The translations under genes were made by a program, and so were the position numbers. From assembly GCA_013336525.1 (NCBI GenBank), contig JAAXTM010000003.1, positions 124,001 through 188,000 of the forward strand: 64,000 bases of DNA, given 5' to 3'. This DNA comes from Geobacteraceae bacterium (GTDB taxonomy: Bacteria; Desulfobacterota; Desulfuromonadia; Geobacterales; Pseudopelobacteraceae). Positions 1 through 64,000 of the stretch are shown piece after piece (the first letter of the stretch is position 1; every line of letters begins with the position of its first letter). Below the pieces are notes generated by a model. The model saw only the letters and a program-made list of their open reading frames with translations, did no database searches and had not been told where the DNA came from.

Positions 1-2
1 TG

Positions 3-704
3 GGGCTGGTTTTTCCCAAGGGGAGTACCATCAAGGGGTGGGATAGTTTTGCTGCCCACGTCAAGAAGAGCAAGCGGCCAGTGACAATCGGTTATCACGC
101 ACCGACCAGTGCGCCGAAGATAATTTTTGAAGGAGCACTGAACAAAGCCGGCTTCAAGGTGACGGAAAACCCGAATGATCCTACTGCCCAAGTCGTAATG
201 GTTGACCTGAGGGCAACTGCCAATCTGATCCCTGCTCTGGTTAGCAAGCAGGTTGATGGTTGGGTCGGCCCCAGCCCATTTCCTGAAGTCGCCGCAGTGC
301 AGGGTGTGGGTACTATTGTCATGGACCTGAAGGAATTTCCCCCCAAAGGGCAGTGGAACAACTTCCCCTGCTGCGTCATGGCGGCGCGTGAAGAGGTCAT
401 CACGAAGCAGGGGGCGGCTGTTAAGGCGCTGGTTGGCCTGATGACAGAAAGCGGTAAGTGGTGTAACGACCATAAGGAAGAGGCCAGCACCGTGACCGCC
501 GCCTGGATCGGCATCCCTGCTGAAGCTGTCCGCCGTTCAACGATTGTCTACACCACAACCCCCTCCAAGAGCTGGCTACGGGGTGTGGATGTCTATCTGG
601 AAACTCTGAATCTATTAAAGGATTTCATTGACAAGCTGGAAGGGAAAACCCTGAAGGAGATCAAGTCGCTGCTCTTCGATTTTCGCTATGTCACAAAAGG
701 ATAA
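3..704 (+). CDS. ABC transporter substrate-binding protein (NMT1/SsuA-like), 5' truncated
   Basis: The reading frame is open from base 3 to the stop at 702-704, so the gene begins before the window and its signal peptide is not visible. The GTG at 81 lies inside the frame and is not the start. The visible part (about 233 residues) has the composition of the C-terminal lobe of periplasmic binding proteins of the nitrate/sulfonate/taurine family, including a VDGWVGPSPFPE stretch typical of the ligand hinge region. A permease and an ATPase of the same importer class follow directly, which supports the call. The substrate cannot be told from the sequence; sulfonate, taurine, nitrate or thiamine precursor are the family options. 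Confidence 0.8.
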   Translation, partial: GLVFPKGSTIKGWDSFAAHVKKSKRPVTIGYHAPTSAPKIIFEGALNKAGFKVTENPNDPTAQVVMVDLRATANLIPALVSKQVDGWVGPSPFPEVAAVQGVGTIVMDLKEFPPKGQWNNFPCCVMAAREEVITKQGAAVKALVGLMTESGKWCNDHKEEASTVTAAWIGIPAEAVRRSTIVYTTTPSKSWLRGVDVYLETLNLLKDFIDKLEGKTLKEIKSLLFDFRYVTKG

Positions 705-750
705 CCCTGATGAAACCCGTGTCCGCTTATGACATGCGGAGCGTGAACCG

Positions 751-1587
751 GTGAAAAAACTGTTTCTCCGGGTCCTGCTTCCCGCCTTTGCACCGCTCCT
801 GCTGCTTGCTGTCTGGCAAGTAGCAGCGGTGCGTGTTGACAACCGGATTATTTTGCCACCGATGATGGACGTGCTGCATCTCATTATCCATCCGACCGAA
901 GACCTCCTCAGCATGGGGTCGCTGCTCAGTAATCTGGCAATCAGTCTTGCCCGGGTTATGGCTGGCTACCTGCTGGCTGTTGTACTCGCTGTATCCATCG
1001 GTATCACCATGGGATATTACCGCCCTTTGTTCAGAACATTCTCCCTTTTTTTCGCGTTGTTCAGACCTGTCCCTCCCCTTGCCTGGGTTCCTCTGGTGCT
1101 GGCCTGGTTCGGTGTGGCAAGCTTTGCCACCCTGGCCGGACTCGAGTATGGCCGGTGGTACATGTATCTGAATAACCTGAAAATTTCCATGGTCTTCATA
1201 ATCTTTATCGGCGGCTTTTATCCGGTTTTGACCAGTACAATCCAGGGGGTTCAGAGTGTCCGGACGACCCTCCTTGATTCGGCTCGAGTTCTTGGGGCCG
1301 GGGAGATGGCCATTTTTACCAAGGTGCTCCTTCCTGCAGCGTTGCCGACAATCGTTACCGGCATGCGGATTGGTCTTGGTGTTGCCTGGATGTGCCTTGT
1401 TTCCGCTGAAATGCTCCCCGGCAGCCTGTCAGGGATAGGTTACCTGATTACCCATGCCTTCACCGTTGCACGTACCGATGTAGTTATCGCCGGAATGATA
1501 AGTATCGGCGTGGTCGGCGCCTCTATTGATTTTATCTTTCGCCTTTTTGAGGAGCGCACCTTTTCCTGGCAAAGGCGGTCACGGTGA
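751..1587 (+). CDS. ABC transporter permease (SsuC/TauC-like)
   Basis: This 278-residue integral membrane protein has several hydrophobic segments and the C-terminal part of a binding-protein-dependent permease. The EAA-like loop lies around VLLPAALPTIVTGMRIGLG. It should form the channel of the importer whose binding protein ends 46 bases upstream. The GTG start at 751 overlaps a 14-codon ORF (710-754), which may only be a translational bridge from the upstream gene. Compared with ordinary SsuC proteins there is an extra segment rich in Tyr and Trp (about residues 128-148) inserted after the WFG motif. The last four bases overlap the ATPase start, so the two are translationally coupled. Confidence 0.85.
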   Translation: MKKLFLRVLLPAFAPLLLLAVWQVAAVRVDNRIILPPMMDVLHLIIHPTEDLLSMGSLLSNLAISLARVMAGYLLAVVLAVSIGITMGYYRPLFRTFSLFFALFRPVPPLAWVPLVLAWFGVASFATLAGLEYGRWYMYLNNLKISMVFIIFIGGFYPVLTSTIQGVQSVRTTLLDSARVLGAGEMAIFTKVLLPAALPTIVTGMRIGLGVAWMCLVSAEMLPGSLSGIGYLITHAFTVARTDVVIAGMISIGVVGASIDFIFRLFEERTFSWQRRSR

Positions 1588-2372
1588 TGGTAATGAACAA
1601 CGGAAGCATTCTCGAAATTACCGATCTAACCAAAAACTATTGTGCTGAAAACGGCGCGATCGTTCATGCCCTGCAAGGTATTGATCTGGATATTGCCGCC
1701 AACGACTTTGTTTGCATTGTCGGGCCGTCGGGATGCGGCAAGTCGACCCTGTTGCGGATCATGGCCGGACTGGAGAAGCAAACCGGTGGTGTTGCCAGCT
1801 ATCTCGGCAAACCTATCGACCGGCCGACTCCGCAGATCGGCATGGTCTTTCAGGAATATTCGCTCCTCCCCTGGCGTACGGTTATTGACAATGTCGGTCT
1901 CGGACCTGAATTTGCCAATATGCCGAAACAACAGCGGCTGCTGCTGGCAACAGAGTACCTGCAACTAGTCGGTCTGGAAAGATTTGCCCAGGCTTATCCT
2001 CATGAACTGTCTGGCGGGATGAGGCAGCGGGTGGCCATTGCCCGCGCCCTGGCCAACGATCCGGACGTTCTGCTCATGGATGAGCCGTTCGGAGCTCTTG
2101 ACGCCCATACCCGTATCCTCCTGCAGAAAGAGCTGCTGAGCATCTGGGAGCGGCACCGTAAAACCATCGTCTTTGTCACCCACAGTGTTGATGAAGCGAT
2201 ATTTCTGGCGGATCGTATCTGTGTAATGTCCGGAACTTCCGGCCGGATTATGGAGATGATCGACGTGACCATGCCCCGTCCTCGGGAGCGCTCAAACCCG
2301 CTTTACGGTCAACTTGCTGAAAGAATCCTGCGGATGTTGGAAGGGGAAGTGGCGAAGATGGGTATACTTTGA
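1584..2372 (+). CDS. ABC transporter ATP-binding protein (SsuB/TauB-like)
   Basis: This 262-residue cytoplasmic ATPase powers the importer encoded just upstream. Walker A is GPSGCGKST at residues 47-55, the Q-loop is in MVFQEYSLLPW, the signature is LSGGMRQR, Walker B is VLLMDEP and the switch His is in VFVTHS. All catalytic positions look intact. Possible starts are GTG 1584, ATG 1587 and ATG 1593; the first overlaps the permease stop by four bases. SsuB/TauB/NrtD-type ATPases share this length and the PLLPW-like stretch after the Q-loop. Substrate is unknown. Confidence 0.88.
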   Translation: MMVMNNGSILEITDLTKNYCAENGAIVHALQGIDLDIAANDFVCIVGPSGCGKSTLLRIMAGLEKQTGGVASYLGKPIDRPTPQIGMVFQEYSLLPWRTVIDNVGLGPEFANMPKQQRLLLATEYLQLVGLERFAQAYPHELSGGMRQRVAIARALANDPDVLLMDEPFGALDAHTRILLQKELLSIWERHRKTIVFVTHSVDEAIFLADRICVMSGTSGRIMEMIDVTMPRPRERSNPLYGQLAERILRMLEGEVAKMGIL

Positions 2373-2394
2373 TTGAAACTAAACGGCAGTTGGT

Positions 2395-2535
2395 CCGCAG
2401 ATACCGCAGATTAACGCAGATAAAACCAATCGTTATTTAAAAAACATGCGCTTCTTTTTGGTTAAACCGGTTAAACCAGTATTTGTTTCAAGCCTTTGAT
2501 CTTTCTGGATATATCTGCGTTAATCTGCGGATAAT
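2395..2535. repeat. Long imperfect hairpin repeat, arms built on CGCAGATTAACGCAGAT
   Basis: Left arm 2395-2425 and right arm 2512-2534 are inverted copies built from the iterated word CGCAGAT(TAA). The loop is AT-rich and carries AGCCTTTGAT (2491-2500) shortly before the right arm. A second element with nearly the same arms lies at 39949-40108. It fills most of the non-coding space 2373-2618 after the ABC operon and could act as a transcript-stabilising or terminating hairpin, although there is no terminal T-run. No gene was seen here. Confidence 0.8.
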
Positions 2536-2618
2536 TTTTTAAGTTCGAAACTAATACGGACTGTTTAACGGCAAAAACCATGAACCCGTATTGAAGTCAA
2601 TCTTGTCGTACGCAGACT

Positions 2619-3152
2619 TCATTTCCCTCCGATGGCATGAGTGCCACGTTTGATCCAATCGATAACCAGACCTATTGCATACAGTGCTGACATGGGCATA
2701 AGCCAGGCGACAAAGCATATCATCATGCCGAGGCTCCGTTTTGACGGTAAATCGGAGATTGCATCGTGGTAGGCCTGCTCAACTCTATCAAAGCCGGCAT
2801 TGCCCTCCGGCCCAATCCGGTACGCTGACCGGACTGATGCTATCCACTGGGTATATCCCTGGGAACGGGCAATTCCAAAGATCTTCCGTGGCGATTCACC
2901 GGCAAAAGCCAGCCCATCATACCGTCTGACCTCCTCAGTAACAGAAAATACCATCTTCCGCTCGATCCGCTCCAGATTGGGTACGAGCATGTAATAACTC
3001 ACTATCAGCAACAGAAGGTAAATTATTCCGGAAGTCAGCCAGAGGCGCTGCCATGGCCTGATCTGATGCCTGGGCAAATCTGGTACAGTCCAGGTGCCGG
3101 TGGAGGATTTTTCAAGGGTTACATCTATGGCGGTGTTTTTCTTTGGTGTCAT
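2619..3152 (-). CDS. Hypothetical membrane protein, two transmembrane segments
   Basis: The 177-residue product is not a family I recognise. One hydrophobic helix lies at about residues 39-57 (IIYLLLLIVSYYML) and another at about 142-165, with a mixed-charge stretch of about 85 residues between them. That suggests a periplasmic or cytoplasmic loop between two membrane anchors. The ATG at 3152 has only a weak ribosome-binding site. A small ORF ends 23 bases upstream on the same strand, so the two may be co-transcribed. The frame is clean and codon use resembles that of neighbouring genes, so I take it as a real gene of unknown function. Confidence 0.65.
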   Translation of the reverse strand: MTPKKNTAIDVTLEKSSTGTWTVPDLPRHQIRPWQRLWLTSGIIYLLLLIVSYYMLVPNLERIERKMVFSVTEEVRRYDGLAFAGESPRKIFGIARSQGYTQWIASVRSAYRIGPEGNAGFDRVEQAYHDAISDLPSKRSLGMMICFVAWLMPMSALYAIGLVIDWIKRGTHAIGGK

Positions 3153-3175
3153 GCGGGCATTATAGCATTGGGTAG

Positions 3176-3427
3176 TCAGGCATACACTGAAAAACTATCT
3201 CGTAATGCCTTGCTCTCGGCAGGTGTCACCGGTGCTGAAGGTTCTTTTTTTAATGACAAAGTAGAGATACGGTCGGTTGACAGTGTAACTACGTCATCCG
3301 GTAGGGATACTGTATTCTTACGCAGCGGAGTATTGACAGAGCCTGATGCCGTTTCACTGCTATCTGGTGTTCTATGCCGGGCAGGAATAACCTGATGTTG
3401 AATGCTGTTACCGTGGACAGGCTGCAT
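3176..3427 (-). CDS. Small hypothetical protein (83 aa)
   Basis: The ATG at 3427 is preceded by AGGAG at a nine-base spacing, a good ribosome-binding site that argues this short frame is used. The product is hydrophilic with no signal peptide or membrane segment. Its second half contains DDVVTLSTDR and a Pro-rich KKEPSAPVTPAE stretch ending in SFSVYA. I do not recognise a named family. The DxVTLS pattern resembles short unstructured proteins common in Desulfuromonadia, but I cannot verify that. It lies 23 bases upstream of the membrane protein gene on the same strand. Confidence 0.5.
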   Translation of the reverse strand: MQPVHGNSIQHQVIPARHRTPDSSETASGSVNTPLRKNTVSLPDDVVTLSTDRISTLSLKKEPSAPVTPAESKALRDSFSVYA

Positions 3428-3650
3428 AGATGTTTACTCCTAAACCTGGATAAGCCAAAGTTAGATTCGACATTGGCTTTGCATAAGAGGTGCCAGTTTG
3501 TTAAAGTGCAGCTGCTAAGGCATTTGATGCAGTTTTGCTGTTAACCTGTTTACGGCTGGATCAAGGCAATGTCGGGATTTTGGAGTGTTAAGGCAGGTGC
3601 ATGACAAATTTTTGACTTGAAAAAGTGAATCGCGGGAGATTAATAAACAC

Positions 3651-4199
3651 ATGGCATTACCATCCACCATATACCGGGTCAATATTCAATTGTCTGATGT
3701 TGATCGTGGCGTTTACGAGTCATTGCAGACAACTGTTGCCCGTCATCCCTCTGAAACCGAAGAGCGTCTTGTTGCCAGACTGCTGGCTTATGCAATCTTT
3801 TTTGAACCGGAGCTCGCCTTCACCAAGGGTGTCAGTGCCGGCGATGAGCCTGATCTCTGGTTGAAAGGACCCGATGACAGGGTGCTTTTATGGGTGGAGG
3901 TCGGACTGCCGGAGCCGGAACGCCTTGTCAAGGCTGGCAGGCATGCGGAAAGAGTGGCAGTTATCGCCTGTGGCAGGGCGCTGCCTAAATGGGAACAACA
4001 GCACCTCCAAAAGATAGAGAGCGTGCCCAATTTGACGGTAGTATGTTTTGATCAGCTCTTTGTTAACGGTCTGGTATCAAAGCTGGACCGCTCAATAAAC
4101 TGGTCGGTTACCATCACAGACGGTAACCTGTATATAAATGTCGGCAACGAGACGTTCGAAACGGTTCTTCAGGAGCGGGTCGGAAAAAGATTAAAATAA
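3651..4199 (+). CDS. yaeQ: YaeQ family protein
   Basis: The 182-residue protein matches YaeQ along its whole length. It opens with the conserved ALPSTIYRVNIQLSDVDRG beginning and carries the WVEVGLPEPERLVKA core, which holds the acidic and Lys residues of the PD-(D/E)XK nuclease-like fold. The biochemical role is not established: YaeQ was linked genetically to RfaH suppression in E. coli and structurally to the nuclease superfamily. The start ATG follows a GGGAG about 11 bases upstream. The 3' end overlaps the convergent porin-like gene by nine bases. It appears monocistronic. Confidence 0.9.
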   Translation: MALPSTIYRVNIQLSDVDRGVYESLQTTVARHPSETEERLVARLLAYAIFFEPELAFTKGVSAGDEPDLWLKGPDDRVLLWVEVGLPEPERLVKAGRHAERVAVIACGRALPKWEQQHLQKIESVPNLTVVCFDQLFVNGLVSKLDRSINWSVTITDGNLYINVGNETFETVLQERVGKRLK

Positions 4200-5024
4200 A
4201 TAACTGATAGACAGTCCGAACATCGCCTGATTTTTGCTGCCCCGGATTTGGACCAATGGCGAATCTGCCACCGTGGAGGCCAAACGATCAAATCCGGCAA
4301 TCATAGAAATTGAAATGGAATCAGTCATCTGTGTCATGGCAAATCCGTTGATGCCGTAGGCGGTGACCCCGGCATCTGCATGGTACCGGGCCAAGCCGCT
4401 ACGCGCCGACTGCTCGGCACTAACGCCCCAATAGGCGTTTACATAAGTTTGGTCACCAAACTTGATATGAGGACCGAAGGAGTACACCAGTCGGCGACCC
4501 GAAAGTACCAACATCCCTCCGTAGTTGACTTTGCCCTCGGCGACCAGTCCGTTATGGCCGGAAAGACCCTTGTGTAGCCGCATACTGAGTTTGTAGGGCT
4601 TTATGTCATATTCTGCAAAACCACCAAGAGAAACTGTTCCCGGAACATCACCCATCCCCCGCAGAGAATCGTCTCTGCTGCCGGCAATACGGAAAACAGA
4701 GCCACCATCTTTTTCAGAACGGCTGAATGTATATGTTATGACCGGACCAACACGCCAACCATCCTGATTTAATACCGCATAGCCTACTCCATCCCTGGCA
4801 TTGGCAAAAAACAGATCTTTGTATGCAACCCTGATATCCGGAACAGCCAATAGATTGTACCTTTTCGACCCGGTAAATGCCGGGGCAATAATCAGCGCAC
4901 TGCCGACCGATGTCTTCCAACCACTGTGTGTAGATATTTTTTCAGGCTCTGCCGAAAGTGCGCTGGCTGTCGGTACAATTACCGCCATAACAAGATGCAG
5001 TATGAAGCATCGGAATCCACGCAT
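4191..5024 (-). CDS. MipA/OmpV family outer-membrane protein
   Basis: The 277-residue precursor has an N-terminal signal peptide (about residues 1-25, cleavage near ALSAEPEK). Alternating hydrophobic strands follow, ending in the aromatic C-terminal residue (LSISYLF) typical of outer-membrane beta barrels. The AIIAPAFTGSKRYNLLAVPDIRV-like opening and the FFANARDGVGY segment match MipA/OmpV. In this family MipA scaffolds murein synthesis enzymes in E. coli, while other members are stress or adhesion porins, so the role here is open. Start ATG has GGAGG eight bases upstream. The gene is convergent with yaeQ. Confidence 0.85.
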   Translation of the reverse strand: MRGFRCFILHLVMAVIVPTASALSAEPEKISTHSGWKTSVGSALIIAPAFTGSKRYNLLAVPDIRVAYKDLFFANARDGVGYAVLNQDGWRVGPVITYTFSRSEKDGGSVFRIAGSRDDSLRGMGDVPGTVSLGGFAEYDIKPYKLSMRLHKGLSGHNGLVAEGKVNYGGMLVLSGRRLVYSFGPHIKFGDQTYVNAYWGVSAEQSARSGLARYHADAGVTAYGINGFAMTQMTDSISISMIAGFDRLASTVADSPLVQIRGSKNQAMFGLSISYLF

Positions 5025-5205
5025 TTATTAAGCCTCCAGAACAGCATACTCATTTAAAGCCGGTACATGCCGTTTCATTGCTATCATTATTGCTGGATAA
5101 TATCAAATTATGGTATAAAAGTACTGTATGTATAACGTTTCTTTGAAATAATTATCCGTAATATAGATCTCAGCTCAAATCTCTGACAGCAGAGGAGGAT
5201 ACAAC

Positions 5206-5673
5206 ATGTTCACTCGATTTCTTGCGCTGGTTACACTGCTAACGCTGGCCTGTTCAACTGCACTTTACGCTGCACAAAAACCGGATGACCGTGAGGCGCT
5301 GGCCGGACTGAAGAGCGCCAAGGTTATCTTCGATGTTCGGGTACCTGATGTTGAAAAGCTTGTATTCAATCTCAAGCTATTCAGCGAGACCTTTGAAGGA
5401 ATGGTTTCTCAGGGTGTCAAACCGGAGATGGTGGTCGTATTCCGTGGCCCTGGGGTCAGGTTGCTTACTGCCGCCGCACTCGACGAGGAGACGCGAGAAC
5501 TGTTCAGGGCTTTGATAAAAAAAGGGGTGCGCTTTGAGGCGTGTGCAGTGGCCATGCGAGTCTTCAAGGCGGACACGGGCGGGCTTATCCCTGAGGTAAA
5601 ACTGGTTGCCAATGTGTTCAATTCGCTGATCGGCTATCAGAACAAGGGCTATGCAATGATTGCTATCAATTAG
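5206..5673 (+). CDS. DsrE-like exported protein
   Basis: The 155-residue product begins with a clear Sec signal peptide (cleavage probably after ALYAAQ). It continues with a DsrE/DsrF-like alpha-beta domain: a KVIFDVRV strand, an EMVVVFRGPGV strand, an RALIKKGVRFEACAVAM segment holding the single conserved Cys, and a C-terminal NKGYAMIAIN. In cytoplasmic DsrE proteins the equivalent Cys carries sulfur; exported members are common but uncharacterised. The ATG is preceded by GAGGAGGA. The pirin gene starts 19 bases downstream, so the two are probably one transcript. The 180-base upstream region is AT-rich with no promoter I would call confidently. Confidence 0.8.
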   Translation: MFTRFLALVTLLTLACSTALYAAQKPDDREALAGLKSAKVIFDVRVPDVEKLVFNLKLFSETFEGMVSQGVKPEMVVVFRGPGVRLLTAAALDEETRELFRALIKKGVRFEACAVAMRVFKADTGGLIPEVKLVANVFNSLIGYQNKGYAMIAIN

Positions 5674-5692
5674 TTGATAGAGGGGGCTATCC

Positions 5693-6595
5693 ATGACCAC
5701 ACGCCGCATTGCAAAAATATTCAAGAGCCGCCCAACCGTTGAAGGTGCCGGTGTTCACTTGAAGCGGGCATTCGGTTATTCCCAAGTACCTCAATTCGAC
5801 CCGTTCCTGATGCTGGATGATTTCCATACCTCCAACCCGGAAGAATACCTGGCCGGTTTCCCCTGGCACCCCCATCGCGGTATCGAGACCATTACCTACG
5901 TGCTGGAGGGGTTGGTGGAACATGGTGACAGTATGGGTAACAAGGGGACCATCGGCGCCGGAGATGTGCAGTGGATGACCGCCGGCAGTGGCATCATTCA
6001 TCAGGAGATGCCCCAATTGAGCCCCACCGGCACAATGTGGGGTTTTCAGTTCTGGGCCAATCTGCCGGCCGCACAGAAGATGATGGCGCCTCGCTATCGT
6101 GATGTCAAGGCGGCCGATATCCCTGAGGTCACGCTTGAGAACGGTGTAGCGATCAAGGTCATTGCAGGTGAGGTCGCGGATGTAAAAGGTCCGGTGGGGG
6201 ATATCGTGATTGAGCCGGAAATGCTCGATATCTGCGTTCCGGCCGGGACCGTATTTACTCATCCGCTATCAATCGGGCATACCGCTTTTGCCTATATACT
6301 CTCTGGCGATGGGTATTTCGATGATCAACGTGATGCCTATGCTTATGAGATGGTCGGTCACGGCTGGTCGGATACAGAGCGTCGCTGCGTCTGCGGCGTT
6401 GAAACCGTGGTGCTGTTTGAACATGCCGGTTCTGCAATTCAAGTTACGACATCTGACAAACCGGTCCGTTTTCTGTTTGTTTCGGGAAAGCCGCTTGGCG
6501 AGCCGGTGGCCTGGTACGGCCCGGTAGTGATGAATACCCAGGAGGAGCTGAAGGTTGCATTTGACGAATATCAGCACGGGACCTTCGTCAAGTAA
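5693..6595 (+). CDS. Pirin family protein
   Basis: The 300-residue protein is a bicupin of the pirin family. The N-terminal cupin has the FLMLDDFHTSNPEEYLAGFP start and the metal-ligand pattern HPHRGIETITYVLEG...EHGDS...MTAGSGIIHQEMP, in which the His and Glu ligands for one non-haem iron are present. The C-terminal cupin is less conserved, as usual. Pirins act as quercetinases or redox-sensing regulators, and the cellular role here is unknown. The ATG is preceded by AGAGGGGG. Its stop codon directly abuts a 120-base palindromic repeat. Confidence 0.92.
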   Translation: MTTRRIAKIFKSRPTVEGAGVHLKRAFGYSQVPQFDPFLMLDDFHTSNPEEYLAGFPWHPHRGIETITYVLEGLVEHGDSMGNKGTIGAGDVQWMTAGSGIIHQEMPQLSPTGTMWGFQFWANLPAAQKMMAPRYRDVKAADIPEVTLENGVAIKVIAGEVADVKGPVGDIVIEPEMLDICVPAGTVFTHPLSIGHTAFAYILSGDGYFDDQRDAYAYEMVGHGWSDTERRCVCGVETVVLFEHAGSAIQVTTSDKPVRFLFVSGKPLGEPVAWYGPVVMNTQEELKVAFDEYQHGTFVK

Positions 6596-6717
6596 TTCCA
6601 GTTTCAAATCAAAGCGCTATCATCGTTGGCTCGTCTTCGACACCTCAACGTACTGGTCAGTACGCCTCGGCGCCTCAATCCTTGCCGCCTTGATTTCATC
6701 TTTGATTTGAAATTGGT
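6595..6717. repeat. 120-bp palindromic element, copy 1
   Basis: This element starts at the pirin stop codon. Its ends are inverted (TTCCAGTTTCAAATCAAAG against CTTTGATTTGAAATTGG), and an inner stem pairs GTACTG with CAGTAC around 6650-6663. A second copy with the same order of motifs (AAATCAAGGCGCTATC, TTGGCTC.TCTTCG, CGCCTCA.TCCT.GCCG.CTTGAT) lies at 24105-24228 and also begins at a stop codon. It probably folds into a long hairpin in the 3' end of the transcript. Confidence 0.75.
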
Positions 6718-6740
6718 ATAACAGCCGATTGGCAGTCTGT

Positions 6741-7673
6741 TTAATTAATCCAACCAGACATGATTGCAATGCCGCTTGAAACCGAAACAAGTATCCAGAG
6801 TGTTACCCCTTGGGCCATTGGTTTTATGCCGGTTCGGCCTAATACCTCCCTTGTCAGGCCGCTGCCGATCAGAAAAAGGGTCACCACCAGGCTCTGTTTT
6901 GCGATGCTGTTCAACGGATGCCAGAGCTGATCAAGCTGCGGCAGCATTGTTTTGATGGTGGCAGATGCGATAAAGCCGATGATGAAAAACGGGAATTTAA
7001 CTTTCCCTTCCGCCTTGGTGAACCAGGCGGCAATCAGTGCAGCAGGCATGATCCATAACGCCCTGGTCAGCTTGACCGTTGTGCCGATAGTCAAGGCAAG
7101 ACCACCGTATGCTGCTGCTGCTCCAACTACGCTGCTGGTATCGTGGATAGCCAGAGCAGACCAGAGGCCAAACTGCTTCTCCCCCATTCCGAGAAGGTGC
7201 CCCACAAGAGGGAAGAGAAGAAGGGCAATGGAATTGAGGGTAAAGACAGTTGCCAAGGCAACGCCGGTTTCCTCCGTATCTGCCTTGATCACCGGTGCCA
7301 TGGCCGCAATTGCGCTGCCACCGCAGATGGCTGTTCCGAAAGAGATCAGGGTGGAGGTGCGAGCGGGTGTCTTGAAAAATCTGCCTAACAGATAGCCAGC
7401 AATCATCGTAAAGCTGATGCTGATTGCGGTATACAGGAAGGCTTCCTTGCCGGTTTTAAAAAGTTCCGGCAGGTTCATGCCAAACCCCAGACCAACAACC
7501 GACATTTGCAACAGTCTCCTGCTCCAGGTAGAGATGGCAGCACCCCATGGATTGCCGATCACAATACCGAAAGTGATTCCTGCCACCAGTGCCATGGGGG
7601 CGCTGACAGCAGGCCAGCAACAGGCCAGTATCATGGCCCAGAACAGCACTTTCAAACCATTGTAGTTTTTCAC
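6741..7673 (-). CDS. YeiH-family putative sulfate exporter
   Basis: This 310-residue multi-spanning membrane protein belongs to the YeiH/UPF0324 family (Pfam Cons_hypoth698). Conserved stretches include GLGFGMNLPELFKTGK, TAICGGSAIAA and ALAIHDTSSVVGAAAAYG. The frame stays open 74 codons upstream, but that part would lie inside the kinase gene. I choose GTG 7673 because it follows the kinase stop by one base and has AGAGG six bases upstream. Family members have been proposed to export sulfate or sulfite, but evidence is limited. It is the last gene of an operon with the two-component pair upstream. Confidence 0.88.
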   Translation of the reverse strand: MKNYNGLKVLFWAMILACCWPAVSAPMALVAGITFGIVIGNPWGAAISTWSRRLLQMSVVGLGFGMNLPELFKTGKEAFLYTAISISFTMIAGYLLGRFFKTPARTSTLISFGTAICGGSAIAAMAPVIKADTEETGVALATVFTLNSIALLLFPLVGHLLGMGEKQFGLWSALAIHDTSSVVGAAAAYGGLALTIGTTVKLTRALWIMPAALIAAWFTKAEGKVKFPFFIIGFIASATIKTMLPQLDQLWHPLNSIAKQSLVVTLFLIGSGLTREVLGRTGIKPMAQGVTLWILVSVSSGIAIMSGWIN

Positions 7674-7674
7674 A

Positions 7675-9678
7675 TCAGACCTCTTTTGTTGGCTGAAGCG
7701 TCTGCCGCTGCGGCAGCAGCACCGTAAACATCGCACCCTGTCCCGGTTCGTTCTCCACTCTGATATCACCGCCATGATCCTTGACGATACCATATGAAAC
7801 GGCCAGTCCCAGGCCGGTTCCTCTCGACTTGGTTGTGAAAAACGGGGTGAACAGCTTTTCCTTAACAGCTGCAGAGATGCCGGTCCCATTGTCACCTATC
7901 GCAATCGAGAAAAAGCCTGTCTCCGGAGCAAACATGGTTGAAACGGACAAAGCTCCCCCCGTTTCCATCGCCTGCAGACCATTTATAATCAGATTGGTGA
8001 ATACCTGCCGTAGTTGATCTTCGTCACCTTCAATAGCACCATTTGAAGCCTGGTACCTCCGTTCAATGTGGTAACTGTTCAGTTTAATCTGATGGCTAAC
8101 CTGTTCAAGGATGTCATCAAGAAGTTCTTCAATATTAAATGGGCGGATAATCTTTTTCTTTGTTCTGGCAAAAGTTAGCAGGTTGGATACAATTCGTTCC
8201 ACCCGGCCAACCTGCTTGATAATGGTTTCCACTTCCGACTGATCAGAGTCATTCAGATGCGCTGACATCTCCAGCAGTTCTGCGTTGCCGCGAATAATCG
8301 CCAGTGGATTGTTTATTTCGTGGGCCACCCCCGATGCCAATACCCCTATCCCGGCCAACCGCTCTGACTGTGCGAGATCCCTCTCTGTATTCAAAAGCTG
8401 AAGACTTTTCTCTTCTAGTTGTGTAGTCCTCTCCAACACTTTCTGCTCCAAAGTCAGGTTAAGTGCCTCGTTTTCAGTGTTCCGTTCCTGCAGTCGTCGT
8501 TTCATAGCATTGAATTCATCGGCTAATAAAGCTATCTCGTCATGGCTGTCGACGCTGATATCAGGCAAATTGTCGCCGGAGGCTATCCTGCGGGCTCCTT
8601 CTTCCAGGGCCCTGATCGGACGGGAAAGGTTAGCTCCGAGCCACGCTGAAAGAGCAACACCTATCATTGATACAAAGAGAAGCACCGCCGTAAAAATCAC
8701 GTTAACCTGGGTGCGTAGCTGCAACAGCGGTTCTTCCGGGATTCCGACATACAGGGCTCCGACAACATCACCATGTAGATCGCGCAGCGGTTCATATGCG
8801 GTAAAATAGCGGGAGTTCAGTACATACGCGCTGCCGATCCACGCACTGCCGCGAGAAATTGACGAGAACACCTCCTCTGACATCAGTGTTCCGATCGCCG
8901 GTTTACCCTGTTCATCCAGAACGCTTGTGGCAATGCGAACATCATCCAGAAACATGGTGACATTGCCACGAACAGTGTTGTCCGCTTCGTTCTTCTTGAA
9001 CAGTACCTGTGTAATGCGATCAACCAGTCGGCTGTTGCCGTTCAATAATACTCCGCCGTAGACTACCGCAATCACGTTGCCGTCAGGGGCCAGCACCGGT
9101 GATGCTGAAACCTGGAATAGTCCGCGTTCCTCTGTTTTTTTTGTGTACTGACGTGCATGGATGGTAGCTTTGACAGGAAGGTTCATTGCCTGTGGCAATA
9201 ACGGGTTTTCTCGCTCTGCCTGGGCTGCTGAAAGCAGAACTATGCCGCTGCTGTGAGCCCCTTTGAGGGCATCGAAAATCAATTTGTCACCCCTGCGGGA
9301 GTCACCGCTGAGCCCTGGATTGGCAGCCCGATAGCGCACTAACCCGTATCTGTCAACCACGGTCAGAAAGCTGAGTCGTTCGTTTCTTGTGATGGTTTGC
9401 AGCGTCGGTATAGAGTTTGAGGTTGTTCCAGACAGTGAAGCGGCCAGTTCCGGTGATTGACCGGTCAGGCGGATGATGTCTGAAAGCCGGGACAGGTCGG
9501 AAAGGAATATCTCGTGGGCTGAATTGAGATGAGATGAAACGTTCTGCAGAGCCTGACTGGAGAAGCGGGTAGTAATAATCGATGCGCCGATAACCCAGCA
9601 GACAACGATTGCTGTCATGAGCGGTACCAGGGTGGCAACGCTCAGTTTAAGGCGTATCGATGTCCGGAGGCGTTTCAT
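7675..9678 (-). CDS. Membrane sensor histidine kinase with double-Cache-like periplasmic domain
   Basis: The product is 667 residues. TM1 lies at about 14-35, followed by a large periplasmic region (36-328) with Cache-like features (RGLFQVSASPVL...VYGGVLLNG; YFTAYEPLRDLHGDVVGALYVG). TM2 is at about 329-350, then HAMP, a coiled coil, and an NtrB-like HisKA domain with the phospho-accepting His in GVAHEINNPLAI. The HATPase has N, G1 and G2 boxes (NLIINGLQAM, DNGTGI, GTGLGLAV). It overlaps the NtrC-type regulator gene by four bases and should be its cognate kinase. The ligand is unknown; Cache domains usually bind small organic or amino acids. Confidence 0.9.
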   Translation of the reverse strand: MKRLRTSIRLKLSVATLVPLMTAIVVCWVIGASIITTRFSSQALQNVSSHLNSAHEIFLSDLSRLSDIIRLTGQSPELAASLSGTTSNSIPTLQTITRNERLSFLTVVDRYGLVRYRAANPGLSGDSRRGDKLIFDALKGAHSSGIVLLSAAQAERENPLLPQAMNLPVKATIHARQYTKKTEERGLFQVSASPVLAPDGNVIAVVYGGVLLNGNSRLVDRITQVLFKKNEADNTVRGNVTMFLDDVRIATSVLDEQGKPAIGTLMSEEVFSSISRGSAWIGSAYVLNSRYFTAYEPLRDLHGDVVGALYVGIPEEPLLQLRTQVNVIFTAVLLFVSMIGVALSAWLGANLSRPIRALEEGARRIASGDNLPDISVDSHDEIALLADEFNAMKRRLQERNTENEALNLTLEQKVLERTTQLEEKSLQLLNTERDLAQSERLAGIGVLASGVAHEINNPLAIIRGNAELLEMSAHLNDSDQSEVETIIKQVGRVERIVSNLLTFARTKKKIIRPFNIEELLDDILEQVSHQIKLNSYHIERRYQASNGAIEGDEDQLRQVFTNLIINGLQAMETGGALSVSTMFAPETGFFSIAIGDNGTGISAAVKEKLFTPFFTTKSRGTGLGLAVSYGIVKDHGGDIRVENEPGQGAMFTVLLPQRQTLQPTKEV

Positions 9679-11030
9679 GTTAAACGGTATTCCGAAATCT
9701 TGCGGTCCAGGGTTTTGCGTGAAATGCCGAGAATCTCAGCTGAACGGCTTTTGTGGAAACCGGTCTCTTTAAGGATAGCGGTGATGTGCTGACGCTCTAT
9801 TTCATCGAGAGCGACCATCTGTGCGGCACCTGCCCCAGTAACCGCTGCTTCCCTGCGTGCGCCAAGAGGCAGCAGGCCGACAGTAATGGTGCCGTTGCGA
9901 GCTAAAATTACCGCCCTCTCCATAACATTTTCCAGTTCACGTACATTGCCCGGCCAGTCGTACTGAAGCAGTGCCTGCAGCGCATCATCATCGATGCTGA
10001 TGACATCCTTTTTCATGCGACGGGTGGAGGCTTTCAGAAAATGCCGGGCCAGCGGTTCGATATCGTCACGCCGCTCACGCAGTGGTGGCAGGTTAATGGA
10101 TATCACATTCAGGCGGTAGAAAAGGTCCTCCCTGAAACGTCCCTCTTTTACCTCGTTCATCAGGTCTTTGTTGGTAGCGGCCACGAAGCGCACATCAACC
10201 TTGCGCGTACGGGTTGACCCCAAAACTATGAAGTCTTTTTCCTGAGTTACCCGCAGCAACTTTGCCTGTACGGCGGGGCTGACATCACCAATCTCATCCA
10301 AAAATAGAGTGCCCCCGTCGGCTTCCTCAAGCAGACCCTTCTGATTCATGATCGCTCCGGTAAAAGCGCCGCGCACATGGCCGAACAGCTGACTTTCCAG
10401 CAGGGTATCAGATAGTACGGCACAGTTAAGGGACACAAACGGCTTGGCTCGCCTTGGACTGTTACGATGCAGGGCTGCGGCGATTAACTCCTTGCCGGTG
10501 CCGGATTCACCCATGACAAGAATATTTGCATCACTTTCGGCCACCTGCAGAGTCAGGTCATAGACCTCTCTAAATGCGGCGCTGCAAAAGATTATGGCAT
10601 CGGAGACGCCGGATCCGCGCTGAAGTTCCTCGCGCAATTGCCGGTTTTCATGAGTCAGGCGGCAGTGATCGAGCAGGCGCTCAAGCATTCCGAGCAGTTT
10701 TTCCTTTGGGAATGGTTTGGTAATGTAGTCGTAAGCACCCTGTTTGATAGCATTGATCGCATCATCGATAGTTCCGTGAGCGGTCATGATTACTACTGGT
10801 ACACCCGGCCAGCGCTTACGGATCTGGTCAAGCATCTGCAAACCATCTAGGTCCGGCATGCGCACATCCTGGAGGATTACATCACACGGCATGATCGCCG
10901 TACTCTCCAATCTCATTAACAGATCCGTCCCGCGCTGGAATGTTTCCACCCGGTAGCCGCTGGCCTGCAGCAGTTTGTCCAGGTAACGCAGTATTTCTGC
11001 TTCGTCATCGCAGATAAATATAGTTGGCAT
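9675..11030 (-). CDS. Sigma-54-dependent response regulator (NtrC family)
   Basis: The 451-residue protein has a receiver with acidic pocket CDDE and phospho-acceptor D55. An AAA+ sigma-54-interaction domain follows, with Walker A GESGTGKE and the GAFTGA loop that contacts sigma-54, then a Fis-type helix-turn-helix at the C-terminus (HKSRSAEILGISRKTLDRKI). It is the first gene of the operon regulator-kinase-YeiH. The divergent hydrogenase operon 240 bases away has a consensus sigma-54 promoter and an upstream palindrome, so this regulator is the obvious candidate activator of the hydrogenase. That link is inferred from position. Confidence 0.92.
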   Translation of the reverse strand: MPTIFICDDEAEILRYLDKLLQASGYRVETFQRGTDLLMRLESTAIMPCDVILQDVRMPDLDGLQMLDQIRKRWPGVPVVIMTAHGTIDDAINAIKQGAYDYITKPFPKEKLLGMLERLLDHCRLTHENRQLREELQRGSGVSDAIIFCSAAFREVYDLTLQVAESDANILVMGESGTGKELIAAALHRNSPRRAKPFVSLNCAVLSDTLLESQLFGHVRGAFTGAIMNQKGLLEEADGGTLFLDEIGDVSPAVQAKLLRVTQEKDFIVLGSTRTRKVDVRFVAATNKDLMNEVKEGRFREDLFYRLNVISINLPPLRERRDDIEPLARHFLKASTRRMKKDVISIDDDALQALLQYDWPGNVRELENVMERAVILARNGTITVGLLPLGARREAAVTGAGAAQMVALDEIERQHITAILKETGFHKSRSAEILGISRKTLDRKISEYRLT

Positions 11031-11056
11031 TGTATGTATCCTTTAGGAATAACGTC

Positions 11057-11072
11057 TGTCTCTGTAGGGACA
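11057..11072. promoter_or_regulatory. Short imperfect palindrome in the divergent regulator/hydrogenase region
   Basis: TGTCTCTGTAGGGACA is an imperfect 16-base palindrome (TGTC outer arms inverted as GACA) about 140 bases upstream of the sigma-54 promoter. It may be a second site for the divergently encoded NtrC-type protein or an autoregulatory operator. It differs in sequence from the palindrome at 11091-11119, so a shared binding protein is uncertain. Confidence 0.3.
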
Positions 11073-11090
11073 AAAGGATACACCGCGAGA

Positions 11091-11119
11091 CAAAAAGAAG
11101 CAACAGCTGTTTCTTTTTG
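11091..11119. promoter_or_regulatory. Candidate enhancer (UAS) for the hydrogenase sigma-54 promoter
   Basis: Nine-base perfect inverted arms CAAAAAGAA (11091-11099) and TTCTTTTTG (11111-11119) flank an 11-base centre that contains CAGCTG. The site is centred about 95 bases upstream of the -24 element, the usual distance for an NtrC-family activator site, and lies between the divergent regulator gene and the hydrogenase operon. Binding is inferred from position and symmetry only. Confidence 0.55.
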
Positions 11120-11197
11120 AGGACGACATTGGAATTATCGTAATGATATTATTCAGGTAAATCAGAATGTTATGAGATTAGTTTAGGGCTTAATAAG

Positions 11198-11213
11198 TTG
11201 GCACGTACGTTGC
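11198..11213 (+). promoter_or_regulatory. Sigma-54 (-24/-12) promoter of the hydrogenase operon
   Basis: TTGGCACGTACGTTGC matches the sigma-54 consensus TTGGCACG-N4-TTGC at every defined position. Transcription should start about 12 bases after the -12 GC, near 11225, leaving a leader of about 45 bases to the ATG at 11270. The site also shows that the in-frame TTG at 11198 cannot be the start codon of the small subunit. Confidence 0.9.
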
Positions 11214-11269
11214 CGTATACATCAGGTTTGCGCAAGAGCTACTTAACTATGCAGGAAGCGGAGGATTGT

Positions 11270-12382
11270 ATGGGTAAAGAGGATCTGTTCCCCGGTGTGA
11301 ACCGTCGGGACTTCATCAAAACATGTATTACTGTTTCAGCCATGCTGGGACTGCCAATTAGCATGGTCAGCAAGGTTGCAGCTGCCGCACAGAAAAGCGA
11401 CAGCAGACCGGCAGTAATCTGGCTTCACTTTCAGGAGTGTACCGGTTGTTCCGAGTCATTGTTGAGATCTTCACATCCAACGGTTGCCAACCTGATCCTG
11501 GACATGATTTCCCTGGACTACCATGAAACGCTCATGGCCGGTTCCGGACACCAGGCCGAGAAATCGCTGCATGATTCGATGACCGCCAACAAGGGTAAGT
11601 ACATTTTGGTGGTTGAGGGTGCTATTCCGACCAAAGACAACGGCATATACTGCAAAGTTGGCGGAAAAACTGCTCTGGAATCTTTGAGAAAAGCTGCTGA
11701 GGGCGCTGCAGCCATCATCTCTATCGGTACCTGTTCCAGTTACGGGGGGATTCAGTCAGTTGGCCCCAATCCTACCGGTGCTGTCGGCGTGCGAGATATT
11801 ATAAAAGATAAGCCGATTATCAACATCCCCGGTTGCCCCCCCAACCCTTACAATTTTCTCTCGACGGTACTTTATTATGTGACTTTCAACAAACTGCCCG
11901 AGCTGGATCAATTGGGCCGTCCCAAGTTTGCCTACGGACGCAAAATTCACGAACATTGCGAGCGTCGTGCCCATTTCGACGCCGGGCGCTTTGCCAAGTC
12001 CTATGGTGATACGACCCATGCAGAAGGCTACTGCCTTTACAAGTTAGGCTGTAAAGGTCCGGCGACCTATGCGAACTGCTCGGTTGTCCGTTTCAATGAT
12101 GTCGGAGCCTGGCCGGTATCAATAGGACATCCATGTATCGGCTGTACCGAACCTTCCTTGCTCTTTAAAACGGCTATTGCCGACAAGGTCCAGATTCACG
12201 AGCCGACGCCTTTCGACAGTTACGCGCCAGTCGATCTCAAGGACAAGGGCAAAGGTCCTGATCCTCTGACTACCGGTGTCATCGGTCTCGCTGCAGGTGC
12301 CGCTATCGGTGTCGGTGCCATGATGGCTAAAAAACTCCCGGATGGGCCTGAAAAGGGGGATAACGATGGGAAAACCGAGTAG
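11270..12382 (+). CDS. hybS: [NiFe] hydrogenase small subunit, Hyb type
   Basis: The 370-residue small subunit carries the Fe-S relay of a membrane-bound uptake hydrogenase. A Tat signal (NRRDFIK) opens it. Cluster ligands are visible in ECTGCSES and GTCSSYGG, PGCPPNPYN, HEHCERRAHFDAG, GYCLYKLGCKGP, and GHPCIGCTEPS. A C-terminal hydrophobic helix (GVIGLAAGAAIGVGAMM) anchors it to the membrane. I start at ATG 11270 because GGAGG lies just upstream and the longer frame begins inside the promoter. The next gene overlaps by 17 bases. In Geobacter this Hyb enzyme oxidises hydrogen at the periplasmic side. Confidence 0.95.
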   Translation: MGKEDLFPGVNRRDFIKTCITVSAMLGLPISMVSKVAAAAQKSDSRPAVIWLHFQECTGCSESLLRSSHPTVANLILDMISLDYHETLMAGSGHQAEKSLHDSMTANKGKYILVVEGAIPTKDNGIYCKVGGKTALESLRKAAEGAAAIISIGTCSSYGGIQSVGPNPTGAVGVRDIIKDKPIINIPGCPPNPYNFLSTVLYYVTFNKLPELDQLGRPKFAYGRKIHEHCERRAHFDAGRFAKSYGDTTHAEGYCLYKLGCKGPATYANCSVVRFNDVGAWPVSIGHPCIGCTEPSLLFKTAIADKVQIHEPTPFDSYAPVDLKDKGKGPDPLTTGVIGLAAGAAIGVGAMMAKKLPDGPEKGDNDGKTE

Positions 12383-13313
12383 ACGTCAGTTTTTCAAAAT
12401 CATGGGGGCAACCGGCGCAGCACTCTTGGCTGGAAGGGGCAGGGCATCAGCATCCGAGGAGCATTCTGTCAATAACGAGACGGTCGGTATGCTTTATGAC
12501 GCCACAAAATGTGTCGGCTGCAAGGCCTGTATGTCCGCCTGCAAGCGGGTCAACAGCGATTATGGCAGCCTTGCCTACGAACAGGCAAAATTTGACAAAG
12601 ATGGTCTCTGGGACGCACCTCAGGACCTGTCCGGTAGTACACGAACCCTGATCAAACTCTTTAAGGAGTCGGAAAAGAGTTGGTCTTACGTCAAGTATTC
12701 CTGCATGCATTGCCAGAAACCATCCTGCGTTTCTGTCTGCCCGGTCAGCGCCATGACACGTGACAAGATCACCGGCACTGTGGATTACAACAAGAATACT
12801 TGTATCGGCTGCCGTTATTGTCAGATCGCCTGCGCTTTCAACATCCCCAAGTTTCAGTGGGATAAAGCAATTCCGCAGATTGTCAAATGTGACATGTGTA
12901 AAGATACCAATCTTGTCAAAAAGGGGATTACCGGTTGTGCCGAGGCCTGTCCGACCGGTGCCATCATGTTCGGTAAGCGTAAGGAACTGTTGGCGGAAGC
13001 CCAGAAACGTCTGCTGGAGAACCCTGGTATTTATGTTAATCACATTTATGGTGAGCAGGAAGTAGGTGGTACAAATCATCTGTATCTGTCAGCCATGCCG
13101 TTTGACAAGTTGGGGTTACCGATTTTGACAAAGGATGTCCCGGCCGAATTTTCCGAGAAAATCCAGCATACGATCTACAAAGGTTTTATCGCTCCGGTCG
13201 CGCTTTATGGAACACTCTGCTTTGTGGCGCTTAAAAATATGAAGGGGCACGAATCAGAAGATAAGAAAAACCGTACTGAAGATGCTAAGGAGGGATCCGA
13301 CCATGGGGCATGA
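12366..13313 (+). CDS. hybA: Hydrogenase Fe-S subunit HybA
   Basis: The 315-residue protein is a Tat-exported ferredoxin-like electron-transfer subunit (SRRQFFKIMG signal). It has ligand sets for four [4Fe-4S] clusters: CVGCKACMSAC, CMHCQKPSCVSVCP, CIGCRYCQIAC and CDMCK...GCAEACP. A hydrophobic segment near the C-terminus (FIAPVALYGTLCFVAL) anchors it. The ATG at 12366 has an AAGGGGG site, better than the in-frame ATG at 12342. It passes electrons from the small subunit to HybB, and overlaps both neighbours, which indicates tight coupling. Confidence 0.95.
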   Translation: MGKPSRRQFFKIMGATGAALLAGRGRASASEEHSVNNETVGMLYDATKCVGCKACMSACKRVNSDYGSLAYEQAKFDKDGLWDAPQDLSGSTRTLIKLFKESEKSWSYVKYSCMHCQKPSCVSVCPVSAMTRDKITGTVDYNKNTCIGCRYCQIACAFNIPKFQWDKAIPQIVKCDMCKDTNLVKKGITGCAEACPTGAIMFGKRKELLAEAQKRLLENPGIYVNHIYGEQEVGGTNHLYLSAMPFDKLGLPILTKDVPAEFSEKIQHTIYKGFIAPVALYGTLCFVALKNMKGHESEDKKNRTEDAKEGSDHGA

Positions 13314-14595
13314 TGAGTTCCAGAAACATGAAGCCAAAATTCTTACCCCATCGTTCATTGTCCTGCTGACTTTGACTGTCATTGGCTTTGCGTTGATTGC
13401 AGTGCGCTTTATCTGGGGATTGGGCGCCGTTTCAAATATGAGCGACGGTTATCCGTGGGGCATCTGGATCACCTATGATGTTGCTGTCGGAACGGCCATT
13501 GCCTGCGGCGGCTATGGTATGGCAATCCTGATTTATATCCGCAACAAGATGCATTATCACCCGATGATTCGTTCGGCGATCCTGACCAGTATGTTCGGCT
13601 ATGGATTGGCAGGCTTTTCGGTAATGGTTGATGTCGGTCGCCCCTGGAACTCCTATAACTTTTTCATTCCTTCCAAATGGCAGGCAAATTCAGCCATGTT
13701 CGAGGTGGCCCTCTGTGTCATGGCATATACGACGGTGCTGTTATTGGAGTTTCTGCCGGCGGTTCTTACCACATTGGAAAAAACGGAGTGGAATACTCTT
13801 CAGCGATTTATGGATATGCTGCATAAGCGGACCGGTATCAACCGTCCGGAGCGTATGGACGAGAGACTCGAGTCAGTGAAAGAGTTGGCGGCATGGTTGA
13901 AGCCGCGTCTTGACAAGGTATTGATCTTTGTAATCGTGCTTGGCATTACGCTCCCTACCATGCACCAATCGTCGCTCGGTTCTCTGCTTCTGATCGCCTC
14001 CACCAAGTTGCACCCGCTCTGGCATACCGGTTTCCTGCCGCTTTTGTTTCTGATCAACTGCATGTTTATTGGCTATTCGATTGCGATTCTGGAGTCGGTC
14101 ATTTCCAGCTATGCTTTCAAGCGTCCCTTTGAAACCAAGGAATTATCAGGGATAGCTAACATTATCCCCTGGCTGACAGTGATCTGGCTGACGGTGGTTA
14201 TCGGCGATCTGACCTGGCGCGGCCAACTGGGGACGGCACTTTCTTTAGATTTCTATTCACGTTTCTTCCTGCTTGATTTCGGCCTTGTAGCAGGTGGTTC
14301 ACTACTGCTGTTCAGTGGTCGCAAGCGTGAATCGGTCCGCTGGCTGTTCGTCTCGGCGGCAATGATAGTTCTGGGTGGTGCGCTGTATCGCTTTAACGTG
14401 TACCTGATCGGTTTCAACCCAGGTAAAGGGTGGCATTACTTCCCGGCTCTGGCAGAGTTGCTGATCACCGTCGGCATCGTGGCCTTCGAAATTCTCGGAT
14501 ATCAGGTGCTCGTCAAGATACTGCCGGTTCTGCCGAAACTGCATACGAGGCAGCAGCTTGATGCAAAAAAACATGATGATCCCGTAACCGTTTAA
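13303..14595 (+). CDS. hybB: Hydrogenase membrane subunit HybB (NrfD-like)
   Basis: The 430-residue integral membrane protein has about ten helices and belongs to the NrfD/PsrC/HybB family of quinone-reactive subunits without haem. The segment SDGYPWGIWITYDVAVGTAIACGGYG is typical of HybB. It should link hydrogen oxidation to the menaquinone pool. The start ATG 13303 is chosen because AAGGAGG precedes it; the in-frame ATG at 13282 lacks a comparable site. It overlaps hybA by 11 bases, and 39 bases separate it from the large subunit. Confidence 0.94.
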   Translation: MGHDEFQKHEAKILTPSFIVLLTLTVIGFALIAVRFIWGLGAVSNMSDGYPWGIWITYDVAVGTAIACGGYGMAILIYIRNKMHYHPMIRSAILTSMFGYGLAGFSVMVDVGRPWNSYNFFIPSKWQANSAMFEVALCVMAYTTVLLLEFLPAVLTTLEKTEWNTLQRFMDMLHKRTGINRPERMDERLESVKELAAWLKPRLDKVLIFVIVLGITLPTMHQSSLGSLLLIASTKLHPLWHTGFLPLLFLINCMFIGYSIAILESVISSYAFKRPFETKELSGIANIIPWLTVIWLTVVIGDLTWRGQLGTALSLDFYSRFFLLDFGLVAGGSLLLFSGRKRESVRWLFVSAAMIVLGGALYRFNVYLIGFNPGKGWHYFPALAELLITVGIVAFEILGYQVLVKILPVLPKLHTRQQLDAKKHDDPVTV

Positions 14596-14634
14596 TCAAA
14601 CAACGAAAAAAGCAAATATACTGGAGGAAACATA

Positions 14635-16314
14635 ATGGCTCGAATAACCCTTGACCCGGTGACACGTATCGAAGGTCACCTGAGAATTGATGTGGAAGTA
14701 AACGGCGGGGCTGTAACCAATGCCTGGTCCTCTGCCCAGATGTGGCGCGGTATTGAAACAATTCTACAGGGGCGTCCACCTGAAGATGCCTGGATCTATG
14801 CCCAGCGCTTTTGCGGCGTCTGCACGACGGTGCATGCTATATCGTCGATCCGCTCGGTAGAGCATGCCCTTGGTGTAGAAGTGCCTTTGAACGCCCAGTA
14901 CATCCGCAATATGATCATGGCCCAGCACTCGGTACAGGATCATATCGTCCATTTCTATCACCTGTCGGCTCTGGACTGGGTTGATGTGGTTTCGGCCCTC
15001 AAGGCAGATCCGAAGAAAACAGCCCAGCTTGCCCAGAGCATTTCTGACTGGTCCGGCAATAGTGAGACGGAGTTTCGGGCGGTGCAGTCCAAGCTGAAGT
15101 CGTTTGTGGAAACCGGTCGCCTCGGCATCTTTTCCTCCGGTTACTGGGGACACCCGGCCATGAAACTGCCGCCTGAAGCCAACCTGATGGCGGTGGCACA
15201 TTATCTGAAAGCTCTGGATTATCAGCGCCGGGCAGCCCAGGTCGGTGCCATTCTTGGTGGAAAAAACCCGCACATCCAGAATCTCTGCGTGGGCGGTGTC
15301 GCTACTGCCATCAACATGGAAAACCTGGCAACCATCAACATGGAAAAGATCGCCGCCCTCCGTACGCTCATGGAAGAGACGCGTGATTTTGTCCAGAAAG
15401 TGTACTATCCGGATATGCTGGCGATCGCCTCGGCTTATAAAGAGTGGTTCAAATACGGCAAGGGTGTCATCAATTATCTGGCCGTGCCGGAAATGCCGGA
15501 AGATACCAAAAACACCAAATTTGCCCTGCCGGGAGCTGTCATCAACAATGGTGACATCAAGGGAGCCCGCATCATCACCAACCATCAGGACGAGTGGCTG
15601 ATCAACAGCATCACGGAAAACGTGGCTCATGCCTGGTACGAGGGAAGCGGCAGTCGACACCCCTGGGAAGGTGAAACCAAGCCGCACTACACCGATTTTG
15701 AGGATAATGGAAAATATACCTGGTGCAAGGCTCCGCGTCTCGACGGTAAAGCGGTGCAGGTCGGCCCTCCGGCACAACTCTTCGCAGCCTATGCCGGCGG
15801 CAACCAGAAGGTTAAAAAACTTGTGGACGATTCCTGCCGGAAAATCGGCGTTGGTGTCGGAGATCTGCATTCCACGATGGGACGTCTTGGTGCCCGTGCT
15901 ATCCGCGCCCACCTGATGGCGGACTATTCAATTGAGTATCTGGACAAACTGGTGGAAAATATTGCCAAGGGTGATAAAGCCTATGCCAATCACACTGAGA
16001 TTCCCAAGGGAGAGTATCGCGGCGTCGGCTTTCATGAAGCACCGCGCGGCACACTTTCGCACTGGATCGTGATCAAGAACAAAAAAATCAAGAACTACCA
16101 GGCGGTTGTACCTTCTACCTGGAACGCTTCGCCGCGTGACGAAAAAGGTGTCATGGGGCCATACGAGGCATCGCTGGTAGGCAACCCGGTTGCGGACAGC
16201 GAAAAACCGCTGGAAGTATTGCGTACGATCCATTCTTTCGACCCCTGTATCGCCTGTGCGGTGCATACAATTGATCCGGAAGGGAAAGAAATTACCAAGG
16301 TCAAGGTAATGTAA
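14635..16314 (+). CDS. hybL: [NiFe] hydrogenase large subunit, Hyb type
   Basis: The 559-residue catalytic subunit binds the Ni-Fe centre. The N-terminal ligand pair is C60/C63 in RFCGVCTTVH and the C-terminal pair is C538/C541 in DPCIACAVH. The 15 residues after H544 form the extension removed by the maturation protease after nickel insertion. The opening RITLDPVTRIEGHLRID is the L1 signature of group 1 enzymes. A GGAGG site precedes the ATG. A repeat element of about 180 bases separates it from the protease gene. Confidence 0.96.
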   Translation: MARITLDPVTRIEGHLRIDVEVNGGAVTNAWSSAQMWRGIETILQGRPPEDAWIYAQRFCGVCTTVHAISSIRSVEHALGVEVPLNAQYIRNMIMAQHSVQDHIVHFYHLSALDWVDVVSALKADPKKTAQLAQSISDWSGNSETEFRAVQSKLKSFVETGRLGIFSSGYWGHPAMKLPPEANLMAVAHYLKALDYQRRAAQVGAILGGKNPHIQNLCVGGVATAINMENLATINMEKIAALRTLMEETRDFVQKVYYPDMLAIASAYKEWFKYGKGVINYLAVPEMPEDTKNTKFALPGAVINNGDIKGARIITNHQDEWLINSITENVAHAWYEGSGSRHPWEGETKPHYTDFEDNGKYTWCKAPRLDGKAVQVGPPAQLFAAYAGGNQKVKKLVDDSCRKIGVGVGDLHSTMGRLGARAIRAHLMADYSIEYLDKLVENIAKGDKAYANHTEIPKGEYRGVGFHEAPRGTLSHWIVIKNKKIKNYQAVVPSTWNASPRDEKGVMGPYEASLVGNPVADSEKPLEVLRTIHSFDPCIACAVHTIDPEGKEITKVKVM

Positions 16315-16330
16315 GGTCTTTAAATATCTC

Positions 16331-16510
16331 ACCGCAGCCAAAAGTAGGCGCTTCTAAGCGAGGACGCAGAGTAACGCAGAGGAAGGCAAAAACAAAGAAA
16401 CGGAAAAATAGAAGCCTTTGATTCACCAGGAAAATTTTGTTTTTATGAATCTGATTTTCCACCTCAAAGATTTTGATGTTCCTCTGCGCTCCTCCGCGTC
16501 CTCTGCGGTG
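16331..16510. repeat. Long imperfect hairpin repeat inside the hyb operon
   Basis: The outer arms are ACCGCAG...CGAGGACGCAGAG (16331-16382) and its inverse CCTCTGCG...CCTCTGCGGT (16481-16509), built from an iterated GACGCAGAG word. The left arm is interrupted by a 30-base stretch (16335-16364) that recurs in inverse orientation at 40061-40090. The loop carries AAGCCTTTGATT (16412-16422). It sits between the hydrogenase large subunit and its protease and ends 27 bases before the protease start, so it could tune relative expression. Confidence 0.8.
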
Positions 16511-16537
16511 AAAAAAGGTTATAAAAAGGTCATAAAA

Positions 16538-17023
16538 ATGAAAACTCTTATATTCGGCGCAGGCAACCTGCTCCTCACTGACGAAGGTTTCGGCGTTCAC
16601 TTTATTCAGTATCTCCAAAAACATTACCGCTTCCCGGAAGAGGTGGAGCTGTATGACGGCGGCACACTCGGTATTATGGTCACCCACATGCTGGAAGATG
16701 CCGATCACGTTTATCTGGTTGATGTGATTGATGCGAAGGGTGAACCCGGGGATATCTATCGCTACGAGAAGGAAGATTTCATGCTGGGCAAACTGCCGAT
16801 AAAAATGTCACCGCACCAGATCGGCATCCAGGAGGTTCTGACCCTGTCTGACCTGCGTGACCGCTGTCCGGACAAGGTATCGCTGTTCGGTATTATACCG
16901 CAATCTTATGATGCCGGGGTTGAGTTGTCACCGCTGCTGGCTGGAAAACTTGCCGGACTGGCAGAATTGGTGCTGGGGGAATTGCGGGCGGTCGGACATG
17001 AAGTTGTAAAACTCGCAGCATAA
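16538..17023 (+). CDS. hybP: Hydrogenase maturation protease (HybD/HyaD family)
   Basis: The 161-residue endopeptidase removes the C-terminal extension of the large subunit after Ni insertion. Conserved points are GAGNLLLTDEGFGVHF with the Ni-sensing Glu, the DVIDAKGEPGD stretch with the second acidic ligand, and the SPHQIGIQEVL His. The frame is open 40 codons further upstream, but that part is repeat sequence, so I start at ATG 16538, where AAAAGGT lies seven bases upstream. It is the last gene of the hydrogenase operon. Confidence 0.93.
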   Translation: MKTLIFGAGNLLLTDEGFGVHFIQYLQKHYRFPEEVELYDGGTLGIMVTHMLEDADHVYLVDVIDAKGEPGDIYRYEKEDFMLGKLPIKMSPHQIGIQEVLTLSDLRDRCPDKVSLFGIIPQSYDAGVELSPLLAGKLAGLAELVLGELRAVGHEVVKLAA

Positions 17024-17052
17024 CTGAAGCTTAAGACAAAAATTTTTGGTGT

Positions 17053-17094
17053 GAGGGTACCCTGTCAATAAGATGCGGTACCCTCGTCTTTTTT
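17053..17094 (+). terminator. Rho-independent terminator of the hyb operon
   Basis: GAGGGTACC (17053-17061) pairs with GGTACCCTC (17077-17085) and is followed by GTCTTTTTTG. The stem is nine base pairs with a 15-base loop and a T-run directly after it, located 30 bases after the protease stop. Confidence 0.85.
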
Positions 17095-17272
17095 GATGCT
17101 GAAGATCCTGATGTGAGAGAATAAAAGCACTTTCACTGTTTCAGCCGGCTTCATTATCAGATTAGGCAGAAATGCACATTGTAAGACAAAATTATACAAA
17201 TCTGTAAAATCTGTTTTTTGACATAATTGCCATTAGTCCTGTCAGGGACGCATATAAAGATTCAAGGGCAAC

Positions 17273-17288
17273 TGGCCATGTAATTGCA
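17273..17288 (+). promoter_or_regulatory. Probable sigma-54 promoter of the downstream chemoreceptor
   Basis: TGGCCATGTAATTGCA has GG and GC exactly ten bases apart and a perfect TTGCA -12 box; the -24 box TGGC is good but followed by CAT instead of ACG. It ends 51 bases before the chemoreceptor ATG at 17339. The rest of the 314-base gap 17024-17338 holds the hyb terminator and nothing else I can name. Confidence 0.55.
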
Positions 17289-17338
17289 TTGTTTTGATCT
17301 TTTCAATTACATATTTTCTATAGGAGAATAAATTACCG

Positions 17339-18946
17339 ATGAAAATCAGAACCAAGTTTATCGCAATTAATACTATTATCGTTGCTGTTGCTCTGGTAGC
17401 CACTACCGCTGCCTGCATGTATCGCTTCAGTCATGAACTCCGCCGTCAGGCAGAGGTCTCCCAGGAAACCCGCCTCAAAACATTGTGGGAGCTGCTTAAG
17501 TTGAAGGGGACCGGTTTCAGGGTAGATGAAGGTAAACTGATAACCGGCGACTATGTCCTGAACGGTAATTTTGAACTGCCGGACAAACTGAAGGAAATCA
17601 GCGGCGGCACCGCTACGATCTTCATGGGTGATGAGCGAGTTTCCACAAATGTGGTCAAGTCCGACGGGAGTCGGGCCATAGGCACCAGATTGACCGGTGC
17701 CGCCTATGACGCCGTCATTAAAAACGGCGTATCGTACCGCGGTGAGGCAGATATTCTCGGAACACGTTATTTTACTGCCTACGATCCGATCCGCAGTGAA
17801 AAGGGAGAAGTAATCGGCGTGCTGTATGTTGGGGTCAAAAAAGCCGATTTTTTCGCTGCGTATCATCAACTGCAGATTGTAATTGCCTTGATAGTCTGCG
17901 CTATTCTCTTGCTGGCTGTCATCATCAGTCGCTTTACTATTCATCGACTCTTTGTACCGCTCAACCGGATGCACGACCTTTTGAAGGATGTGGCAGCTGG
18001 TGATGGAGATTTGACCAAACGACTCGACTATCTGAAACGTGACGAGATCGGCGAAATTAGTGCCTCTTTCAATATGTTTATGGACAAGCTGCATGCCATC
18101 ATCTCCAATGTCTCCGGCATCACCGGACAGTTGGCCGTAGCCGCGCTGCAGGTAAAAAGCACCTCACTGATGATGGCTCATGGGACTCAGCGGGTATCTA
18201 CGCAATCGGTAAGTGTTGCAACAGCAACAGAGGAAATGGCGGCTACTTCGACAGAGATTGCTCAAAACTGTGTGCTTGCCGTCACGGAAGCACTGAATAC
18301 TACAGAATCGGCCAATGCCGGAGCGGCAGTAGTTGAAAGAACAATAGCGCATATGAACGGTATCGCCCAGCGGGTGACAAGTGCTGCCCTGACGGTTGAA
18401 AGCCTCGGTAAACGTTCGGATGAGATTGGTGAGATCATCGGTACGATCGAGGATATTGCCGATCAAACCAACCTGCTGGCACTGAATGCCGCTATTGAGG
18501 CTGCCAGGGCCGGCGAACAGGGACGCGGATTTGCCGTCGTGGCCGACGAGGTACGGGCTCTTGCAGAACGAACAACCAAGGCGACGCGCACTATCGGGGA
18601 AATGATTGCTGCAATTCAGGGAGAGACCGGCAGCGCGGTGGCATCTATGAGTCAGGGAGTGAAGGATGTTGCAGCTGGGGCAGATGAAGCGCGGCGCTCC
18701 GGGGGGGCGTTGAGTGAAATTTTACGGCAGGTCGCTAATGTTACGTCACAGCTTAATCAGATAGCCACTGCGGCGGAGCAGCAGACCGCAACAACCCATG
18801 AAATTAGCGATAATATGATGCGCATTACGGATGTTGTAAAAGAAACTGCAGCCGGGACAGAGGACTCAGCAGCAGCTGCAGAACAACTTAACAGACAGGC
18901 TCAGGAGCTCAAATCCCTTGTTGGGCAGTTCCGTCTGGCTGCCTGA
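17339..18946 (+). CDS. Methyl-accepting chemotaxis protein with single-Cache-type sensor
   Basis: The 535-residue transmembrane receptor has TM1 at about 12-29. A periplasmic domain of about 150 residues ends in the Cache-type motif [15 protein letters not shown]...GVLYVG. TM2 is at about 180-200, then HAMP and a cytoplasmic signalling domain with an intact tip ([18 protein letters not shown] at about residues 377-394). There is no C-terminal CheR-binding pentapeptide, unlike the two receptors of the large chemotaxis cluster. It stands alone, directly after the hydrogenase operon and behind a sigma-54-like promoter, so it may sense a condition linked to hydrogen metabolism. That link is inference. 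Confidence 0.93.
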
Positions 18947-19002
18947 AACATGTCTGAATCTGCGGCGTGTCTTTACACTTAAAAAGAACACTTAGTATTA
19001 CT

Positions 19003-19043
19003 AACAAAAAAGAGCCGAACCCTTATGGGTCCGGCTCTTTTTA
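19003..19043. terminator. Bidirectional terminator between chemoreceptor and DUF1450 genes
   Basis: AAAAAAGAGCCG (from 19006) pairs with CGGCTCTTTTT, with an inner ACCC/GGGT pairing around a TTAT loop. Runs of A on one side and T on the other let it serve both convergent transcripts. Confidence 0.85.
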
Positions 19044-19046
19044 TAA

Positions 19047-19283
19047 TCATTCTGAAACGGCATCTTTTCGTATCAACTCGATTATCCTGGCGTACAAATC
19101 ATCACCATCTTTACCGGTTAACTTTTGCTTGTCAACGACAGCGATCGGCTGCTCATGGCAGACACCACACTGTTTGACGCAACTCTTTATTTTGATGTTC
19201 AGGTCAGGAAACTCTTCTTCAAGCCGCCGTATGACCTTGCCTTTGCCTTTGTTGTGTTCGCAGAAGCGGATCTTTATCGGCAT
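19047..19283 (-). CDS. DUF1450 family protein
   Basis: The 78-residue protein matches the short DUF1450 (YuzB-like) family. CEHNKGKG near the start and the CVKQCGVCHEQPIAVVD core give four Cys (one N-terminal, three in the core), in a layout reminiscent of thioredoxin-like [2Fe-2S] ferredoxins. No function is established. It begins three bases after the ferritin stop, so the two are co-translated, which hints at a role in iron or Fe-S handling. The family assignment rests on motif recall without a search. Confidence 0.7.
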   Translation of the reverse strand: MPIKIRFCEHNKGKGKVIRRLEEEFPDLNIKIKSCVKQCGVCHEQPIAVVDKQKLTGKDGDDLYARIIELIRKDAVSE

Positions 19284-19286
19284 CAG

Positions 19287-19808
19287 CTACACCGCCAGTG
19301 GAGAGCCGACCGGAGCAACAAAGAGGCGCTGTCCCATTTCTCCGTCAATCATCAAAATGCCGTGCCCGTTGTCGCCTACCAGTTTCAGTTTGCCAATAAG
19401 ATCGCGATCATTATTCTCTTCTTCGATCTGCTCGGTTACAAACCACTGCAGGAAAATCTGGGTGGCGTGGTCCTTTTCCTGTACAGCCTGTTCGGTCAGG
19501 TTGTTGATGCAGGAAGTGATCAGCTGTTCATGGGCATAGGTTTTCTGCATCATATCAAGAAGCGATTTATATTTGTTCGGCACGGCCTTGTTGGCCGGCA
19601 TCGAAATAACAACCCCTTGGTCAGTAAGATAGGTATAGAATTTCATAAAGTGGATCATCTCTTCACGATACTGTACAAAAAACCAGTTTGCGGCTCCTTT
19701 CAGGCCAAGATCATTGGCGCAGGACGACATGACGAGATACAGATGCGCGGAAAAAAGCTCAAGGTTCATGTGTGTGTTAAGCGAGTCAGACATTTTTTTA
19801 CTGATCAT
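19287..19808 (-). CDS. ftnA: Non-haem ferritin
   Basis: The 173-residue ferritin stores iron as a 24-mer shell. The four-helix bundle carries ferroxidase residues visible in NLELFSAHLYL (first Glu), REEMIHFMKFYTYL (Glu, Glu and His) and QWFVTEQIEEENN (Gln and Glu). I start at the ATG at 19808, which has AGGAGG nine bases upstream, not at the frame's first codon 42 bases earlier, which would sit in the promoter. A good sigma-70 promoter lies 31-58 bases upstream. The DUF1450 gene follows in the same transcript. Confidence 0.92.
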   Translation of the reverse strand: MISKKMSDSLNTHMNLELFSAHLYLVMSSCANDLGLKGAANWFFVQYREEMIHFMKFYTYLTDQGVVISMPANKAVPNKYKSLLDMMQKTYAHEQLITSCINNLTEQAVQEKDHATQIFLQWFVTEQIEEENNDRDLIGKLKLVGDNGHGILMIDGEMGQRLFVAPVGSPLAV

Positions 19809-19838
19809 GGTCGTAAACCTCCTGATTGTTTTTCTTAC

Positions 19839-19866
19839 ACTATAGCTCAAATAAGAACATTTTCAA
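19839..19866 (-). promoter_or_regulatory. Sigma-70-type promoter of the ferritin gene
   Basis: On the minus strand TTGAAA (-35) and TATAGT (-10) are separated by 16 bases, and the -10 box ends 31 bases before the ferritin ATG. No clear Fur box is visible over it. Confidence 0.6.
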
Positions 19867-19902
19867 TCCCGGATTCATCCGTCCGTCATAATAGTGTGTG
19901 AA

Positions 19903-20685
19903 CTAGCGTGACAGGTGACGCTTCGAGAGTGTGATCGCCAGAAAACTCCCCAGCAGAAACATCGGCAGACTGAGTAGTTGGCCCATGGAGAATAACCCGT
20001 AGAACAGTCCGATCTGTGCGTCAGGCTGGCGAAAAAATTCTACAGTAAAGCGAAACAGCCCATAACCGGCAATAGCGGTGCATGTTGTGACACCGTTCAC
20101 AGTTGTTCTTTTTGAAACGAAGCGCACGATAATGAACAGCACAAGACCTTCCAAAAACGCTTCGTAAAGCTGAGAAGGGTGTCTTGGAATTCCGTCGCTG
20201 CCGGGGAATATAACCCCCCAGGGCGCATCAGTAGCTCTGCCGTATAATTCCCCGTTTATGAAATTGCCTATTCTCCCCAGGCCCAGCCCGACCGGCGCAC
20301 AGAGAGCCGCCATATCGAGCAGTGCCAGAAACGGAATCTTTTTCCGCTTTGCATAAATAAAAAAGGCCAGCATGACTCCCAAAAAGCCGCCGTGAAAGGA
20401 CATGCCTCCTTCCCAGACAGCAAAAAGTTTGAGCGGATTGGCCAGATAAAAACCGAGGTTATAGAACAGAATGTAGCCGGTGCGCCCTCCAAGAACAACA
20501 CCCATGGCACCGTAAAAAACCAGATCGGCAATATCGTCGTTTGTCAGTGACAACTGCTTGCGCGCGGCTTCTGAACGGATGATAAAATAGGTGGCGATGA
20601 AGGAGAGAACGTACATCAGCCCGTACCAGCGGAACTGGAGCGGGCCGATGCTTAAAAACACAGGATCAATATGCGGAAATTGCAT
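19903..20685 (-). CDS. lgt: Prolipoprotein diacylglyceryl transferase
   Basis: The 260-residue inner-membrane enzyme transfers diacylglycerol from phosphatidylglycerol to the Cys of prolipoproteins. The Lgt signature GRIGNFINGELYGR is present, as are the catalytic-region GGMSFHGGFLG His and the N-terminal FRWYGLMYVLSF. About seven membrane helices can be counted. It starts 18 bases after the serA stop and is probably transcribed with it. Length is usual for the family. Confidence 0.95.
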   Translation of the reverse strand: MQFPHIDPVFLSIGPLQFRWYGLMYVLSFIATYFIIRSEAARKQLSLTNDDIADLVFYGAMGVVLGGRTGYILFYNLGFYLANPLKLFAVWEGGMSFHGGFLGVMLAFFIYAKRKKIPFLALLDMAALCAPVGLGLGRIGNFINGELYGRATDAPWGVIFPGSDGIPRHPSQLYEAFLEGLVLFIIVRFVSKRTTVNGVTTCTAIAGYGLFRFTVEFFRQPDAQIGLFYGLFSMGQLLSLPMFLLGSFLAITLSKRHLSR

Positions 20686-20703
20686 GAATTTTCCGTATTC
20701 CCG

Positions 20704-22329
20704 TTATATGCCGCAGCCGCAGTTGCGGGAACAGGTACCACTTCTCATCTTGAGGGCTTTTATAAAGGAGGCCTCAGTAGCGCTCTTCAACTCCTCGACA
20801 ACTGGTGGCGGCACTGGTGAATCAAGTGACAGGATGACCATCGCTTCACCTTTTTTCTGGCTGCGGCCGAGGTTCATCGAAGCGATGTTGATATCGTGCT
20901 GCCCCATGATGGTGCCGATTCTGCCGATCATGCCGGGGCGGTCTTCGTAGTTCAGCAGCAGCATATGTTCGTCAGGGGTGAAGTCCATCGAGTAATCGCG
21001 AAGGCGGACGATGCGTGGCTGCCCTTCAAAGAGGGTGCCGGCAACCAGCCTGCGTTTGCCCTGTCCCTCAAGAATGAGGGTGATAACGTTGGAGAAGCCA
21101 TCGGACAGAGTGGATTTGGTTTCTTCAACGACAATCCCCATCTGTTCGGCAATTAAAGAAGCGTTGACCATGTTCACATCTTGATCGAGTTTACGATTCA
21201 GTAACGCCGAAAGTCCGCAAACAGCAAGTGGCGAACAGTCGTAGTGAGCAATGGCACCGCTGAAACCGAAGGTGACCTTTTCCATGTTCGTGTCGACCAG
21301 CTGCACGCCAAAATCGCAGATAACGCTCATCAGGTTGAGGAACGGCCGCATCTGATCCATAAGTGCCATGTCAAAACGCGGGATATTTACCGCATTTTCG
21401 AGCGGTTTGTCATCCAGATAGTTAATGATTTCCTGTGATACATCAATGGCAACATTGACCTGTGCTTCAAATGTGTTGGCGCCCAGATGCGGAGTGACCA
21501 CAAGATTCTTGTGGGCGATCAACTGTTTGAGGACGTCACTGTCGGGTGGTTCAATACTCCAGACATCAAAAGCTCCGCCGACCACCTTGCCGGAGTTCAA
21601 GTTGTCAAGCATGGCCTGCTCTTCGATGATACCGCCTCTGGCAACGTTGAGAACGATGACTCCACTTTTCATCAAGCCAAATTCACGCACTCCGATCATC
21701 CCCTTGGTCTCTTCATTGAGCGGGGTGTGAACGGTGATAATGTCACAATTTTTATAAATCTCGTCATGTGACACCAGCTTGACCCCCAGGTCGTGGGCAC
21801 GCTTGACAGAGATGTACGGATCGCAGGCCAATACTTCGCATTCAAAAGCTTTGAGGCGCGTTACAACACGCCCGCCGACTTTGCCAATGCCGATCACACC
21901 GGCAATTTTGTTTTTTAATTCATGACCTGTAAAGGGGGCGCGTTTCCATTCCCCGGATTTGAGGCTGGTATTGGCAACCGGAACATTGCGACAAAATGAA
22001 AGCAGCAGCGCCATGGTATGCTCTGCGGCGCTGTTGGTGTTGCCGAAAGGTGCGTTGACAACGATCACCCCTTTTGAACTTGCATAGTCTACATCGACAT
22101 TGTCTATGCCGACTCCGGCTCGTGCCACCATCTTGAGGTTAGTCGCTGCATCGAGAAGCGCTTTGTCAACGGTCGTGCCGCTGCGGGTAATGATGACTTC
22201 ATAGTCACCAATAACGGCCAACAGCTCTTCTTTTTTTAAGCCAAGTTTTACGTCCAGTTGGATGCGCGGCTCTTGAGTCAAGAGTGCCAGGCCCTCTGCT
22301 GAAACTTCATCAGTTACAATAATCTTCAT
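20704..22329 (-). CDS. serA: D-3-phosphoglycerate dehydrogenase with Cys-rich tail
   Basis: The 541-residue enzyme oxidises 3-phosphoglycerate in serine synthesis. It shows the substrate domain (ITRSGTTVDKALL), the NAD-binding GVIGIGKVGG, the catalytic Arg/Glu/His region ending in VVTPHLGANTFEAQ, then the ASB and ACT domains (LLNYEDRPGMIGRIG), i.e. the long type-1 form. I start at the ATG at 22329, with GGAG eight bases upstream; the 33 extra codons upstream are non-homologous. The C-terminus ends in TCSRNCGCGI, a CxxxCxC tail beyond the normal ACT end, which I do not know from this enzyme. Confidence 0.95.
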   Translation of the reverse strand: MKIIVTDEVSAEGLALLTQEPRIQLDVKLGLKKEELLAVIGDYEVIITRSGTTVDKALLDAATNLKMVARAGVGIDNVDVDYASSKGVIVVNAPFGNTNSAAEHTMALLLSFCRNVPVANTSLKSGEWKRAPFTGHELKNKIAGVIGIGKVGGRVVTRLKAFECEVLACDPYISVKRAHDLGVKLVSHDEIYKNCDIITVHTPLNEETKGMIGVREFGLMKSGVIVLNVARGGIIEEQAMLDNLNSGKVVGGAFDVWSIEPPDSDVLKQLIAHKNLVVTPHLGANTFEAQVNVAIDVSQEIINYLDDKPLENAVNIPRFDMALMDQMRPFLNLMSVICDFGVQLVDTNMEKVTFGFSGAIAHYDCSPLAVCGLSALLNRKLDQDVNMVNASLIAEQMGIVVEETKSTLSDGFSNVITLILEGQGKRRLVAGTLFEGQPRIVRLRDYSMDFTPDEHMLLLNYEDRPGMIGRIGTIMGQHDINIASMNLGRSQKKGEAMVILSLDSPVPPPVVEELKSATEASFIKALKMRSGTCSRNCGCGI

Positions 22330-22431
22330 GACCGAATCTCCAGATACGTTGGAATTTTGATCTGCCACAATAGCCCTGCAGCAAAAAAAATGCAAGCATG
22401 GCAGCCGTAAATAGTGGTATACAGTCAAGCT

Positions 22432-22896
22432 ATGAAACCATTTAATATTGTGCTTATTGAGCCTGAAATACCTCCAAATACCGGCAATATTGCCCGTTTA
22501 TGTGCTGCCACCGGAACAGCGCTGCATCTTGTCGGGAAACTTGGGTTTTCCCTTGATGATCGCTATCTAAAACGGGCAGGCCTTGACTACTGGGAATTTG
22601 TCACTCTGAAACAGTGGCCTGATCTGGAAACATTGCAGGCTTCCGTATCGGATGGACGTTTCTTCTATCTAAGCACCAAGGTTAACCGGAGCTATCTGGA
22701 TGCCGGTTTCCAGCCTGGTGATTATATTGTCTTCGGCAAGGAGACCAAAGGGCTGCCGGAAGAGCTTCTGCAGGCCAACCCTGAAACCTCATTCACCATT
22801 CCGATGCCGTCGGAAAAAGTGCGCAGCCTCAACCTTTCGACTTCGGCCGGAATTGTGCTGTATGAAGCTTTGCGGCAGAGCGGTGGGCTTGGATGA
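22432..22896 (+). CDS. trmL: tRNA (cytidine(34)-2'-O)-methyltransferase
   Basis: The 154-residue SPOUT-family methyltransferase modifies the ribose at wobble position 34 of tRNA-Leu. The N-terminal IVLIEPEIPPNTGNIARLC, the YIVFGKETKGLPEELL and the PMPSEKVRSLNLSTSAGIVLYEALRQ knot motifs are all present. ATG 22432 is preferred over a GTG six codons upstream because family members begin at this point. It overlaps truD by four bases, so the two tRNA-modification genes are coupled. Confidence 0.94.
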   Translation: MKPFNIVLIEPEIPPNTGNIARLCAATGTALHLVGKLGFSLDDRYLKRAGLDYWEFVTLKQWPDLETLQASVSDGRFFYLSTKVNRSYLDAGFQPGDYIVFGKETKGLPEELLQANPETSFTIPMPSEKVRSLNLSTSAGIVLYEALRQSGGLG

Positions 22897-24104
22897 TTGA
22901 AACATGCATCCATCCATATCTGACCGGCGATGTTGCCGGCATTGGCGGGACCATAAAAGACTCTCCTGAGGATTTTCACGTTGAAGAGATTCCATCCTAT
23001 CTTCCCTGTGGTTCCGGCGAACACTGCTATTTGACAATTGAAAAGAGGGGCATCACTACTTTGGAGGCGATTAGCCGTATCGCTAAAAATCTGAAAGTAT
23101 CTGAGCGGGAAATCGGCTATGCCGGTATGAAGGACGCAGTTGGTGTGACCCGGCAGACTATTTCTATTCAGCGGTTGGCTCCGGATAAGGCTCTCGCCCT
23201 GGAACTGGATGACATCCGTGTTGTTTCGGCGCAGCGTCACTCAAATAAGCTTAAGGTGGGACATCTCAAAGGGAATCGCTTTCGTGTTGTCATCAGGGGT
23301 GTTTCCGGTGACGCCGCAGACCTGGTGCCGGCAGTTATGGAGGTGCTGGGGAAACGTGGCATCCCGAACTATTTCGGCTATCAGCGCTATGGTGCACAGG
23401 GTAATTCGCATCTGATCGGTGCTGCTATGCTCCGGCGGGATTGGCATGAGGCTGTAGATCGGCTGATAGGAGAAGCGGATGCTGTGCGGGATGAAGAATG
23501 GTCTGCCGCAATTATTGCCTATAAACAGGGCGATCCTGGCGAAGCGTTGCGCATCTTTCCGCGTCACTGCCGCAGTGAGCGTGATGTGCTGCAGCGTCTG
23601 GTTGGCCGTCCTGGAGAATATGAGAAAGCATTGTCCGCCGTTCACCCCAGACTTAAAAAAATATACCTTTCGGCTGCACAATCTTTTCTGTTCGACCAAG
23701 TTGTGGCAAGGCGGATTGATGCTATCGATAAACTTATGACGGGCGACCTGGCCTGTAAACATGCAAATGGCGCCTGTTTTCTTGTTGAAGATGCAGCGGC
23801 TGAGCAGGGGAGGGCAGATGCGTTTGAAATATCAGCAAGCGGTCCGATGTTTGGCTGCAAAATGAAGCGTCCCGAAGGTGCAGCATGGGATCTGGAATAT
23901 GAAATTCTTGAACGGACCGGACTTGATCTGACTCTGTTTGATATGCCGGGCGGTCTGCGGATGGAAGGTGAACGGAGGCCGCTCAGAGTTCCTGTCAGTG
24001 ATCTCTCCTGGAGCTTTTCCGAGGATGCGTTGACGGTGGAGTTTGCGCTGCCGAAGGGGTCGTATGCAACATCGCTGCTTCGGGAAATTACCAAGACGTT
24101 CTGA
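22893..24104 (+). CDS. truD: tRNA pseudouridine(13) synthase
   Basis: The 403-residue enzyme converts U13 in tRNA to pseudouridine. The catalytic Asp is D81 in GYAGMKDAVGVTRQ. The TruD signature (RGIPNYFGYQRYG) and the TRUD insertion domain are seen before the C-terminal catalytic half (LPKGSYATSLLREITK). The ATG overlaps the trmL stop. A 120-base palindromic element starts immediately after its stop codon. Confidence 0.95.
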   Translation: MIETCIHPYLTGDVAGIGGTIKDSPEDFHVEEIPSYLPCGSGEHCYLTIEKRGITTLEAISRIAKNLKVSEREIGYAGMKDAVGVTRQTISIQRLAPDKALALELDDIRVVSAQRHSNKLKVGHLKGNRFRVVIRGVSGDAADLVPAVMEVLGKRGIPNYFGYQRYGAQGNSHLIGAAMLRRDWHEAVDRLIGEADAVRDEEWSAAIIAYKQGDPGEALRIFPRHCRSERDVLQRLVGRPGEYEKALSAVHPRLKKIYLSAAQSFLFDQVVARRIDAIDKLMTGDLACKHANGACFLVEDAAAEQGRADAFEISASGPMFGCKMKRPEGAAWDLEYEILERTGLDLTLFDMPGGLRMEGERRPLRVPVSDLSWSFSEDALTVEFALPKGSYATSLLREITKTF

Positions 24105-24228
24105 TTCCAATTTTAAATCAAGGCGCTATCTTAGTTGGCTCATCTTCGGCTCCCCAACATACGGTTTGTATGCTTCCGTCGCCTCAGTCCTCGCCGTCTT
24201 GATATCACTCTTGATTTAGAAATGGAAT
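24105..24228. repeat. 120-bp palindromic element, copy 2
   Basis: The first base follows the truD stop. The ends GATTCCAATTTTAAATCAAG and CTTGATTTAGAAATGGAAT are inverted, and an inner ATAC/GTAT stem lies around 24159-24171. The motif order is the same as in the copy at 6595-6717. It lies upstream of a canonical terminator, so it is not itself required to end transcription. Confidence 0.75.
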
Positions 24229-24240
24229 GAATCGTTTTAC

Positions 24241-24277
24241 CCACAAAAAAACCGGCAGAAGGCCGGTTTTTTTGTGG
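24241..24277. terminator. Bidirectional terminator between truD and ackA
   Basis: CCACAAAAAAACCGGC pairs with GCCGGTTTTTTTGTGG around an AGAA-type loop, giving a GC stem bounded by A and T runs that can serve both convergent genes. Confidence 0.9.
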
Positions 24278-24295
24278 ACTGCATATCAGTCTCAA

Positions 24296-25561
24296 TTATT
24301 TTCTGACGAAATCCGCTTTTGCAAACGAATACTGGAAATGCATATGATCGGTGTAGGTGCCATTCAGTATGCCAACAACATCTTCTGTGAAAACCAGCTC
24401 TTCATCGGTCGGGATGACGTAAACCTTAACCGGTGAGTCATCGGTGGTAATCAGGGTTTCCCGCTTGCGGGTCATGGCACCTTTGTTGCGCTCGCGATCA
24501 AGAATAATGCCGATGTGATCGAGCCCTTCAATAGCTTTTTCGCGGATGGCCGCACCCATTTCTCCGACACCGGCGGTAAATACGACCGCATCGAGTTTGC
24601 CGACAACAGCCATAAAAGCCCCGATATATTTTTTTAAACGGTAAGACTCAATTTCCAGCGATAGTTGACAACGTTTGTCTCCGGCATTGGCATGTTCTAT
24701 GACATCACGGCGGTCAGTGAATCTGCCGGTAATGCCCATTACGCCGCTTTTTTTGTTAAGAATGCTGTCAATTTCCTTGGCGGAGAGGTTGTCCTTTTGC
24801 ATCATGAAAGCGGGGATAGCCGGGTCAATATCACCGCAGCGGGTGCCCATAACGGCTCCTTCAAGCGGTGTGAGGCCCATGGTGGTGTCTACTGAAATGC
24901 CGTTTTGAATGGCGCAGTGTGAAACTCCGTTGCCGATATGCATGGTAATGATATTGGTGTCTTTAGGATCCTTGCCGAGCAGTACGGCTGCACGCTTTGA
25001 TACATAAAGATGCGACGTACCGTGAAAGCCGTAGCGACGTACCTGGTGCTTTTCGTACCATTCGTACGGGAGCGGATAGATGTAGGCATGCTCGGGCATC
25101 GTCTGGTGAAATGCGGTGTCGAAAATGGCAACATGCGGAATGGTCGGCATCAGAGCCTGAGCAGCTTCAATACCCTCGATGTTAGGGGGGTTGTGAAGTG
25201 GTGCCAGGTGCTGCACTTCTTTTACGGCATCAAGGACACTCTCGTCGATCATGACTGAGCATGTGAATTTTTCGCCACCATGAACAACCCGATGACCAAC
25301 GGCAGATATCTCGTCTACGCTTTTCAGTACTCCATGTACCGGATCAGTAACCGTTTTGATGAGCAGATCAATAGCTTCCTGATGGTTGGCGCAGTCCTGT
25401 TCGTGATGGTAATTCTCACGACCGGGGATTTCATGCATGATAAAAGAGCCGCCAATAATAACGCGTTCTACCATGCCTTTGGCGACAACCTCCATTTTAT
25501 GCCAATCGAAAAGCTGGTATTTTACTGACGAACTGCCGCAGTTAAGTGCCATGATGATCAT
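24296..25561 (-). CDS. ackA: Acetate kinase
   Basis: The 421-residue kinase interconverts acetate plus ATP and acetyl phosphate plus ADP. The ASKHA-fold signatures are MALNCGSSSVKYQLF (phosphate 1), VGHRVVHGGEKF, the active-site FDTAFHQTMPEHAYIYPLP, MHIGNGVSHCAI (phosphate 2) and VFTAGVGEMG (adenosine). ATG 25561 is used because AAGGGGG lies five bases upstream; ATG 25552 would be the alternative. No pta gene is adjacent in the window. A perfect nine-base inverted repeat sits 20-58 bases upstream. Confidence 0.95.
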   Translation of the reverse strand: MIIMALNCGSSSVKYQLFDWHKMEVVAKGMVERVIIGGSFIMHEIPGRENYHHEQDCANHQEAIDLLIKTVTDPVHGVLKSVDEISAVGHRVVHGGEKFTCSVMIDESVLDAVKEVQHLAPLHNPPNIEGIEAAQALMPTIPHVAIFDTAFHQTMPEHAYIYPLPYEWYEKHQVRRYGFHGTSHLYVSKRAAVLLGKDPKDTNIITMHIGNGVSHCAIQNGISVDTTMGLTPLEGAVMGTRCGDIDPAIPAFMMQKDNLSAKEIDSILNKKSGVMGITGRFTDRRDVIEHANAGDKRCQLSLEIESYRLKKYIGAFMAVVGKLDAVVFTAGVGEMGAAIREKAIEGLDHIGIILDRERNKGAMTRKRETLITTDDSPVKVYVIPTDEELVFTEDVVGILNGTYTDHMHFQYSFAKADFVRK

Positions 25562-25580
25562 TTGTGCCCCCTTGAATAAA

Positions 25581-25619
25581 AGGTGATATGGTTATAATAT
25601 TAGTAAAAAAATATCACCT
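25581..25619 (-). promoter_or_regulatory. Inverted repeat upstream of ackA (candidate operator)
   Basis: AGGTGATAT (25581-25589) and ATATCACCT (25611-25619) are a perfect nine-base inverted repeat with a 21-base AT-rich centre, in which a -10-like TATTATAA lies on the minus strand. Position over the probable ackA promoter suggests a dimeric repressor or activator site. The remaining upstream bases to 25805 hold no other recognisable element apart from a small GCTTTCC/GGAAAGC stem near 25767. Confidence 0.4.
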
Positions 25620-25805
25620 AAACTAAAACAACTAGCTGTAATAAAACTGTTTTTGATATATACACGGAACGCGAATTGAATTCAACAAAATATATGCTTT
25701 TGAATTGCTTGAGAGGATATTTCTTTGCTGGACATTTAAAAATCAGTATGGTACATCACTCTCCGCTTTCCGTCTGGAAAGCTAATCTAATAAGGAGGTG
25801 AAATT

Positions 25806-25973
25806 ATGGCCCATACTATTACTGATGATTGCACAAATTGTGCAGCATGTGAGGACTCCTGTCCAGTTAACTCTATCAGCGAGCAGGGTAATAAGCGTGT
25901 AATCGACGCTGATACCTGTATCGACTGCGGAGCATGCGTAGATACCTGTCCAGTTAACGCTATCCATGCCTAA
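25806..25973 (+). CDS. Clostridial-type 2[4Fe-4S] ferredoxin
   Basis: The 55-residue protein has two classical ligand sets, CTNCAACEDSCP and CIDCGACVDTCP, in the two-fold symmetric arrangement of bacterial 2[4Fe-4S] ferredoxins. It is a low-potential cytoplasmic electron carrier. The start ATG has a near-perfect AAGGAGGTG site, which suggests high expression. It is a single gene closed by its own terminator. Its partner enzymes are not apparent in the window; ackA on the other side runs divergently. Confidence 0.95.
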   Translation: MAHTITDDCTNCAACEDSCPVNSISEQGNKRVIDADTCIDCGACVDTCPVNAIHA

Positions 25974-25996
25974 TTAGCAGGCATTGATCGCAATCC

Positions 25997-26034
25997 AATA
26001 AAAAAGCCCGTGGCAGCACGGGCTTTTTTATTTT
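25997..26034. terminator. Terminator of the ferredoxin gene
   Basis: AAAAAAGCCCGTG and CACGGGCTTTTTT form a GC-rich stem around GCAG with A and T runs on either side. It overlaps the last codons of the convergent DUF2905 gene and can serve both strands. Confidence 0.9.
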
Positions 26035-26243
26035 CTGAACAGCCACGTGATGAAGGAAAAAACAGCTGAAAGCAGCAGGCAGGTTGTGAGCGGGAAGTAG
26101 AAACCAAAATTATCCCGCTTGATACTGATGTCGCTCGGTAGCCTGCCAAACCAGGCGGGAAGCTTCGGGGCGAAGGAAATGAGCAATCCTGCAGCCACGA
26201 GCAGCAGTCCCAGCATAATGAGCGGCTTTCCTATGTTGTGCAC
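26028..26243 (-). CDS. DUF2905 family membrane protein
   Basis: The 71-residue protein has two transmembrane helices joined by a short loop. It carries the DUF2905 signature LPAWFGRLPSDISIKRDNFGFYFPLTT spread over the loop and the start of helix 2. No function is known. Translation starts at a GTG that directly follows the queH stop with no gap, so the two are co-translated. Confidence 0.88.
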   Translation of the reverse strand: MHNIGKPLIMLGLLLVAAGLLISFAPKLPAWFGRLPSDISIKRDNFGFYFPLTTCLLLSAVFSFITWLFRK

Positions 26244-26822
26244 TCAAATCCTCTCGCTGCATTCACTGCACTTTTCCTCTAACCCTTGACCCTGTTTTCC
26301 AAGATATCGTTCCTTTTCGCTGTAAACACAGCCGCAGTACTGTTGGCGGTATAGACCAAGCTCCTTTGAAAGACGTATCCCCTCCTGCCATCCTGAACGA
26401 AAATCCTGATAGAAAAATGTCACACCGGATTCAATCCCGATCTGCTCCCCTAATGCCCTGATTTCCTCATGCTTCTGATATCGGCTGTAAAGCAGTGAGG
26501 CGGTAAAAGCTTCGAAACCTCGATCTGCTGCCGCCCTGGCAACTGCCCGAAGACGGGAAGCATAGCAATAGCTGCAGCGCTTGTCAGGTTCAGCGGCAAC
26601 ATTGGCCAGAAATTCTTCAAGGTCATAGTCGTCACGCATTATCAATGGCAATGCTTCCTGCTCAGCCATTTGAATAGCTGTATCTCGCCTCCTGGCATAT
26701 TCCTGATATGGATGGATATTGTGGTTATAGAAAAAGCCGGTCACATCGTGACCGGCTGCTCTCAGCTGCTGTAGCGGGAAAATGGCGCAGGGACCGCAGC
26801 AGGTATGCAGAAGAATACGCAT
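26244..26822 (-). CDS. queH: Epoxyqueuosine reductase QueH
   Basis: The 192-residue protein is the non-B12 epoxyqueuosine reductase (former DUF208), which performs the last step of queuosine synthesis in tRNA. Diagnostic points are HTCCGPC at the N-terminus, YNHNIHPYQEYARR, CSYCYASRL and YCGCVYSE, whose Cys residues bind an Fe-S cluster and a second metal. The start overlaps the ribBA stop in a TGATG arrangement, so it is translated from the riboflavin operon message. This position is where ribH is often found in related genomes. Confidence 0.92.
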   Translation of the reverse strand: MRILLHTCCGPCAIFPLQQLRAAGHDVTGFFYNHNIHPYQEYARRRDTAIQMAEQEALPLIMRDDYDLEEFLANVAAEPDKRCSYCYASRLRAVARAAADRGFEAFTASLLYSRYQKHEEIRALGEQIGIESGVTFFYQDFRSGWQEGIRLSKELGLYRQQYCGCVYSEKERYLGKQGQGLEEKCSECSERI

Positions 26823-28027
26823 CAGAGATTCTCCAGCATATGTCCCATCTTTTCACGTTTTGTTTCAAGATAGTCGCGGTTGGTGTCATTAGGTTCTGTT
26901 TCAATAGAAACCCGCTCAACGATGTCAATGCCGTACCCTTGCAGACCGATCAGTTTTTTCGGGTTATTGGTCAGCAGGCGGATCTTGGTAATGCCAAGGG
27001 CAAGCAGGATCTGGGCACCGATTCCGTATTCACGAAGATCAGCCTTGAATCCGAGTTCCAGGTTTGCTTCCACCGTGTCACGCCCGTGGTCCTGCAGCTC
27101 ATACGCTTTCAATTTGTTGACGAGGCCGATACCACGACCTTCCTGACGCATGTACAGAATCACTCCGCTCCCCTCGGCGGCAATTTGTTCCATGGCGTGA
27201 TGCAATTGATCGCCACAGTCACAGCGCTGACTTCCGAGGACGTCTCCGGTCAGGCATTCCGAATGCACACGCACGAGTATCGGCTGGTCCTTTTTCAGCT
27301 CCCCTTTTACGAGTGCAATATGTTCGAGATGGTCGATATCGTTTTCAAAACCGATCGCCCGCCAATCGCCACCAAATTTGGAGGGGAGATGTGCTTCAGC
27401 TACTGTTCGCACCAGACGTTCGTTTTTGAGGCGATAGGCTACCAGATCGGCGATAGTACAGATTTTAATGTTGTGCTCTTTCGCGAAGACTTTCAGTTCC
27501 GGCATGCGCGCCATTGTGCCATCGTCATTCATGATTTCGCAGATTACACCGGCCGGTTTCAGCCCTGCCAGACGGGCCAGATCCACGGAGCCTTCGGTCT
27601 GGCCAAGACGCACAAGCACGCCCCCTTTGCGGGCCCGAAGCGGGAAAATATGGCCGGGACTGACCAGGTCCTTAGGGCTGGCGCCGTCCGCGACAGCGGT
27701 CACAATTGTGAGGGCACGATCAGCCGCAGAGATGCCGGTGGTTACGCCATGCCTGGCCTCGATCGACACGGTAAAAGCGGTTTCAAAAGGGGACGTGTTG
27801 TCGCGCACCATTGGACGCAGCCCCAGTTCATCACATTTGTCTGCCGTCAGGGTCAGGCAGATCAGGCCGCGGCCATATTTTGCCATGAAATTAATATTCT
27901 CAGGTGTGGCCGCCTCGGCCGCCAGAGTCAGATCCCCCTCATTCTCACGATCCTCATCATCCACCAGTATAACCATCTTTCCCAGCCGGATGTCTTCGAT
28001 TGCTTCTTCAATAGTTGCTACGGACAT
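26822..28027 (-). CDS. ribBA: Bifunctional DHBP synthase / GTP cyclohydrolase II
   Basis: The 401-residue fusion supplies both riboflavin precursors. The N-terminal half makes 3,4-dihydroxy-2-butanone 4-phosphate from ribulose 5-phosphate (acidic site [11 protein letters not shown], plus [14 protein letters not shown]). The C-terminal half is GTP cyclohydrolase II with the zinc site [16 protein letters not shown] and the RQEGRGIGL catalytic stretch. GAGAGG precedes the ATG. A 67-base hairpin repeat separates it from ribE upstream in the operon. Confidence 0.96.
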
Positions 28028-28049
28028 GTGATACCTCTCTTTTAAATTC

Positions 28050-28116
28050 GAGGGTCAAGGGTCAAGGGGCAAGGTTTAAACCTTGTTTTTTCCTTGACTC
28101 TTGCCCCTTGACCCTG
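28050..28116. repeat. Hairpin repeat, arms AGGGTCAAGGGTCAAGGGGCAAGG
   Basis: Left arm 28051-28074 and right arm 28093-28115 are inverted copies of iterated GGGTCAA. The loop is short (GTTTAAACC plus a T-run). It lies between ribE and ribBA within the operon. The same arm word recurs at 42481, 51865 and, as a single arm, near 40168. Confidence 0.8.
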
Positions 28117-28127
28117 CTTTTCCTGCT

Positions 28128-28769
28128 TTATATAAACCCGTTCTCTGCGAGTGCTTTCATGCTCAGGCCGCCGCCAGACTTCCAGGGTGATGTCAGGCGT
28201 TCAACATACTTTCCGATAATATCTGTTTCTAAATTGACCAGGTCGCCGGTTTTCAGCTCCTCAAGCGTGGTGTTGGTGAATGTATGGGGTATTATGTTTA
28301 CCGAAAAACCTTCATCCCTGACGGAATTGACCGTAAGGCTGACGCCGTTAATTGCCACTGAACCCTTGGCTATCAGGTAACGGGCATGTTCGCGCGGCAG
28401 GCTGAACTCGAGGACGTGGTTGCCGGATATCTCGTTCATCGAGGCCAGCTTTCCGATGCAATCAATATGACCGGTAACGATGTGTCCCCCCATCCTGTCG
28501 CCAAGTCTCATGGCACGCTCAAGGTTGACGCTATGGCCATTACGCAGGCTTCCGATGGTGGTGCTGGTCAGTGACTCAGGAGAAACATCAAAGGTCAGCG
28601 CTGCATCACGTTTCGCGGTTACTGTCAGGCAGGCACCATTGACGGACACCGAGTCACCAATTGAAATTTCAGATATCGGCAGGGTGGTGGCTACGGTCAA
28701 AACCGCCGCCGCGCCGCGTCTTTCACAAGTCGTTATCCGGCCGGTTGTTTCGATTAATCCGGTGAACAT
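28128..28769 (-). CDS. ribE: Riboflavin synthase alpha subunit
   Basis: The 213-residue enzyme dismutates two 6,7-dimethyl-8-ribityllumazine molecules to riboflavin. It begins [10 protein letters not shown] and consists of two lumazine-binding barrels (VNGACLTVT and INGVSLTVN motifs). I start at the ATG at 28769, with GGAG five bases upstream; the extra 16 codons upstream are not homologous. It overlaps the ribD 3' end by 16 bases. Confidence 0.95.
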   Translation of the reverse strand: MFTGLIETTGRITTCERRGAAAVLTVATTLPISEISIGDSVSVNGACLTVTAKRDAALTFDVSPESLTSTTIGSLRNGHSVNLERAMRLGDRMGGHIVTGHIDCIGKLASMNEISGNHVLEFSLPREHARYLIAKGSVAINGVSLTVNSVRDEGFSVNIIPHTFTNTTLEELKTGDLVNLETDIIGKYVERLTSPWKSGGGLSMKALAENGFI

Positions 28770-29860
28770 GGTAGCTCCGGGCGGGCAGTCACTACGATAT
28801 CCGAACCAATGCGGCATACGTCAGTGAAATCCAGTTTGATAGCCTGTGCCATACTGGTGATCCCCTGCAGGGTAAAGGGGGCAAAACCGTTGCTTCCTAT
28901 AATTTTCGGTGCCACAAAAATCACCAACTCGTCTATCAGGCCGTTCTGTAACATGCTTCCCGCCAAGTGGCTTCCTCCTTCGAGCAGAATGGATTGAACA
29001 CCCATAGCGCCGAGTTTCTGCAGCAGATCTTTCATGCAGACGCGGCCGTCATAATAATCACAGACCAATATGGTTGCGCCAAGTTTGAGATAGCGGAGGT
29101 GTACCCGTGGGTTGCTTTCAGTGGTGGCAATAATTGTTCTGGAAGAAAGTTGTCCATTCAGTACGTTAACACTCTCAGGGGTCCGCAGTCGCGTGTCCAC
29201 AATAACCCGCAGCGGGTCTTTTCCATTGACATGTCTTACCGTCAACTGGGGGTTGTCGGTGATGATTGTGTCGACCCCCACCATGATTGCATCCATACTT
29301 GAACGCATTTTGTGAACGTATTTCCGTGATTCCTCGCAGCTTATCCACCGGGACTCGCCGGTAACCGTGGCGATGTTTCCGTCCAGTGTCATGGCGCACT
29401 TATAGGTTACATATGGCACACCGGTTGTTATATGTTTTATGAAAGGGAGGTTGATGGCGCGGCAGTCGCTCTCAAGAATCCCGCATGAGGTTTTGATGCC
29501 GGCCCGCTCCAGTGCGGCAAGCCCACCACCATTAACCTGTGGATTTGGATCGCTCATGCCGGCTACAACCCGTTTGACTCCAGCCCGGATCAGCGCTTCG
29601 CTGCAGGGAGGGGTCTTGCCGGTGTGGCTGCAAGGTTCCAGAGTCACATAAACATCTGCCCCCTGCGCATCAACCCCGGCTTTTTCCAAGGCATGAATCT
29701 CGGCATGGGGGCCGCCGGCTTTCTTATGCCACCCCTCACCGACGATCTTTCCATTCTTGACAATAACGCAGCCGACGGCCGGATTTGGAGATGTTTTGCC
29801 AAGACCTTTTTTAGCCAGCGTCAGTGCGCGTTTCATGTACTTGATGTCGGTGGCAATCAT
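28754..29860 (-). CDS. ribD: Bifunctional diaminohydroxyphosphoribosylaminopyrimidine deaminase / reductase
   Basis: The 368-residue enzyme catalyses the second and third steps of the pyrimidine branch of riboflavin synthesis. The deaminase zinc site is visible as HAEIHAL and [12 protein letters not shown]. The reductase half follows from about residue 145 ([22 protein letters not shown] and [14 protein letters not shown]). The ATG overlaps the nrdR stop by four bases. Confidence 0.96.
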
Positions 29861-30309
29861 TTTTTTAGCAACTCCTGCAGTTCCTGCATAAATTCACTGA
29901 TATCACGGAACGAGCGGTAGACCGAGGCGAAGCGGACATAAGCAACCTCATCCATGCCGTGAAGCTCCTTCATGACCCACTCGCCGATAGCTGTTGTTGA
30001 AATTTCCCGGTCGGTTGATTCCTGCAGACGTGTTTCAAGGCGGTCAACCAGTGCCTCGACATCCATTTTAGAAATCGGTCTTTTTTCACACGCCTTGACG
30101 ATTCCGTTAATAATCTTCATTCGATCGAACGGTTCGCGGCGACCATCCTTCTTGCAGACCTGCGGAAGCATCTCCTCGATCCGCTCGTAGGTGGTAAAGC
30201 GTTTGCTGCACTGCTCGCACTCACGGCGACGCCTAATGGCAGAACCACCCTTGTCGGGACGAGAATCTACAACTTTGCTGTCCAGATTGTTGCAAAAAGG
30301 GCATTTCAC
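29857..30309 (-). CDS. nrdR: Transcriptional repressor NrdR
   Basis: The 150-residue repressor of ribonucleotide reductase genes has the N-terminal zinc ribbon CPFCNN...CEQC, the [18 protein letters not shown] signature and an ATP-cone domain ([17 protein letters not shown]). It begins with GTG overlapping the comEB stop. Linkage to riboflavin and dCMP deaminase genes is common in Geobacter-type genomes. Confidence 0.96.
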
Positions 30310-30773
30310 GCAGTATGCTCCACATTTTCAGGGTTAAAAAGACAGACTTTGATACCGGTTTCTGCGAGCATCTCACGAGCTAAATCGTCAGCATACCCTT
30401 CTGCGTACACAACTGTTGAAATGCCGGCGTTTATCAGCATTTTTGTGCAGATAATACAGGGCATGGTGGTGCAATAAAGAGTTGATCCGTCGATATTGAT
30501 GCCGTGCTTTGCAGCCTGGATGATAGCGTTCTGCTCGGCATGCAGCCCACGACACAATTCATGTCGCTCACCGGAAGGGACATGAAGACGCTCACGCAGG
30601 CAGCCGACCGCGTCGCAGTGGCTTATGCCGGACGGGACACCGTTATAACCGGTGGCAAGAATATTGCGGTCTTTCACCAGGATGGCGCCAACCTGACGTC
30701 TCATGCAGGTTGAGCGTGTTGCCACCAGGCGGGTGATGTCCATGAAATACTGATCCCAGGATGGTCTTTGCAT
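30306..30773 (-). CDS. comEB: dCMP deaminase (ComEB family)
   Basis: The 155-residue zinc enzyme deaminates dCMP to dUMP. Zinc-site motifs are HAEQNAI and [13 protein letters not shown], and the substrate-binding [13 protein letters not shown] is present. I use ATG 30773, with GAGGGA 11 bases upstream; the frame could start at a TTG eight codons earlier, which has no better site. It heads the operon comEB-nrdR-ribD-ribE-ribBA-queH-DUF2905. Confidence 0.93.
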
Positions 30774-31058
30774 GTACGGTTGTTCCCTCAATTCCAAGTG
30801 AAGTAGATGATTAAATTACCCCACTATGGCAATAAGGTCAATATTGATGCAGGCTGTGACGATTAATAGTTTGTCTGTCCAGGCAAGTATGTAGTATATT
30901 TCAGCAGTTTGCAGGTGTTTTTGTTTTGTACACATGGGTTGCTGCAGGTGTAGTATCCTGCACGGGAGGTGGGCTTTAAGAATACAGGCTACTTCTGTTT
31001 TCTTTACTTGGCCGCTTTTGGTTGATCTGTTTTAAGCCATCCAGTGGAAGGAGTTTAT

Positions 31059-33122
31059 ATGTCATTCCCGATCACCCAAACGAGGAAATGTTTCTGCAGA
31101 ATTCCTGCAGGCCGAATTTTACGTCCTTTCTGCGGTATATTGTTTCTTCTTTCTGGAAGTGTCGCAGCGTCATCCGCTGCCGAAACCGGCCAAAGTACGG
31201 AGGCACTCGCTGAGATTCCTCTTGAACGGCTGTTGGAAGTTTCCGTCATTTCCGCCTCACGCAAAAGCCAGACGCTTTCAGATGTGTCATCGGCGGTTTT
31301 TGTCATCAATCAGGATGACATCCGCCGCTCTGGAGCCACTACCATCCCAGATCTGCTCCGCATGGTCCCGGGCGTTCAGGTCGCAAGTGTAGACGGTAAA
31401 TCATGGGCTGTTTCGATTCGGGGGTTCAACGGTACCTTTGCCAACAAACTGCTGGTGATGGTCGACGGCCGCACCGTCTACACCCCGCTTTATGGCGGAG
31501 TTTATTGGGACGTGCAGGACACCCCGCTTGACAGCATCGAGCGGATCGAGGTCATTCGTGGTTCGGGGGGCACGATGTGGGGTGCTAACGCGGTAAACGG
31601 GGTTATCAACATCATCACCAAAAACACTCATGATACCAAGGGGGGGCAGCTGACCGGCCTCATCGGGAGCCGGGAGCGCGGGACCGTCAGTGCACAATAC
31701 GGATCCGAAATTGGTGACAGCACGAGCTACCGCCTTTATGTCAAGCATGCCGATCGCGGCGATACCCATGCGACCACTGGCACAGCGGCAGATTCCTTAC
31801 AGATTACTCGCGGCGGGTTCCGCATCGACAGCAATCCGGTCGACAGCCTGCACCTGACTATGCAGGGCGATATGTACAGCGGAACGGGTCACACGACTAC
31901 CACCACCGCTACCTTTATTCCACCGTTTACTAATAATACAACCCAGGCCAGCGATCTTTTTGGCGCTGATATACTCTCCCGCCTCGACTGGATTCAGTCG
32001 GAATCATCAAAATTTTCTCTGCAGTTTTACTATGACAGGACCGGCCGGGATGAGTCGTTTATCAAAGAAGATCGCGATACGGTCGATATTGATCTGCAGC
32101 ACAACGTCCGTCTTGTCAAAAACCATGAGATCACATGGGGAGCCGGTTACCGATTTGTTCACGACCACTCCGACGGTACCGAAGGGATTTTCCTTCTGAA
32201 TCCCAATAGCCGTTCGGAGAATCTGGTTAACTTGTTTGCACAGGACGAAATTACCCTGTTGCCGGACACGCTTCGTTTAGTCATCGGCACCAAGCTTGAA
32301 CATAACGACTTTACAGGCTGGGAACTGCAGCCATCGGCAAGGGTTTTATGGACGCCGTACAAAGGATACAGCGTCTGGACCGCAGTAACTCGCTCCGTCC
32401 GGACCCCTTCGCGCGCTGATCAGGACTCCAGAATCACTGTCGCAGCTGTTCCGCCGACCCCGCCTTTCTCACCACTTCCGTCTGTTGTTGTTCTGTTGGG
32501 TAACCGGGAGTTAAAGTCTGAGTCTCTGCTTGCATATGAACTAGGATTTCGCGCCGATCTGAGCGACACCCTCTCGCTGGATATATCATCCTTTTACAAC
32601 CAGTATCACGACATTATCGATACTAAGCCTGGAACTCCTTTTAACGAAGGGGGAACGCTAAATGTCATCCCCTACAATAGTGCAAATATGCATAGTTATG
32701 ACAGCTGCGGAGGAGAAATTTCCCTTCAGTGGCAGCCACGTGAATGGTGGAAGATCAAGGGGGGCTATGCCTACATCCGGTTCTACGGAGATAGTGTTGA
32801 GGATAGCCAGGCGGCCAAGGGGACGCCGTTGCACCAGGCCACACTCCGTTCCATGTTGGCGCTTGGCAGAAATGTTGATCTTGATCTCTGGGCACGATAC
32901 GTTGACGCCAATCGCTATTCCGTATTTAACAGCATGGTCCTCATTCCGGCTTATGTCACTTTGGATGCCCGCCTGGCCTGGCGACCGATGGCCGGAGTCG
33001 AACTTTCACTTGTCGGACAAAACCTGCTTGAAAAACGTCATCCTGAGGCGGTTTCCGACATTACCTCAGTGAAGCACGAAATCGAACGTACGGTGTACGG
33101 AAAAGTGTCATGGGCTTTTTAA
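31059..33122 (+). CDS. TonB-dependent outer-membrane receptor
   Basis: The 687-residue receptor has a signal region ending near ASSAAETG. A plug domain follows (VSVISASRKSQTLSDVSSAVFVINQDDIRRSG, with IRGSGGTMWGANAVNGVINIITK), then a beta-barrel ending in an aromatic residue (KVSWAF). It should take up or sense a ligand with TonB energy; the substrate is unknown. ATG 31059 follows AAGGAG by six bases. The YfiR-like gene overlaps its end by 13 bases and a hybrid kinase follows, so it may work as a sensor as much as a transporter. The 285-base upstream region has a TGCAGG/CCTGCA inverted repeat near 30943 but no firm promoter. Confidence 0.92.
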   Translation: MSFPITQTRKCFCRIPAGRILRPFCGILFLLSGSVAASSAAETGQSTEALAEIPLERLLEVSVISASRKSQTLSDVSSAVFVINQDDIRRSGATTIPDLLRMVPGVQVASVDGKSWAVSIRGFNGTFANKLLVMVDGRTVYTPLYGGVYWDVQDTPLDSIERIEVIRGSGGTMWGANAVNGVINIITKNTHDTKGGQLTGLIGSRERGTVSAQYGSEIGDSTSYRLYVKHADRGDTHATTGTAADSLQITRGGFRIDSNPVDSLHLTMQGDMYSGTGHTTTTTATFIPPFTNNTTQASDLFGADILSRLDWIQSESSKFSLQFYYDRTGRDESFIKEDRDTVDIDLQHNVRLVKNHEITWGAGYRFVHDHSDGTEGIFLLNPNSRSENLVNLFAQDEITLLPDTLRLVIGTKLEHNDFTGWELQPSARVLWTPYKGYSVWTAVTRSVRTPSRADQDSRITVAAVPPTPPFSPLPSVVVLLGNRELKSESLLAYELGFRADLSDTLSLDISSFYNQYHDIIDTKPGTPFNEGGTLNVIPYNSANMHSYDSCGGEISLQWQPREWWKIKGGYAYIRFYGDSVEDSQAAKGTPLHQATLRSMLALGRNVDLDLWARYVDANRYSVFNSMVLIPAYVTLDARLAWRPMAGVELSLVGQNLLEKRHPEAVSDITSVKHEIERTVYGKVSWAF

Positions 33123-33703
33123 CCGTTATTTTAAGACGGTTGTCATTGCATAGACAGACTAGTCTCTTACGGCTTGGGGTAGGTGGACTGGGCGCTGTCC
33201 TTCTCTTCAGTCTTCCGGTGTCGGGTTATGAGGAAACTTCATCTGGTGAATACAAACTTAAAGCTGCCTTTATCTTTAATTTTACCAAGTTTGTCGAATG
33301 GCCCGGCAGCGCGTTCAGGACTAAAAATGAACTGTGTATTGCAACCCTTGGACGAAGTCCGCTGGATAGGGAATTGGCCACCCTGAACGGCAAGGTCTCA
33401 CAGGGACGGCGCATTGTGTTTCGCCAGCTTAATTCCCCTGAAGAAGCAGCACAATGCCAGGTTCTTTTTATAAGTCGTTCTGAGCTGGTACGCCTTGAAT
33501 CTGTACTGGATTCTCTCGGGGATTTACCGGTGCTGACAGTTTCCGATAGTGATGAATTTTGCGGTAAAGGTGGTATGTTGTCACTTGTGAACGAAAATGT
33601 GAGGATCGCTTTTGATGTGAACATCCGGGCGGCACATAGTGCCAAGCTGAAACCAAGCTCACAGCTGCTGAAACTGGCAAGAAAGATTTATGGCCGGCCA
33701 TGA
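33110..33703 (+). CDS. YfiR family periplasmic protein (DUF4154)
   Basis: The 197-residue exported protein has a long Arg-rich N-terminal region and a signal helix (about residues 21-38). The YfiR-type domain follows with KLKAAFIFNFTKFVEWP near the start and conserved segments LCIATLGRSPL, CQVLFISRSE and MLSLVNENVRIAFDVN. In Pseudomonas YfiR controls the inner-membrane diguanylate cyclase YfiN. In many bacteria this domain is encoded between a TonB receptor and a CHASE8-type signalling enzyme, as here. It overlaps the receptor gene. Confidence 0.9.
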   Translation: MGFLTVILRRLSLHRQTSLLRLGVGGLGAVLLFSLPVSGYEETSSGEYKLKAAFIFNFTKFVEWPGSAFRTKNELCIATLGRSPLDRELATLNGKVSQGRRIVFRQLNSPEEAAQCQVLFISRSELVRLESVLDSLGDLPVLTVSDSDEFCGKGGMLSLVNENVRIAFDVNIRAAHSAKLKPSSQLLKLARKIYGRP

Positions 33704-33778
33704 AGATAGAATGAATGGCAGTGCGTTTGGTGCAGATAAGCAACTTATGTGTCTACGTCCTGGTAAGGTAGTAAATCA

Positions 33779-36586
33779 ATGAAGATAAGAGATCGCATAA
33801 ACAATATTTCGATTCGCAGAAAGCTGACCCTGATGCTGGTTGCCACCAGTGCCATGGTTCTTGCTCTGGTGATGGTCGCCTTCATGCTCTACGAGGCGAT
33901 TTCCACTGCGGGGACGATAAGGGATGACGTTTCGGCCACGGCAACCATCACAGCCCGTAACGCACTTTTCCCCATTCTCTTCGGGCAAAAGAACGATGGC
34001 GCAGCTGTTTTGCAGGAGCTGAAGGCCTCCACTAGCATACTTCGGGCTTATATTGTCACCAGTGACGGCACCTTGTTCGCCAGTTACGAAAGCAAACGTG
34101 TTGGCCAGCATCGCAAGAAAACTCTGGCGGAGATACAGTCGGAGGCCAGTTATGAGGGGAGTTGGGACTGGTATGATGACGTTGATGTGGCGAGTCCGAT
34201 AGTCGACCAGGACGGCAAGGTTGTGGGGCAGGTTCTCATTGTTGCGTCGGTAGACAAAGTCTTCTCAAACCTGCAGCAGTTTGTGTTGATAGTGCTGGCT
34301 ATTTTCGTCGTTGCGATGATGCTTGTCTACATCATTGCCGGCTTTGTACAGAGGTTTATTTCGGAGCCGATCCTTCACATGTCGGAATCCATGCAGGCTA
34401 TTTCTTCCACCCACGATTATTCTGTACGGCTTTCGCCATTACGCAAGGATGAGCTGGGAAATCTGATGCGCTGTTTCGATGATATGGTCGACCGTATTTC
34501 GGATCAGGAAGAGCGGCTCAAAGATTACAATCAGGATCTCGAACAGCAGGTCCGGATGCGTACGGCTCAATTGTCAGAAAGCAACACATCGCTGCAGAAA
34601 GCAAAGGAAGAGGCCGAAAAGGCAAATGCAGCAAAATCCCAGTTTCTGGCCAACATGAGCCATGAAATCCGGACCCCGATGAACGGAGTGCTCGGCATGA
34701 CTGAGCTGCTGCTGAATTCAAACCTGGATGAACGGCAGCGCGGGCAGTTAAAAATGTTGAAGTCATCAGGGGACTCCCTGATGACAATTATTAACGATAT
34801 TCTTGATTATTCCAAAATTGAGGCCGGCAAGCTTGATCTGGAAAACTATATCTTTAATATTCGTGAAACCATTGAAAATACGGTCGAGCTGTTTTTAGAT
34901 CAAGCAGAGCGAAAGAAGCTGGAACTTGCTTATATTGTTGATCCTGACGTCCCGCATTATATCGAGGGCGATGCCGGCAGGCTGCGTCAGATACTTGTTA
35001 ATATCCTGGGAAATGCCATCAAGTTCACTGAACAAGGGCAGGTAGTAGTGCGGCTTGCCCTTCTTGAAGAGGTAGATGACGCTCTGCAGCTCAGATTTTC
35101 AGTCAGTGATACAGGAATCGGCATCAGCCCGGAAGACATTGAACAGGTTTTTGCCAGGTTCTCGCAGGCGGACGGTTCAATGACACGACGATATGGAGGA
35201 ACCGGTCTCGGGCTCACCATAGCGCAACAAATCTGTCAGCTTATGGGTGGAGAAATTTATGTTGAAAGTACCCTTAACAAGGGAAGCACCTTTTTCTTCA
35301 CGGTAAAGTTGAGGCGCAGCCCGGATGCGCACTACGCAAACTCCAGCCCAAATTCGCTGGAGGGGGCGAGGGTGTTGATTGTCGACGATAACGTTGCCAG
35401 TCGGGAACTGCTTATTCAGATCGTTGATTCCTGGGGTCTGCGTGGGGGATCTGCCGGCAGTATAAAAGAAGCGATCAGCCTGCTTCATGCCGCTGTCGAA
35501 GATCCTTACAGATACGTGATTGTAGACGCGCAGATCCCGGAAATGGACGGTTTACGGACCGTTCAGGCAATCAGGGCAGCAGCCATAACTAATGAACTCC
35601 GCATCCTTATGTTGACCCCACCCGAAGGATACAGTGATGATACGAATTTGATTGCGGCAGGGATTTATGTCTGTCTGAGCAAGCCGGTTCGTCAATCTCA
35701 ACTGTTCGATAGTTTGCTCGCTATTCAGAACAATCTGACAAGGAAGGCGTTGCCGTCTCAAGAGAGTAATCTCAGCAAATACCATTTTGAGGCAGATGTC
35801 CTGCTGGTGGAGGATTCACCGGTTAACCTTGAGATGGGGAAGAGCATGCTTGAATCCATGGGTTGCCGGTTTGATACCGCCGGCAATGGACTGGAGGCTC
35901 TGGAAGCGGTTGGGAAAAAGGATTATGACGTGATTCTGATGGATTGTCAGATGCCTGTTATGGATGGTTACGAGGCTTCCCGTCGACTCCGCGAGATGGA
36001 AAAGCAGTCTGTTGGCGCTTCAAATGAAGGCAGTCTCCGGAAGCGTCCTGCTATTATTGCCATTACGGCCCATGCGATGCAGGGTGACCGGCAGGTCTGT
36101 CTGGATGCCGGCATGGATGATTACCTGTCGAAACCTTTTGATATGGACTCTCTGGGAAAAACCTTGTCCCGCTGGCTCCCACATGCAATTACCGGCGACA
36201 GCCCTCCTTCTTCGGCACCTTCTGTTATCGAATTAGCGCAAGGCAGGATCAAAACATCTTGCCTTGATGCGATACGGTCCCTGCAAGCCTCTGGAAAACC
36301 AGATTTTTTAAAGAAGGTCATTGACCAGTATTTTGAAGATGCTGTTCGCCTGATTGAGACGATGCGCAGTGGATATGCTGCCGGTGATGTAGCAGCCGTA
36401 CAGAGTGCAAGCCACCGCTTCAAGTCCAGCAGCGCAATTCTTGGAGCCCTCTGGCTGGCAGACCTTTGCAGGGAGCTGGAGAGTACCTGTCGTGAGGGGA
36501 AATTGCCCGCCGATATTGCTCTGATTGACAGCATTGAAGAAGGTTTTATCGAAGCCAAGGCTCAACTTGGGCTATATAATTCATAA
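33779..36586 (+). CDS. CHASE8-type hybrid sensor kinase (HK-REC-REC-Hpt)
   Basis: The 935-residue membrane kinase has TM1 at about 15-38, a roughly 115-residue CHASE8-like periplasmic domain ([24 protein letters not shown]), and TM2 at about 170-192. HAMP follows, then HisKA with H295 in [13 protein letters not shown], HATPase, two receivers with D583 and D722 ([10 protein letters not shown]), and a C-terminal Hpt with H879. CHASE8 proteins usually partner YfiR proteins. The full HK-REC-REC-Hpt relay means phosphate can pass on to the response regulator encoded next. Confidence 0.92.
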
Positions 36587-36621
36587 TATTCATGGAGCTT
36601 ATAAATAGGGGTAACAATTCA

Positions 36622-38334
36622 ATGCTACAGCCCAAAAACTACCGTATTCTGCTGGTTGATGATGAAGACGGCATTCGTTATACATTGGGTACCCTGTTGA
36701 GAAAAGAGGGGTATCTGGTTGACACTGCAGCAGACTTGACCACTGCCAACTCATTTCTGCAGGCCTCATGTTATGATCTGGCCTTTCTCGACGTCACGCT
36801 GGTTGATGAAAACGGCATTGACCTTCTGCGCGATATTAAAAAATCTACTCCTGATACTCAGGTGGTCATGTTCACCGGTTGCCCTCAGGTTGAGTCGGCT
36901 GCCGAAGCGGTCCGGCTCGGTGCGTTTGATTACATTTCCAAGCCGATTCGCTACGAAACGTTGATTGCGGTTACACGCCATGCATTGGGTACGAAGGCGC
37001 TCAATGATGAACGGGAGCGCTACCGTGCCAACCTTGATGCAATTTTCCGCACTGTCTCCGACAGCATTGTCATGATCGATCAGGATGGACACCTGGCCCA
37101 GTTTAATTCAATGGCCGAGCGGGTATGCGGATATCACAATGATCTGATCGGGAACCCTGCCGCAGAAATACAATTGGGATGCCGTGGTGAATGCCGGAAT
37201 GCCCTGCTGGAGTCACTCAGAGACAAATCTCCACAAGAGTTGCGACACATTGAATGCCAAACCCCCTCCGGAAAAACACGCATTGTCAGCTTGTCCACAA
37301 CACCGGTGGTCGGATCAGATGGATCAATCAGCGGAGCAGTGGCAGTAATTCGTGATGAAACCGAACTGGTGGAGATGGAACGGTCTTTCAGGCATCAGGG
37401 CAGGTTTCATGGTATCATCGGTGCTTCTGCTCAGATGCAGAGGCTCTACAACCTGATAGAGATACTTGCAAATTATTCAACCACCGTACTGATCAATGGT
37501 GAGAGCGGAACCGGCAAAGAGCTTGTTGCTGCGGCTCTGCATGGCAGCGGCTCGCGGTCAAAAAAACCGTTTGTGAAGGTCAACTGCTCGGCACTATCAG
37601 AACATCTGCTGGAAAGTGAACTATTCGGTCATGTCCGTGGTGCTTTTACCGGCGCTGTATCGGATAAAATCGGGCGGTTTCAAAAGGCGGATGGCGGCAC
37701 GCTTTTTCTGGACGAAATCGGAGACATCTCCCCCTCGATCCAGATGCGTTTACTTCGCGTGCTGCAGGAAAGTGAATTTGAGAGGGTGGGGGAGTCATCT
37801 TCGATAAAAGTGGATGTGCGCATCGTTGCCGCCACCAACCAGAGCCTGGCTGAAAAAGTCACTCAGGGAACATTTCGTCAGGATCTTTATTATCGCCTGA
37901 ATGTCGTTCGCATCGATTTGCCGCCATTGCGTGAACGCTATGACGATCTTGAACTGCTGGTGTCACATTTTATTGCCCAGTTCAACAGTAAATTTTCTAA
38001 AGCGGTTAAATCCGTTTCGGATGATGTCATGGCGCTGTTTCGCTCATACGGCTGGCCCGGCAATGTTCGCGAGCTGCAGCATGCCATCGAACATGCCTGC
38101 ATCCTCAGTAAAGCTTCCATCATCACAGTTGCTGACCTGCCGCAGGATCTTTTGGACAGTGTGACGTTGCCTGTCACTTCCGTACAAAGGATTTCTACTT
38201 CACAGCCAGAGCCTGTTGCCAAGCTCTCAATTGCAGAAGCACTGGCAGCATCTGGCGGCAACAAGGCTCGCGCCGCCAAACTGCTCGGCATCAGTCGCAT
38301 GACGCTTTATCGGCAGATGGGGGTAACTGAATAA
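36622..38334 (+). CDS. Sigma-54-dependent response regulator with PAS domain
   Basis: The 570-residue protein has a receiver (D57 in LAFLDVTLVDENG), a PAS domain at about 130-250 (DSIVMIDQDGHLAQFN) and an AAA+ sigma-54 activator domain. The last shows GESGTGKE from about residue 294, the GAFTGA loop and a Fis-like HTH (GGNKARAAKLLGISRMTLYRQ). ATG 36622 is chosen over ATG 36592 because AGGGG lies ten bases upstream of it and nothing lies before the other. It follows the hybrid kinase by 35 bases and is its likely partner. A sigma-54-like site lies just after its stop. Confidence 0.92.
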   Translation: MLQPKNYRILLVDDEDGIRYTLGTLLRKEGYLVDTAADLTTANSFLQASCYDLAFLDVTLVDENGIDLLRDIKKSTPDTQVVMFTGCPQVESAAEAVRLGAFDYISKPIRYETLIAVTRHALGTKALNDERERYRANLDAIFRTVSDSIVMIDQDGHLAQFNSMAERVCGYHNDLIGNPAAEIQLGCRGECRNALLESLRDKSPQELRHIECQTPSGKTRIVSLSTTPVVGSDGSISGAVAVIRDETELVEMERSFRHQGRFHGIIGASAQMQRLYNLIEILANYSTTVLINGESGTGKELVAAALHGSGSRSKKPFVKVNCSALSEHLLESELFGHVRGAFTGAVSDKIGRFQKADGGTLFLDEIGDISPSIQMRLLRVLQESEFERVGESSSIKVDVRIVAATNQSLAEKVTQGTFRQDLYYRLNVVRIDLPPLRERYDDLELLVSHFIAQFNSKFSKAVKSVSDDVMALFRSYGWPGNVRELQHAIEHACILSKASIITVADLPQDLLDSVTLPVTSVQRISTSQPEPVAKLSIAEALAASGGNKARAAKLLGISRMTLYRQMGVTE

Positions 38335-38345
38335 GCTTCAAAAAA

Positions 38346-38360
38346 TGGCACGATTGTTGA
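38346..38360 (+). promoter_or_regulatory. Probable sigma-54 promoter of the FapA-domain gene
   Basis: TGGCACGATTGTTGA has a perfect -24 box TGGCACG and correct spacing, but the -12 box reads TTGA where TTGC is usual. A start near 38372 would leave a 16-base leader carrying GAAGGAGA. The site lies 12 bases after the stop of a sigma-54 activator. Confidence 0.5.
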
Positions 38361-38387
38361 TGGATATTGTTTGCGAAGGAGACTCAT

Positions 38388-39833
38388 ATGACTGATCAGC
38401 ATGAAACAGGGCAGCCAGCGGTGCCGCCGACTATTGGCGGAACTGAAATTAAAAAAGTAGGTTACAGTCTCTATCTTAAAATGCCGGAAAATCGTCTGGA
38501 ATGTCGTTGCGGATATGTTCCTCACGAACAGGGCTCAATGATTACCCGTGACGAACTGGTTAGCTTTCTGAAACAATACAATGTTCGTGAAGGGATCGAT
38601 CAGCAGGCCTTTGATGATTTTGTCGTTAAAGCAGCCGCAGGCCAACAGCAGGTTGATGTGCTGCTGGCTGCCGGTACGCCACCGATTGCAGGTGTTGATG
38701 AACACATCTTGTTGTCAGTTTCATCTTCAGCTGCAGTTCACAGCGGCGATGAAGACGTAACCAGTGTCGATATGCACATTGTTCAAACCTTTATCAACGT
38801 ATCAGCCGGTGATGAAATCGGTCGTATTATCCCGCCAGAGCCCGGTACGCCAGGACGAAACATCATGGGTTTGCCGGTCCACGCCCAACCGGGCAAGCCG
38901 ATGAAATGTGCCGTCGGCAAGAATATCCGTACCGAGGAAGACGGCACCCTTCTGATTGCCGCCGCGACAGGGCGCTTCTGTCAGTCAGCCGGAGAAATAT
39001 CTGTTGAAGAAGAATATATCGTCAAGGGGGATGTGAATTTCAGGGTCGGCACGATCAATTTTAAAGGCGTCGTCGAAGTGCGTGGTGATGTGCTGGACCA
39101 TTTTGATGTTACGGCATCCAAGGGATTAACCGTAACCGGTAACATCGGCGTCTGCAACATCGCCAGCGATGGCGATATAACCTTCTGCGGCATGGATGGA
39201 CAGGACAAGGCCACTATTACCTGCGGCGGAACGCTGCGGGCTCACTTTATTCATGATGTGACTGTGGAGTGCGCTGGCGATGTCATTGTGGACGTTGAAA
39301 TTCACAACTGTATCATCAGGACGCTCGGGCGGATAATTGTTGACAAGGGCGCAATATCCGGTGGTTCATACACCGCACTGGGGGGCATTGAAGCAAAAAA
39401 GCTCGGCTCAGCGTCATCGCAACATACAAAACTGCACGCCGGTGTTGATTACCATGATGTTGAATTGCTGGAAGGATTGTTTGCGTCATTGAATGAAACG
39501 CAGAATAAGGCCAAAGAGTCACAGTCGCTGACAGAGATCACTGAGCTGAGGAAAACGTCTGCCGCTTTGACCGACAGTATCATGGCTATTCGGAACAAGG
39601 CGGATTCACGTGCCAACGCCAAGATCAACGCAAAGGCGGTGGTGTATGAGAATGTGCATCTGACGGTAGGTAGTGTAACTGAGGAAATACATGAACAGAA
39701 GGATGGGGCACACTCTTTTATTGAAAACAGCATCGAAGGTGGATTGCGTGTACTGTCTATGACCGGCCTGAATATCAAGGCTGCCGATATTGAAATGGCC
39801 TTTGTCCGGGAACAGAAAATGACAATGAGATAG
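38388..39833 (+). CDS. FapA family protein (DUF342)
   Basis: The 481-residue cytoplasmic protein has the DUF342/FapA arrangement: an N-terminal region, a bacterial-adhesin-like PPEPGTPGRNIMG stretch, then a right-handed beta-solenoid of repeated Gly-Asp steps (VRGDVLDHFDVTASKGLTVTG and following). A C-terminal coiled coil closes it. FapA proteins affect polar flagellar assembly in Vibrio and signalling in other bacteria, with unclear biochemistry. ATG 38388 has AAGGAGA upstream. Adjacent signalling and chemotaxis genes suggest a motility or surface-signalling role. Confidence 0.85.
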   Translation: MTDQHETGQPAVPPTIGGTEIKKVGYSLYLKMPENRLECRCGYVPHEQGSMITRDELVSFLKQYNVREGIDQQAFDDFVVKAAAGQQQVDVLLAAGTPPIAGVDEHILLSVSSSAAVHSGDEDVTSVDMHIVQTFINVSAGDEIGRIIPPEPGTPGRNIMGLPVHAQPGKPMKCAVGKNIRTEEDGTLLIAAATGRFCQSAGEISVEEEYIVKGDVNFRVGTINFKGVVEVRGDVLDHFDVTASKGLTVTGNIGVCNIASDGDITFCGMDGQDKATITCGGTLRAHFIHDVTVECAGDVIVDVEIHNCIIRTLGRIIVDKGAISGGSYTALGGIEAKKLGSASSQHTKLHAGVDYHDVELLEGLFASLNETQNKAKESQSLTEITELRKTSAALTDSIMAIRNKADSRANAKINAKAVVYENVHLTVGSVTEEIHEQKDGAHSFIENSIEGGLRVLSMTGLNIKAADIEMAFVREQKMTMR

Positions 39834-39848
39834 AGTCTGATGTAATTG

Positions 39849-39920
39849 TTTTGGCCTGTAACACATGTTACAATTACGTGTAACATGTAACACTGAAAAG
39901 CGTCACATGTTACACGTAAT
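39849..39920. repeat. Complex TGTAACA palindrome cluster
   Basis: ATTACGTGTAACATG (39873-39887) is perfectly inverted as CATGTTACACGTAAT (39906-39920) with an 18-base loop. Further copies of the word TGTAACA in both orientations lie at 39858-39892. It could be a hairpin of the same kind as its neighbour at 39949 or a multi-site operator. It follows the FapA gene by 16 bases. Confidence 0.7.
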
Positions 39921-39948
39921 CCCTCCCTCAGTTCATTCTATGAAAAGT

Positions 39949-40108
39949 CGTTATCCGCAGATTTCGCAGATTAACGCAGATAAAATAGATAGATATTTAA
40001 AAAAGCCCCCCCTTTTTGGTTACATCAATATTCGTTTCAAGTCTCTGATTTATCTGCGTATATAGCTTAGAATCGCCTACTTATGGCTGCGTTAATTTGC
40101 GGATAACG
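39949..40108. repeat. Long imperfect hairpin repeat with embedded insert
   Basis: Arms are CGTTATCCGCAG...CGCAGATTAACGCAGAT (39949-39982) and the inverse TATCTGCG...TTAATTTGCGGATAACG (40051-40108). The right arm is split by about 30 bases (40061-40090), the inverse of the stretch found in the left arm of the 16331 element. The remaining part of 39834-40267 holds a single GGGTCAA-type arm at 40168-40193 and the candidate promoter at 40202; no gene was seen. Confidence 0.8.
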
Positions 40109-40201
40109 GCATTTTTAAGGTTCATTTCAAACATATCACTCAATCATCACAACCCCGAAAAAATCGCCCATGTCCCTTGACCCTTGACCCTGAATTCCTC
40201 T

Positions 40202-40218
40202 TTGGCACACTTGATGTA
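40202..40218 (+). promoter_or_regulatory. Candidate sigma-54 promoter of the chemotaxis cluster
   Basis: TTGGCACACTTGATGTA has a perfect TTGGCAC -24 element; the -12 element at the right distance reads ATGTA instead of TTGCA. It lies 50 bases before the cheW start. The match is partial, so this is a suggestion only. Confidence 0.35.
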
Positions 40219-40267
40219 AACAAAAACCCATTCTTTAGTATTATCAAGGCAGAGAGGGAGGAATACG

Positions 40268-40744
40268 ATGGCCGAAGAGTTACAGACGACCCAGTACCTG
40301 ACATTCAACCTGTCAGACGAGGTGTTTGCGGTTGACGTCGGGAGGGTGCGGGAAATTCTGGAAATTACCAGCATCACCAAGGTGCCGCAGACCCCGGAGT
40401 TCATGCGTGGCGTCATCAACCTGCGCGGCAGCGTGGTGCCTGTGATCGACATGCGCCTCAAGTTCGGAATGAGTGAGACTGAGCGCACGGTGAACACCTG
40501 CATTGTCGTTGTTGAGGTGGATATGGACGGCGAGAGCATTGTCCTCGGTGCACTGGCTGACAGTGTGCAGGAGGTTATCGAGATGGAAGCATCCCAGATT
40601 GAAGCGGCACCGCATATCGGTACACACTTGAACACCGATTTTATCAAGGGGATGGGTAAACATAACGAGCGCTTTGTCATGATTCTCGATATTGATAAAA
40701 TTTTTTCCGGCGACGAACTGGTTGCGGTGCTGAGTAAAGATTAG
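40268..40744 (+). CDS. cheW: Chemotaxis coupling protein CheW (copy 1)
   Basis: The 158-residue adaptor bridges receptors and CheA. The CheW SH3-like barrel motifs are clear: [42 protein letters not shown] and [25 protein letters not shown] site precedes the ATG. It is followed by a receptor gene 52 bases downstream. A second, closely similar cheW at 51969 is preceded by a closely similar receptor, so the pair is duplicated in mirrored order. Confidence 0.95.
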
Positions 40745-40796
40745 TCGAAGTTTTGCTGTTAACTACAAACGACAAAATAAAGAAAGAGGAGATGTT

Positions 40797-42476
40797 ATGA
40801 ACTGGTATTATAACCTGAAAATCAGTGTGAAACTTTTGTCGGCGTTTATCATCGTGGCTGTTATTGCCGGCATTATCGGGGCGGTTGGTGTTTCCAAAAT
40901 TGGCAATATCAGTGAGGCCGATACAAAATTGTATGAAAAGATAACCATCCCATTGTCAGACATGGCAGACATCTCTATTGCCTTTCAGAGGCAAAGGGTA
41001 AATTCACGTGATCTTTTGGATGCGTCAAATCTGGAGGAAAAACAGAAATTTGCCGATCGTATCAAGGAACTGAGAGAGGGCAACAATAAAAGTGTTGCAG
41101 CCTTTGAAAAAACGATCCTCACCGATGAGGGGCGCAAGCTGTTTGAAGAGTACAAACAGTTCCGTGCGGCTTATGGGGCAGAGATTGATAAAGTGATTGC
41201 CCTGGCATTGCAAAACAATATTGCCGAAGCTCAAGCAATCCTCAAGGGCTCTGCCGGCAAGGCATCAAGGGATCTGCAGAATCAGATTGAAAAGCTTATG
41301 GAAGCCAAGTTGAAACAGGCCAAACTGACGTCTGAAGAAAATACGCAGACCGCCAAGTCCGCCACAAGGCTTATGATCGGTTTTGCAATTGGTGGTGTGA
41401 TAATTGCCATAATATTCGGAATATTCATTGCCAACATTATCAGTAATCCACTGCGCAAGGGTGTGCTTTTTGCCCAGGCCGTTGCTGCCGGTGACCTGAC
41501 CCAGAAGATTGATCTGGATCAGAAGGATGAAATCGGGCAGTTGGCTCAGGCCCTCAATGAAATGGTGACCAAGCTCGGAAGTATCGTCGGTGAAGTAACC
41601 GCTGCCGCCGACAACGTCGCCTCCGGCAGCCAGGAGCTATCCGCCACTGCCCAACAGATGTCGCAGGGCGCCACCGAGCAGGCTGCCAGCGCCGAAGAAA
41701 TTTCTTCCAGCATGGAAGAAATGGCTTCCAGTATCCGTCAGAATACCGACAACGCCATGCAGACCGAGAAGATCTCTATGAAGAGTTCCACGGATGCTAA
41801 AGAGGGCGGTAAAGCCGTTATCGAAACGGTTGCCGCCATGAAAGAAATCGCCACCAAGATATCGATCATTGAAGAGATCGCCCGTCAGACCAACCTGTTG
41901 GCGCTGAATGCCGCCATTGAAGCTGCCCGCGCCGGAGAACATGGCAAAGGCTTTGCTGTTGTTGCTTCCGAGGTTCGCAAGTTGGCCGAACGGAGTCAGT
42001 CTGCTGCCGGTGAAATATCCGGACTCTCAACCCGTAGTGTGGCCGTTGCCGAGCAGGCTGGCGAAATGCTGACCAAGATGGTGCCGGATATCCAGAAAAC
42101 CGCCGAATTAGTCCAAGAAATTACCGCCTCCAGTAAAGAGCAGGATACCGGTGCCGAACAGATCAACAAGGCCATTCAGCAGCTTGATCAGGTCATCCAG
42201 CAGAACGCCAGCGCTTCCGAAGAGATGGCTTCCACTTCAGAAGAACTTTCCAGTCAGGCTGCACAGCTACAGGATTCAATCAGCTTCTTCAATATCGGCA
42301 ATCAGACACGGAAATCATCCGCAGTTGCTGCCCACAAGCCTGCTAAAAAAATGCAGATCGCTCATGCTAAAAGCAGTGCAGCTCAACCGCAGGCTAAGCG
42401 AGCGTCAGGCGGTATAAACCTGCAGTTAGGTCAGGCTGGTCCGGACCATCTGGATGATGAATTCGAGAAATTTTAA
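40797..42476 (+). CDS. Methyl-accepting chemotaxis protein (four-helix-bundle sensor)
   Basis: The 559-residue receptor has TM1 at about 11-31, an all-helical periplasmic domain of the 4HB_MCP type, TM2 at about 192-215, HAMP, and a signalling domain with intact tip ([18 protein letters not shown] from about residue 366). It ends in a flexible Lys/Ala-rich linker and [10 protein letters not shown], which fits the CheR-tethering pattern x-[aromatic]-x-x-[aromatic]. The signalling half is almost identical in protein sequence to that of the receptor at 50162. Confidence 0.95.
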
Positions 42477-42480
42477 ATTT

Positions 42481-42591
42481 CAGGGTAAGGGTCATAAATG
42501 CAGGGTCAAGGGTCAAGGAGAAGCAAGTGTCAAGAAAAGACAGGGCAAAGACTTTGCATCTACTTGACCCTTGACCCTACGCCCTTGCCCC
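42481..42591. repeat. Hairpin repeat, GGGTCAA-type arms
   Basis: CAGGGTCAAGGGTCAAGGAG (42501-42520) inverts as CTTGACCCTTGACCCT (42563-42578), with outer GGGTAAGGG/CCCTTGCCC pairing. The loop contains CAAAGACTTTGCAT (42546-42559). It starts five bases after the receptor stop. Confidence 0.8.
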
Positions 42592-42606
42592 TAAAAAAAG
42601 AGCGCC

Positions 42607-42981
42607 ATGAAAAAAAACCGCAAAAAACATAAAGCAATACCAGCCACGGAGTCACACGAATCCATGGCCGCTCTGGCGAGCGGGATGGCGGATGATTTCA
42701 ATAATATTCTGACTACGGTTATGGGCGCCTGCTCTCTGATCGACAAGGATGATCCCAATAATCGTGATCTTCATCAGTGCGTTGAGCTTATCCGTACTTC
42801 TGCTGAACATGCGGCGGCTTTATCAGTCACTCTTATGCGTGCCGGAGCGGTTGATAAAGTGGGCGCCAATCCTGGAGATCACCTGCAGGATTCCGCTTCT
42901 GCGGCGACATCGGTGCGTGACAAAAAAAGCTGTGATGGTATAGTGTCCTCTGATAATAAGCCCGGAGGCGTTACATCATGA
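42607..42981 (+). CDS. Orphan HisKA-like dimerisation domain, His replaced by Asp
   Basis: The 124-residue protein resembles only the dimerisation/phosphoacceptor helix of NtrB-like kinases: MAALASGMADDFNNILTTVMG aligns with the usual GIAHDFNNILT motif. D29 stands where the phospho-accepting His should be, and no ATPase domain follows. The second helix (CVELIRTSAEHAAALSVTLM) fits the DHp hairpin. The basic N-terminus (KKNRKKHK) and polar tail are probably disordered. It overlaps the cytochrome gene by four bases. It may act as a dimerisation partner or phosphatase module; this is inference. Confidence 0.65.
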   Translation: MKKNRKKHKAIPATESHESMAALASGMADDFNNILTTVMGACSLIDKDDPNNRDLHQCVELIRTSAEHAAALSVTLMRAGAVDKVGANPGDHLQDSASAATSVRDKKSCDGIVSSDNKPGGVTS

Positions 42982-43445
42982 GATCAATCTTTGTCCTGTT
43001 ATCAGCTTTATCTCTCTTTCTTACCGCTACAATTTCTGAAGCAGCTTCTCCCGTACTTCCGAAAGGGTATACCGCCTGGAAGAAAAGTGAACGCAAGGTT
43101 GTCACCGATAAAAGTTCACTTTTTTACGGTATCCACTATATCTATGCCGACAAAAAGGCTGTGAGGGGTTATCTGGCCGATAATAAATTTGCCGAGGGGA
43201 GCCGCATTGTTGTCGAGTCATACACTATTAAAGGTAGTCCGGACGTTGATGGCCCGAAAAATATGATTGTACTGATGCAGAAGGACAAGCGACAGAAAGC
43301 AACCGGCGGCTGGCTTTTTGCCGGTTTTGGTGTTGACGGCAAACCGAGTGGACTGGATCCGGTGACTACATGCTTTAGCTGCCACCAGAAGGATGCAGCT
43401 GGGAGAGATTTTGTGATCTCTACCAAGAAAGATTTTAAATTATAA
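42978..43445 (+). CDS. Cytochrome P460-like c-type haem protein
   Basis: The 155-residue exported protein has a signal peptide (cleavage near ISEAAS) and one haem-c motif, C132-F-S-C135-H136, close to the C-terminus in the position usual for the cytochrome P460 family. The AGFGVDGKP and the Trp in GGWLFAGF also fit. P460 enzymes oxidise hydroxylamine or NO, while cytochrome c'-beta relatives bind NO or CO. The Lys used for the P460 crosslink cannot be assigned without alignment. Coupling to a signalling protein within a chemotaxis cluster suggests gas or redox sensing. Confidence 0.8.
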   Translation: MRSIFVLLSALSLFLTATISEAASPVLPKGYTAWKKSERKVVTDKSSLFYGIHYIYADKKAVRGYLADNKFAEGSRIVVESYTIKGSPDVDGPKNMIVLMQKDKRQKATGGWLFAGFGVDGKPSGLDPVTTCFSCHQKDAAGRDFVISTKKDFKL

Positions 43446-43446
43446 A

Positions 43447-43584
43447 TAATAACACGGAGTACACGGAGAAAGTTCAAGACAAAAAAGGTTTGACCCCTGA
43501 TATGTTAATATGTTGCTCAGTGTTTAAGTTCTTTTTAAGCGTTTGATCTTGATTTCCTCCGTTTCTCCGTTTCTCCGTGTTATT
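43447..43584. repeat. Hairpin repeat, arms AACACGGAGTACACGGAGAAA
   Basis: Left arm 43447-43471 and right arm 43552-43583 are inverted copies of an iterated ACACGGAG word. The loop contains GCGTTTGATCTT (43540-43550). It fills the gap between the cytochrome gene and the next signalling gene. Confidence 0.8.
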
Positions 43585-43634
43585 CAGGTTGTTTTTTTAT
43601 GGTTTAAAAGATTTTGACTACATTGGAATTAACC

Positions 43635-44852
43635 ATGACTGAACTTACACAACCCACAGAGCCACCGATGCCTCATATTTTGATCGTCGATGACGAACCC
43701 GGCATCCTTCAGATGTTGTCACTCTGTTTTCAGAAGGGCAACTTCCGCATAACCTGTTCCGGTGATGCGGCAGAGGCCTTTGAGTTGCTGTTGTTGGAGC
43801 CGTTTGATGCCATTATCAGCGATGTCATGATGCCGGGTGAGGACGGAATCTCATTTTTGGGCCGGGTTCACGAATCCTGGCCGGAGATTCCTGTCATCAT
43901 GATGACAGGCCATGCACAAATGCAGATGGCCGTAAATGCTATAAAAAATGGTGCATTTGACTTTGTCTGCAAGCCGTTCGATGTTGACTACATGCTTAAA
44001 ATTGTCGAACGGGCGGTTAACTATTCAAAGCTGCAGAGGATGGAAAAACAGTATCGCGCCGAACTGGAAGAGACGGTGGCTCAGCGAACTGCCGAATTAA
44101 AGGCGTCCATGGCCGAGCTTGATTTTGCCAGAATTGCGATCCAACAGGCTTCTGCCGATAAGAGCGCCTTTATGTCAACAATTTCACATGAAATGCGTAC
44201 GCCGATGAATGGCGTGATTGGTGCGTTGGAATTAATGGCAGAAGAGGGTGTGTCCGGCCTGTCAGCCGAGTATTTGGCCATGGCCCGCCAGTCGGCTGAT
44301 GACATGATTACATTGGTCAATCAGTTGCTGTCATTTAATAGCTCGAACGCATACGCTGGTGAAATCTCTAATCATGATCTTATAGACTTGCCTTCTACCA
44401 TGCAGGCGATTATTGCTGATCAGCAGCCGCTCTTTGCACGAAAGGGGCTTATACTTTCGCTGCAGTTGTCTGATGGCCTGCCGCGTCAGATCTGGAGCGA
44501 TCGGGAAAAATTGTGTCGTCTGTTTGAAATTCTGCTTGGCAATGCTCTCAAGTTCACCGACCATGGTTCTGTATCTCTGTTGGTTTCCCGTACCTGTTCT
44601 GATGAAGAGGGGGAGTCGATGCTTTTTACGCTTACAGACAGTGGTATCGGAATTCCGGAGGGTATGCTGGAAAAAATTTTTGAACCTTTTGTACAGGGGG
44701 ATAGCGCCCTCTCCCGCTGCCATGAAGGAGTGGGGCTCGGGCTTGCAATTGCCCGTCAGAACGTCATGCTGCTGAACGGCCGTGTGTGGGCTGAACATGT
44801 GCCTGTGGGCGGCAGCCGCTTCATAGTAACAATCAAAATAAGTACTCCGTGA
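43635..44852 (+). CDS. Response regulator-histidine kinase fusion
   Basis: The 405-residue soluble protein has an N-terminal receiver (IVDDEPGIL; phospho-Asp in AIISDVMMPGEDG), a coiled coil, a HisKA domain with SHEMRTPMNGVIG and a HATPase domain (LLGNALKFTDHG, DSGIGI, GVGLGLAI). I start at ATG 43635; an in-frame TTG seven codons earlier has no ribosome-binding site. An output-less receiver gene follows 10 bases downstream and is the likely phosphate acceptor. Confidence 0.9.
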   Translation: MTELTQPTEPPMPHILIVDDEPGILQMLSLCFQKGNFRITCSGDAAEAFELLLLEPFDAIISDVMMPGEDGISFLGRVHESWPEIPVIMMTGHAQMQMAVNAIKNGAFDFVCKPFDVDYMLKIVERAVNYSKLQRMEKQYRAELEETVAQRTAELKASMAELDFARIAIQQASADKSAFMSTISHEMRTPMNGVIGALELMAEEGVSGLSAEYLAMARQSADDMITLVNQLLSFNSSNAYAGEISNHDLIDLPSTMQAIIADQQPLFARKGLILSLQLSDGLPRQIWSDREKLCRLFEILLGNALKFTDHGSVSLLVSRTCSDEEGESMLFTLTDSGIGIPEGMLEKIFEPFVQGDSALSRCHEGVGLGLAIARQNVMLLNGRVWAEHVPVGGSRFIVTIKISTP

Positions 44853-44862
44853 GAGAAGGAGA

Positions 44863-45267
44863 ATGCCTGTGAAATGTCTAATTGCTGAAGATCAATTGTT
44901 GTCGCGCCGCATCCTGAAGGAGCTGCTTTCTTCCCAATTTGACTGCGACATTGCGGTGAACGGTCAGGAAGCCATTGACTCATTCCAGTTGGCACACGAA
45001 TCAAAGCGTCCCTACGACGTGATTTTTATGGATATCATGATGCCGGTCGTAGACGGACTGGAGGCGTTGCTTTGTATCCGCACGCTGGAACGGAAGATGG
45101 AAATCCCTCACAGCCTGGCGGTAAAAGTTATCATGACAACCGCTCTTGATGATCCGAAAACGGTTGTCAAATCATTCAACGATTGCCAGGCGGACTCATA
45201 CATTGTCAAACCGATCAGCAGGCAGAAACTTGCAAATGAGCTACGCAAACTCAAACTGATGCAATAA
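44863..45267 (+). CDS. Single-domain response regulator (receiver)
   Basis: The 134-residue CheY-like receiver has the acidic pair in IAEDQLLSRR, the phospho-Asp in VIFMDIMMPVVDG, the Thr in IMTTALDD and the Lys in IVKPIS. Insertions in the middle (LERKMEIPHSLAVK) distinguish it from the CheY at 47462. An AAGGAGA site precedes the ATG. It lies between a kinase and a receptor-like protein and probably links them. Confidence 0.9.
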   Translation: MPVKCLIAEDQLLSRRILKELLSSQFDCDIAVNGQEAIDSFQLAHESKRPYDVIFMDIMMPVVDGLEALLCIRTLERKMEIPHSLAVKVIMTTALDDPKTVVKSFNDCQADSYIVKPISRQKLANELRKLKLMQ

Positions 45268-45277
45268 GGTGTAATAT

Positions 45278-47098
45278 ATGGCATTTCAAATTTCTTCACA
45301 AAGTGAAAATATTAATAAACTGGCTGCCTGGCGTGACTTGATTTTGCCGGCAATCGAGACGCTGCGGCGTATGGCCGGCACAACAGAAGATGAGTTTCTT
45401 CAGATTGGCTCCCAGCTGCAATCGTTTTATCAGCGCTCGGTGGATATTTCCGGAGCTGCCAATCAACTTGTATCGGTTGTATCAGGTGAGAATGTGGTTG
45501 CTCTGACATCCCGACTGCAGCAGATGATGCTGGATATGGAGTCATATCTTGCTAACGCCAGAGCCCGCAGCAGTGAAAGCTGCAATACTCTGGAACAGGT
45601 ACAGGACCTGCTGGATAGACTTTCCGAGCCGATGCAGGGTTTCCAGAAGATGAACAAAACACTCCGTATGCTGAGTATTTCCACCAAAATTGAAAGCTCG
45701 CGCCTTGGCGAGCTTGGCAGCGGCTTTGTTAATCTGGCTATGGATGTCGAGAAACTTTCACATCAGGTCAATGAAAAATCTGCCGCAATTCTGGATCATC
45801 GCCAACTGCTGGCAACCTTGATCACCGATAATCTCGCCCTTGTTCGCGCTACAGAAACCAAACAGGACGTCACGGTGTCAGCAACTCTTAAAGAGACCTC
45901 TGCTAATCTTACGGAACTTGTTGCGGTCAATGATCGCTGTAAAGAGTTTGGCAACACCGTGTCAGTCATATCGGCCGAGGTTACTAACAGCATCAGTGAA
46001 GTCGTTTCTTCCATGCAGATGCATGACATGACCCGTCAGCAACTTGAACATGTCGTTGAAGCACTGGAACGTCTGGCAGATGAGTTTGCTGATTCAAGAA
46101 CATCCTCTGTTGATGATGACAGTCTGCGCAGAATTATCATTGAAGCCGGAGATGTCTGTGAACTTCAGGAAGCCCAGCTCCATTTCGCTGCAGGTGAGCT
46201 CTACACGGCTGTAAATATTATCGTGGACAATCTGCGTGAGGTTGCCAATAAACAATCGGTGATTGCTCAGGAAACAATAACCGTGACCGGTGCTGCTGAT
46301 TCAGGCGGCTCTTCTTTTGTCGATGTCATGAGCCAGGGGATGAACGCGGTAACTGCCGTTCTGACGTCATGTGCCAAGGCCGACCGGAACATGTCGGTTA
46401 CGATGAAAAAGGTTGCGCAAACCATTGATGAAATAGCGGGCTTTGTTACCGACATTGAGGCTATTGGTTCCGAGATTGACCTGATTGCCCTCAACTCGCA
46501 GGTCAAGGCAGCACTTACCGGTACGGAAGGGGCCGCCCTTGGGGTTCTGGCCGAAGCGATCAAGCGCCTTTCTGACGAAGCGATACGACAGACTAATTCC
46601 GTTGCCGAGATCCTGACCGGAATTCATGCGGTAACCGAGCATCTGCTGGCCAATACGGAAAATGAAGAGAATCAGCTTGGCTCCAGTGTAAGCTCCATGC
46701 AGGACGAGTTGGTGGTCATCCTGCGCAATATGGGAGAAATGAACGCGGAGATGCATTCGGTTCTGTCCGGCTTGAATGAAAGAGTACTCAGCTTGACTCA
46801 GGATGTGGAACAGGCTACCGCCGGTGTTGATGTCCATGAACGAACAAAGGTCATGGCTGATGGTGTTCTTGACTCTCTTAAACAGATTGTTGCCGAGTCG
46901 CGTCAGATTGAACCGGCCAGCAGTGAGTTCAAGGTGAACCTCCGGCACATGGAAGAACATTACACTATGGAGAGTGAACGACACATTCACGAAGCACTGG
47001 CCCGTAAACGAAGCGGTCAGAGTGCACTTGCGATCCAGGATGTTGCGAAGAGCAGTTCGGATGATTCAGAATATGGAGATAATGTAGATCTTTTTTGA
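45278..47098 (+). CDS. Soluble MCP-like coiled-coil protein with two degenerate tips
   Basis: The 606-residue protein has no membrane segment and is helical throughout. Two regions recall the receptor tip: LRMLSISTKIESSRLGELGSG (about 129-149) and IDLIALNSQVKAALTGTEG (about 401-419). Both depart from the canonical [11 protein letters not shown]. The rest looks like long antiparallel coiled coil (MHDMTRQQLEHVVEALERL and similar). It could scaffold or antagonise receptor arrays; it cannot be assumed to bind CheA/CheW normally. It is encoded between a receiver and a STAS gene. Confidence 0.75.
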   Translation: MAFQISSQSENINKLAAWRDLILPAIETLRRMAGTTEDEFLQIGSQLQSFYQRSVDISGAANQLVSVVSGENVVALTSRLQQMMLDMESYLANARARSSESCNTLEQVQDLLDRLSEPMQGFQKMNKTLRMLSISTKIESSRLGELGSGFVNLAMDVEKLSHQVNEKSAAILDHRQLLATLITDNLALVRATETKQDVTVSATLKETSANLTELVAVNDRCKEFGNTVSVISAEVTNSISEVVSSMQMHDMTRQQLEHVVEALERLADEFADSRTSSVDDDSLRRIIIEAGDVCELQEAQLHFAAGELYTAVNIIVDNLREVANKQSVIAQETITVTGAADSGGSSFVDVMSQGMNAVTAVLTSCAKADRNMSVTMKKVAQTIDEIAGFVTDIEAIGSEIDLIALNSQVKAALTGTEGAALGVLAEAIKRLSDEAIRQTNSVAEILTGIHAVTEHLLANTENEENQLGSSVSSMQDELVVILRNMGEMNAEMHSVLSGLNERVLSLTQDVEQATAGVDVHERTKVMADGVLDSLKQIVAESRQIEPASSEFKVNLRHMEEHYTMESERHIHEALARKRSGQSALAIQDVAKSSSDDSEYGDNVDLF

Positions 47099-47114
47099 GG
47101 GTAAGGAGCCCAGC

Positions 47115-47462
47115 ATGCCACTTAACAGTTCAGTCCGTGAAAACGGCGAAATCATTGTCACCAGCGGTGGCCGCCTTACCATTGAAAACGCCGCCGAATT
47201 TTCACGCATCGTACGCGAAGCTCTGGAAGCGTCAAATGTTGTTGCACTTGAGTTTGAGTCGGAAGTTGAGATTGACATCACCGGCGTGCAGATTATCTGC
47301 TCAGGCTGCAGGAGCGCCGCTGCAGGTGGTAAAATATTTACGTATCACGGCTCACAACCGCAGGCTCTTACAGACATTATAACGAACAGCGGTGCAGAAC
47401 GTCACGCGGTCTGCAAACATAACAATGATTCTACATGTATCTGGTTTGGAGGAATGAAGTAA
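47115..47462 (+). CDS. STAS domain protein
   Basis: The 115-residue protein fits a stand-alone STAS (anti-anti-sigma-like) fold. EIIVTSGGRLTIENAAEF opens it, and EVEIDITGVQIICSGCRSA carries the loop in which a phosphorylatable Ser/Thr normally sits (Thr here, in DITG). No anti-sigma kinase is nearby, so the partner may be CheA or one of the other kinases. Its last base overlaps the cheY start. Confidence 0.75.
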   Translation: MPLNSSVRENGEIIVTSGGRLTIENAAEFSRIVREALEASNVVALEFESEVEIDITGVQIICSGCRSAAAGGKIFTYHGSQPQALTDIITNSGAERHAVCKHNNDSTCIWFGGMK

Positions 47463-47827
47463 TGGCAAAATTAATCATGACGGCCGACGATTCGGCCAGT
47501 GTACGGCAGATGGTGGCATTTACCCTTAAGCAGAACGGCTATGATGTTGTCGAGGCGGTTGATGGCAGGGATGCCCTCAACAAGTTGAATGCTCAAAAGG
47601 TCGATATGCTGCTGACCGACCTGAATATGCCCAATATGGATGGCATCGGGCTTATCAAAGGGGTCCGTGCCGGATCCCTGAACAAATTCATCCCCATTGT
47701 CATGCTGACCACCGAGTCAAACGACACAAAAAAAGGTGAGGGCAAGGCAGCCGGTGCTACCGGGTGGATTGTCAAGCCGTTCAAACCGGAACAGCTGATT
47801 GCGGTTATCAAGAAAGTTTTGGGATAG
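47462..47827 (+). CDS. cheY: Chemotaxis response regulator CheY
   Basis: The 121-residue receiver is a typical CheY: ADDS acidic pocket, phospho-Asp D53 in LLTDLNMPNMDG, Thr in MLTTESND, Lys in VKPFKPEQL. GGAGG lies upstream of ATG 47462, which overlaps the STAS stop. The cheA gene follows after a hairpin repeat. It should carry the signal from CheA to the motor or another target. Confidence 0.93.
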   Translation: MAKLIMTADDSASVRQMVAFTLKQNGYDVVEAVDGRDALNKLNAQKVDMLLTDLNMPNMDGIGLIKGVRAGSLNKFIPIVMLTTESNDTKKGEGKAAGATGWIVKPFKPEQLIAVIKKVLG

Positions 47828-47857
47828 GGCAATTTTGAAAAGCCAAATCAAATCGTC

Positions 47858-47970
47858 TCACGCAAAGCCGCAAAGCCGCAAAAAAAGTCAAAAAAAAGCT
47901 TTATGTATTTAACCCCAAAGACTTTAAGTTTTTATCTTGGTTTACTTTGCGCCTTTGCGGCTTTGCGTGA
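47858..47970. repeat. Hairpin repeat, arms TCACGCAAAGCCGCAAAG
   Basis: Left arm 47858-47882 and right arm 47946-47970 are inverted copies of an iterated GCAAAGCC word. The loop carries CCCCAAAGACTTTAAG (47914-47929). It lies between cheY and cheA. Confidence 0.8.
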
Positions 47971-48002
47971 TAATTGATTTTGAATTTAAGAGGTGAACAT
48001 CC

Positions 48003-50126
48003 ATGATGGAAGAAGCCATTGCAACATATCGTGAAGAGGCCAGTGAACTGCTTGCAGAACTTGAAACTTCGCTGCTGGATCTCGAAGAGACACCGGATGA
48101 CAATGACCTGATCAATCGCGTGTTCCGGGCCATGCACACGATCAAGGGTTCCGGGGCCATGTTTGGCTTTGATGAGATAGCCTCATTTACCCATGAGGTC
48201 GAAACGGTTTTCGACATGGTGCGTAACGGCAAGATGACCGTTACCAAGCGGCTGCTGGATCTGACGCTCAAATCGCGTGACCATATTTCCTATCTGCTCA
48301 GTTGTCCATTGGGTGAAGCTGTTGACCGCAGCGATGGAGATGAAATCATCGCGGGTTTGCGTCAGCTGGTGCCGCAGATTGAGTTGCCACAAAAAGGTTC
48401 AACTGAAGTGCCGGCAATAAACCTCCCGGCCGTGTCCGAGGATGAACTGGCAAATGAAAGCACCTGGCGAATCCGCTTCCGTCCTGCTTCAAATATTCTC
48501 ATGTGTGGTACCAGCCCCATTTCGTTGATCAATGAACTGCGCGGCCTCGGTACAGCCCATGTCGTGGCCCAGTTTGACGAAATTCCTCCGCTTGATGAAA
48601 TAGTCGGCGAAAATTGTTATATCTACTGGGACATAATCCTGACAACCACCCGTGGACAGGATGCAATCAAGGATGTCTTCATCTTTGTTGAGGATGATTG
48701 TGAAATCAAGATCGAACTGATCGATAAAAGCGGCCTGATTGACAAGGAGGAGGGTTACAAAAAGCTCGGTGACATTCTGGTCGAACGTGGGGATCTCTCT
48801 CCGGTGGAGATGCAAAAAGTTCTTATGCTGCAGAAACGTTTCGGAGAATTGCTGGTAGAGCAGGGTATAGTTTCTCCTGAAAAAGTGCAGTCGGCTCTGA
48901 TCGAGCAGCAGCATGTCAAGAGTGTCCGAAAGGAGCGGAGTGAGGCTCCGCAGCAGGAAGCGGCAGCCAGTATCCGCGTCCCGGCCGAACGGCTGGACCA
49001 GCTGATCAATCTGGTCGGTGAGATGGTCACGGTACAGGCTCACCTATCACAAGTCTCCATGGCTGGTGGAGATGCAACCTTTATCGCCATATCCGAAGAG
49101 GTAGAGCGCCTCACCAACGAACTGCGTGATACCGCTCTCAATATCCGTATGCTTCCTATCGGCAGTACCTTTAGTAAATTCAAGCGACTGGTACGCGACC
49201 TCTCCAGTGAACTTGGCAAAGAGATCGAAATGGAAACTTTCGGCGCCGAGACCGAGTTGGACAAGACCGTTATCGAAAAGTTGAACGACCCTCTGGTACA
49301 CATCATCCGCAACAGCATCGACCACGGCATTGAAATGCCTGAAGCGCGTAAAGCAGCGGGGAAAACATCACATGGCACAGTTTACCTGGGAGCTGAGCAC
49401 TCTGGTGATTCGGTGCTGGTCACTATTCGGGATGACGGAGCCGGTCTCGATCGGGATCGTATTCGCGCCAAAGCCGTCGAGAGAGGTCTGATTTCGGCGA
49501 CGGCAGAAGTGTCTGACAGAGAAATTTATGCTCAGATCTTTGCTCCCGGTTTCTCTACGGCCGAAAAGGTCACCAGCGTCTCCGGGCGCGGGGTAGGGAT
49601 GGACGTTGTCAAACGTGGCATCGATGGCCTGCGCGGTTCTATCGGGGTTGACAGTACACGAGGTTCAGGCACGACTATCACGCTCAAAATCCCACTGACC
49701 CTGGCAATCATCGACAGCCTGCTGGTTAAGATAGGTAAGGATCATTTTGTGCTGCCGCTGGCTTCGGTAGAGGAGTGTATCGAGCTGACGAGAGAGGATG
49801 TTAACAATTCTCATGGCCGCAACCTGGCCAACGTGCGCGGCGCTATTATTCCGTATATCCCGCTCCGCCAGCATTTTCTCATGGCTGATCAGCGCCCCGA
49901 GATTGAGCAGATCGTGATTGCCGATATCCACGGCACTAAAGTCGGTTTTGTGGTGGATCATGTGGTTGGTGAACATCAGACTGTTATCAAGTCTCTCGGC
50001 AAGATGTACCGCGATGTGAAGGGCGTTTCTGGTGCTACAATTCTGGGTGATGGCACCGTGGCGCTGATTCTTGATATGGGCGTTTTACTGCATTCTATTG
50101 AAAAACTGGAGCATGCAGCTGTTTGA
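48003..50126 (+). CDS. cheA: Chemotaxis histidine kinase CheA with embedded MshEN-like module
   Basis: The 707-residue kinase has an Hpt domain with H45 in [15 protein letters not shown] and a P2-like domain ([14 protein letters not shown]). An insert at about 254-303 follows, made of two copies of an LGxxLVxxGxxS...Q motif. Then come the dimerisation helix ([17 protein letters not shown]), the HATPase ([27 protein letters not shown]) and a CheW-like C-terminal domain. The insert resembles tandem MshEN/GspE N-terminal motifs, some of which bind c-di-GMP. The catalytic residues look intact. Confidence 0.93.
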
Positions 50127-50161
50127 AGACGGTAAGTGATCCACATCTCAGAGGAGGTAGT

Positions 50162-51847
50162 ATGTTCGCTAACATGAAGATCGGTAAACGGATGACGCTT
50201 GGTTTTGGTTTGCTGCTGGTTATTATGGCTGTGCTTGTATGGGAAGGCGTGTCGGGTATGGCAGGGATTCAAAAGAATCTTGATCGCATTGTTAAGGTTA
50301 ATAATGTTCGTGTTGAGTTAGCCAATGATAGCAATGACCAAATTGCGACGGTATCTGTTAATCTGAGAAACATTATTATGGAATCTGATGACTCCAAGCA
50401 TCCGCCACTTGAAAAAATGGTTGCTGATGCCCGCGCCAAATATGACGATAACTTTAAAAAAATACAGGAAATGACCAGTAAGGATGACAGTAAATCTCAT
50501 GAACTGTTTGTCAAGATAAAGGAAGCTCAGGATCATGCACGCATGCTCAATAAAAAAGTAGATGAGCTTGATGCTGCCAAAAAAGATGCTGAGGCAGTTT
50601 CACTTCTTAACAGAGAGGCTGGACCCGCTGTCGAAAAATGGAAAACACTGGTAGAAAATTTAATTGACCACAATATGGAACGCAACAAAATGCGCTATGA
50701 AGAGGCTACCAAAGAATTCACAAGTGCACGGAATACCATGTTTGGACTCGGTGCCGCAGCCATTCTGATAGCAATATTTACCGCCCTATTCCTGACTCGT
50801 GGCATCGTGCGTCCGATTAATGAGGCAGTTAGCGTTGCCAACTCCCTTGCTAAGGGCGACCTGACCATAACAGTCGAGTCAAAGTCCAAAGATGAAACCG
50901 GTCTTATGATGGCTGCTATTGCAACCATGGTAGACAGGTTGAAGCACGTTGTTGGTGATGTCATGTCGGCAGCCGATAATGTTTCCTCTGGCAGTCAGCA
51001 ACTCTCCGCTACTGCCCAGCAGATGTCGCAGGGGGCTACCGAGCAGGCCGCCAGCGCCGAAGAGATCTCCTCCAGCATGGAAGAGATGGCTTCCAGCATC
51101 CGCCAAAACACTGATAATGCCATGCAGACGGAGAAAATATCTGTAAAGAGCTCTGTCGATGCCAAAGAGGGGGGCAAGGCGGTTATCGAAACGGTTGCTG
51201 CGATGAAGGAAATTGCCACCAAAATATCGATCATCGAAGAAATTTCCCGTCAGACGAACCTGCTCGCGCTGAACGCCGCTATCGAAGCAGCCCGAGCCGG
51301 GGAGCATGGCAAAGGTTTTGCCGTCGTCGCTTCTGAGGTTCGCAAGCTTGCAGAACGGAGCCAATCGGCTGCCGGTGAAATTTCCAGCCTGTCCAGCCGA
51401 AGCGTTGCCATCGCCGAGCAGGCTGGCGAGATGCTGACCAAGATGGTGCCGGATATCCAGCGCACCGCCGAACTGGTGCAGGAAATCACCGCTTCCAGCA
51501 AGGAACAGGATACCGGCGCCGAACAGATCAACAAGGCGATCCAGCAACTCGATCAGGTTATCCAGCAGAATGCTTCAGCTTCTGAAGAGATGGCATCCAC
51601 CTCGGAAGAGCTTTCCAGCCAGGCCGAACAGTTGAGCGATGCGGTTGCCTTCTTCAAGATTGACGGTGGCGGCAGTTCCCGCGCCCCGCGTCAACAGGTT
51701 GCCAAGCAGGGCAAACACGTGCAGATCGCCCATGCCGGAGTAAAGGTAAAAACCGCATCTGCAAAGCGTACATCCGGCGGTGGTATTAATCTTGAATTGG
51801 GGCAAGCTGGTCCGGACCATCTCGATGATGAGTTTGAGAAATTCTAA
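50162..51847 (+). CDS. Methyl-accepting chemotaxis protein (paralogue of 40797)
   Basis: The 561-residue receptor has TM1 at about 12-31, a helical periplasmic domain unlike that of its paralogue in sequence, TM2 at about 195-215, HAMP and a signalling domain almost identical at protein level to that of the 40797 receptor. It also ends in [10 protein letters not shown], a probable CheR tether. ATG 50162 follows GAGGAGG; the frame's earlier ATG at 50123 lies inside cheA. The second cheW follows after a repeat element. Confidence 0.95.
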
Positions 51848-51864
51848 ACATCAGGTGGTTGAGG

Positions 51865-51955
51865 CAGGGTCATGGGGCAAGGGTCAAGGAAAGCCAAAGA
51901 CTTTGATTCTACTTGACCCATGACCCTTGACCCTGTTTTTTATCCCTTGACCCTA
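51865..51955. repeat. Hairpin repeat, GGGTCAA-type arms, second copy in the che cluster
   Basis: CAGGGTCATGGGGCAAGGGT (51865-51884, continuing CAAGG) inverts as CTTGACCCATGACCCTTGAC (51912-51931, continuing CCTG), with an extra CCCTTGACCCT at 51944-51954. The loop carries AGCCAAAGACTTTGATTCT (51892-51910). It sits between receptor and cheW, mirroring the 42481 element, which follows the other receptor. Confidence 0.8.
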
Positions 51956-51968
51956 CTAAGGAGCTTCT

Positions 51969-52445
51969 ATGAGCGTAACGGGAATAACCGAAACGGTTCA
52001 ATATCTGACTTTTAAATTATCTGACGAGGTCTTTGCCCTGGATGTTGCCAAAGTGCGCGAGATTCTCGAAATAACCAGTATTACCAAAGTCCCTCAGACA
52101 CCTGATTTTATGCGGGGTGTCATCAACCTGCGCGGTAGCGTAGTGCCGGTCATCGACATGCGGCTTAAATTTGGCATGAGTGCGACCGAGCAGACCGTTA
52201 ATACCTGCATCATTGTGGTGGAGATCAATATGGACGGCGATACTACCGTACTAGGGGCTCTGGCCGATTCAGTACAGGAAGTGGTCGAGATGGAGCCGGA
52301 AAGTATTGAGGCTGCCCCGCATATCGGCACCAAGCTGAATACCGACTTTATTAAAGGTATGGGCAAGGTAGACAGCCGCTTTGTGATGATTCTGGATATC
52401 GACAGAGTGTTTTCATCAGATGAGCTGTCTGATCTGGGACAATAA
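51969..52445 (+). CDS. cheW: Chemotaxis coupling protein CheW (copy 2)
   Basis: The 158-residue protein has the same length as copy 1 and differs mainly at conservative positions ([36 protein letters not shown]). It should connect the neighbouring receptor with CheA. AAGGAG precedes the ATG. The cheR start follows its stop by one base, so it belongs to the cheR-cheD-cheB unit. Confidence 0.95.
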   Translation: MSVTGITETVQYLTFKLSDEVFALDVAKVREILEITSITKVPQTPDFMRGVINLRGSVVPVIDMRLKFGMSATEQTVNTCIIVVEINMDGDTTVLGALADSVQEVVEMEPESIEAAPHIGTKLNTDFIKGMGKVDSRFVMILDIDRVFSSDELSDLGQ

Positions 52446-52446
52446 G

Positions 52447-53310
52447 GTGGCAAATCCCCGAGACAACAATAACCCACGTTTACCGGCAACCCTTTCTGAT
52501 CGTGAATTCAGTAGATTCAGTGCTTTTATTTATGATCATGCCGGCATCAAGATGCCGCCTGCCAAGAAAACCATGCTTGAAGCGCGTCTGCAGAAGCGGC
52601 TGAAAGCTAACTCAATTGGTTCATTTGAAGAATATAGTGATTATGTCTTCAGCCAAGAGGGGCGAGCGACTGAGCTCATACATCTGATTGATGTGGTGAC
52701 AACCAACAAAACGGATTTTTTCCGTGAACCGGGCCATTTTGATTTTATGGTGAAAACGGCTTTACCCAATATTCTCAATGCCAGAGGGCCGTCACGTGAT
52801 CCGGTGCGGATCTGGAGTGCCGGTTGTTCCACAGGTGAAGAACCATATACCATGGCTATGGTACTTTCTGAATTTGCCGCTGGCCGCCCCGATTTCAAGG
52901 CTGCAATTACCGCCTCCGATATTTGTACCCAGGTTTTGCAGACCGCCCGTACCGGCATCTATCCTGAAGAGAGAACAGATCCCATTCCGCTGAATCTGAA
53001 GAAAAAATATCTGATGCGGAGCCGGGAAAAATCCAAATCATTGGTGCGGGTCTGCCCTCAGTTGCGCTCGATGGTCTCGTTTCGGCGGATCAATTTTATG
53101 GATGATGACCTAGGTATTGCAGAAAAAATGGACATTATTTTTTGCCGTAATGTTGTTATCTATTTCGATAAACCAACCCAACAGACCTTGATGCGGAAGT
53201 TTTATAAACAGCTCAAACCGGGGGGGTATCTGTTTATCGGTCATTCAGAAACGTTGAGCGGGCTTGATGTTGATTTTAAAGCCGTGGCATCAACGGTGTA
53301 TAGGAAGTGA
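52447..53310 (+). CDS. cheR: Chemotaxis protein methyltransferase CheR
   Basis: The 287-residue enzyme methylates receptor glutamates with S-adenosylmethionine. An N-terminal helical domain is followed by the methyltransferase core with IWSAGCSTGEEPYTMAM, DICTQVLQTARTGIY, IIFCRNVVIYFDKP and GYLFIGHSETL. The GTG at 52447 is one base after the cheW stop. Both large receptors of the cluster carry a possible CheR-binding C-terminal pentapeptide. It overlaps cheD by four bases. Confidence 0.95.
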   Translation: MANPRDNNNPRLPATLSDREFSRFSAFIYDHAGIKMPPAKKTMLEARLQKRLKANSIGSFEEYSDYVFSQEGRATELIHLIDVVTTNKTDFFREPGHFDFMVKTALPNILNARGPSRDPVRIWSAGCSTGEEPYTMAMVLSEFAAGRPDFKAAITASDICTQVLQTARTGIYPEERTDPIPLNLKKKYLMRSREKSKSLVRVCPQLRSMVSFRRINFMDDDLGIAEKMDIIFCRNVVIYFDKPTQQTLMRKFYKQLKPGGYLFIGHSETLSGLDVDFKAVASTVYRK

Positions 53311-53819
53311 AAAACCTTATCGCCTCACATACGCATAACATCTACCTCAAACCGGGTGAAGTGCTGGTAACCCGTACACCGGTGCTTGTTTCAACTGTTC
53401 TTGGTTCGTGTGTGGCGGTAACCATGTACTCTGCTTTGTGCGGTTTTGGAGCGATTTGCCATGCCATGCTGCCGGTGAATAAAGGGCGGGAAGTCGATCT
53501 TCGTTATGTTGATACGGCATTGCAGCACATTTACGCAAAACTTTCGGAATATGGTGTTGGAAGTGATCTGGTGGTCAAATTGTTCGGCGGAGCACAGGTC
53601 TTGAATGTTGGTGGCCGGTCACCACATAAGCAAACAGTGGGAGGTCAGAACGTCGCAATGGCTGAGGCTGTGTTGGCATCACTGGGGTTGGCTGTTGCAA
53701 CCAGAGATACCGGCGGTAATCGGGGGCGAAAGCTCTTTTTTTGTACGCGCAGCGGCGATGTTTTTGTACGCCGTATGCGCTCTGGCAAACACTCTGTTGA
53801 TGAGGAAATAATTTTATGA
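53307..53819 (+). CDS. cheD: Chemoreceptor glutamine deamidase CheD (copy 1)
   Basis: The 170-residue protein has the CheD catalytic Cys in [10 protein letters not shown] and the His in AICHAMLP, plus [13 protein letters not shown]. It deamidates receptor Gln residues and can interact with CheC-type phosphatases, none of which is seen here. It starts with GTG overlapping cheR and overlaps cheB by four bases, so the three adaptation genes are translationally coupled. Confidence 0.93.
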
Positions 53820-54886
53820 CGAAAATTAAAGTGCTGGTGATTGATGATTCCGCCCTGGTGCGCCAAACGTTATGCGACATTCTCAATTCTGATCCTGAGA
53901 TTGAGGTTGTCGGCAGCGCTGCGGACCCGATCCTGGCTGCAGAGCGGATGAGGACGGTCATTCCTGATGTGATTACGCTGGATGTCGAGATGCCGCGCAT
54001 GGATGGTTTGACTTTTCTGCAGAAGCTGATGAGCCAGCATCCGATCCCGGTAGTGATGTGTTCAAGCCTGGCCGAAAGTGGCAGCGAGACGGCGCTGAAA
54101 GCGCTTGAATATGGCGCTGTAGATATCATCACCAAGCCCAAGATGGGCACAAAACAGTTTATTGAAGAGTCTAAAACGCGTATCTGCGATGCAGTCAAGG
54201 GCGCTGCTGCGGCTCGTTTGGGGCCATTGCGGGCTATGCGAACCATGAAGGAAATCTCGCCCAAGTACTCCGCCGATGTCATCATGGAAAAACCGAATAC
54301 GAAGGCGATGATCCTGACCACCGAAAAGGTTGTTGTAGTCGGAGCTTCAACCGGTGGCACTGAGGCGCTCAGGGTTTTTCTTGAAGCGCTCCCGGAAGAC
54401 ACTCCGGGAATCGTCATCGTGCAGCATATGCCGGAGAACTTTACCGCTGCCTTTGCCAAAAGGCTTGATTCGATCTGCCGTGTGACGGTCAAGGAAGCAC
54501 AGGATAATGATACGATAGTGCGCGGACGGGCATTGATCGCCCCCGGCAATCATCACATGTTGCTGAAGCGAAGTGGCGCCCGCTATTATGTCGAGATCAA
54601 GGATGGCCCGCTGGTGTCGCGCCATCGTCCATCGGTGGATGTGCTGTTCCGCTCCGCTGCACGCTACGCAGGTAAAAACGCAGTCGGTGTCATCATGACC
54701 GGTATGGGGGATGACGGCGCTCACGGCATGAAGGAAATGTTCGACGGCGGTGCAATAACAATTGCCCAGGACGAAGCAACCTGCGTGGTTTACGGCATGC
54801 CGCACGAAGCGGTGAAGATGGGCGGTGTTAACAAGGTGATGCCGCTGCAGAATATTGCCGGCGAAGTATTGAGACTGTGTAGCTGA
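53816..54886 (+). CDS. cheB: Chemotaxis methylesterase/deamidase CheB
   Basis: The 356-residue enzyme has a receiver (IDDSALVRQ, phospho-Asp D56 in [12 protein letters not shown]) joined by a linker to the methylesterase domain. The catalytic triad is visible as GASTGGTEA (Ser), QHMPENFT (His) and GMGDDGAHG (Asp). It removes methyl groups added by CheR and gives adaptation feedback. It closes the cheW-cheR-cheD-cheB unit and is followed by a repeat. Confidence 0.95.
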
Positions 54887-54889
54887 AAA

Positions 54890-55004
54890 AAGTCCCCTCT
54901 CCATGAGGGAGAGGGCTAGGGTGAGGGGGGCAGAGTTGGATTATGCAGTACATTTCCCCCCTCATCCGGCCTTCAGCCACCTTCTCCCTTAGGGAGAAGG
55001 GACT
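54890..55004. repeat. Composite hairpin repeat, CCCTCTCC/GGGAGAGGG type
   Basis: The outer arms AGTCCCCT...GGGTGAGGGGGG (54891-54930) and CCCCCCTCATCC...AGGGGACT-like inverse (54955-55004) pair, and each arm also folds on itself (CTCTCCATGAGGGAGAG; TTCTCCCTTAGGGAGAA). Elements of this CCCTCTCC...CTAGGGTGAGGG kind are widespread REP-like sequences in proteobacteria. It lacks the AAGNCTTTGAT loop motif of the others in the window. Confidence 0.8.
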
Positions 55005-55064
55005 AGCGGAAGATCAGTATCTATTCAAGTTGTTTTTTTACTCTGCTTCACTCCGGAGGCACTA

Positions 55065-55964
55065 ATGGCATCATCACTTGACGAAGCACTTCAACGATCG
55101 AATCTTTCCCAATCAAACCAGATGGAGATGCTGACCTTCCGTCTGACGGACAATCAGCTCTACGGCATCAATGTATTCAAGATCATTGAGATTATCGAAT
55201 GTCCCAGCAGGATCGACCGCATGCCCAATTCACATCCGGCGGTCAAGGGTGCGCTTGATTTTCGTGGCAACGCCCTGGCGGTTATCGATCTGTCAGAGGC
55301 GGTAGGACTTCCAGCCAAAGAGTTTCATGATGAACTGGCGTATATCATCATCTGTGAGTACAACCGCAGCCTGACTGCTTTTGTTATTCATGCCCCGGAA
55401 ACGCTTCTGACGCGCAGTTGGAGTGATATCCATAAACCAGAGGGTGTCAATGCAGTTTCGCTCGTTGCCATTGCCTATGCGGATAGTGGCGAGGCGATCA
55501 TGCTGCTGGATATTGAAACGATTCTGTCCAATGTTGTCGGCATCGAGCGGGATCTTTCAACAGCTGCCATGACCGAAGCTGAAGGAAAAGGGAGCGGGAG
55601 GCACGTGCTTGTCGTTGATGATTCGCGAACGGCGATTATGCTGCTGCAGTCGGTGCTGGATAAAATGGGTTTCACCAATACAGCGGTGATGTCGGCTGAC
55701 AAGGCTCTGGAATACCTTGGAAATGAACATGGCCGTGTTGATCTGGTTATCTCTGATATCGAAATGCCAGGCATGGATGGGTTTACCTTCACCCGCGCAT
55801 TGCGGGAACATAGCGATTACAAGGATATCAAGGTCATCCTGCACAGTTCGATGAGTAACCCATCCAATCGACTGAAAGCCGAGCAGGCTGGTGCAAATAA
55901 GTTTGTGGCCAAATTTGATCCTGATTCACTTTCAGAGGAAATATTCAGTTTGGTAGAGGCTTAA
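55065..55964 (+). CDS. cheV: Chemotaxis protein CheV (CheW-receiver fusion)
   Basis: The 299-residue protein joins an N-terminal CheW-like adaptor domain (MLTFRLTDNQLYGINVFKIIEI, GALDFRGNALAVIDLSEAVGLP) to a receiver with phospho-Asp D231 (LVISDIEMPGMDG). CheV couples receptors to CheA and tunes this by its own phosphorylation. A CGGAGG site precedes the ATG. It gives the cluster three CheW-type adaptors in all. Confidence 0.93.
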   Translation: MASSLDEALQRSNLSQSNQMEMLTFRLTDNQLYGINVFKIIEIIECPSRIDRMPNSHPAVKGALDFRGNALAVIDLSEAVGLPAKEFHDELAYIIICEYNRSLTAFVIHAPETLLTRSWSDIHKPEGVNAVSLVAIAYADSGEAIMLLDIETILSNVVGIERDLSTAAMTEAEGKGSGRHVLVVDDSRTAIMLLQSVLDKMGFTNTAVMSADKALEYLGNEHGRVDLVISDIEMPGMDGFTFTRALREHSDYKDIKVILHSSMSNPSNRLKAEQAGANKFVAKFDPDSLSEEIFSLVEA

Positions 55965-56021
55965 TTGGGAGCGCAATCCGACAAGGTGTTTTAACTATTC
56001 AGCACACCAAAAAAATAAATT

Positions 56022-56140
56022 TAACAGGGATGAAGGGGATAAAAGGGATACAGCAAAAACAAGATAAAATCTTCAAATTTTTGGTTTAAATCCTTACGAC
56101 TTAAAGGTCTGATGGTTTTATCCCCTTTATCCCTGTAAAA
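56022..56140. repeat. Hairpin repeat, arms ACAGGGATGAAGGGGATAAA
   Basis: Left arm 56022-56050 and right arm 56116-56138 are inverted copies of iterated GGGATAAA-like words. The loop has CTTAAAGGTCTGATGG (56100-56115). A further perfect ten-base inverted pair AACTATTCAG (55993-56002) and CTGAATAGTT (56171-56180) brackets the whole element. Confidence 0.8.
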
Positions 56141-56194
56141 AAGCCTTTAAGTTTAATTATTTTGATATTACTGAATAGTTACGAGGGGTCATGT

Positions 56195-57085
56195 ATGAAC
56201 ATAACCGATGAAGAGTTGATTGAAGAGTTATCCAATCGTTTCGCCCAAAGCCGCAAGGCTTTTTCTGATTTGAGCGTGGTTCACGGCAAGTTGCTTGAAA
56301 TGAACGAAAGACTTGAACGATCTGAATCCCTAAAAAGTAATTTCCTTTCAAATATCCGCAACGAAATCAATAATCCGCTCAACTCAATTATGGGACTGGC
56401 CGGGCAGCTTGCAATAGTCGGAGCCGGGAATGAAGATGTCACATCCATCTCTTCGTTGATCGGGGCGGAGGCCAACCACCTTGATTTTCAGCTGCGCAAT
56501 ATTTTTATGGCGGCAGAACTGGAGGCAGGAGAGGTCAATCCACACTGCGTAAAGGTTCATATAGCATCCGCACTTCGTGACCTTGTCGATTCCTTTCTGC
56601 ATACCGCAGCAAAGAAGAACGTGTCGCTGGATTTGGTCCTGCCAACGGTAGAAGAGGCTCATATAGCCGTTCTTGATGCTGAAAAAATCCAGATCATTGT
56701 CTCCAATCTGTTGTCAAACGCGATTGAATACAGCCACAATGGCGGTACCGTCGAAGTTTCATATTCTGTTGACGGTGAAGGAACGCTGCAAATTTCTGTT
56801 CAGGATCATGGTGTCGGCATTGCACCGGAAGACCAACAGCGGATATTTGACCGTTTTGTCCAGTTGGAAACAGGAACTACCCGCTCTCATCTTGGACACG
56901 GTTTGGGGCTCAGTATTACCAAGGCACTTGTTGATCTTCTTGAGGGGAACATCCGTCTGGTCAGCTCACTTGGCGAAGGAACATGCTTTACGGTCACAAT
57001 CCCACCCTGCTCGATTTTGGACGACAAAGATTCATTTTCAGAAGCCGGCAATCTGTTCCTCTTCGATGATATGAGTGAGGCATAG
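56195..57085 (+). CDS. Kinase-like protein with Asn in place of the phospho-accepting His
   Basis: The 296-residue soluble protein has a HisKA-type helix in which NIRNEINNPLNSIMGL replaces the usual [14 protein letters not shown]56 stands at the His position. The ATPase domain seems intact (NLLSNAIEYSHNG, DHGVGI, GHGLGLSI). It therefore cannot autophosphorylate in the normal way and may be an ATP-binding scaffold or a phosphatase for a receiver. ATG 56195 follows GAGGGG. It lies between cheV and the second cheD. Confidence 0.85.
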   Translation: MNITDEELIEELSNRFAQSRKAFSDLSVVHGKLLEMNERLERSESLKSNFLSNIRNEINNPLNSIMGLAGQLAIVGAGNEDVTSISSLIGAEANHLDFQLRNIFMAAELEAGEVNPHCVKVHIASALRDLVDSFLHTAAKKNVSLDLVLPTVEEAHIAVLDAEKIQIIVSNLLSNAIEYSHNGGTVEVSYSVDGEGTLQISVQDHGVGIAPEDQQRIFDRFVQLETGTTRSHLGHGLGLSITKALVDLLEGNIRLVSSLGEGTCFTVTIPPCSILDDKDSFSEAGNLFLFDDMSEA

Positions 57086-57091
57086 AAAAAC

Positions 57092-57565
57092 GTGGGCAGT
57101 GAAGAGCAGATAAATAAGCACTTCCTATTCCCCGGCACTATCTTCGCCGATCCCCTTGAATACCAGATCAGCACCGTGCTTGGTTCGTGCGTTGCCGTTT
57201 GTCTCTGGGATAAAGTGGTCCGCCGTGGGGGAATGAACCATATGATGCTGCCCTTCTGGAATGGTGAAGGGTTGGCCACGCCAAAGTACGGCAACATCGC
57301 CATGGAAAAGTTGCTGGGCAAAGTCTTGTCGATCGGGTGTCATCGTGAACATCTGGTTGCCAAGATTTTTGGTGGGGCCAATGTTTCCGGTACAGGGTTG
57401 GAAGTATTCATGATTGGTGACCGCAATGTCACTCTGGCACTGCAGATGTTGGAGGAATTCAGGATTCCGGTTGTTGCCAAAGATGTTGGCGGCAGGGTTG
57501 GCAGAAAGATTATTATGAACAGTGAAACCGGTGTGATTTTGGTCGGCAAAGGAAAAAGAGCTTAG
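57092..57565 (+). CDS. cheD: Chemoreceptor glutamine deamidase CheD (copy 2)
   Basis: The 157-residue CheD has its Cys in [10 protein letters not shown] and His in GGMNHMMLP, with KIFGGANVSGTG. It is clearly diverged from copy 1, including the start region (FLFPGTIFADP). It begins with GTG seven bases after the pseudo-kinase stop. Two CheDs in one cluster suggest different receptor substrates or a regulatory role for one. Confidence 0.92.
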   Translation: MGSEEQINKHFLFPGTIFADPLEYQISTVLGSCVAVCLWDKVVRRGGMNHMMLPFWNGEGLATPKYGNIAMEKLLGKVLSIGCHREHLVAKIFGGANVSGTGLEVFMIGDRNVTLALQMLEEFRIPVVAKDVGGRVGRKIIMNSETGVILVGKGKRA

Positions 57566-57594
57566 GTACATATCTGGTCAGCAAAGGTCTATCA

Positions 57595-60500
57595 ATGCTT
57601 AAATTTAATAGCATCAGAAACAAACTCATTTTTTCTATCAGCCTATTTATAGCTCTGCTTCTTGTTGTTATTGCTGCGTGGACCTACGGCTATTTCCGGC
57701 ACACGACACAAAAGCTGATTTATAACGAGCAGTTTTCCATGATTACCGGCATGGCAAAAGTGCTTGATGACAAAATTTATTCATCGCATATCGCACTGAT
57801 AGCTGTTGCCAAGGTTGCTCCGGTTGATGTTGTCGATAATCAGCAGGCTACACAGAAATGGCTGGAAGATCGCGTTGGTATCCGCAGCATTTTCAAACAC
57901 GGCCTGTTTATTTTTGATGCTGCCGGGAAACTGGTTGCCTCATCGCCAGTTGCGCCCAAACTTAATGGCTTGTCATATGCTCACCGTGAATATTTCATAA
58001 ATACAATAAAAAATAATAAACCTCAGATTTCCCTGCCTTTCATATCCACCGTTAACGGCCAACCGATTGTCATGATGACATCAATTATTCACAATCCTGA
58101 CGGTTCCATTAAAGGGTTACTGTGTGGCGCTATTGACCTTCAGGATAAGGAAGGGTTTCTCGGGTCACTAAGGAATGTCCGCTTTGGTTCGACTGGCTAT
58201 CTGTATCTGTTCGCTCCGGACCGCACCATGATTTTGCATCCGGATCCAACCCGCATCATGAAGCGTGATGTAAAGCCGGGGGCAAATAAACTTTTTGACA
58301 GGGCGCTTGAAGGATTTGAAGGCTCCGGTGAAACAGTTAACTCCAGAGGGCAGCATTTTCTGGCCTCATTCAAACATCTTCAAAGTACCGACTGGATCCT
58401 GGCCGCCAACTATCCTGTTGCAGAAGCATATCAACCGATCACCAGTTTCAGAAATTTCTATCTTCTGGGAATGTTTTTTGTGTTGCTGGCGGCGATTGCG
58501 CTGGCCTGGAAGCTTGGATGTACAATTGCCGGGCCGCTGACAGGTTTTACTACGCGAATTAACGCTCTGGCGCAACCCGGCTCCGATAAAAGTCAACGGC
58601 TTGATGAAGGTCGCTCTGATGAACTGGGACTGCTGGCGGGTTCGTTCAATATCCTGCTGGATGAAGTGCAGCGGCGTGAGAAGGAGTTACATGCAAGTCA
58701 TGAGAAATTCCGTGCAGTAGCTGATAATACTTACGATTGGGAGTATTGGAGAGGTACAGACGGGAGCCTTGTTTATATTTCGCCATCTTGCAAGCGCATC
58801 ACCGGTTATAGCGCAGAAGAGTTCATGCAAGACTCCGAACTGATGTCCAGGATTGTGCATCCGGATGATCGTGACATGTTCTTAGAACATATTGAAGAGG
58901 TCTTTACAGCCGGCAGAACCAAGCAGGATTGTAATATGCATTCTTTTCGTATTATTGCCAAAAATGGAGAAGAATACTGGATTTCACATATTTGCCAGGA
59001 AGTCTTCGACATGGAAGGTGAATCCATGGGGCGCCGTGCCTGCAATCGCGATATCACCAAGAGTAAGCAGGCTGAGGAAAAACTACTCGCTTTTTCTGCC
59101 TTGATGGAACAGAAAAACGCCGAATTGGGGGGCGCGCTGATAGCAGCCGAGGAAGCTACCCAGGCCAAGAGCACTTTCCTGGCCACCATGAGTCACGAGA
59201 TCCGCACGCCGATGAACGGTGTGATCGGCATGACCGGCCTGCTGCTTGATACCGACCTGAACGAAGAACAACGCCAGTATGCCGAGATCGTCCGCAAAAG
59301 CGGCGAGAATCTTCTGGGGGTAATTAACGATATCCTTGATTTCTCCAAGATAGAGGCCGGCAGGCTGGATATGGAAATACTCGACTTTGATCTGAGAACA
59401 ACATTGGAAGATACGACTGAACTGTTGGCAGTAAAGGCTTCAGATACCGGGTTGGAACTGATCTGCCGGATTGATCCGGATGTACCGGTATATCTTAAGG
59501 GTGATCCGGGGAGAATCCGCCAGATAATCACTAACCTGGCAGGTAACGCCATCAAATTTACTCATGAAGGCGAAGTTGTCATCAGTGCGTCGTGCGAGTC
59601 AGAGCAGGATAATTTTGTGAAAATTCGCTTTGAAATTTGCGATACCGGCATCGGCATTCCGGAAGACCGGTTGGCAGCCATCTTCAATCCATTCACCCAG
59701 GCAGACGGTTCGACTACTCGCCAATACGGCGGCACCGGTTTGGGGTTGGCAATCTGCAAGCAGCTGGTAGAGCTTATGGGAGGCGAGATTGGTGTGGAGA
59801 GCGAAGATAAAAAAGGCTCCACGTTCTGGTTCACCGCTCAGTTTGAGAAGCAAGCCCCGGAAATTTCAAAATCCTTAGAGGATTCTACATACGTGGATAT
59901 TTCAGGTACAAAAATTCTGGTGGTTGACGACAATGCCACCAACCGTATGTTGATGATTACTCTGCTCAGCGGTTGGGGGTGTCAGTACGAAACGGCCGGT
60001 GACGGCGAAACAGCGCTGGCGATTCTGCGCGAAGCGGCAGAACAGCATGATCCTTTCCGGGTCGCCCTGCTTGACCAGCAGATGCCGGGTATGGATGGCA
60101 GCCAGCTTGGCAGGATGATCAAGGCTGACCCGTTGCTGGAATCAACCCTGATGATTATGGTGACTTCTCTTGGGCGTCGGGGAAATGCCGCCGCTCTCGA
60201 AAAGATCGGTTTTGCCGGGTATTTGACAAAACCTGTTCGTCAGAATCAGCTTAAAGATTGCATTGCCCTTGTTCTGGGGAGGCTGGCAGGTAACGTGCCG
60301 AAACCAGGAATTGTCACGCAATATACTGTTGCAGAATCTTCGAAGCGTGGAATCCGCATTCTGCTGGCTGAGGACAACGTAATAAACCAGAAAGTGGCGC
60401 AGGCGCTGCTGAATAAGCTTGGTTACAAAGCGGATGTTGTAGCCAATGGCCTTGAAGCCGTCCGTGCGCTTGAGTTGATAAACTACGATCTTGTGCTGAT

Positions 60501-61104
60501 GGATTGTCTGATGCCGGAAATGGATGGCTTTAAAGCTACCGCAATGGTTCGTGATGCAGCTTCTAACGTTCTCAATCACGCCGTGCCGATTATCGCCATG
60601 ACCGCCAACGCCATGATGGGGGACCGCGAGGATTGCATCATAGCCGGAATGGATGATTATCTGGCAAAGCCTGTTAAGAAGGAGGAGCTGGCTGACGTTC
60701 TTGATAAATGGCTAAAGCCGGGCGTCCGTATAGTTTCTGCTGCGCAAAGTACATGTGATCAGCCGGAGGCACCCACACTTTTTAATGGTTCGGAACTGCT
60801 GGAAAACTTTGACGGTGATCGTGATTTTGCACGCAGCATATTGGATGATGCGCTGCAGGAAATTCCGGAAGAAATCGAAAAGTTGAAAGAACTTGCTGCG
60901 GGAACTGATATGCATTCTATTCGCCACCAAGCCCACTCGATGAAGGGTTTGGCTGCAAACATATGCGCACCCGCATTGCGGAAAATTTGTTTTAAAATTG
61001 AGACCGCTGCAAAAGATGGCGATGTGGAATCCGCGCGAAGGTTGCTGCTGGAGTTGGAGCGGATTGGCTTGTTAACTATTGAGGACGTCAGCAAGGGTTT
61101 CTAA
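57595..61104 (+). CDS. Hybrid sensor kinase, dCache-HAMP-PAS-HK-REC-REC-Hpt
   Basis: The 1169-residue membrane protein has TM1 at about 11-33, a double-Cache periplasmic domain (SSPVAPKLNGLSYAHREYF; LFAPDRTMILHPDPTR), and TM2 near 285-308. HAMP, a PAS domain (about 372-490), HisKA with H534 in [13 protein letters not shown] and HATPase follow, then two receivers (D827, D970) and a C-terminal Hpt with H1114 (HQAHSMKGLAANI). It is a complete four-step phosphorelay lacking only the output regulator. Its cytoplasmic half resembles the kinase at 33779. Confidence 0.93.
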   Translation: MLKFNSIRNKLIFSISLFIALLLVVIAAWTYGYFRHTTQKLIYNEQFSMITGMAKVLDDKIYSSHIALIAVAKVAPVDVVDNQQATQKWLEDRVGIRSIFKHGLFIFDAAGKLVASSPVAPKLNGLSYAHREYFINTIKNNKPQISLPFISTVNGQPIVMMTSIIHNPDGSIKGLLCGAIDLQDKEGFLGSLRNVRFGSTGYLYLFAPDRTMILHPDPTRIMKRDVKPGANKLFDRALEGFEGSGETVNSRGQHFLASFKHLQSTDWILAANYPVAEAYQPITSFRNFYLLGMFFVLLAAIALAWKLGCTIAGPLTGFTTRINALAQPGSDKSQRLDEGRSDELGLLAGSFNILLDEVQRREKELHASHEKFRAVADNTYDWEYWRGTDGSLVYISPSCKRITGYSAEEFMQDSELMSRIVHPDDRDMFLEHIEEVFTAGRTKQDCNMHSFRIIAKNGEEYWISHICQEVFDMEGESMGRRACNRDITKSKQAEEKLLAFSALMEQKNAELGGALIAAEEATQAKSTFLATMSHEIRTPMNGVIGMTGLLLDTDLNEEQRQYAEIVRKSGENLLGVINDILDFSKIEAGRLDMEILDFDLRTTLEDTTELLAVKASDTGLELICRIDPDVPVYLKGDPGRIRQIITNLAGNAIKFTHEGEVVISASCESEQDNFVKIRFEICDTGIGIPEDRLAAIFNPFTQADGSTTRQYGGTGLGLAICKQLVELMGGEIGVESEDKKGSTFWFTAQFEKQAPEISKSLEDSTYVDISGTKILVVDDNATNRMLMITLLSGWGCQYETAGDGETALAILREAAEQHDPFRVALLDQQMPGMDGSQLGRMIKADPLLESTLMIMVTSLGRRGNAAALEKIGFAGYLTKPVRQNQLKDCIALVLGRLAGNVPKPGIVTQYTVAESSKRGIRILLAEDNVINQKVAQALLNKLGYKADVVANGLEAVRALELINYDLVLMDCLMPEMDGFKATAMVRDAASNVLNHAVPIIAMTANAMMGDREDCIIAGMDDYLAKPVKKEELADVLDKWLKPGVRIVSAAQSTCDQPEAPTLFNGSELLENFDGDRDFARSILDDALQEIPEEIEKLKELAAGTDMHSIRHQAHSMKGLAANICAPALRKICFKIETAAKDGDVESARRLLLELERIGLLTIEDVSKGF

Positions 61105-61121
61105 TGGTTGAAGGATGAACA

Positions 61122-62075
61122 ATGGCAAATAAAATCCAGGAATCACCAAAAACCGAAATAATACGCATTGTAGCCCTTTACTCTTTATTTGGCGTGCTTT
61201 GGATATATTTGTCAGACTCTTTTATAGGTTTTGCCATAAGTGACTCTGCCGTCATATCCCGTTTATCAATTTATAAAGGGATTTTGTTCATCGCCCTCAC
61301 TGCAGCACTCCTCTATTTTCTCATTGCCAGCTATGTCAAGAGAATCAGCTCTAATATACTTGAACTCAAACAGGCCCAAAAAAAACTTCAGGACAAGAAT
61401 AACGAACTTGAGAGCTTTACCTATACCGTTTCACACGACCTGAAAAGCCCGCTGATCACAATCCAGAGCTATGCCGGTATGATTAAAAAGGATCTGCAAG
61501 CCGGCAATATTGCCAGGGCAGAGGGTGACCTCAGCAGAATTGAGGGTGCGGCGGCCAAAATGACATGTCTGATTAATGATTTGTTGCAGCTATCCCGCGT
61601 TGGCAGAATGATGAATGAGCCTTCTGATATTAACATGAATCGCTTGGTACATGATTGTCTGGCCCAGTTGACCGGTTCGCTTGAACTAAAGAAGGTTTCC
61701 ATAGTACTGCAACCTGATCTTCCTGCTGTCCGTGGCGATGCGCAGCGTTTGTCGGCTGTGATGCAAAACCTGATTGAGAATGCCATCAAATACATGGGAG
61801 AGCAGGTTACGCCACGTATTGAAATCGGGGCACGGGTGGACGGCAAAGAAACTGTCTTCTACGTCAGTGATAATGGCGCCGGTATTGATCCGCTTCATCA
61901 TGAAAGGGTATTCGGTCTCTTCAGTAAGCTTGATGCCGGCAGCGCTGGGACCGGTATCGGTCTGGCTCTCGTCAAGCGGATTATCGATATCCACAGGGGC
62001 AGGATCTGGGTGGAGTCTGAAGGGGTAGGCAAGGGAAGCAGATTCTGTTTTACGTTGTCAGGGGGAGAGGCATGA
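61122..62075 (+). CDS. Membrane histidine kinase, short two-helix input
   Basis: The 317-residue kinase has two N-terminal membrane helices (about 13-36 and 48-69) with almost no loop domain. A coiled coil, HisKA with H105 in YTVSHDLKSPLITI and HATPase (NLIENAIKYMGE, DNGAGI, GTGIGLALV) follow. This HisKA type is the phytochrome-like HDLKxPL form. It overlaps the next kinase gene by four bases and shares a nearly parallel catalytic half with it, which points to tandem duplication with exchange of the input. Confidence 0.9.
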   Translation: MANKIQESPKTEIIRIVALYSLFGVLWIYLSDSFIGFAISDSAVISRLSIYKGILFIALTAALLYFLIASYVKRISSNILELKQAQKKLQDKNNELESFTYTVSHDLKSPLITIQSYAGMIKKDLQAGNIARAEGDLSRIEGAAAKMTCLINDLLQLSRVGRMMNEPSDINMNRLVHDCLAQLTGSLELKKVSIVLQPDLPAVRGDAQRLSAVMQNLIENAIKYMGEQVTPRIEIGARVDGKETVFYVSDNGAGIDPLHHERVFGLFSKLDAGSAGTGIGLALVKRIIDIHRGRIWVESEGVGKGSRFCFTLSGGEA

Positions 62076-63577
62076 ACCTTGAAAATTTAAAAATATTTGC
62101 TGTAAAAGCCAGACGCGCCGTCAATATGGCAGCTTTGCCGGTTGTGGCCATGGTTGTTGTGGCCGTTACTCTTAATTATGCTATATCCGCATTTTTCTTA
62201 AGCGATGCCGAAGAAAAAATCAAAAACATCCTGCTTTCTCACCGTGGACTCCACCAATATATCCAGAAGGTTATGCACCCCGCTTTTTACAAGGCAAGGG
62301 AGCAGGGTGAAATTTCTCAAGACTTTTATGCCCCTGAAATATTTTCATCTTCGTTTGTAGTTCGAGTTGATCACGGTTTTTATAATGAGGAGCTGAAAAA
62401 AGCGGGACTTCCGGAAATCTACTATAAATTGGCCTCAAATAATCCGCGCAATCCGGTTAACAAGGCCGACGAATTTGAATCTTCACTGATCAAAATGTTC
62501 AATGAAAACAGTGAAATAAGTGAATTCAAAAAAGTAGTAAACATTGACGGTAAAAAATATCTCTATTTCGCAATCCCGTTTCTCGAAACCAGCAATGCCT
62601 GTATCAGGTGTCATGGGAAAAGGGAGGATGCGCCGCAAGGGCTTCAGGCTCTGTATCCAGGGCAAGGAGGTTTTAACGAGAAGGCTGGTGTTTACAGGGC
62701 GATTGAATCGATCAGGGTGCCTGTAAGTGATGAAATTTCAACAGCCTTTATTCTTACTTGCTCGTTATCTGTTGGAATTATTGCAATGTTCATGCTGTTC
62801 TTTTTTAACAGACGCCTGAAAAGAACGGTGGATAAAAAGACCTATTCACTTGAAGCAGAGGTTGTGGAGCGTAAAAAAAAGGAAGATGATCTGGAGAAAA
62901 AAAATGCTGAGCTGGAACGGTTTGCCTACACGGTCTCACACGATCTGAAAAGTCCGATCATTACTATAAAGGGATTTACCGGTGCTCTGGAAAAAGATCT
63001 TTTGAAAGGGAATTATGAGCGGATGGCTGGTGATCTGAAACGTGTCAGCGATGCTGCCGACAGGATGAACGATCTGTTGTGTGACCTGCTGGAAATCTCG
63101 ACTGTTGGCCGTGTTGTCAATACATCGGAAGCGGTGGATATGAATCTGCTGGTAGAAGATGTGCTGGCACAACTTGAAGGGCCTTTGAGAAACAGTGATA
63201 TCAAAGTAACCGTACAATCTGATCTGCCGCCTTTATTCTGCGACCGGCAGCGGATGTGCGAGGTGGTTCAAAATCTGGTTGAGAACGCCATTAATTACAT
63301 GGGTGATCAGGTCGACCCTCATATACTGTTTGGTGTGCGGGAAGAATCTGGTGTAAAAGTATATTTCGTTCAGGATAACGGTATCGGTATTGATGAAAAA
63401 TATCACGAAAATGTTTTTGGCCTGTTCAACAAACTGGACGCCAAAAGCAGCGGCACCGGCATCGGCCTGGCACTGGTAAAACGGATCATCGAGGTTCATG
63501 GCGGGCGGGTCTGGGTGGAGTCGGATGGGGTCGGTAAGGGGAGTCGTTTTTGTTTTACGGTCGGGAGAAACTTTTAA
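62072..63577 (+). CDS. Haem-c sensor histidine kinase (DUF3365-type periplasmic domain)
   Basis: The 501-residue kinase has TM1 at about 19-39 and a periplasmic domain with PRNPVNKADEFE, YLYFAIPFLETSNACIRCHG (haem motif C177-I-R-C180-H181) and APQGLQALYPGQGGFNEKAG, all typical of the DUF3365/Tll0287-like domain. TM2 is at about 224-246, then HisKA with H290 and HATPase (GTGIGLALVKRI). A covalent haem suggests sensing of redox state or gas ligands in the periplasm. The receiver encoded next (63643) is its probable partner. Confidence 0.9.
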   Translation: MNLENLKIFAVKARRAVNMAALPVVAMVVVAVTLNYAISAFFLSDAEEKIKNILLSHRGLHQYIQKVMHPAFYKAREQGEISQDFYAPEIFSSSFVVRVDHGFYNEELKKAGLPEIYYKLASNNPRNPVNKADEFESSLIKMFNENSEISEFKKVVNIDGKKYLYFAIPFLETSNACIRCHGKREDAPQGLQALYPGQGGFNEKAGVYRAIESIRVPVSDEISTAFILTCSLSVGIIAMFMLFFFNRRLKRTVDKKTYSLEAEVVERKKKEDDLEKKNAELERFAYTVSHDLKSPIITIKGFTGALEKDLLKGNYERMAGDLKRVSDAADRMNDLLCDLLEISTVGRVVNTSEAVDMNLLVEDVLAQLEGPLRNSDIKVTVQSDLPPLFCDRQRMCEVVQNLVENAINYMGDQVDPHILFGVREESGVKVYFVQDNGIGIDEKYHENVFGLFNKLDAKSSGTGIGLALVKRIIEVHGGRVWVESDGVGKGSRFCFTVGRNF

Positions 63578-63579
63578 CT

Positions 63580-63621
63580 AGGGGGCAAGCGGCAAGGTTG
63601 AAACCATGACCCTTGGCCCTA
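63580..63621. repeat. Short degenerate GGGCAAGG hairpin
   Basis: AGGGGGCAAGCGGCAAGGTT (63580-63599) partly inverts as CCATGACCCTTGGCCCT (63605-63621). It looks like a shortened copy of the GGGTCAA-type element without loop core, and lies in the gap before the receiver gene. Confidence 0.55.
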
Positions 63622-63642
63622 ATATAAAAGGAGACACATCAA

Positions 63643-64000
63643 TGAACGGCGAGCCGTTGACTATTTTGCTGGTAGAGGACAATCCTGATCATGCCGAACT
63701 GGTTATGCGCAATATGGAGGATTTCCAGGTGGCTAACTCCATTATCCATGTCGAGGATGGTGAAGCGGCGCTGGATTGTCTGTACGGGCGTGGCAAGTAT
63801 GCCGATCGTAAACTGTTCCCCATGCCGCACCTGATGCTGCTGGATCTGCGCCTCCCCAAGGTGGATGGTCTGGAAGTGCTTAAAGAGGTTAAAGGCGATG
63901 CCGATCTGAAGGCCCTGCCGGTGGTTATACTGACAACATCGGATGCTGAGCGGGACTCGGCAATGGCATATGAATATCACGCTAACAGTTATGTGACAAA
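63643..64000 (+). CDS. Rcp1-like single-domain response regulator, 3' truncated
   Basis: The first 119 codons are visible before the window ends. The receiver has LLVEDNPDHAELV, the phospho-Asp in LMLLDLRLPKVDGLEVL and the Thr in ILTTSD, and the long loop LYGRGKYADRKLFPMPH that marks the Rcp1/cyanobacterial-phytochrome-partner subfamily. These receivers pair with HDLKxPL kinases such as the two encoded upstream. AGGAGA precedes the ATG. The end of the gene is not in the window. Confidence 0.9.

Follow-up and report, generated by a model that had tools for sequence, protein, structure and literature searches.

Word-built intergenic hairpins of a Geobacteraceae bacterium as probable gene-less forms within a class of small mobile elements

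The window analyzed here, a stretch of 64,000 nucleotides from a Geobacteraceae bacterium (positions 124,001 to 188,000 of contig JAAXTM010000003.1), contains intergenic hairpins whose arms iterate a short word that differs from one hairpin to the next, which raises the question of what these hairpins are and how they arose. A sequence-only reading had taken them as one class with copy-specific iterated arms, a view that our analysis bears out.

The hairpins of the window

All nine hairpins and both partial ones in that reading were recovered at or near where it had placed them, and the iteration of the arm words and their differences between hairpins both proved real. Our first detector, which required periodicity over the whole arm, detected no hairpin with it in both arms; inverted-repeat arms were then scored by local repeats instead. 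In the 369,552-base contig of the window, inverted repeats scoring at least 14 numbered 25, compared with 1, 1, and 0 in three shuffles, and a search for iterated tracts in the same contig returned 11 inverted pairs versus 2 in direct orientation, with 0 in one shuffle.

Two hairpins belong to the CGCAGATTAA family. One (2380..2543, + strand), with word arms that start at 2395 and end at 2530, AAGCCTTTGAT as its loop core, and outer ends common to the family, sits downstream of a + strand ORF ending at 2372; the other (39949..40114, + strand) holds a REP-like insert in its right arm (40064-40080, minus strand). The CGCAGAG-type hairpin (16330..16510, + strand), downstream of an ORF ending at 16314, has a REP-like palindrome, CCAAAA plus GTAGGCGCTTCTAAGCG (16338..16360, + strand), behind a CGCAG word of its left arm. 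GGGTCAA hairpins lie at 28051..28115 (no strand assigned), with a period of 7, a nearly absent loop, and a word class resembling that of the four-helix-bundle elements described below, and at 42482..42592 (+ strand), directly past the stop of an MCP gene at 42476 and with GGCAAAGACTTTGCAT in the loop. The partial element at 40168 is present, and by eye it consists of one GGGTCAA-type arm without a partner (CCCTTGACCCTTGACCCT, 40174..40191, no strand assigned). A GGGTCA hairpin (51865..51954, + strand) with core AAGACTTTGAT and one additional right-hand word follows the upstream stop at 51847 after a gap of 17 nt. The CACGGAG hairpin (43448..43584, + strand) has a cytochrome P460 gene on one side and a response-regulator kinase gene on the other, and orthologous junctions are empty or occupied by different word types. 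The CGCAAAGC hairpin (47858..47970, + strand) separates a CheY-like from a CheA-like gene, the GGGATAAA-type hairpin (56020..56140, no strand assigned) has a period of 9, and a degenerate short GGGCAAG hairpin (63580..63620, no strand assigned) begins 2 nt past a stop at 63577. Neither the window nor 20 element loci (16 of 30 PF05635 loci and 4 GxxExxY loci, introduced below) gave any Rfam match, including to 23S rRNA, and a known RNA family was rejected as the identity of the hairpins.

The loop core proposed as common to most hairpins was upheld in part. AAGNCTTTGAT occurs exactly seven times in the contig, six of them within hairpins of differing word types, and CTTTGAT was observed 9 times inside hairpin intervals versus 0.63 expected from length (intervals delimited by hand for both counts); however, the hairpins at 28050 and 63580 are nearly loopless, and at 16331 the core lies away from the right arm. 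Alignment of 20 CGCAGATTAA copies, excluding two fetched loci (L007 and L027), showed that loop and outer ends are common to the copies; thus, the copies of this word type make up a single dispersed family, which has the dispersed copies with common ends by which MITEs are recognized.

It is improbable, in our estimate, that each word type is an independent REP or MITE family moved by unrelated transposases such as RAYTs, with the likeness due to convergence and arm slippage. As MITEs and RAYT-associated REP/BIME sequences do, the hairpins form gene-less, dispersed intergenic palindromes, many near stop codons; the CGCAGATTAA copies form a standard dispersed family; and the window's genome has five Y1/RAYT matches, with one (C11:5813-6133) some 1.2 kb away from a GxxExxY gene (C11:4255-4605). 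Nevertheless, no transposase was found here, the arms are iterated and copy specific, and a common plan, a similar location, and a single degenerate word recur across phyla. No word arrays were found at four of the five RAYT loci (all but L034), with a pattern that misses CGCAACG words, and a RAYT link may exist. Moreover, the REP-like palindrome in the contig is a separate guest inside arms at 7 of 7 sites; the odd arms of the elements at 16331 and 39949 are odd because it is inserted in one arm of each. By eye, the window hairpins lack a GTAG-type head, the GTAG palindrome being separate and inside the arms. The suggestion of a linked reverse transcriptase was not supported: the window's genome has no PF00078 match, with 3 of 14 control genomes positive, and a reverse transcriptase-linked origin, be it a retroelement or a diversity-generating retroelement (DGR), was rejected.

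Two small gene families between word-built arms

GxxExxY genes (PF13366 PDDEXK_3/TIGR04256) are bracketed by the same hairpin-like architecture, with words of the CRCNRMG type. Inverted arms flank the gene in 80 of 110 tested loci but in only 4 of 755 shifted controls (3 of 113 loci were left out for short flanks or match lengths beyond limits), and in 18 of 21 further loci of the host's taxonomic class versus 2 of 79 controls. The word-class survey measured all but 20 of the 113 loci (18 without the motif, 2 truncated). Loci from relatives, for both gene families, were the best match per genome, and one locus set was the best 80 of 569.

Genes of the PF05635 family, which encode the four-helix-bundle "S23/IVP" protein of the 23S rRNA intervening sequence (IVS), were predicted beforehand to follow the same plan. 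Inverted arms flank 12 of 21 such loci versus 0 of 126 controls (9 of 30 loci were left out for short flanks or match lengths beyond limits), and the words, surveyed in all but 6 of the 30 loci, differ from those of GxxExxY and are mostly of period 7. In a 400-kb stretch of a relative (G029), chosen in the knowledge that two PF05635 genes and one PF13366 gene lay inside, each gene-sized inverted pair detected belongs to one of these three genes; both this stretch and one from G036 were selected with one or both gene families already known to be inside. On contig C24, a gene-sized inverted pair (72004-72724) consists of two hairpins, with no match to either gene family. A profile search of the window's genome gave no PF05635 match, although GGGTCAA hairpins are present there. 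No gene-bearing counterpart of the GGGATAAA-type hairpin was found, and a pattern search for a third cargo family with GGGATAAA/CAGGAT words found no pair and 4 matches, which came from 3 of 58 genomes.

In the host's class, 200 of 277 genomes carry GxxExxY; together, the 277 genomes hold 4,592 word-pattern matches versus 481 GxxExxY genes. The median number of matches per genome was 7 with the gene and 1 without it, kinship being ignored, and 36 of the 200 carriers had none. Two relatives of completeness 100, G060 and G085, have 87 and 83 matches and no GxxExxY gene. Such pattern-rich genomes without the gene, and one junction that holds GxxExxY in two genomes and a four-helix-bundle gene in two others, would fit a reading in which both kinds of gene are passengers of preexisting hairpin hot spots and another activity moves the bare hairpins. 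We nonetheless regard that reading as implausible, for the two gene families each retain a distinct word class, and word features track the GxxExxY protein tree: word position 2 required 7 changes versus a shuffled mean of 16.3. Co-inheritance alone would, however, produce such tracking. Counting against the reading favored below, word position 4 tracks the tree in part as well (10 changes versus a shuffled mean of 16.2), and a protein-column rule, correct for position 2 in 13 of 17 held-out loci and there possibly reflecting only clade structure, failed for position 5 (9 of 17).

Searches for solved relatives of GxxExxY returned none by sequence at E ≤ 1 and none by fold at E ≤ 0.001. The structure model most resembles a nuclease, which we take to be Cas4; GxxExxY is predicted to be a PD-(D/E)XK nuclease with a Cas4-like fold, and by this predicted fold is a candidate for the mobilizing activity. 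Four-helix-bundle proteins are not known to be nucleases; it is therefore doubtful that a single mechanism driven by the encoded protein serves the two branches. PADLOC gave no match for three proteins, and an anti-phage system was rejected. GxxExxY is named very rarely in the literature searched despite its frequency in the host's class; we found there no report dealing with what it does or with its flanks, and its flanking iterated arms appear undescribed.

Insertion sites and concerted arms

Most elements sit at the 3' end of the gene before them, and most share that gene's strand, in a survey from which L015 was dropped and in which the spans of L003 and L019 are misdelimited. Filled and empty alleles were seen at sites 1 to 5 and 6 to 8, which include plasmid sites, and at orthologous junctions. 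One plasmid site in Nostocales was seen in empty, gene-bearing, decayed, and gene-less states, and gene-less, decayed, and gene-bearing elements on these plasmids carry identical words. The gene-less plasmid hairpins thus behave like MITEs of the gene-bearing elements. The earlier claim that such hairpins are not what a simple MITE gives is therefore half right, since the CGCAGATTAA copies, too, are an ordinary dispersed family. A probable duplication of about 5 nt, spanning the stop codon, was seen at two of the plasmid sites (GTAAT, and TTCTA in one of two copies, at a site whose arm words resemble the target sequence). Two plasmid elements lie within, or extend into, the upstream gene, and the placement at stop codons may reflect survivorship.

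At orthologous loci, whole word sets change in concert. Of seven ortholog groups, five have the two arms within an element more alike than the same arm across orthologs (the largest group in 20 of its 21 pairs), and groups C and F2 show no excess of left-right likeness; the arms were delimited by aligning left against right, a step that raises their apparent identity, and L040 and L118 were left out. Arms therefore do change in place, as the sequence-only reading had it, although copying pure and simple is disfavored as the process. Within one element, the words hardly differ at positions 2, 5, and 6 and vary at positions 4 and 8, in a survey of words fitting a fixed pattern in which positions 1, 3, and 7 were unable to vary; position 7 varies between elements (CACGGAA, CGCGAAA). 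Plain copying is thus not the best account of this profile, which favors recognition, and slippage in independent families would have rendered positions 4 and 8 uniform as well.

These data also bear on whether the hairpins are host RNA devices of gene 3' ends, serving RNase III processing, transcript stability, or translational coupling and kept by selection, with ORFs as loop lodgers and words constrained by pairing alone. The 3'-end position, mostly on the upstream gene's strand, and the persistence of arms over divergence at which neighboring intergenic DNA barely aligns agree with this, as do the cutting of rRNA IVS stems by RNase III (PMC4990558) and the suggested effect of cyanobacterial 7-bp STRR hairpins on transcript stability (PMC2670836). 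We consider it unlikely all the same: pairing does not explain why words within an arm match at positions 2, 5, and 6 but not 4 and 8, nor the two gene families with two word classes, and many orthologous junctions hold no element.

A proposed element class and its known relatives

We favor, at a probability of about 0.6, the reading that the hairpins are MITE-like representatives, without a gene, of one class of small mobile elements, widespread in bacteria and apparently undescribed. The junction occupied by either gene family and the higher match counts of GxxExxY carriers also speak for it. The window's own copies share only the word class with gene-bearing elements, and counting against this reading, the analysis identified no transposase for the elements and saw no transposition event. 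Also against it are the pattern-rich genomes without GxxExxY, the carriers without a match, the GGGTCAA hairpins in a genome with no PF05635 match, and the C24 pair. A full element would comprise a left arm in which a word of 7 to 10 bases is iterated about three times or more, one small ORF, and an inverted right arm, one branch pairing GxxExxY with CRCNRMG words and the other an S23/IVP-family four-helix bundle with words mostly of period 7. It would insert at or near a gene stop codon, probably with a duplication of some five target bases, and would presumably use host transcription. The arm words may be bound by a factor specific to the element, probably the protein that it encodes, which would act also in trans on gene-less copies; words within a copy would stay alike through selection for matching that factor and through pairing or conversion between arms. 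Going beyond the observed architecture, two gene families, filled and empty sites, 3'-end position, and concerted words, a bolder version, which we offer tentatively and think somewhat doubtful, is that these are transposase-less selfish elements whose ends spell a copy-specific word code read by their own small protein (the Cas4-like GxxExxY nuclease or the S23/IVP bundle), that the code drifts with its reader and gives lineage-private ends, that stop codons are the target of insertion, and that the class takes in the rRNA IVS and the STRR hairpins of cyanobacteria as special cases.

The Avd protein of DGRs is presumably a PF05635 homologue with a related four-helix-bundle fold; the window's genome differs in having no reverse transcriptase match. 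The 23S rRNA IVS is, in the published case, a small selfish insert of 428 nt with a 28-bp stem, the loop of which contains an ORF for an S23 four-helix bundle (PMC4990558). It resembles the elements in its stem-forming terminal inverted repeats, loop ORF, and size, a plasmid insert plus target duplication here being 428 nt. In contrast, the window hairpins carry no ORF, the elements lie at protein-gene 3' ends and have iterated copy-specific words, and they add GxxExxY as a second gene family and a large gene-less population. The STRR sequences of heterocystous cyanobacteria are, in the passages drawn on here, hairpin-capable 7-bp tandem repeats near a gene 3' end, of function not known (PMC2670836). 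By that description they resemble the Nostocales elements, whose arm words are mostly heptamers, and the GGGTCAA type and the plasmid elements, which also combine period 7 with a hairpin; those passages do not present STRR as ends of a gene-carrying mobile element, and the elements here extend beyond cyanobacteria.

Mechanism and specificity are directly testable, since filled and empty sites are available together with a series of orthologs and a proposed word code. In the fuller members of the class, word-built arms enclose one or the other of two small, little-studied genes, and the reading, if true, would join the origin of the 23S rRNA IVS, the cyanobacterial heptamer hairpins, and the function of GxxExxY.

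Hairpins of the window and its contig

The source genome (3.50 Mb, 28 contigs) carries the window at positions 124001-188000 of contig C24 (369,552 bases), and the intergenic hairpins that the sequence-only reading had listed were found there. Inverted repeats scoring at least 14 numbered 25 in C24 versus 1, 1, and 0 in three shuffles, and an iterated-tract detector returned 11 inverted pairs versus none in a single shuffle, and 2 direct pairs. The loop core AAGNCTTTGAT occurs exactly seven times in C24, six of them inside hand-delimited hairpins of several word types, while CTTTGAT was counted 9 times inside C24 hairpins against 0.63 expected. A 20-base pattern of the CGCAGATTAA type, allowing at most 3 mismatches, gave 76 matches in the genome and none when reversed. 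Twenty copies can be aligned over their full length, from the outer ends through the arms and loop, so this word type is, judged by the alignment, one family whose copies derive from each other. The proposed shared loop core holds in part: AAGNCTTTGAT recurs under several arm words, and the CGCAGATTAA copies share their loop and outer ends as one family. Another long inverted repeat, TCAAATCAAAG...CTTTGATTTGAAAT, is present at window positions 6592-6722 and 24104-24228; its two copies have similar GC-rich interiors and also carry CTTTGAT in their ends. A strong palindrome (ATTACGTGTAACATGT...) at 39873-39920 is possibly an operator near chemotaxis genes.

The REP-like GTAG palindrome GTAGGCGCTTCTAAGCG has seven sites in C24 at up to 2 mismatches (94082, 106030, 140344, 164064, 226573, 364572, and 364605), all among hairpin word arms. 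CGCAG lies within 22 bases before the palindrome at six sites (chance, ~0.02 per site); by eye, CGCAA and CGCAAAG words lie on either side of the seventh (94082). As a secondary insert, the palindrome seems to aim at CGCAG words, and its position inside the arm accounts for the lopsided arms at window positions 16331 and 39949.

Genes bracketed by iterated arms

Two small gene families, PF13366 and PF05635, were tested. The source genome has four PF13366 genes, all assigned to TIGR04256 (GxxExxY) by NCBIfam, and one of them (locus L039) has arms of the hairpin plan on both sides. This element (contig C11, 4255-4605) is ~1.2 kb from a Y1/RAYT-like gene (5813-6133, L033), which may be chance. 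The best named matches to the protein were Geobacteraceae and Geobacter records. We assembled 113 loci, comprising 33 from the source genome and its relatives (the latter by best match per genome) and 80 named ones (the best 80 of 569) from Bacteroidota, Planctomycetota, Verrucomicrobiota, Cyanobacteria, Chloroflexi, Acidobacteria, Alphaproteobacteria, and others. Inverted arms scoring at least 32 bracketed the gene in 80 of 110 testable loci (22/33 and 58/77 in the two subsets) versus 4 of 755 shifted controls taken from the loci themselves; a further 21 loci from the class gave 18/21 versus 2/79. The shared word is C-R-C-N-R-M-G with period 8, more rarely 9 or 10. Of 92 loci with arms scoring at least 26, 69 have inward-reading words and 9 outward-reading ones. 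At one junction, nuoF/nuoG on our reading of the flanks, two Bacteroidota lineages carry GxxExxY (L093 and L135), one with inward and the other with outward arms. Another palindrome of ~45 nt lies inside the left arm of a cyanobacterial element (L084, 2380-2520).

A pattern of three class-1 words gave 4592 matches in 277 class genomes, both arms and overlaps counted, versus 481 GxxExxY matches; the reversed control mostly gave no more than 3 matches on either strand of a genome (maximum, 16). Median matches were 7 in genomes with GxxExxY and 1 in those without (P = 1.7e-8, not phylogeny-corrected). Any match was absent from 36 of 200 GxxExxY-bearing genomes and present in 44 of 77 lacking the gene, with 87 and 83 matches in two of the latter (G060 and G085).

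In 38 GxxExxY sequences, the invariant residues include D67, E77, and K79, a PD-(D/E)XK pattern. The AlphaFold2 model (mean pLDDT, 96) had no PDB match at E ≤ 0.001; its top match was SSO0001 (probability, 1.00; E, 3.5e-3; TM, 0.56), which we take to be a Cas4 nuclease, followed by lambda-type exonucleases. Our search of literature on GxxExxY, PF13366, and PDDEXK_3, judged by title and with subscription journals mostly outside its coverage, returned none on these arms. According to one study, a gene adjoining a reverse transcriptase was called cas4 by one tool and GxxExxY by another (PMC8934634).

PF05635 is the four-helix-bundle S23 protein of 23S rRNA intervening sequences. A published account describes these as selfish elements of unclear origin that end in 28-bp inverted repeats, carry the S23 open reading frame, and are excised by RNase III (PMC4990558). 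After the gene search and before the flanks were seen, we noted that these genes were expected to show the hairpin plan too, with GGGTCAAG or GGGATAAA as possible words. The predicted arms were found: 12 of 21 testable loci from relatives (of 30) had arms scoring at least 32 versus 0 of 126 controls. By eye, their words mostly have period 7 (e.g., GGTTCTA, GGTGACT, and GGGACTC), and the GGGTCAA hairpins of the window are similar to this word class. PF05635 was found in 32 of 39 genomes searched; the source genome gave no match, nor did 14 control genomes. In a 400-kb stretch of relative G029, picked knowing that it held two PF05635 genes and one PF13366 gene, all gene-sized inverted pairs belong to those three. 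In 400 kb of relative G036, the iterated-tract detector returned two gene-less hairpins and missed both GxxExxY genes; in C24, the one gene-sized inverted pair is two hairpins. On a Pseudanabaena plasmid, a four-helix-bundle gene (L352, 2489-2848) separates the cas6 and cas4 genes of a type I-D CRISPR system and has many TTTTAGC-like units on its flanks. Cyanobacterial STRR sequences are described as 7-bp repeats able to form hairpins, with function not known (PMC2670836).

Insertion sites and turnover

The upstream gene was scored at 63 arm-bearing GxxExxY loci: it shared the strand in 51, was opposite in 3, and was not called in 9. The left arm began within 20 nt of the upstream stop codon in 35 of the 51. 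For PF05635, weak arms counted, 15 of the 16 called loci had an upstream gene of the same orientation, 12 of these 15 within 20 nt. A random intergenic point in C24 lies at most 20 nt after a plus-strand stop in 7.7% of cases. The gene preceding CGCAGATTAA hairpins is on the loop-core strand in 16 of 19. As exceptions, the PF05635 gene is opposite in two cyanobacterial plasmids; in one of these cases (site 5), it nonetheless adjoins a stop codon.

With one query protein each, GxxExxY was found on 8 of 72,556 plasmids and 0 of 50,697 phages, and PF05635 on 29 plasmids and no phages. At site 1, a PF05635 element is present in Trichormus and Scytonema, while in Nostoc linckia and N. carneum the two genes are 13 bases apart, with flank identities of 98.8 and 97.9%; in four further records (98.2-98.3%), the match listing indicates the same absence. 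Filled minus empty is 428 in Trichormus, and GTAAT, including the stop codon, is common to both ends, a probable 5-nt target duplication. In Nostoc C052, the copy at this site is decayed, and in Brasilonema the site is occupied by a hairpin without a gene. A TTCTA duplication is suggested in one of two copies at site 2, where arm words resemble the target. Empty relatives were found for sites 6 and 7; site 8, where GxxExxY separates radA from an FAD-protein gene, also has an empty counterpart (72.5% identity). Because the site 7 element lies ~27 nt inside the gene end and the site 4 left arm is within the reading frame, the target would be the 3' end of the gene, with the stop codon itself as a frequent but not constant site.

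The P460/kinase junction was compared between the window and 16 of 20 retrieved stretches. It holds the CACGGAG element in the window and G013, CGCAAAG in G009, CGCAACG in G050, and a CCCCTC-type inverted repeat in G006, G043, and G016; by eye, arms were not seen in G018, G019, G042, G046, G051, G048, G017, G020, G044, and G022. A further intergenic type, CCCTCTCC / GGGGAGAGGG inverted repeats, occurs at window 54891-55003 and in loci L227, L230, and L235, and occupies this junction in relatives too. Elsewhere, one junction is occupied by GxxExxY in two loci (L054 and L047) and by PF05635 in two others (L155 and L156).

Concerted words and the class of the hairpins

Eight orthologous GxxExxY loci, one with a decayed right arm, carry CAACNGAG as words 2 and 3 in four cases and NCACNGAG in four. 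One cyanobacterial locus has CGCAGAG-type words in L094, CGCAAAG in L115, and a single remaining CGCAGAG word in L084. In the largest ortholog group, left-right identity within an element was 95% versus 79% for the same arm between orthologs (20/21 pairs); the excess recurred in groups B (3/3), D (3/3), S (1/1), and 4HB (1/1) and was not seen in C (0/1) and F2 (0/1). An Fst-like measure (48 elements, 291 words) was 0.89, 0.74, and 0.74 at positions 2, 5, and 6 and 0.29 and 0.18 at positions 4 and 8. The suggestion that a copying process made the arms is borne out insofar as words and arms change in concert at orthologous loci, but plain copying is expected to make every position uniform, yet positions 4 and 8 vary; we therefore infer that the words are recognized. 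Along the protein tree, 7 changes each were counted at positions 2 and 5 (shuffled means, 16.3 and 16.2), position 6 changed 4 times (6.9), and position 4 changed 10 times (16.2), a tracking that plain co-inheritance also fits.

Altogether, in architecture, place, and word class, the hairpins look like the gene-less part of a class of small mobile elements whose iterated arms differ from copy to copy. Such hairpins would be mobilized in trans, and their words may be read.
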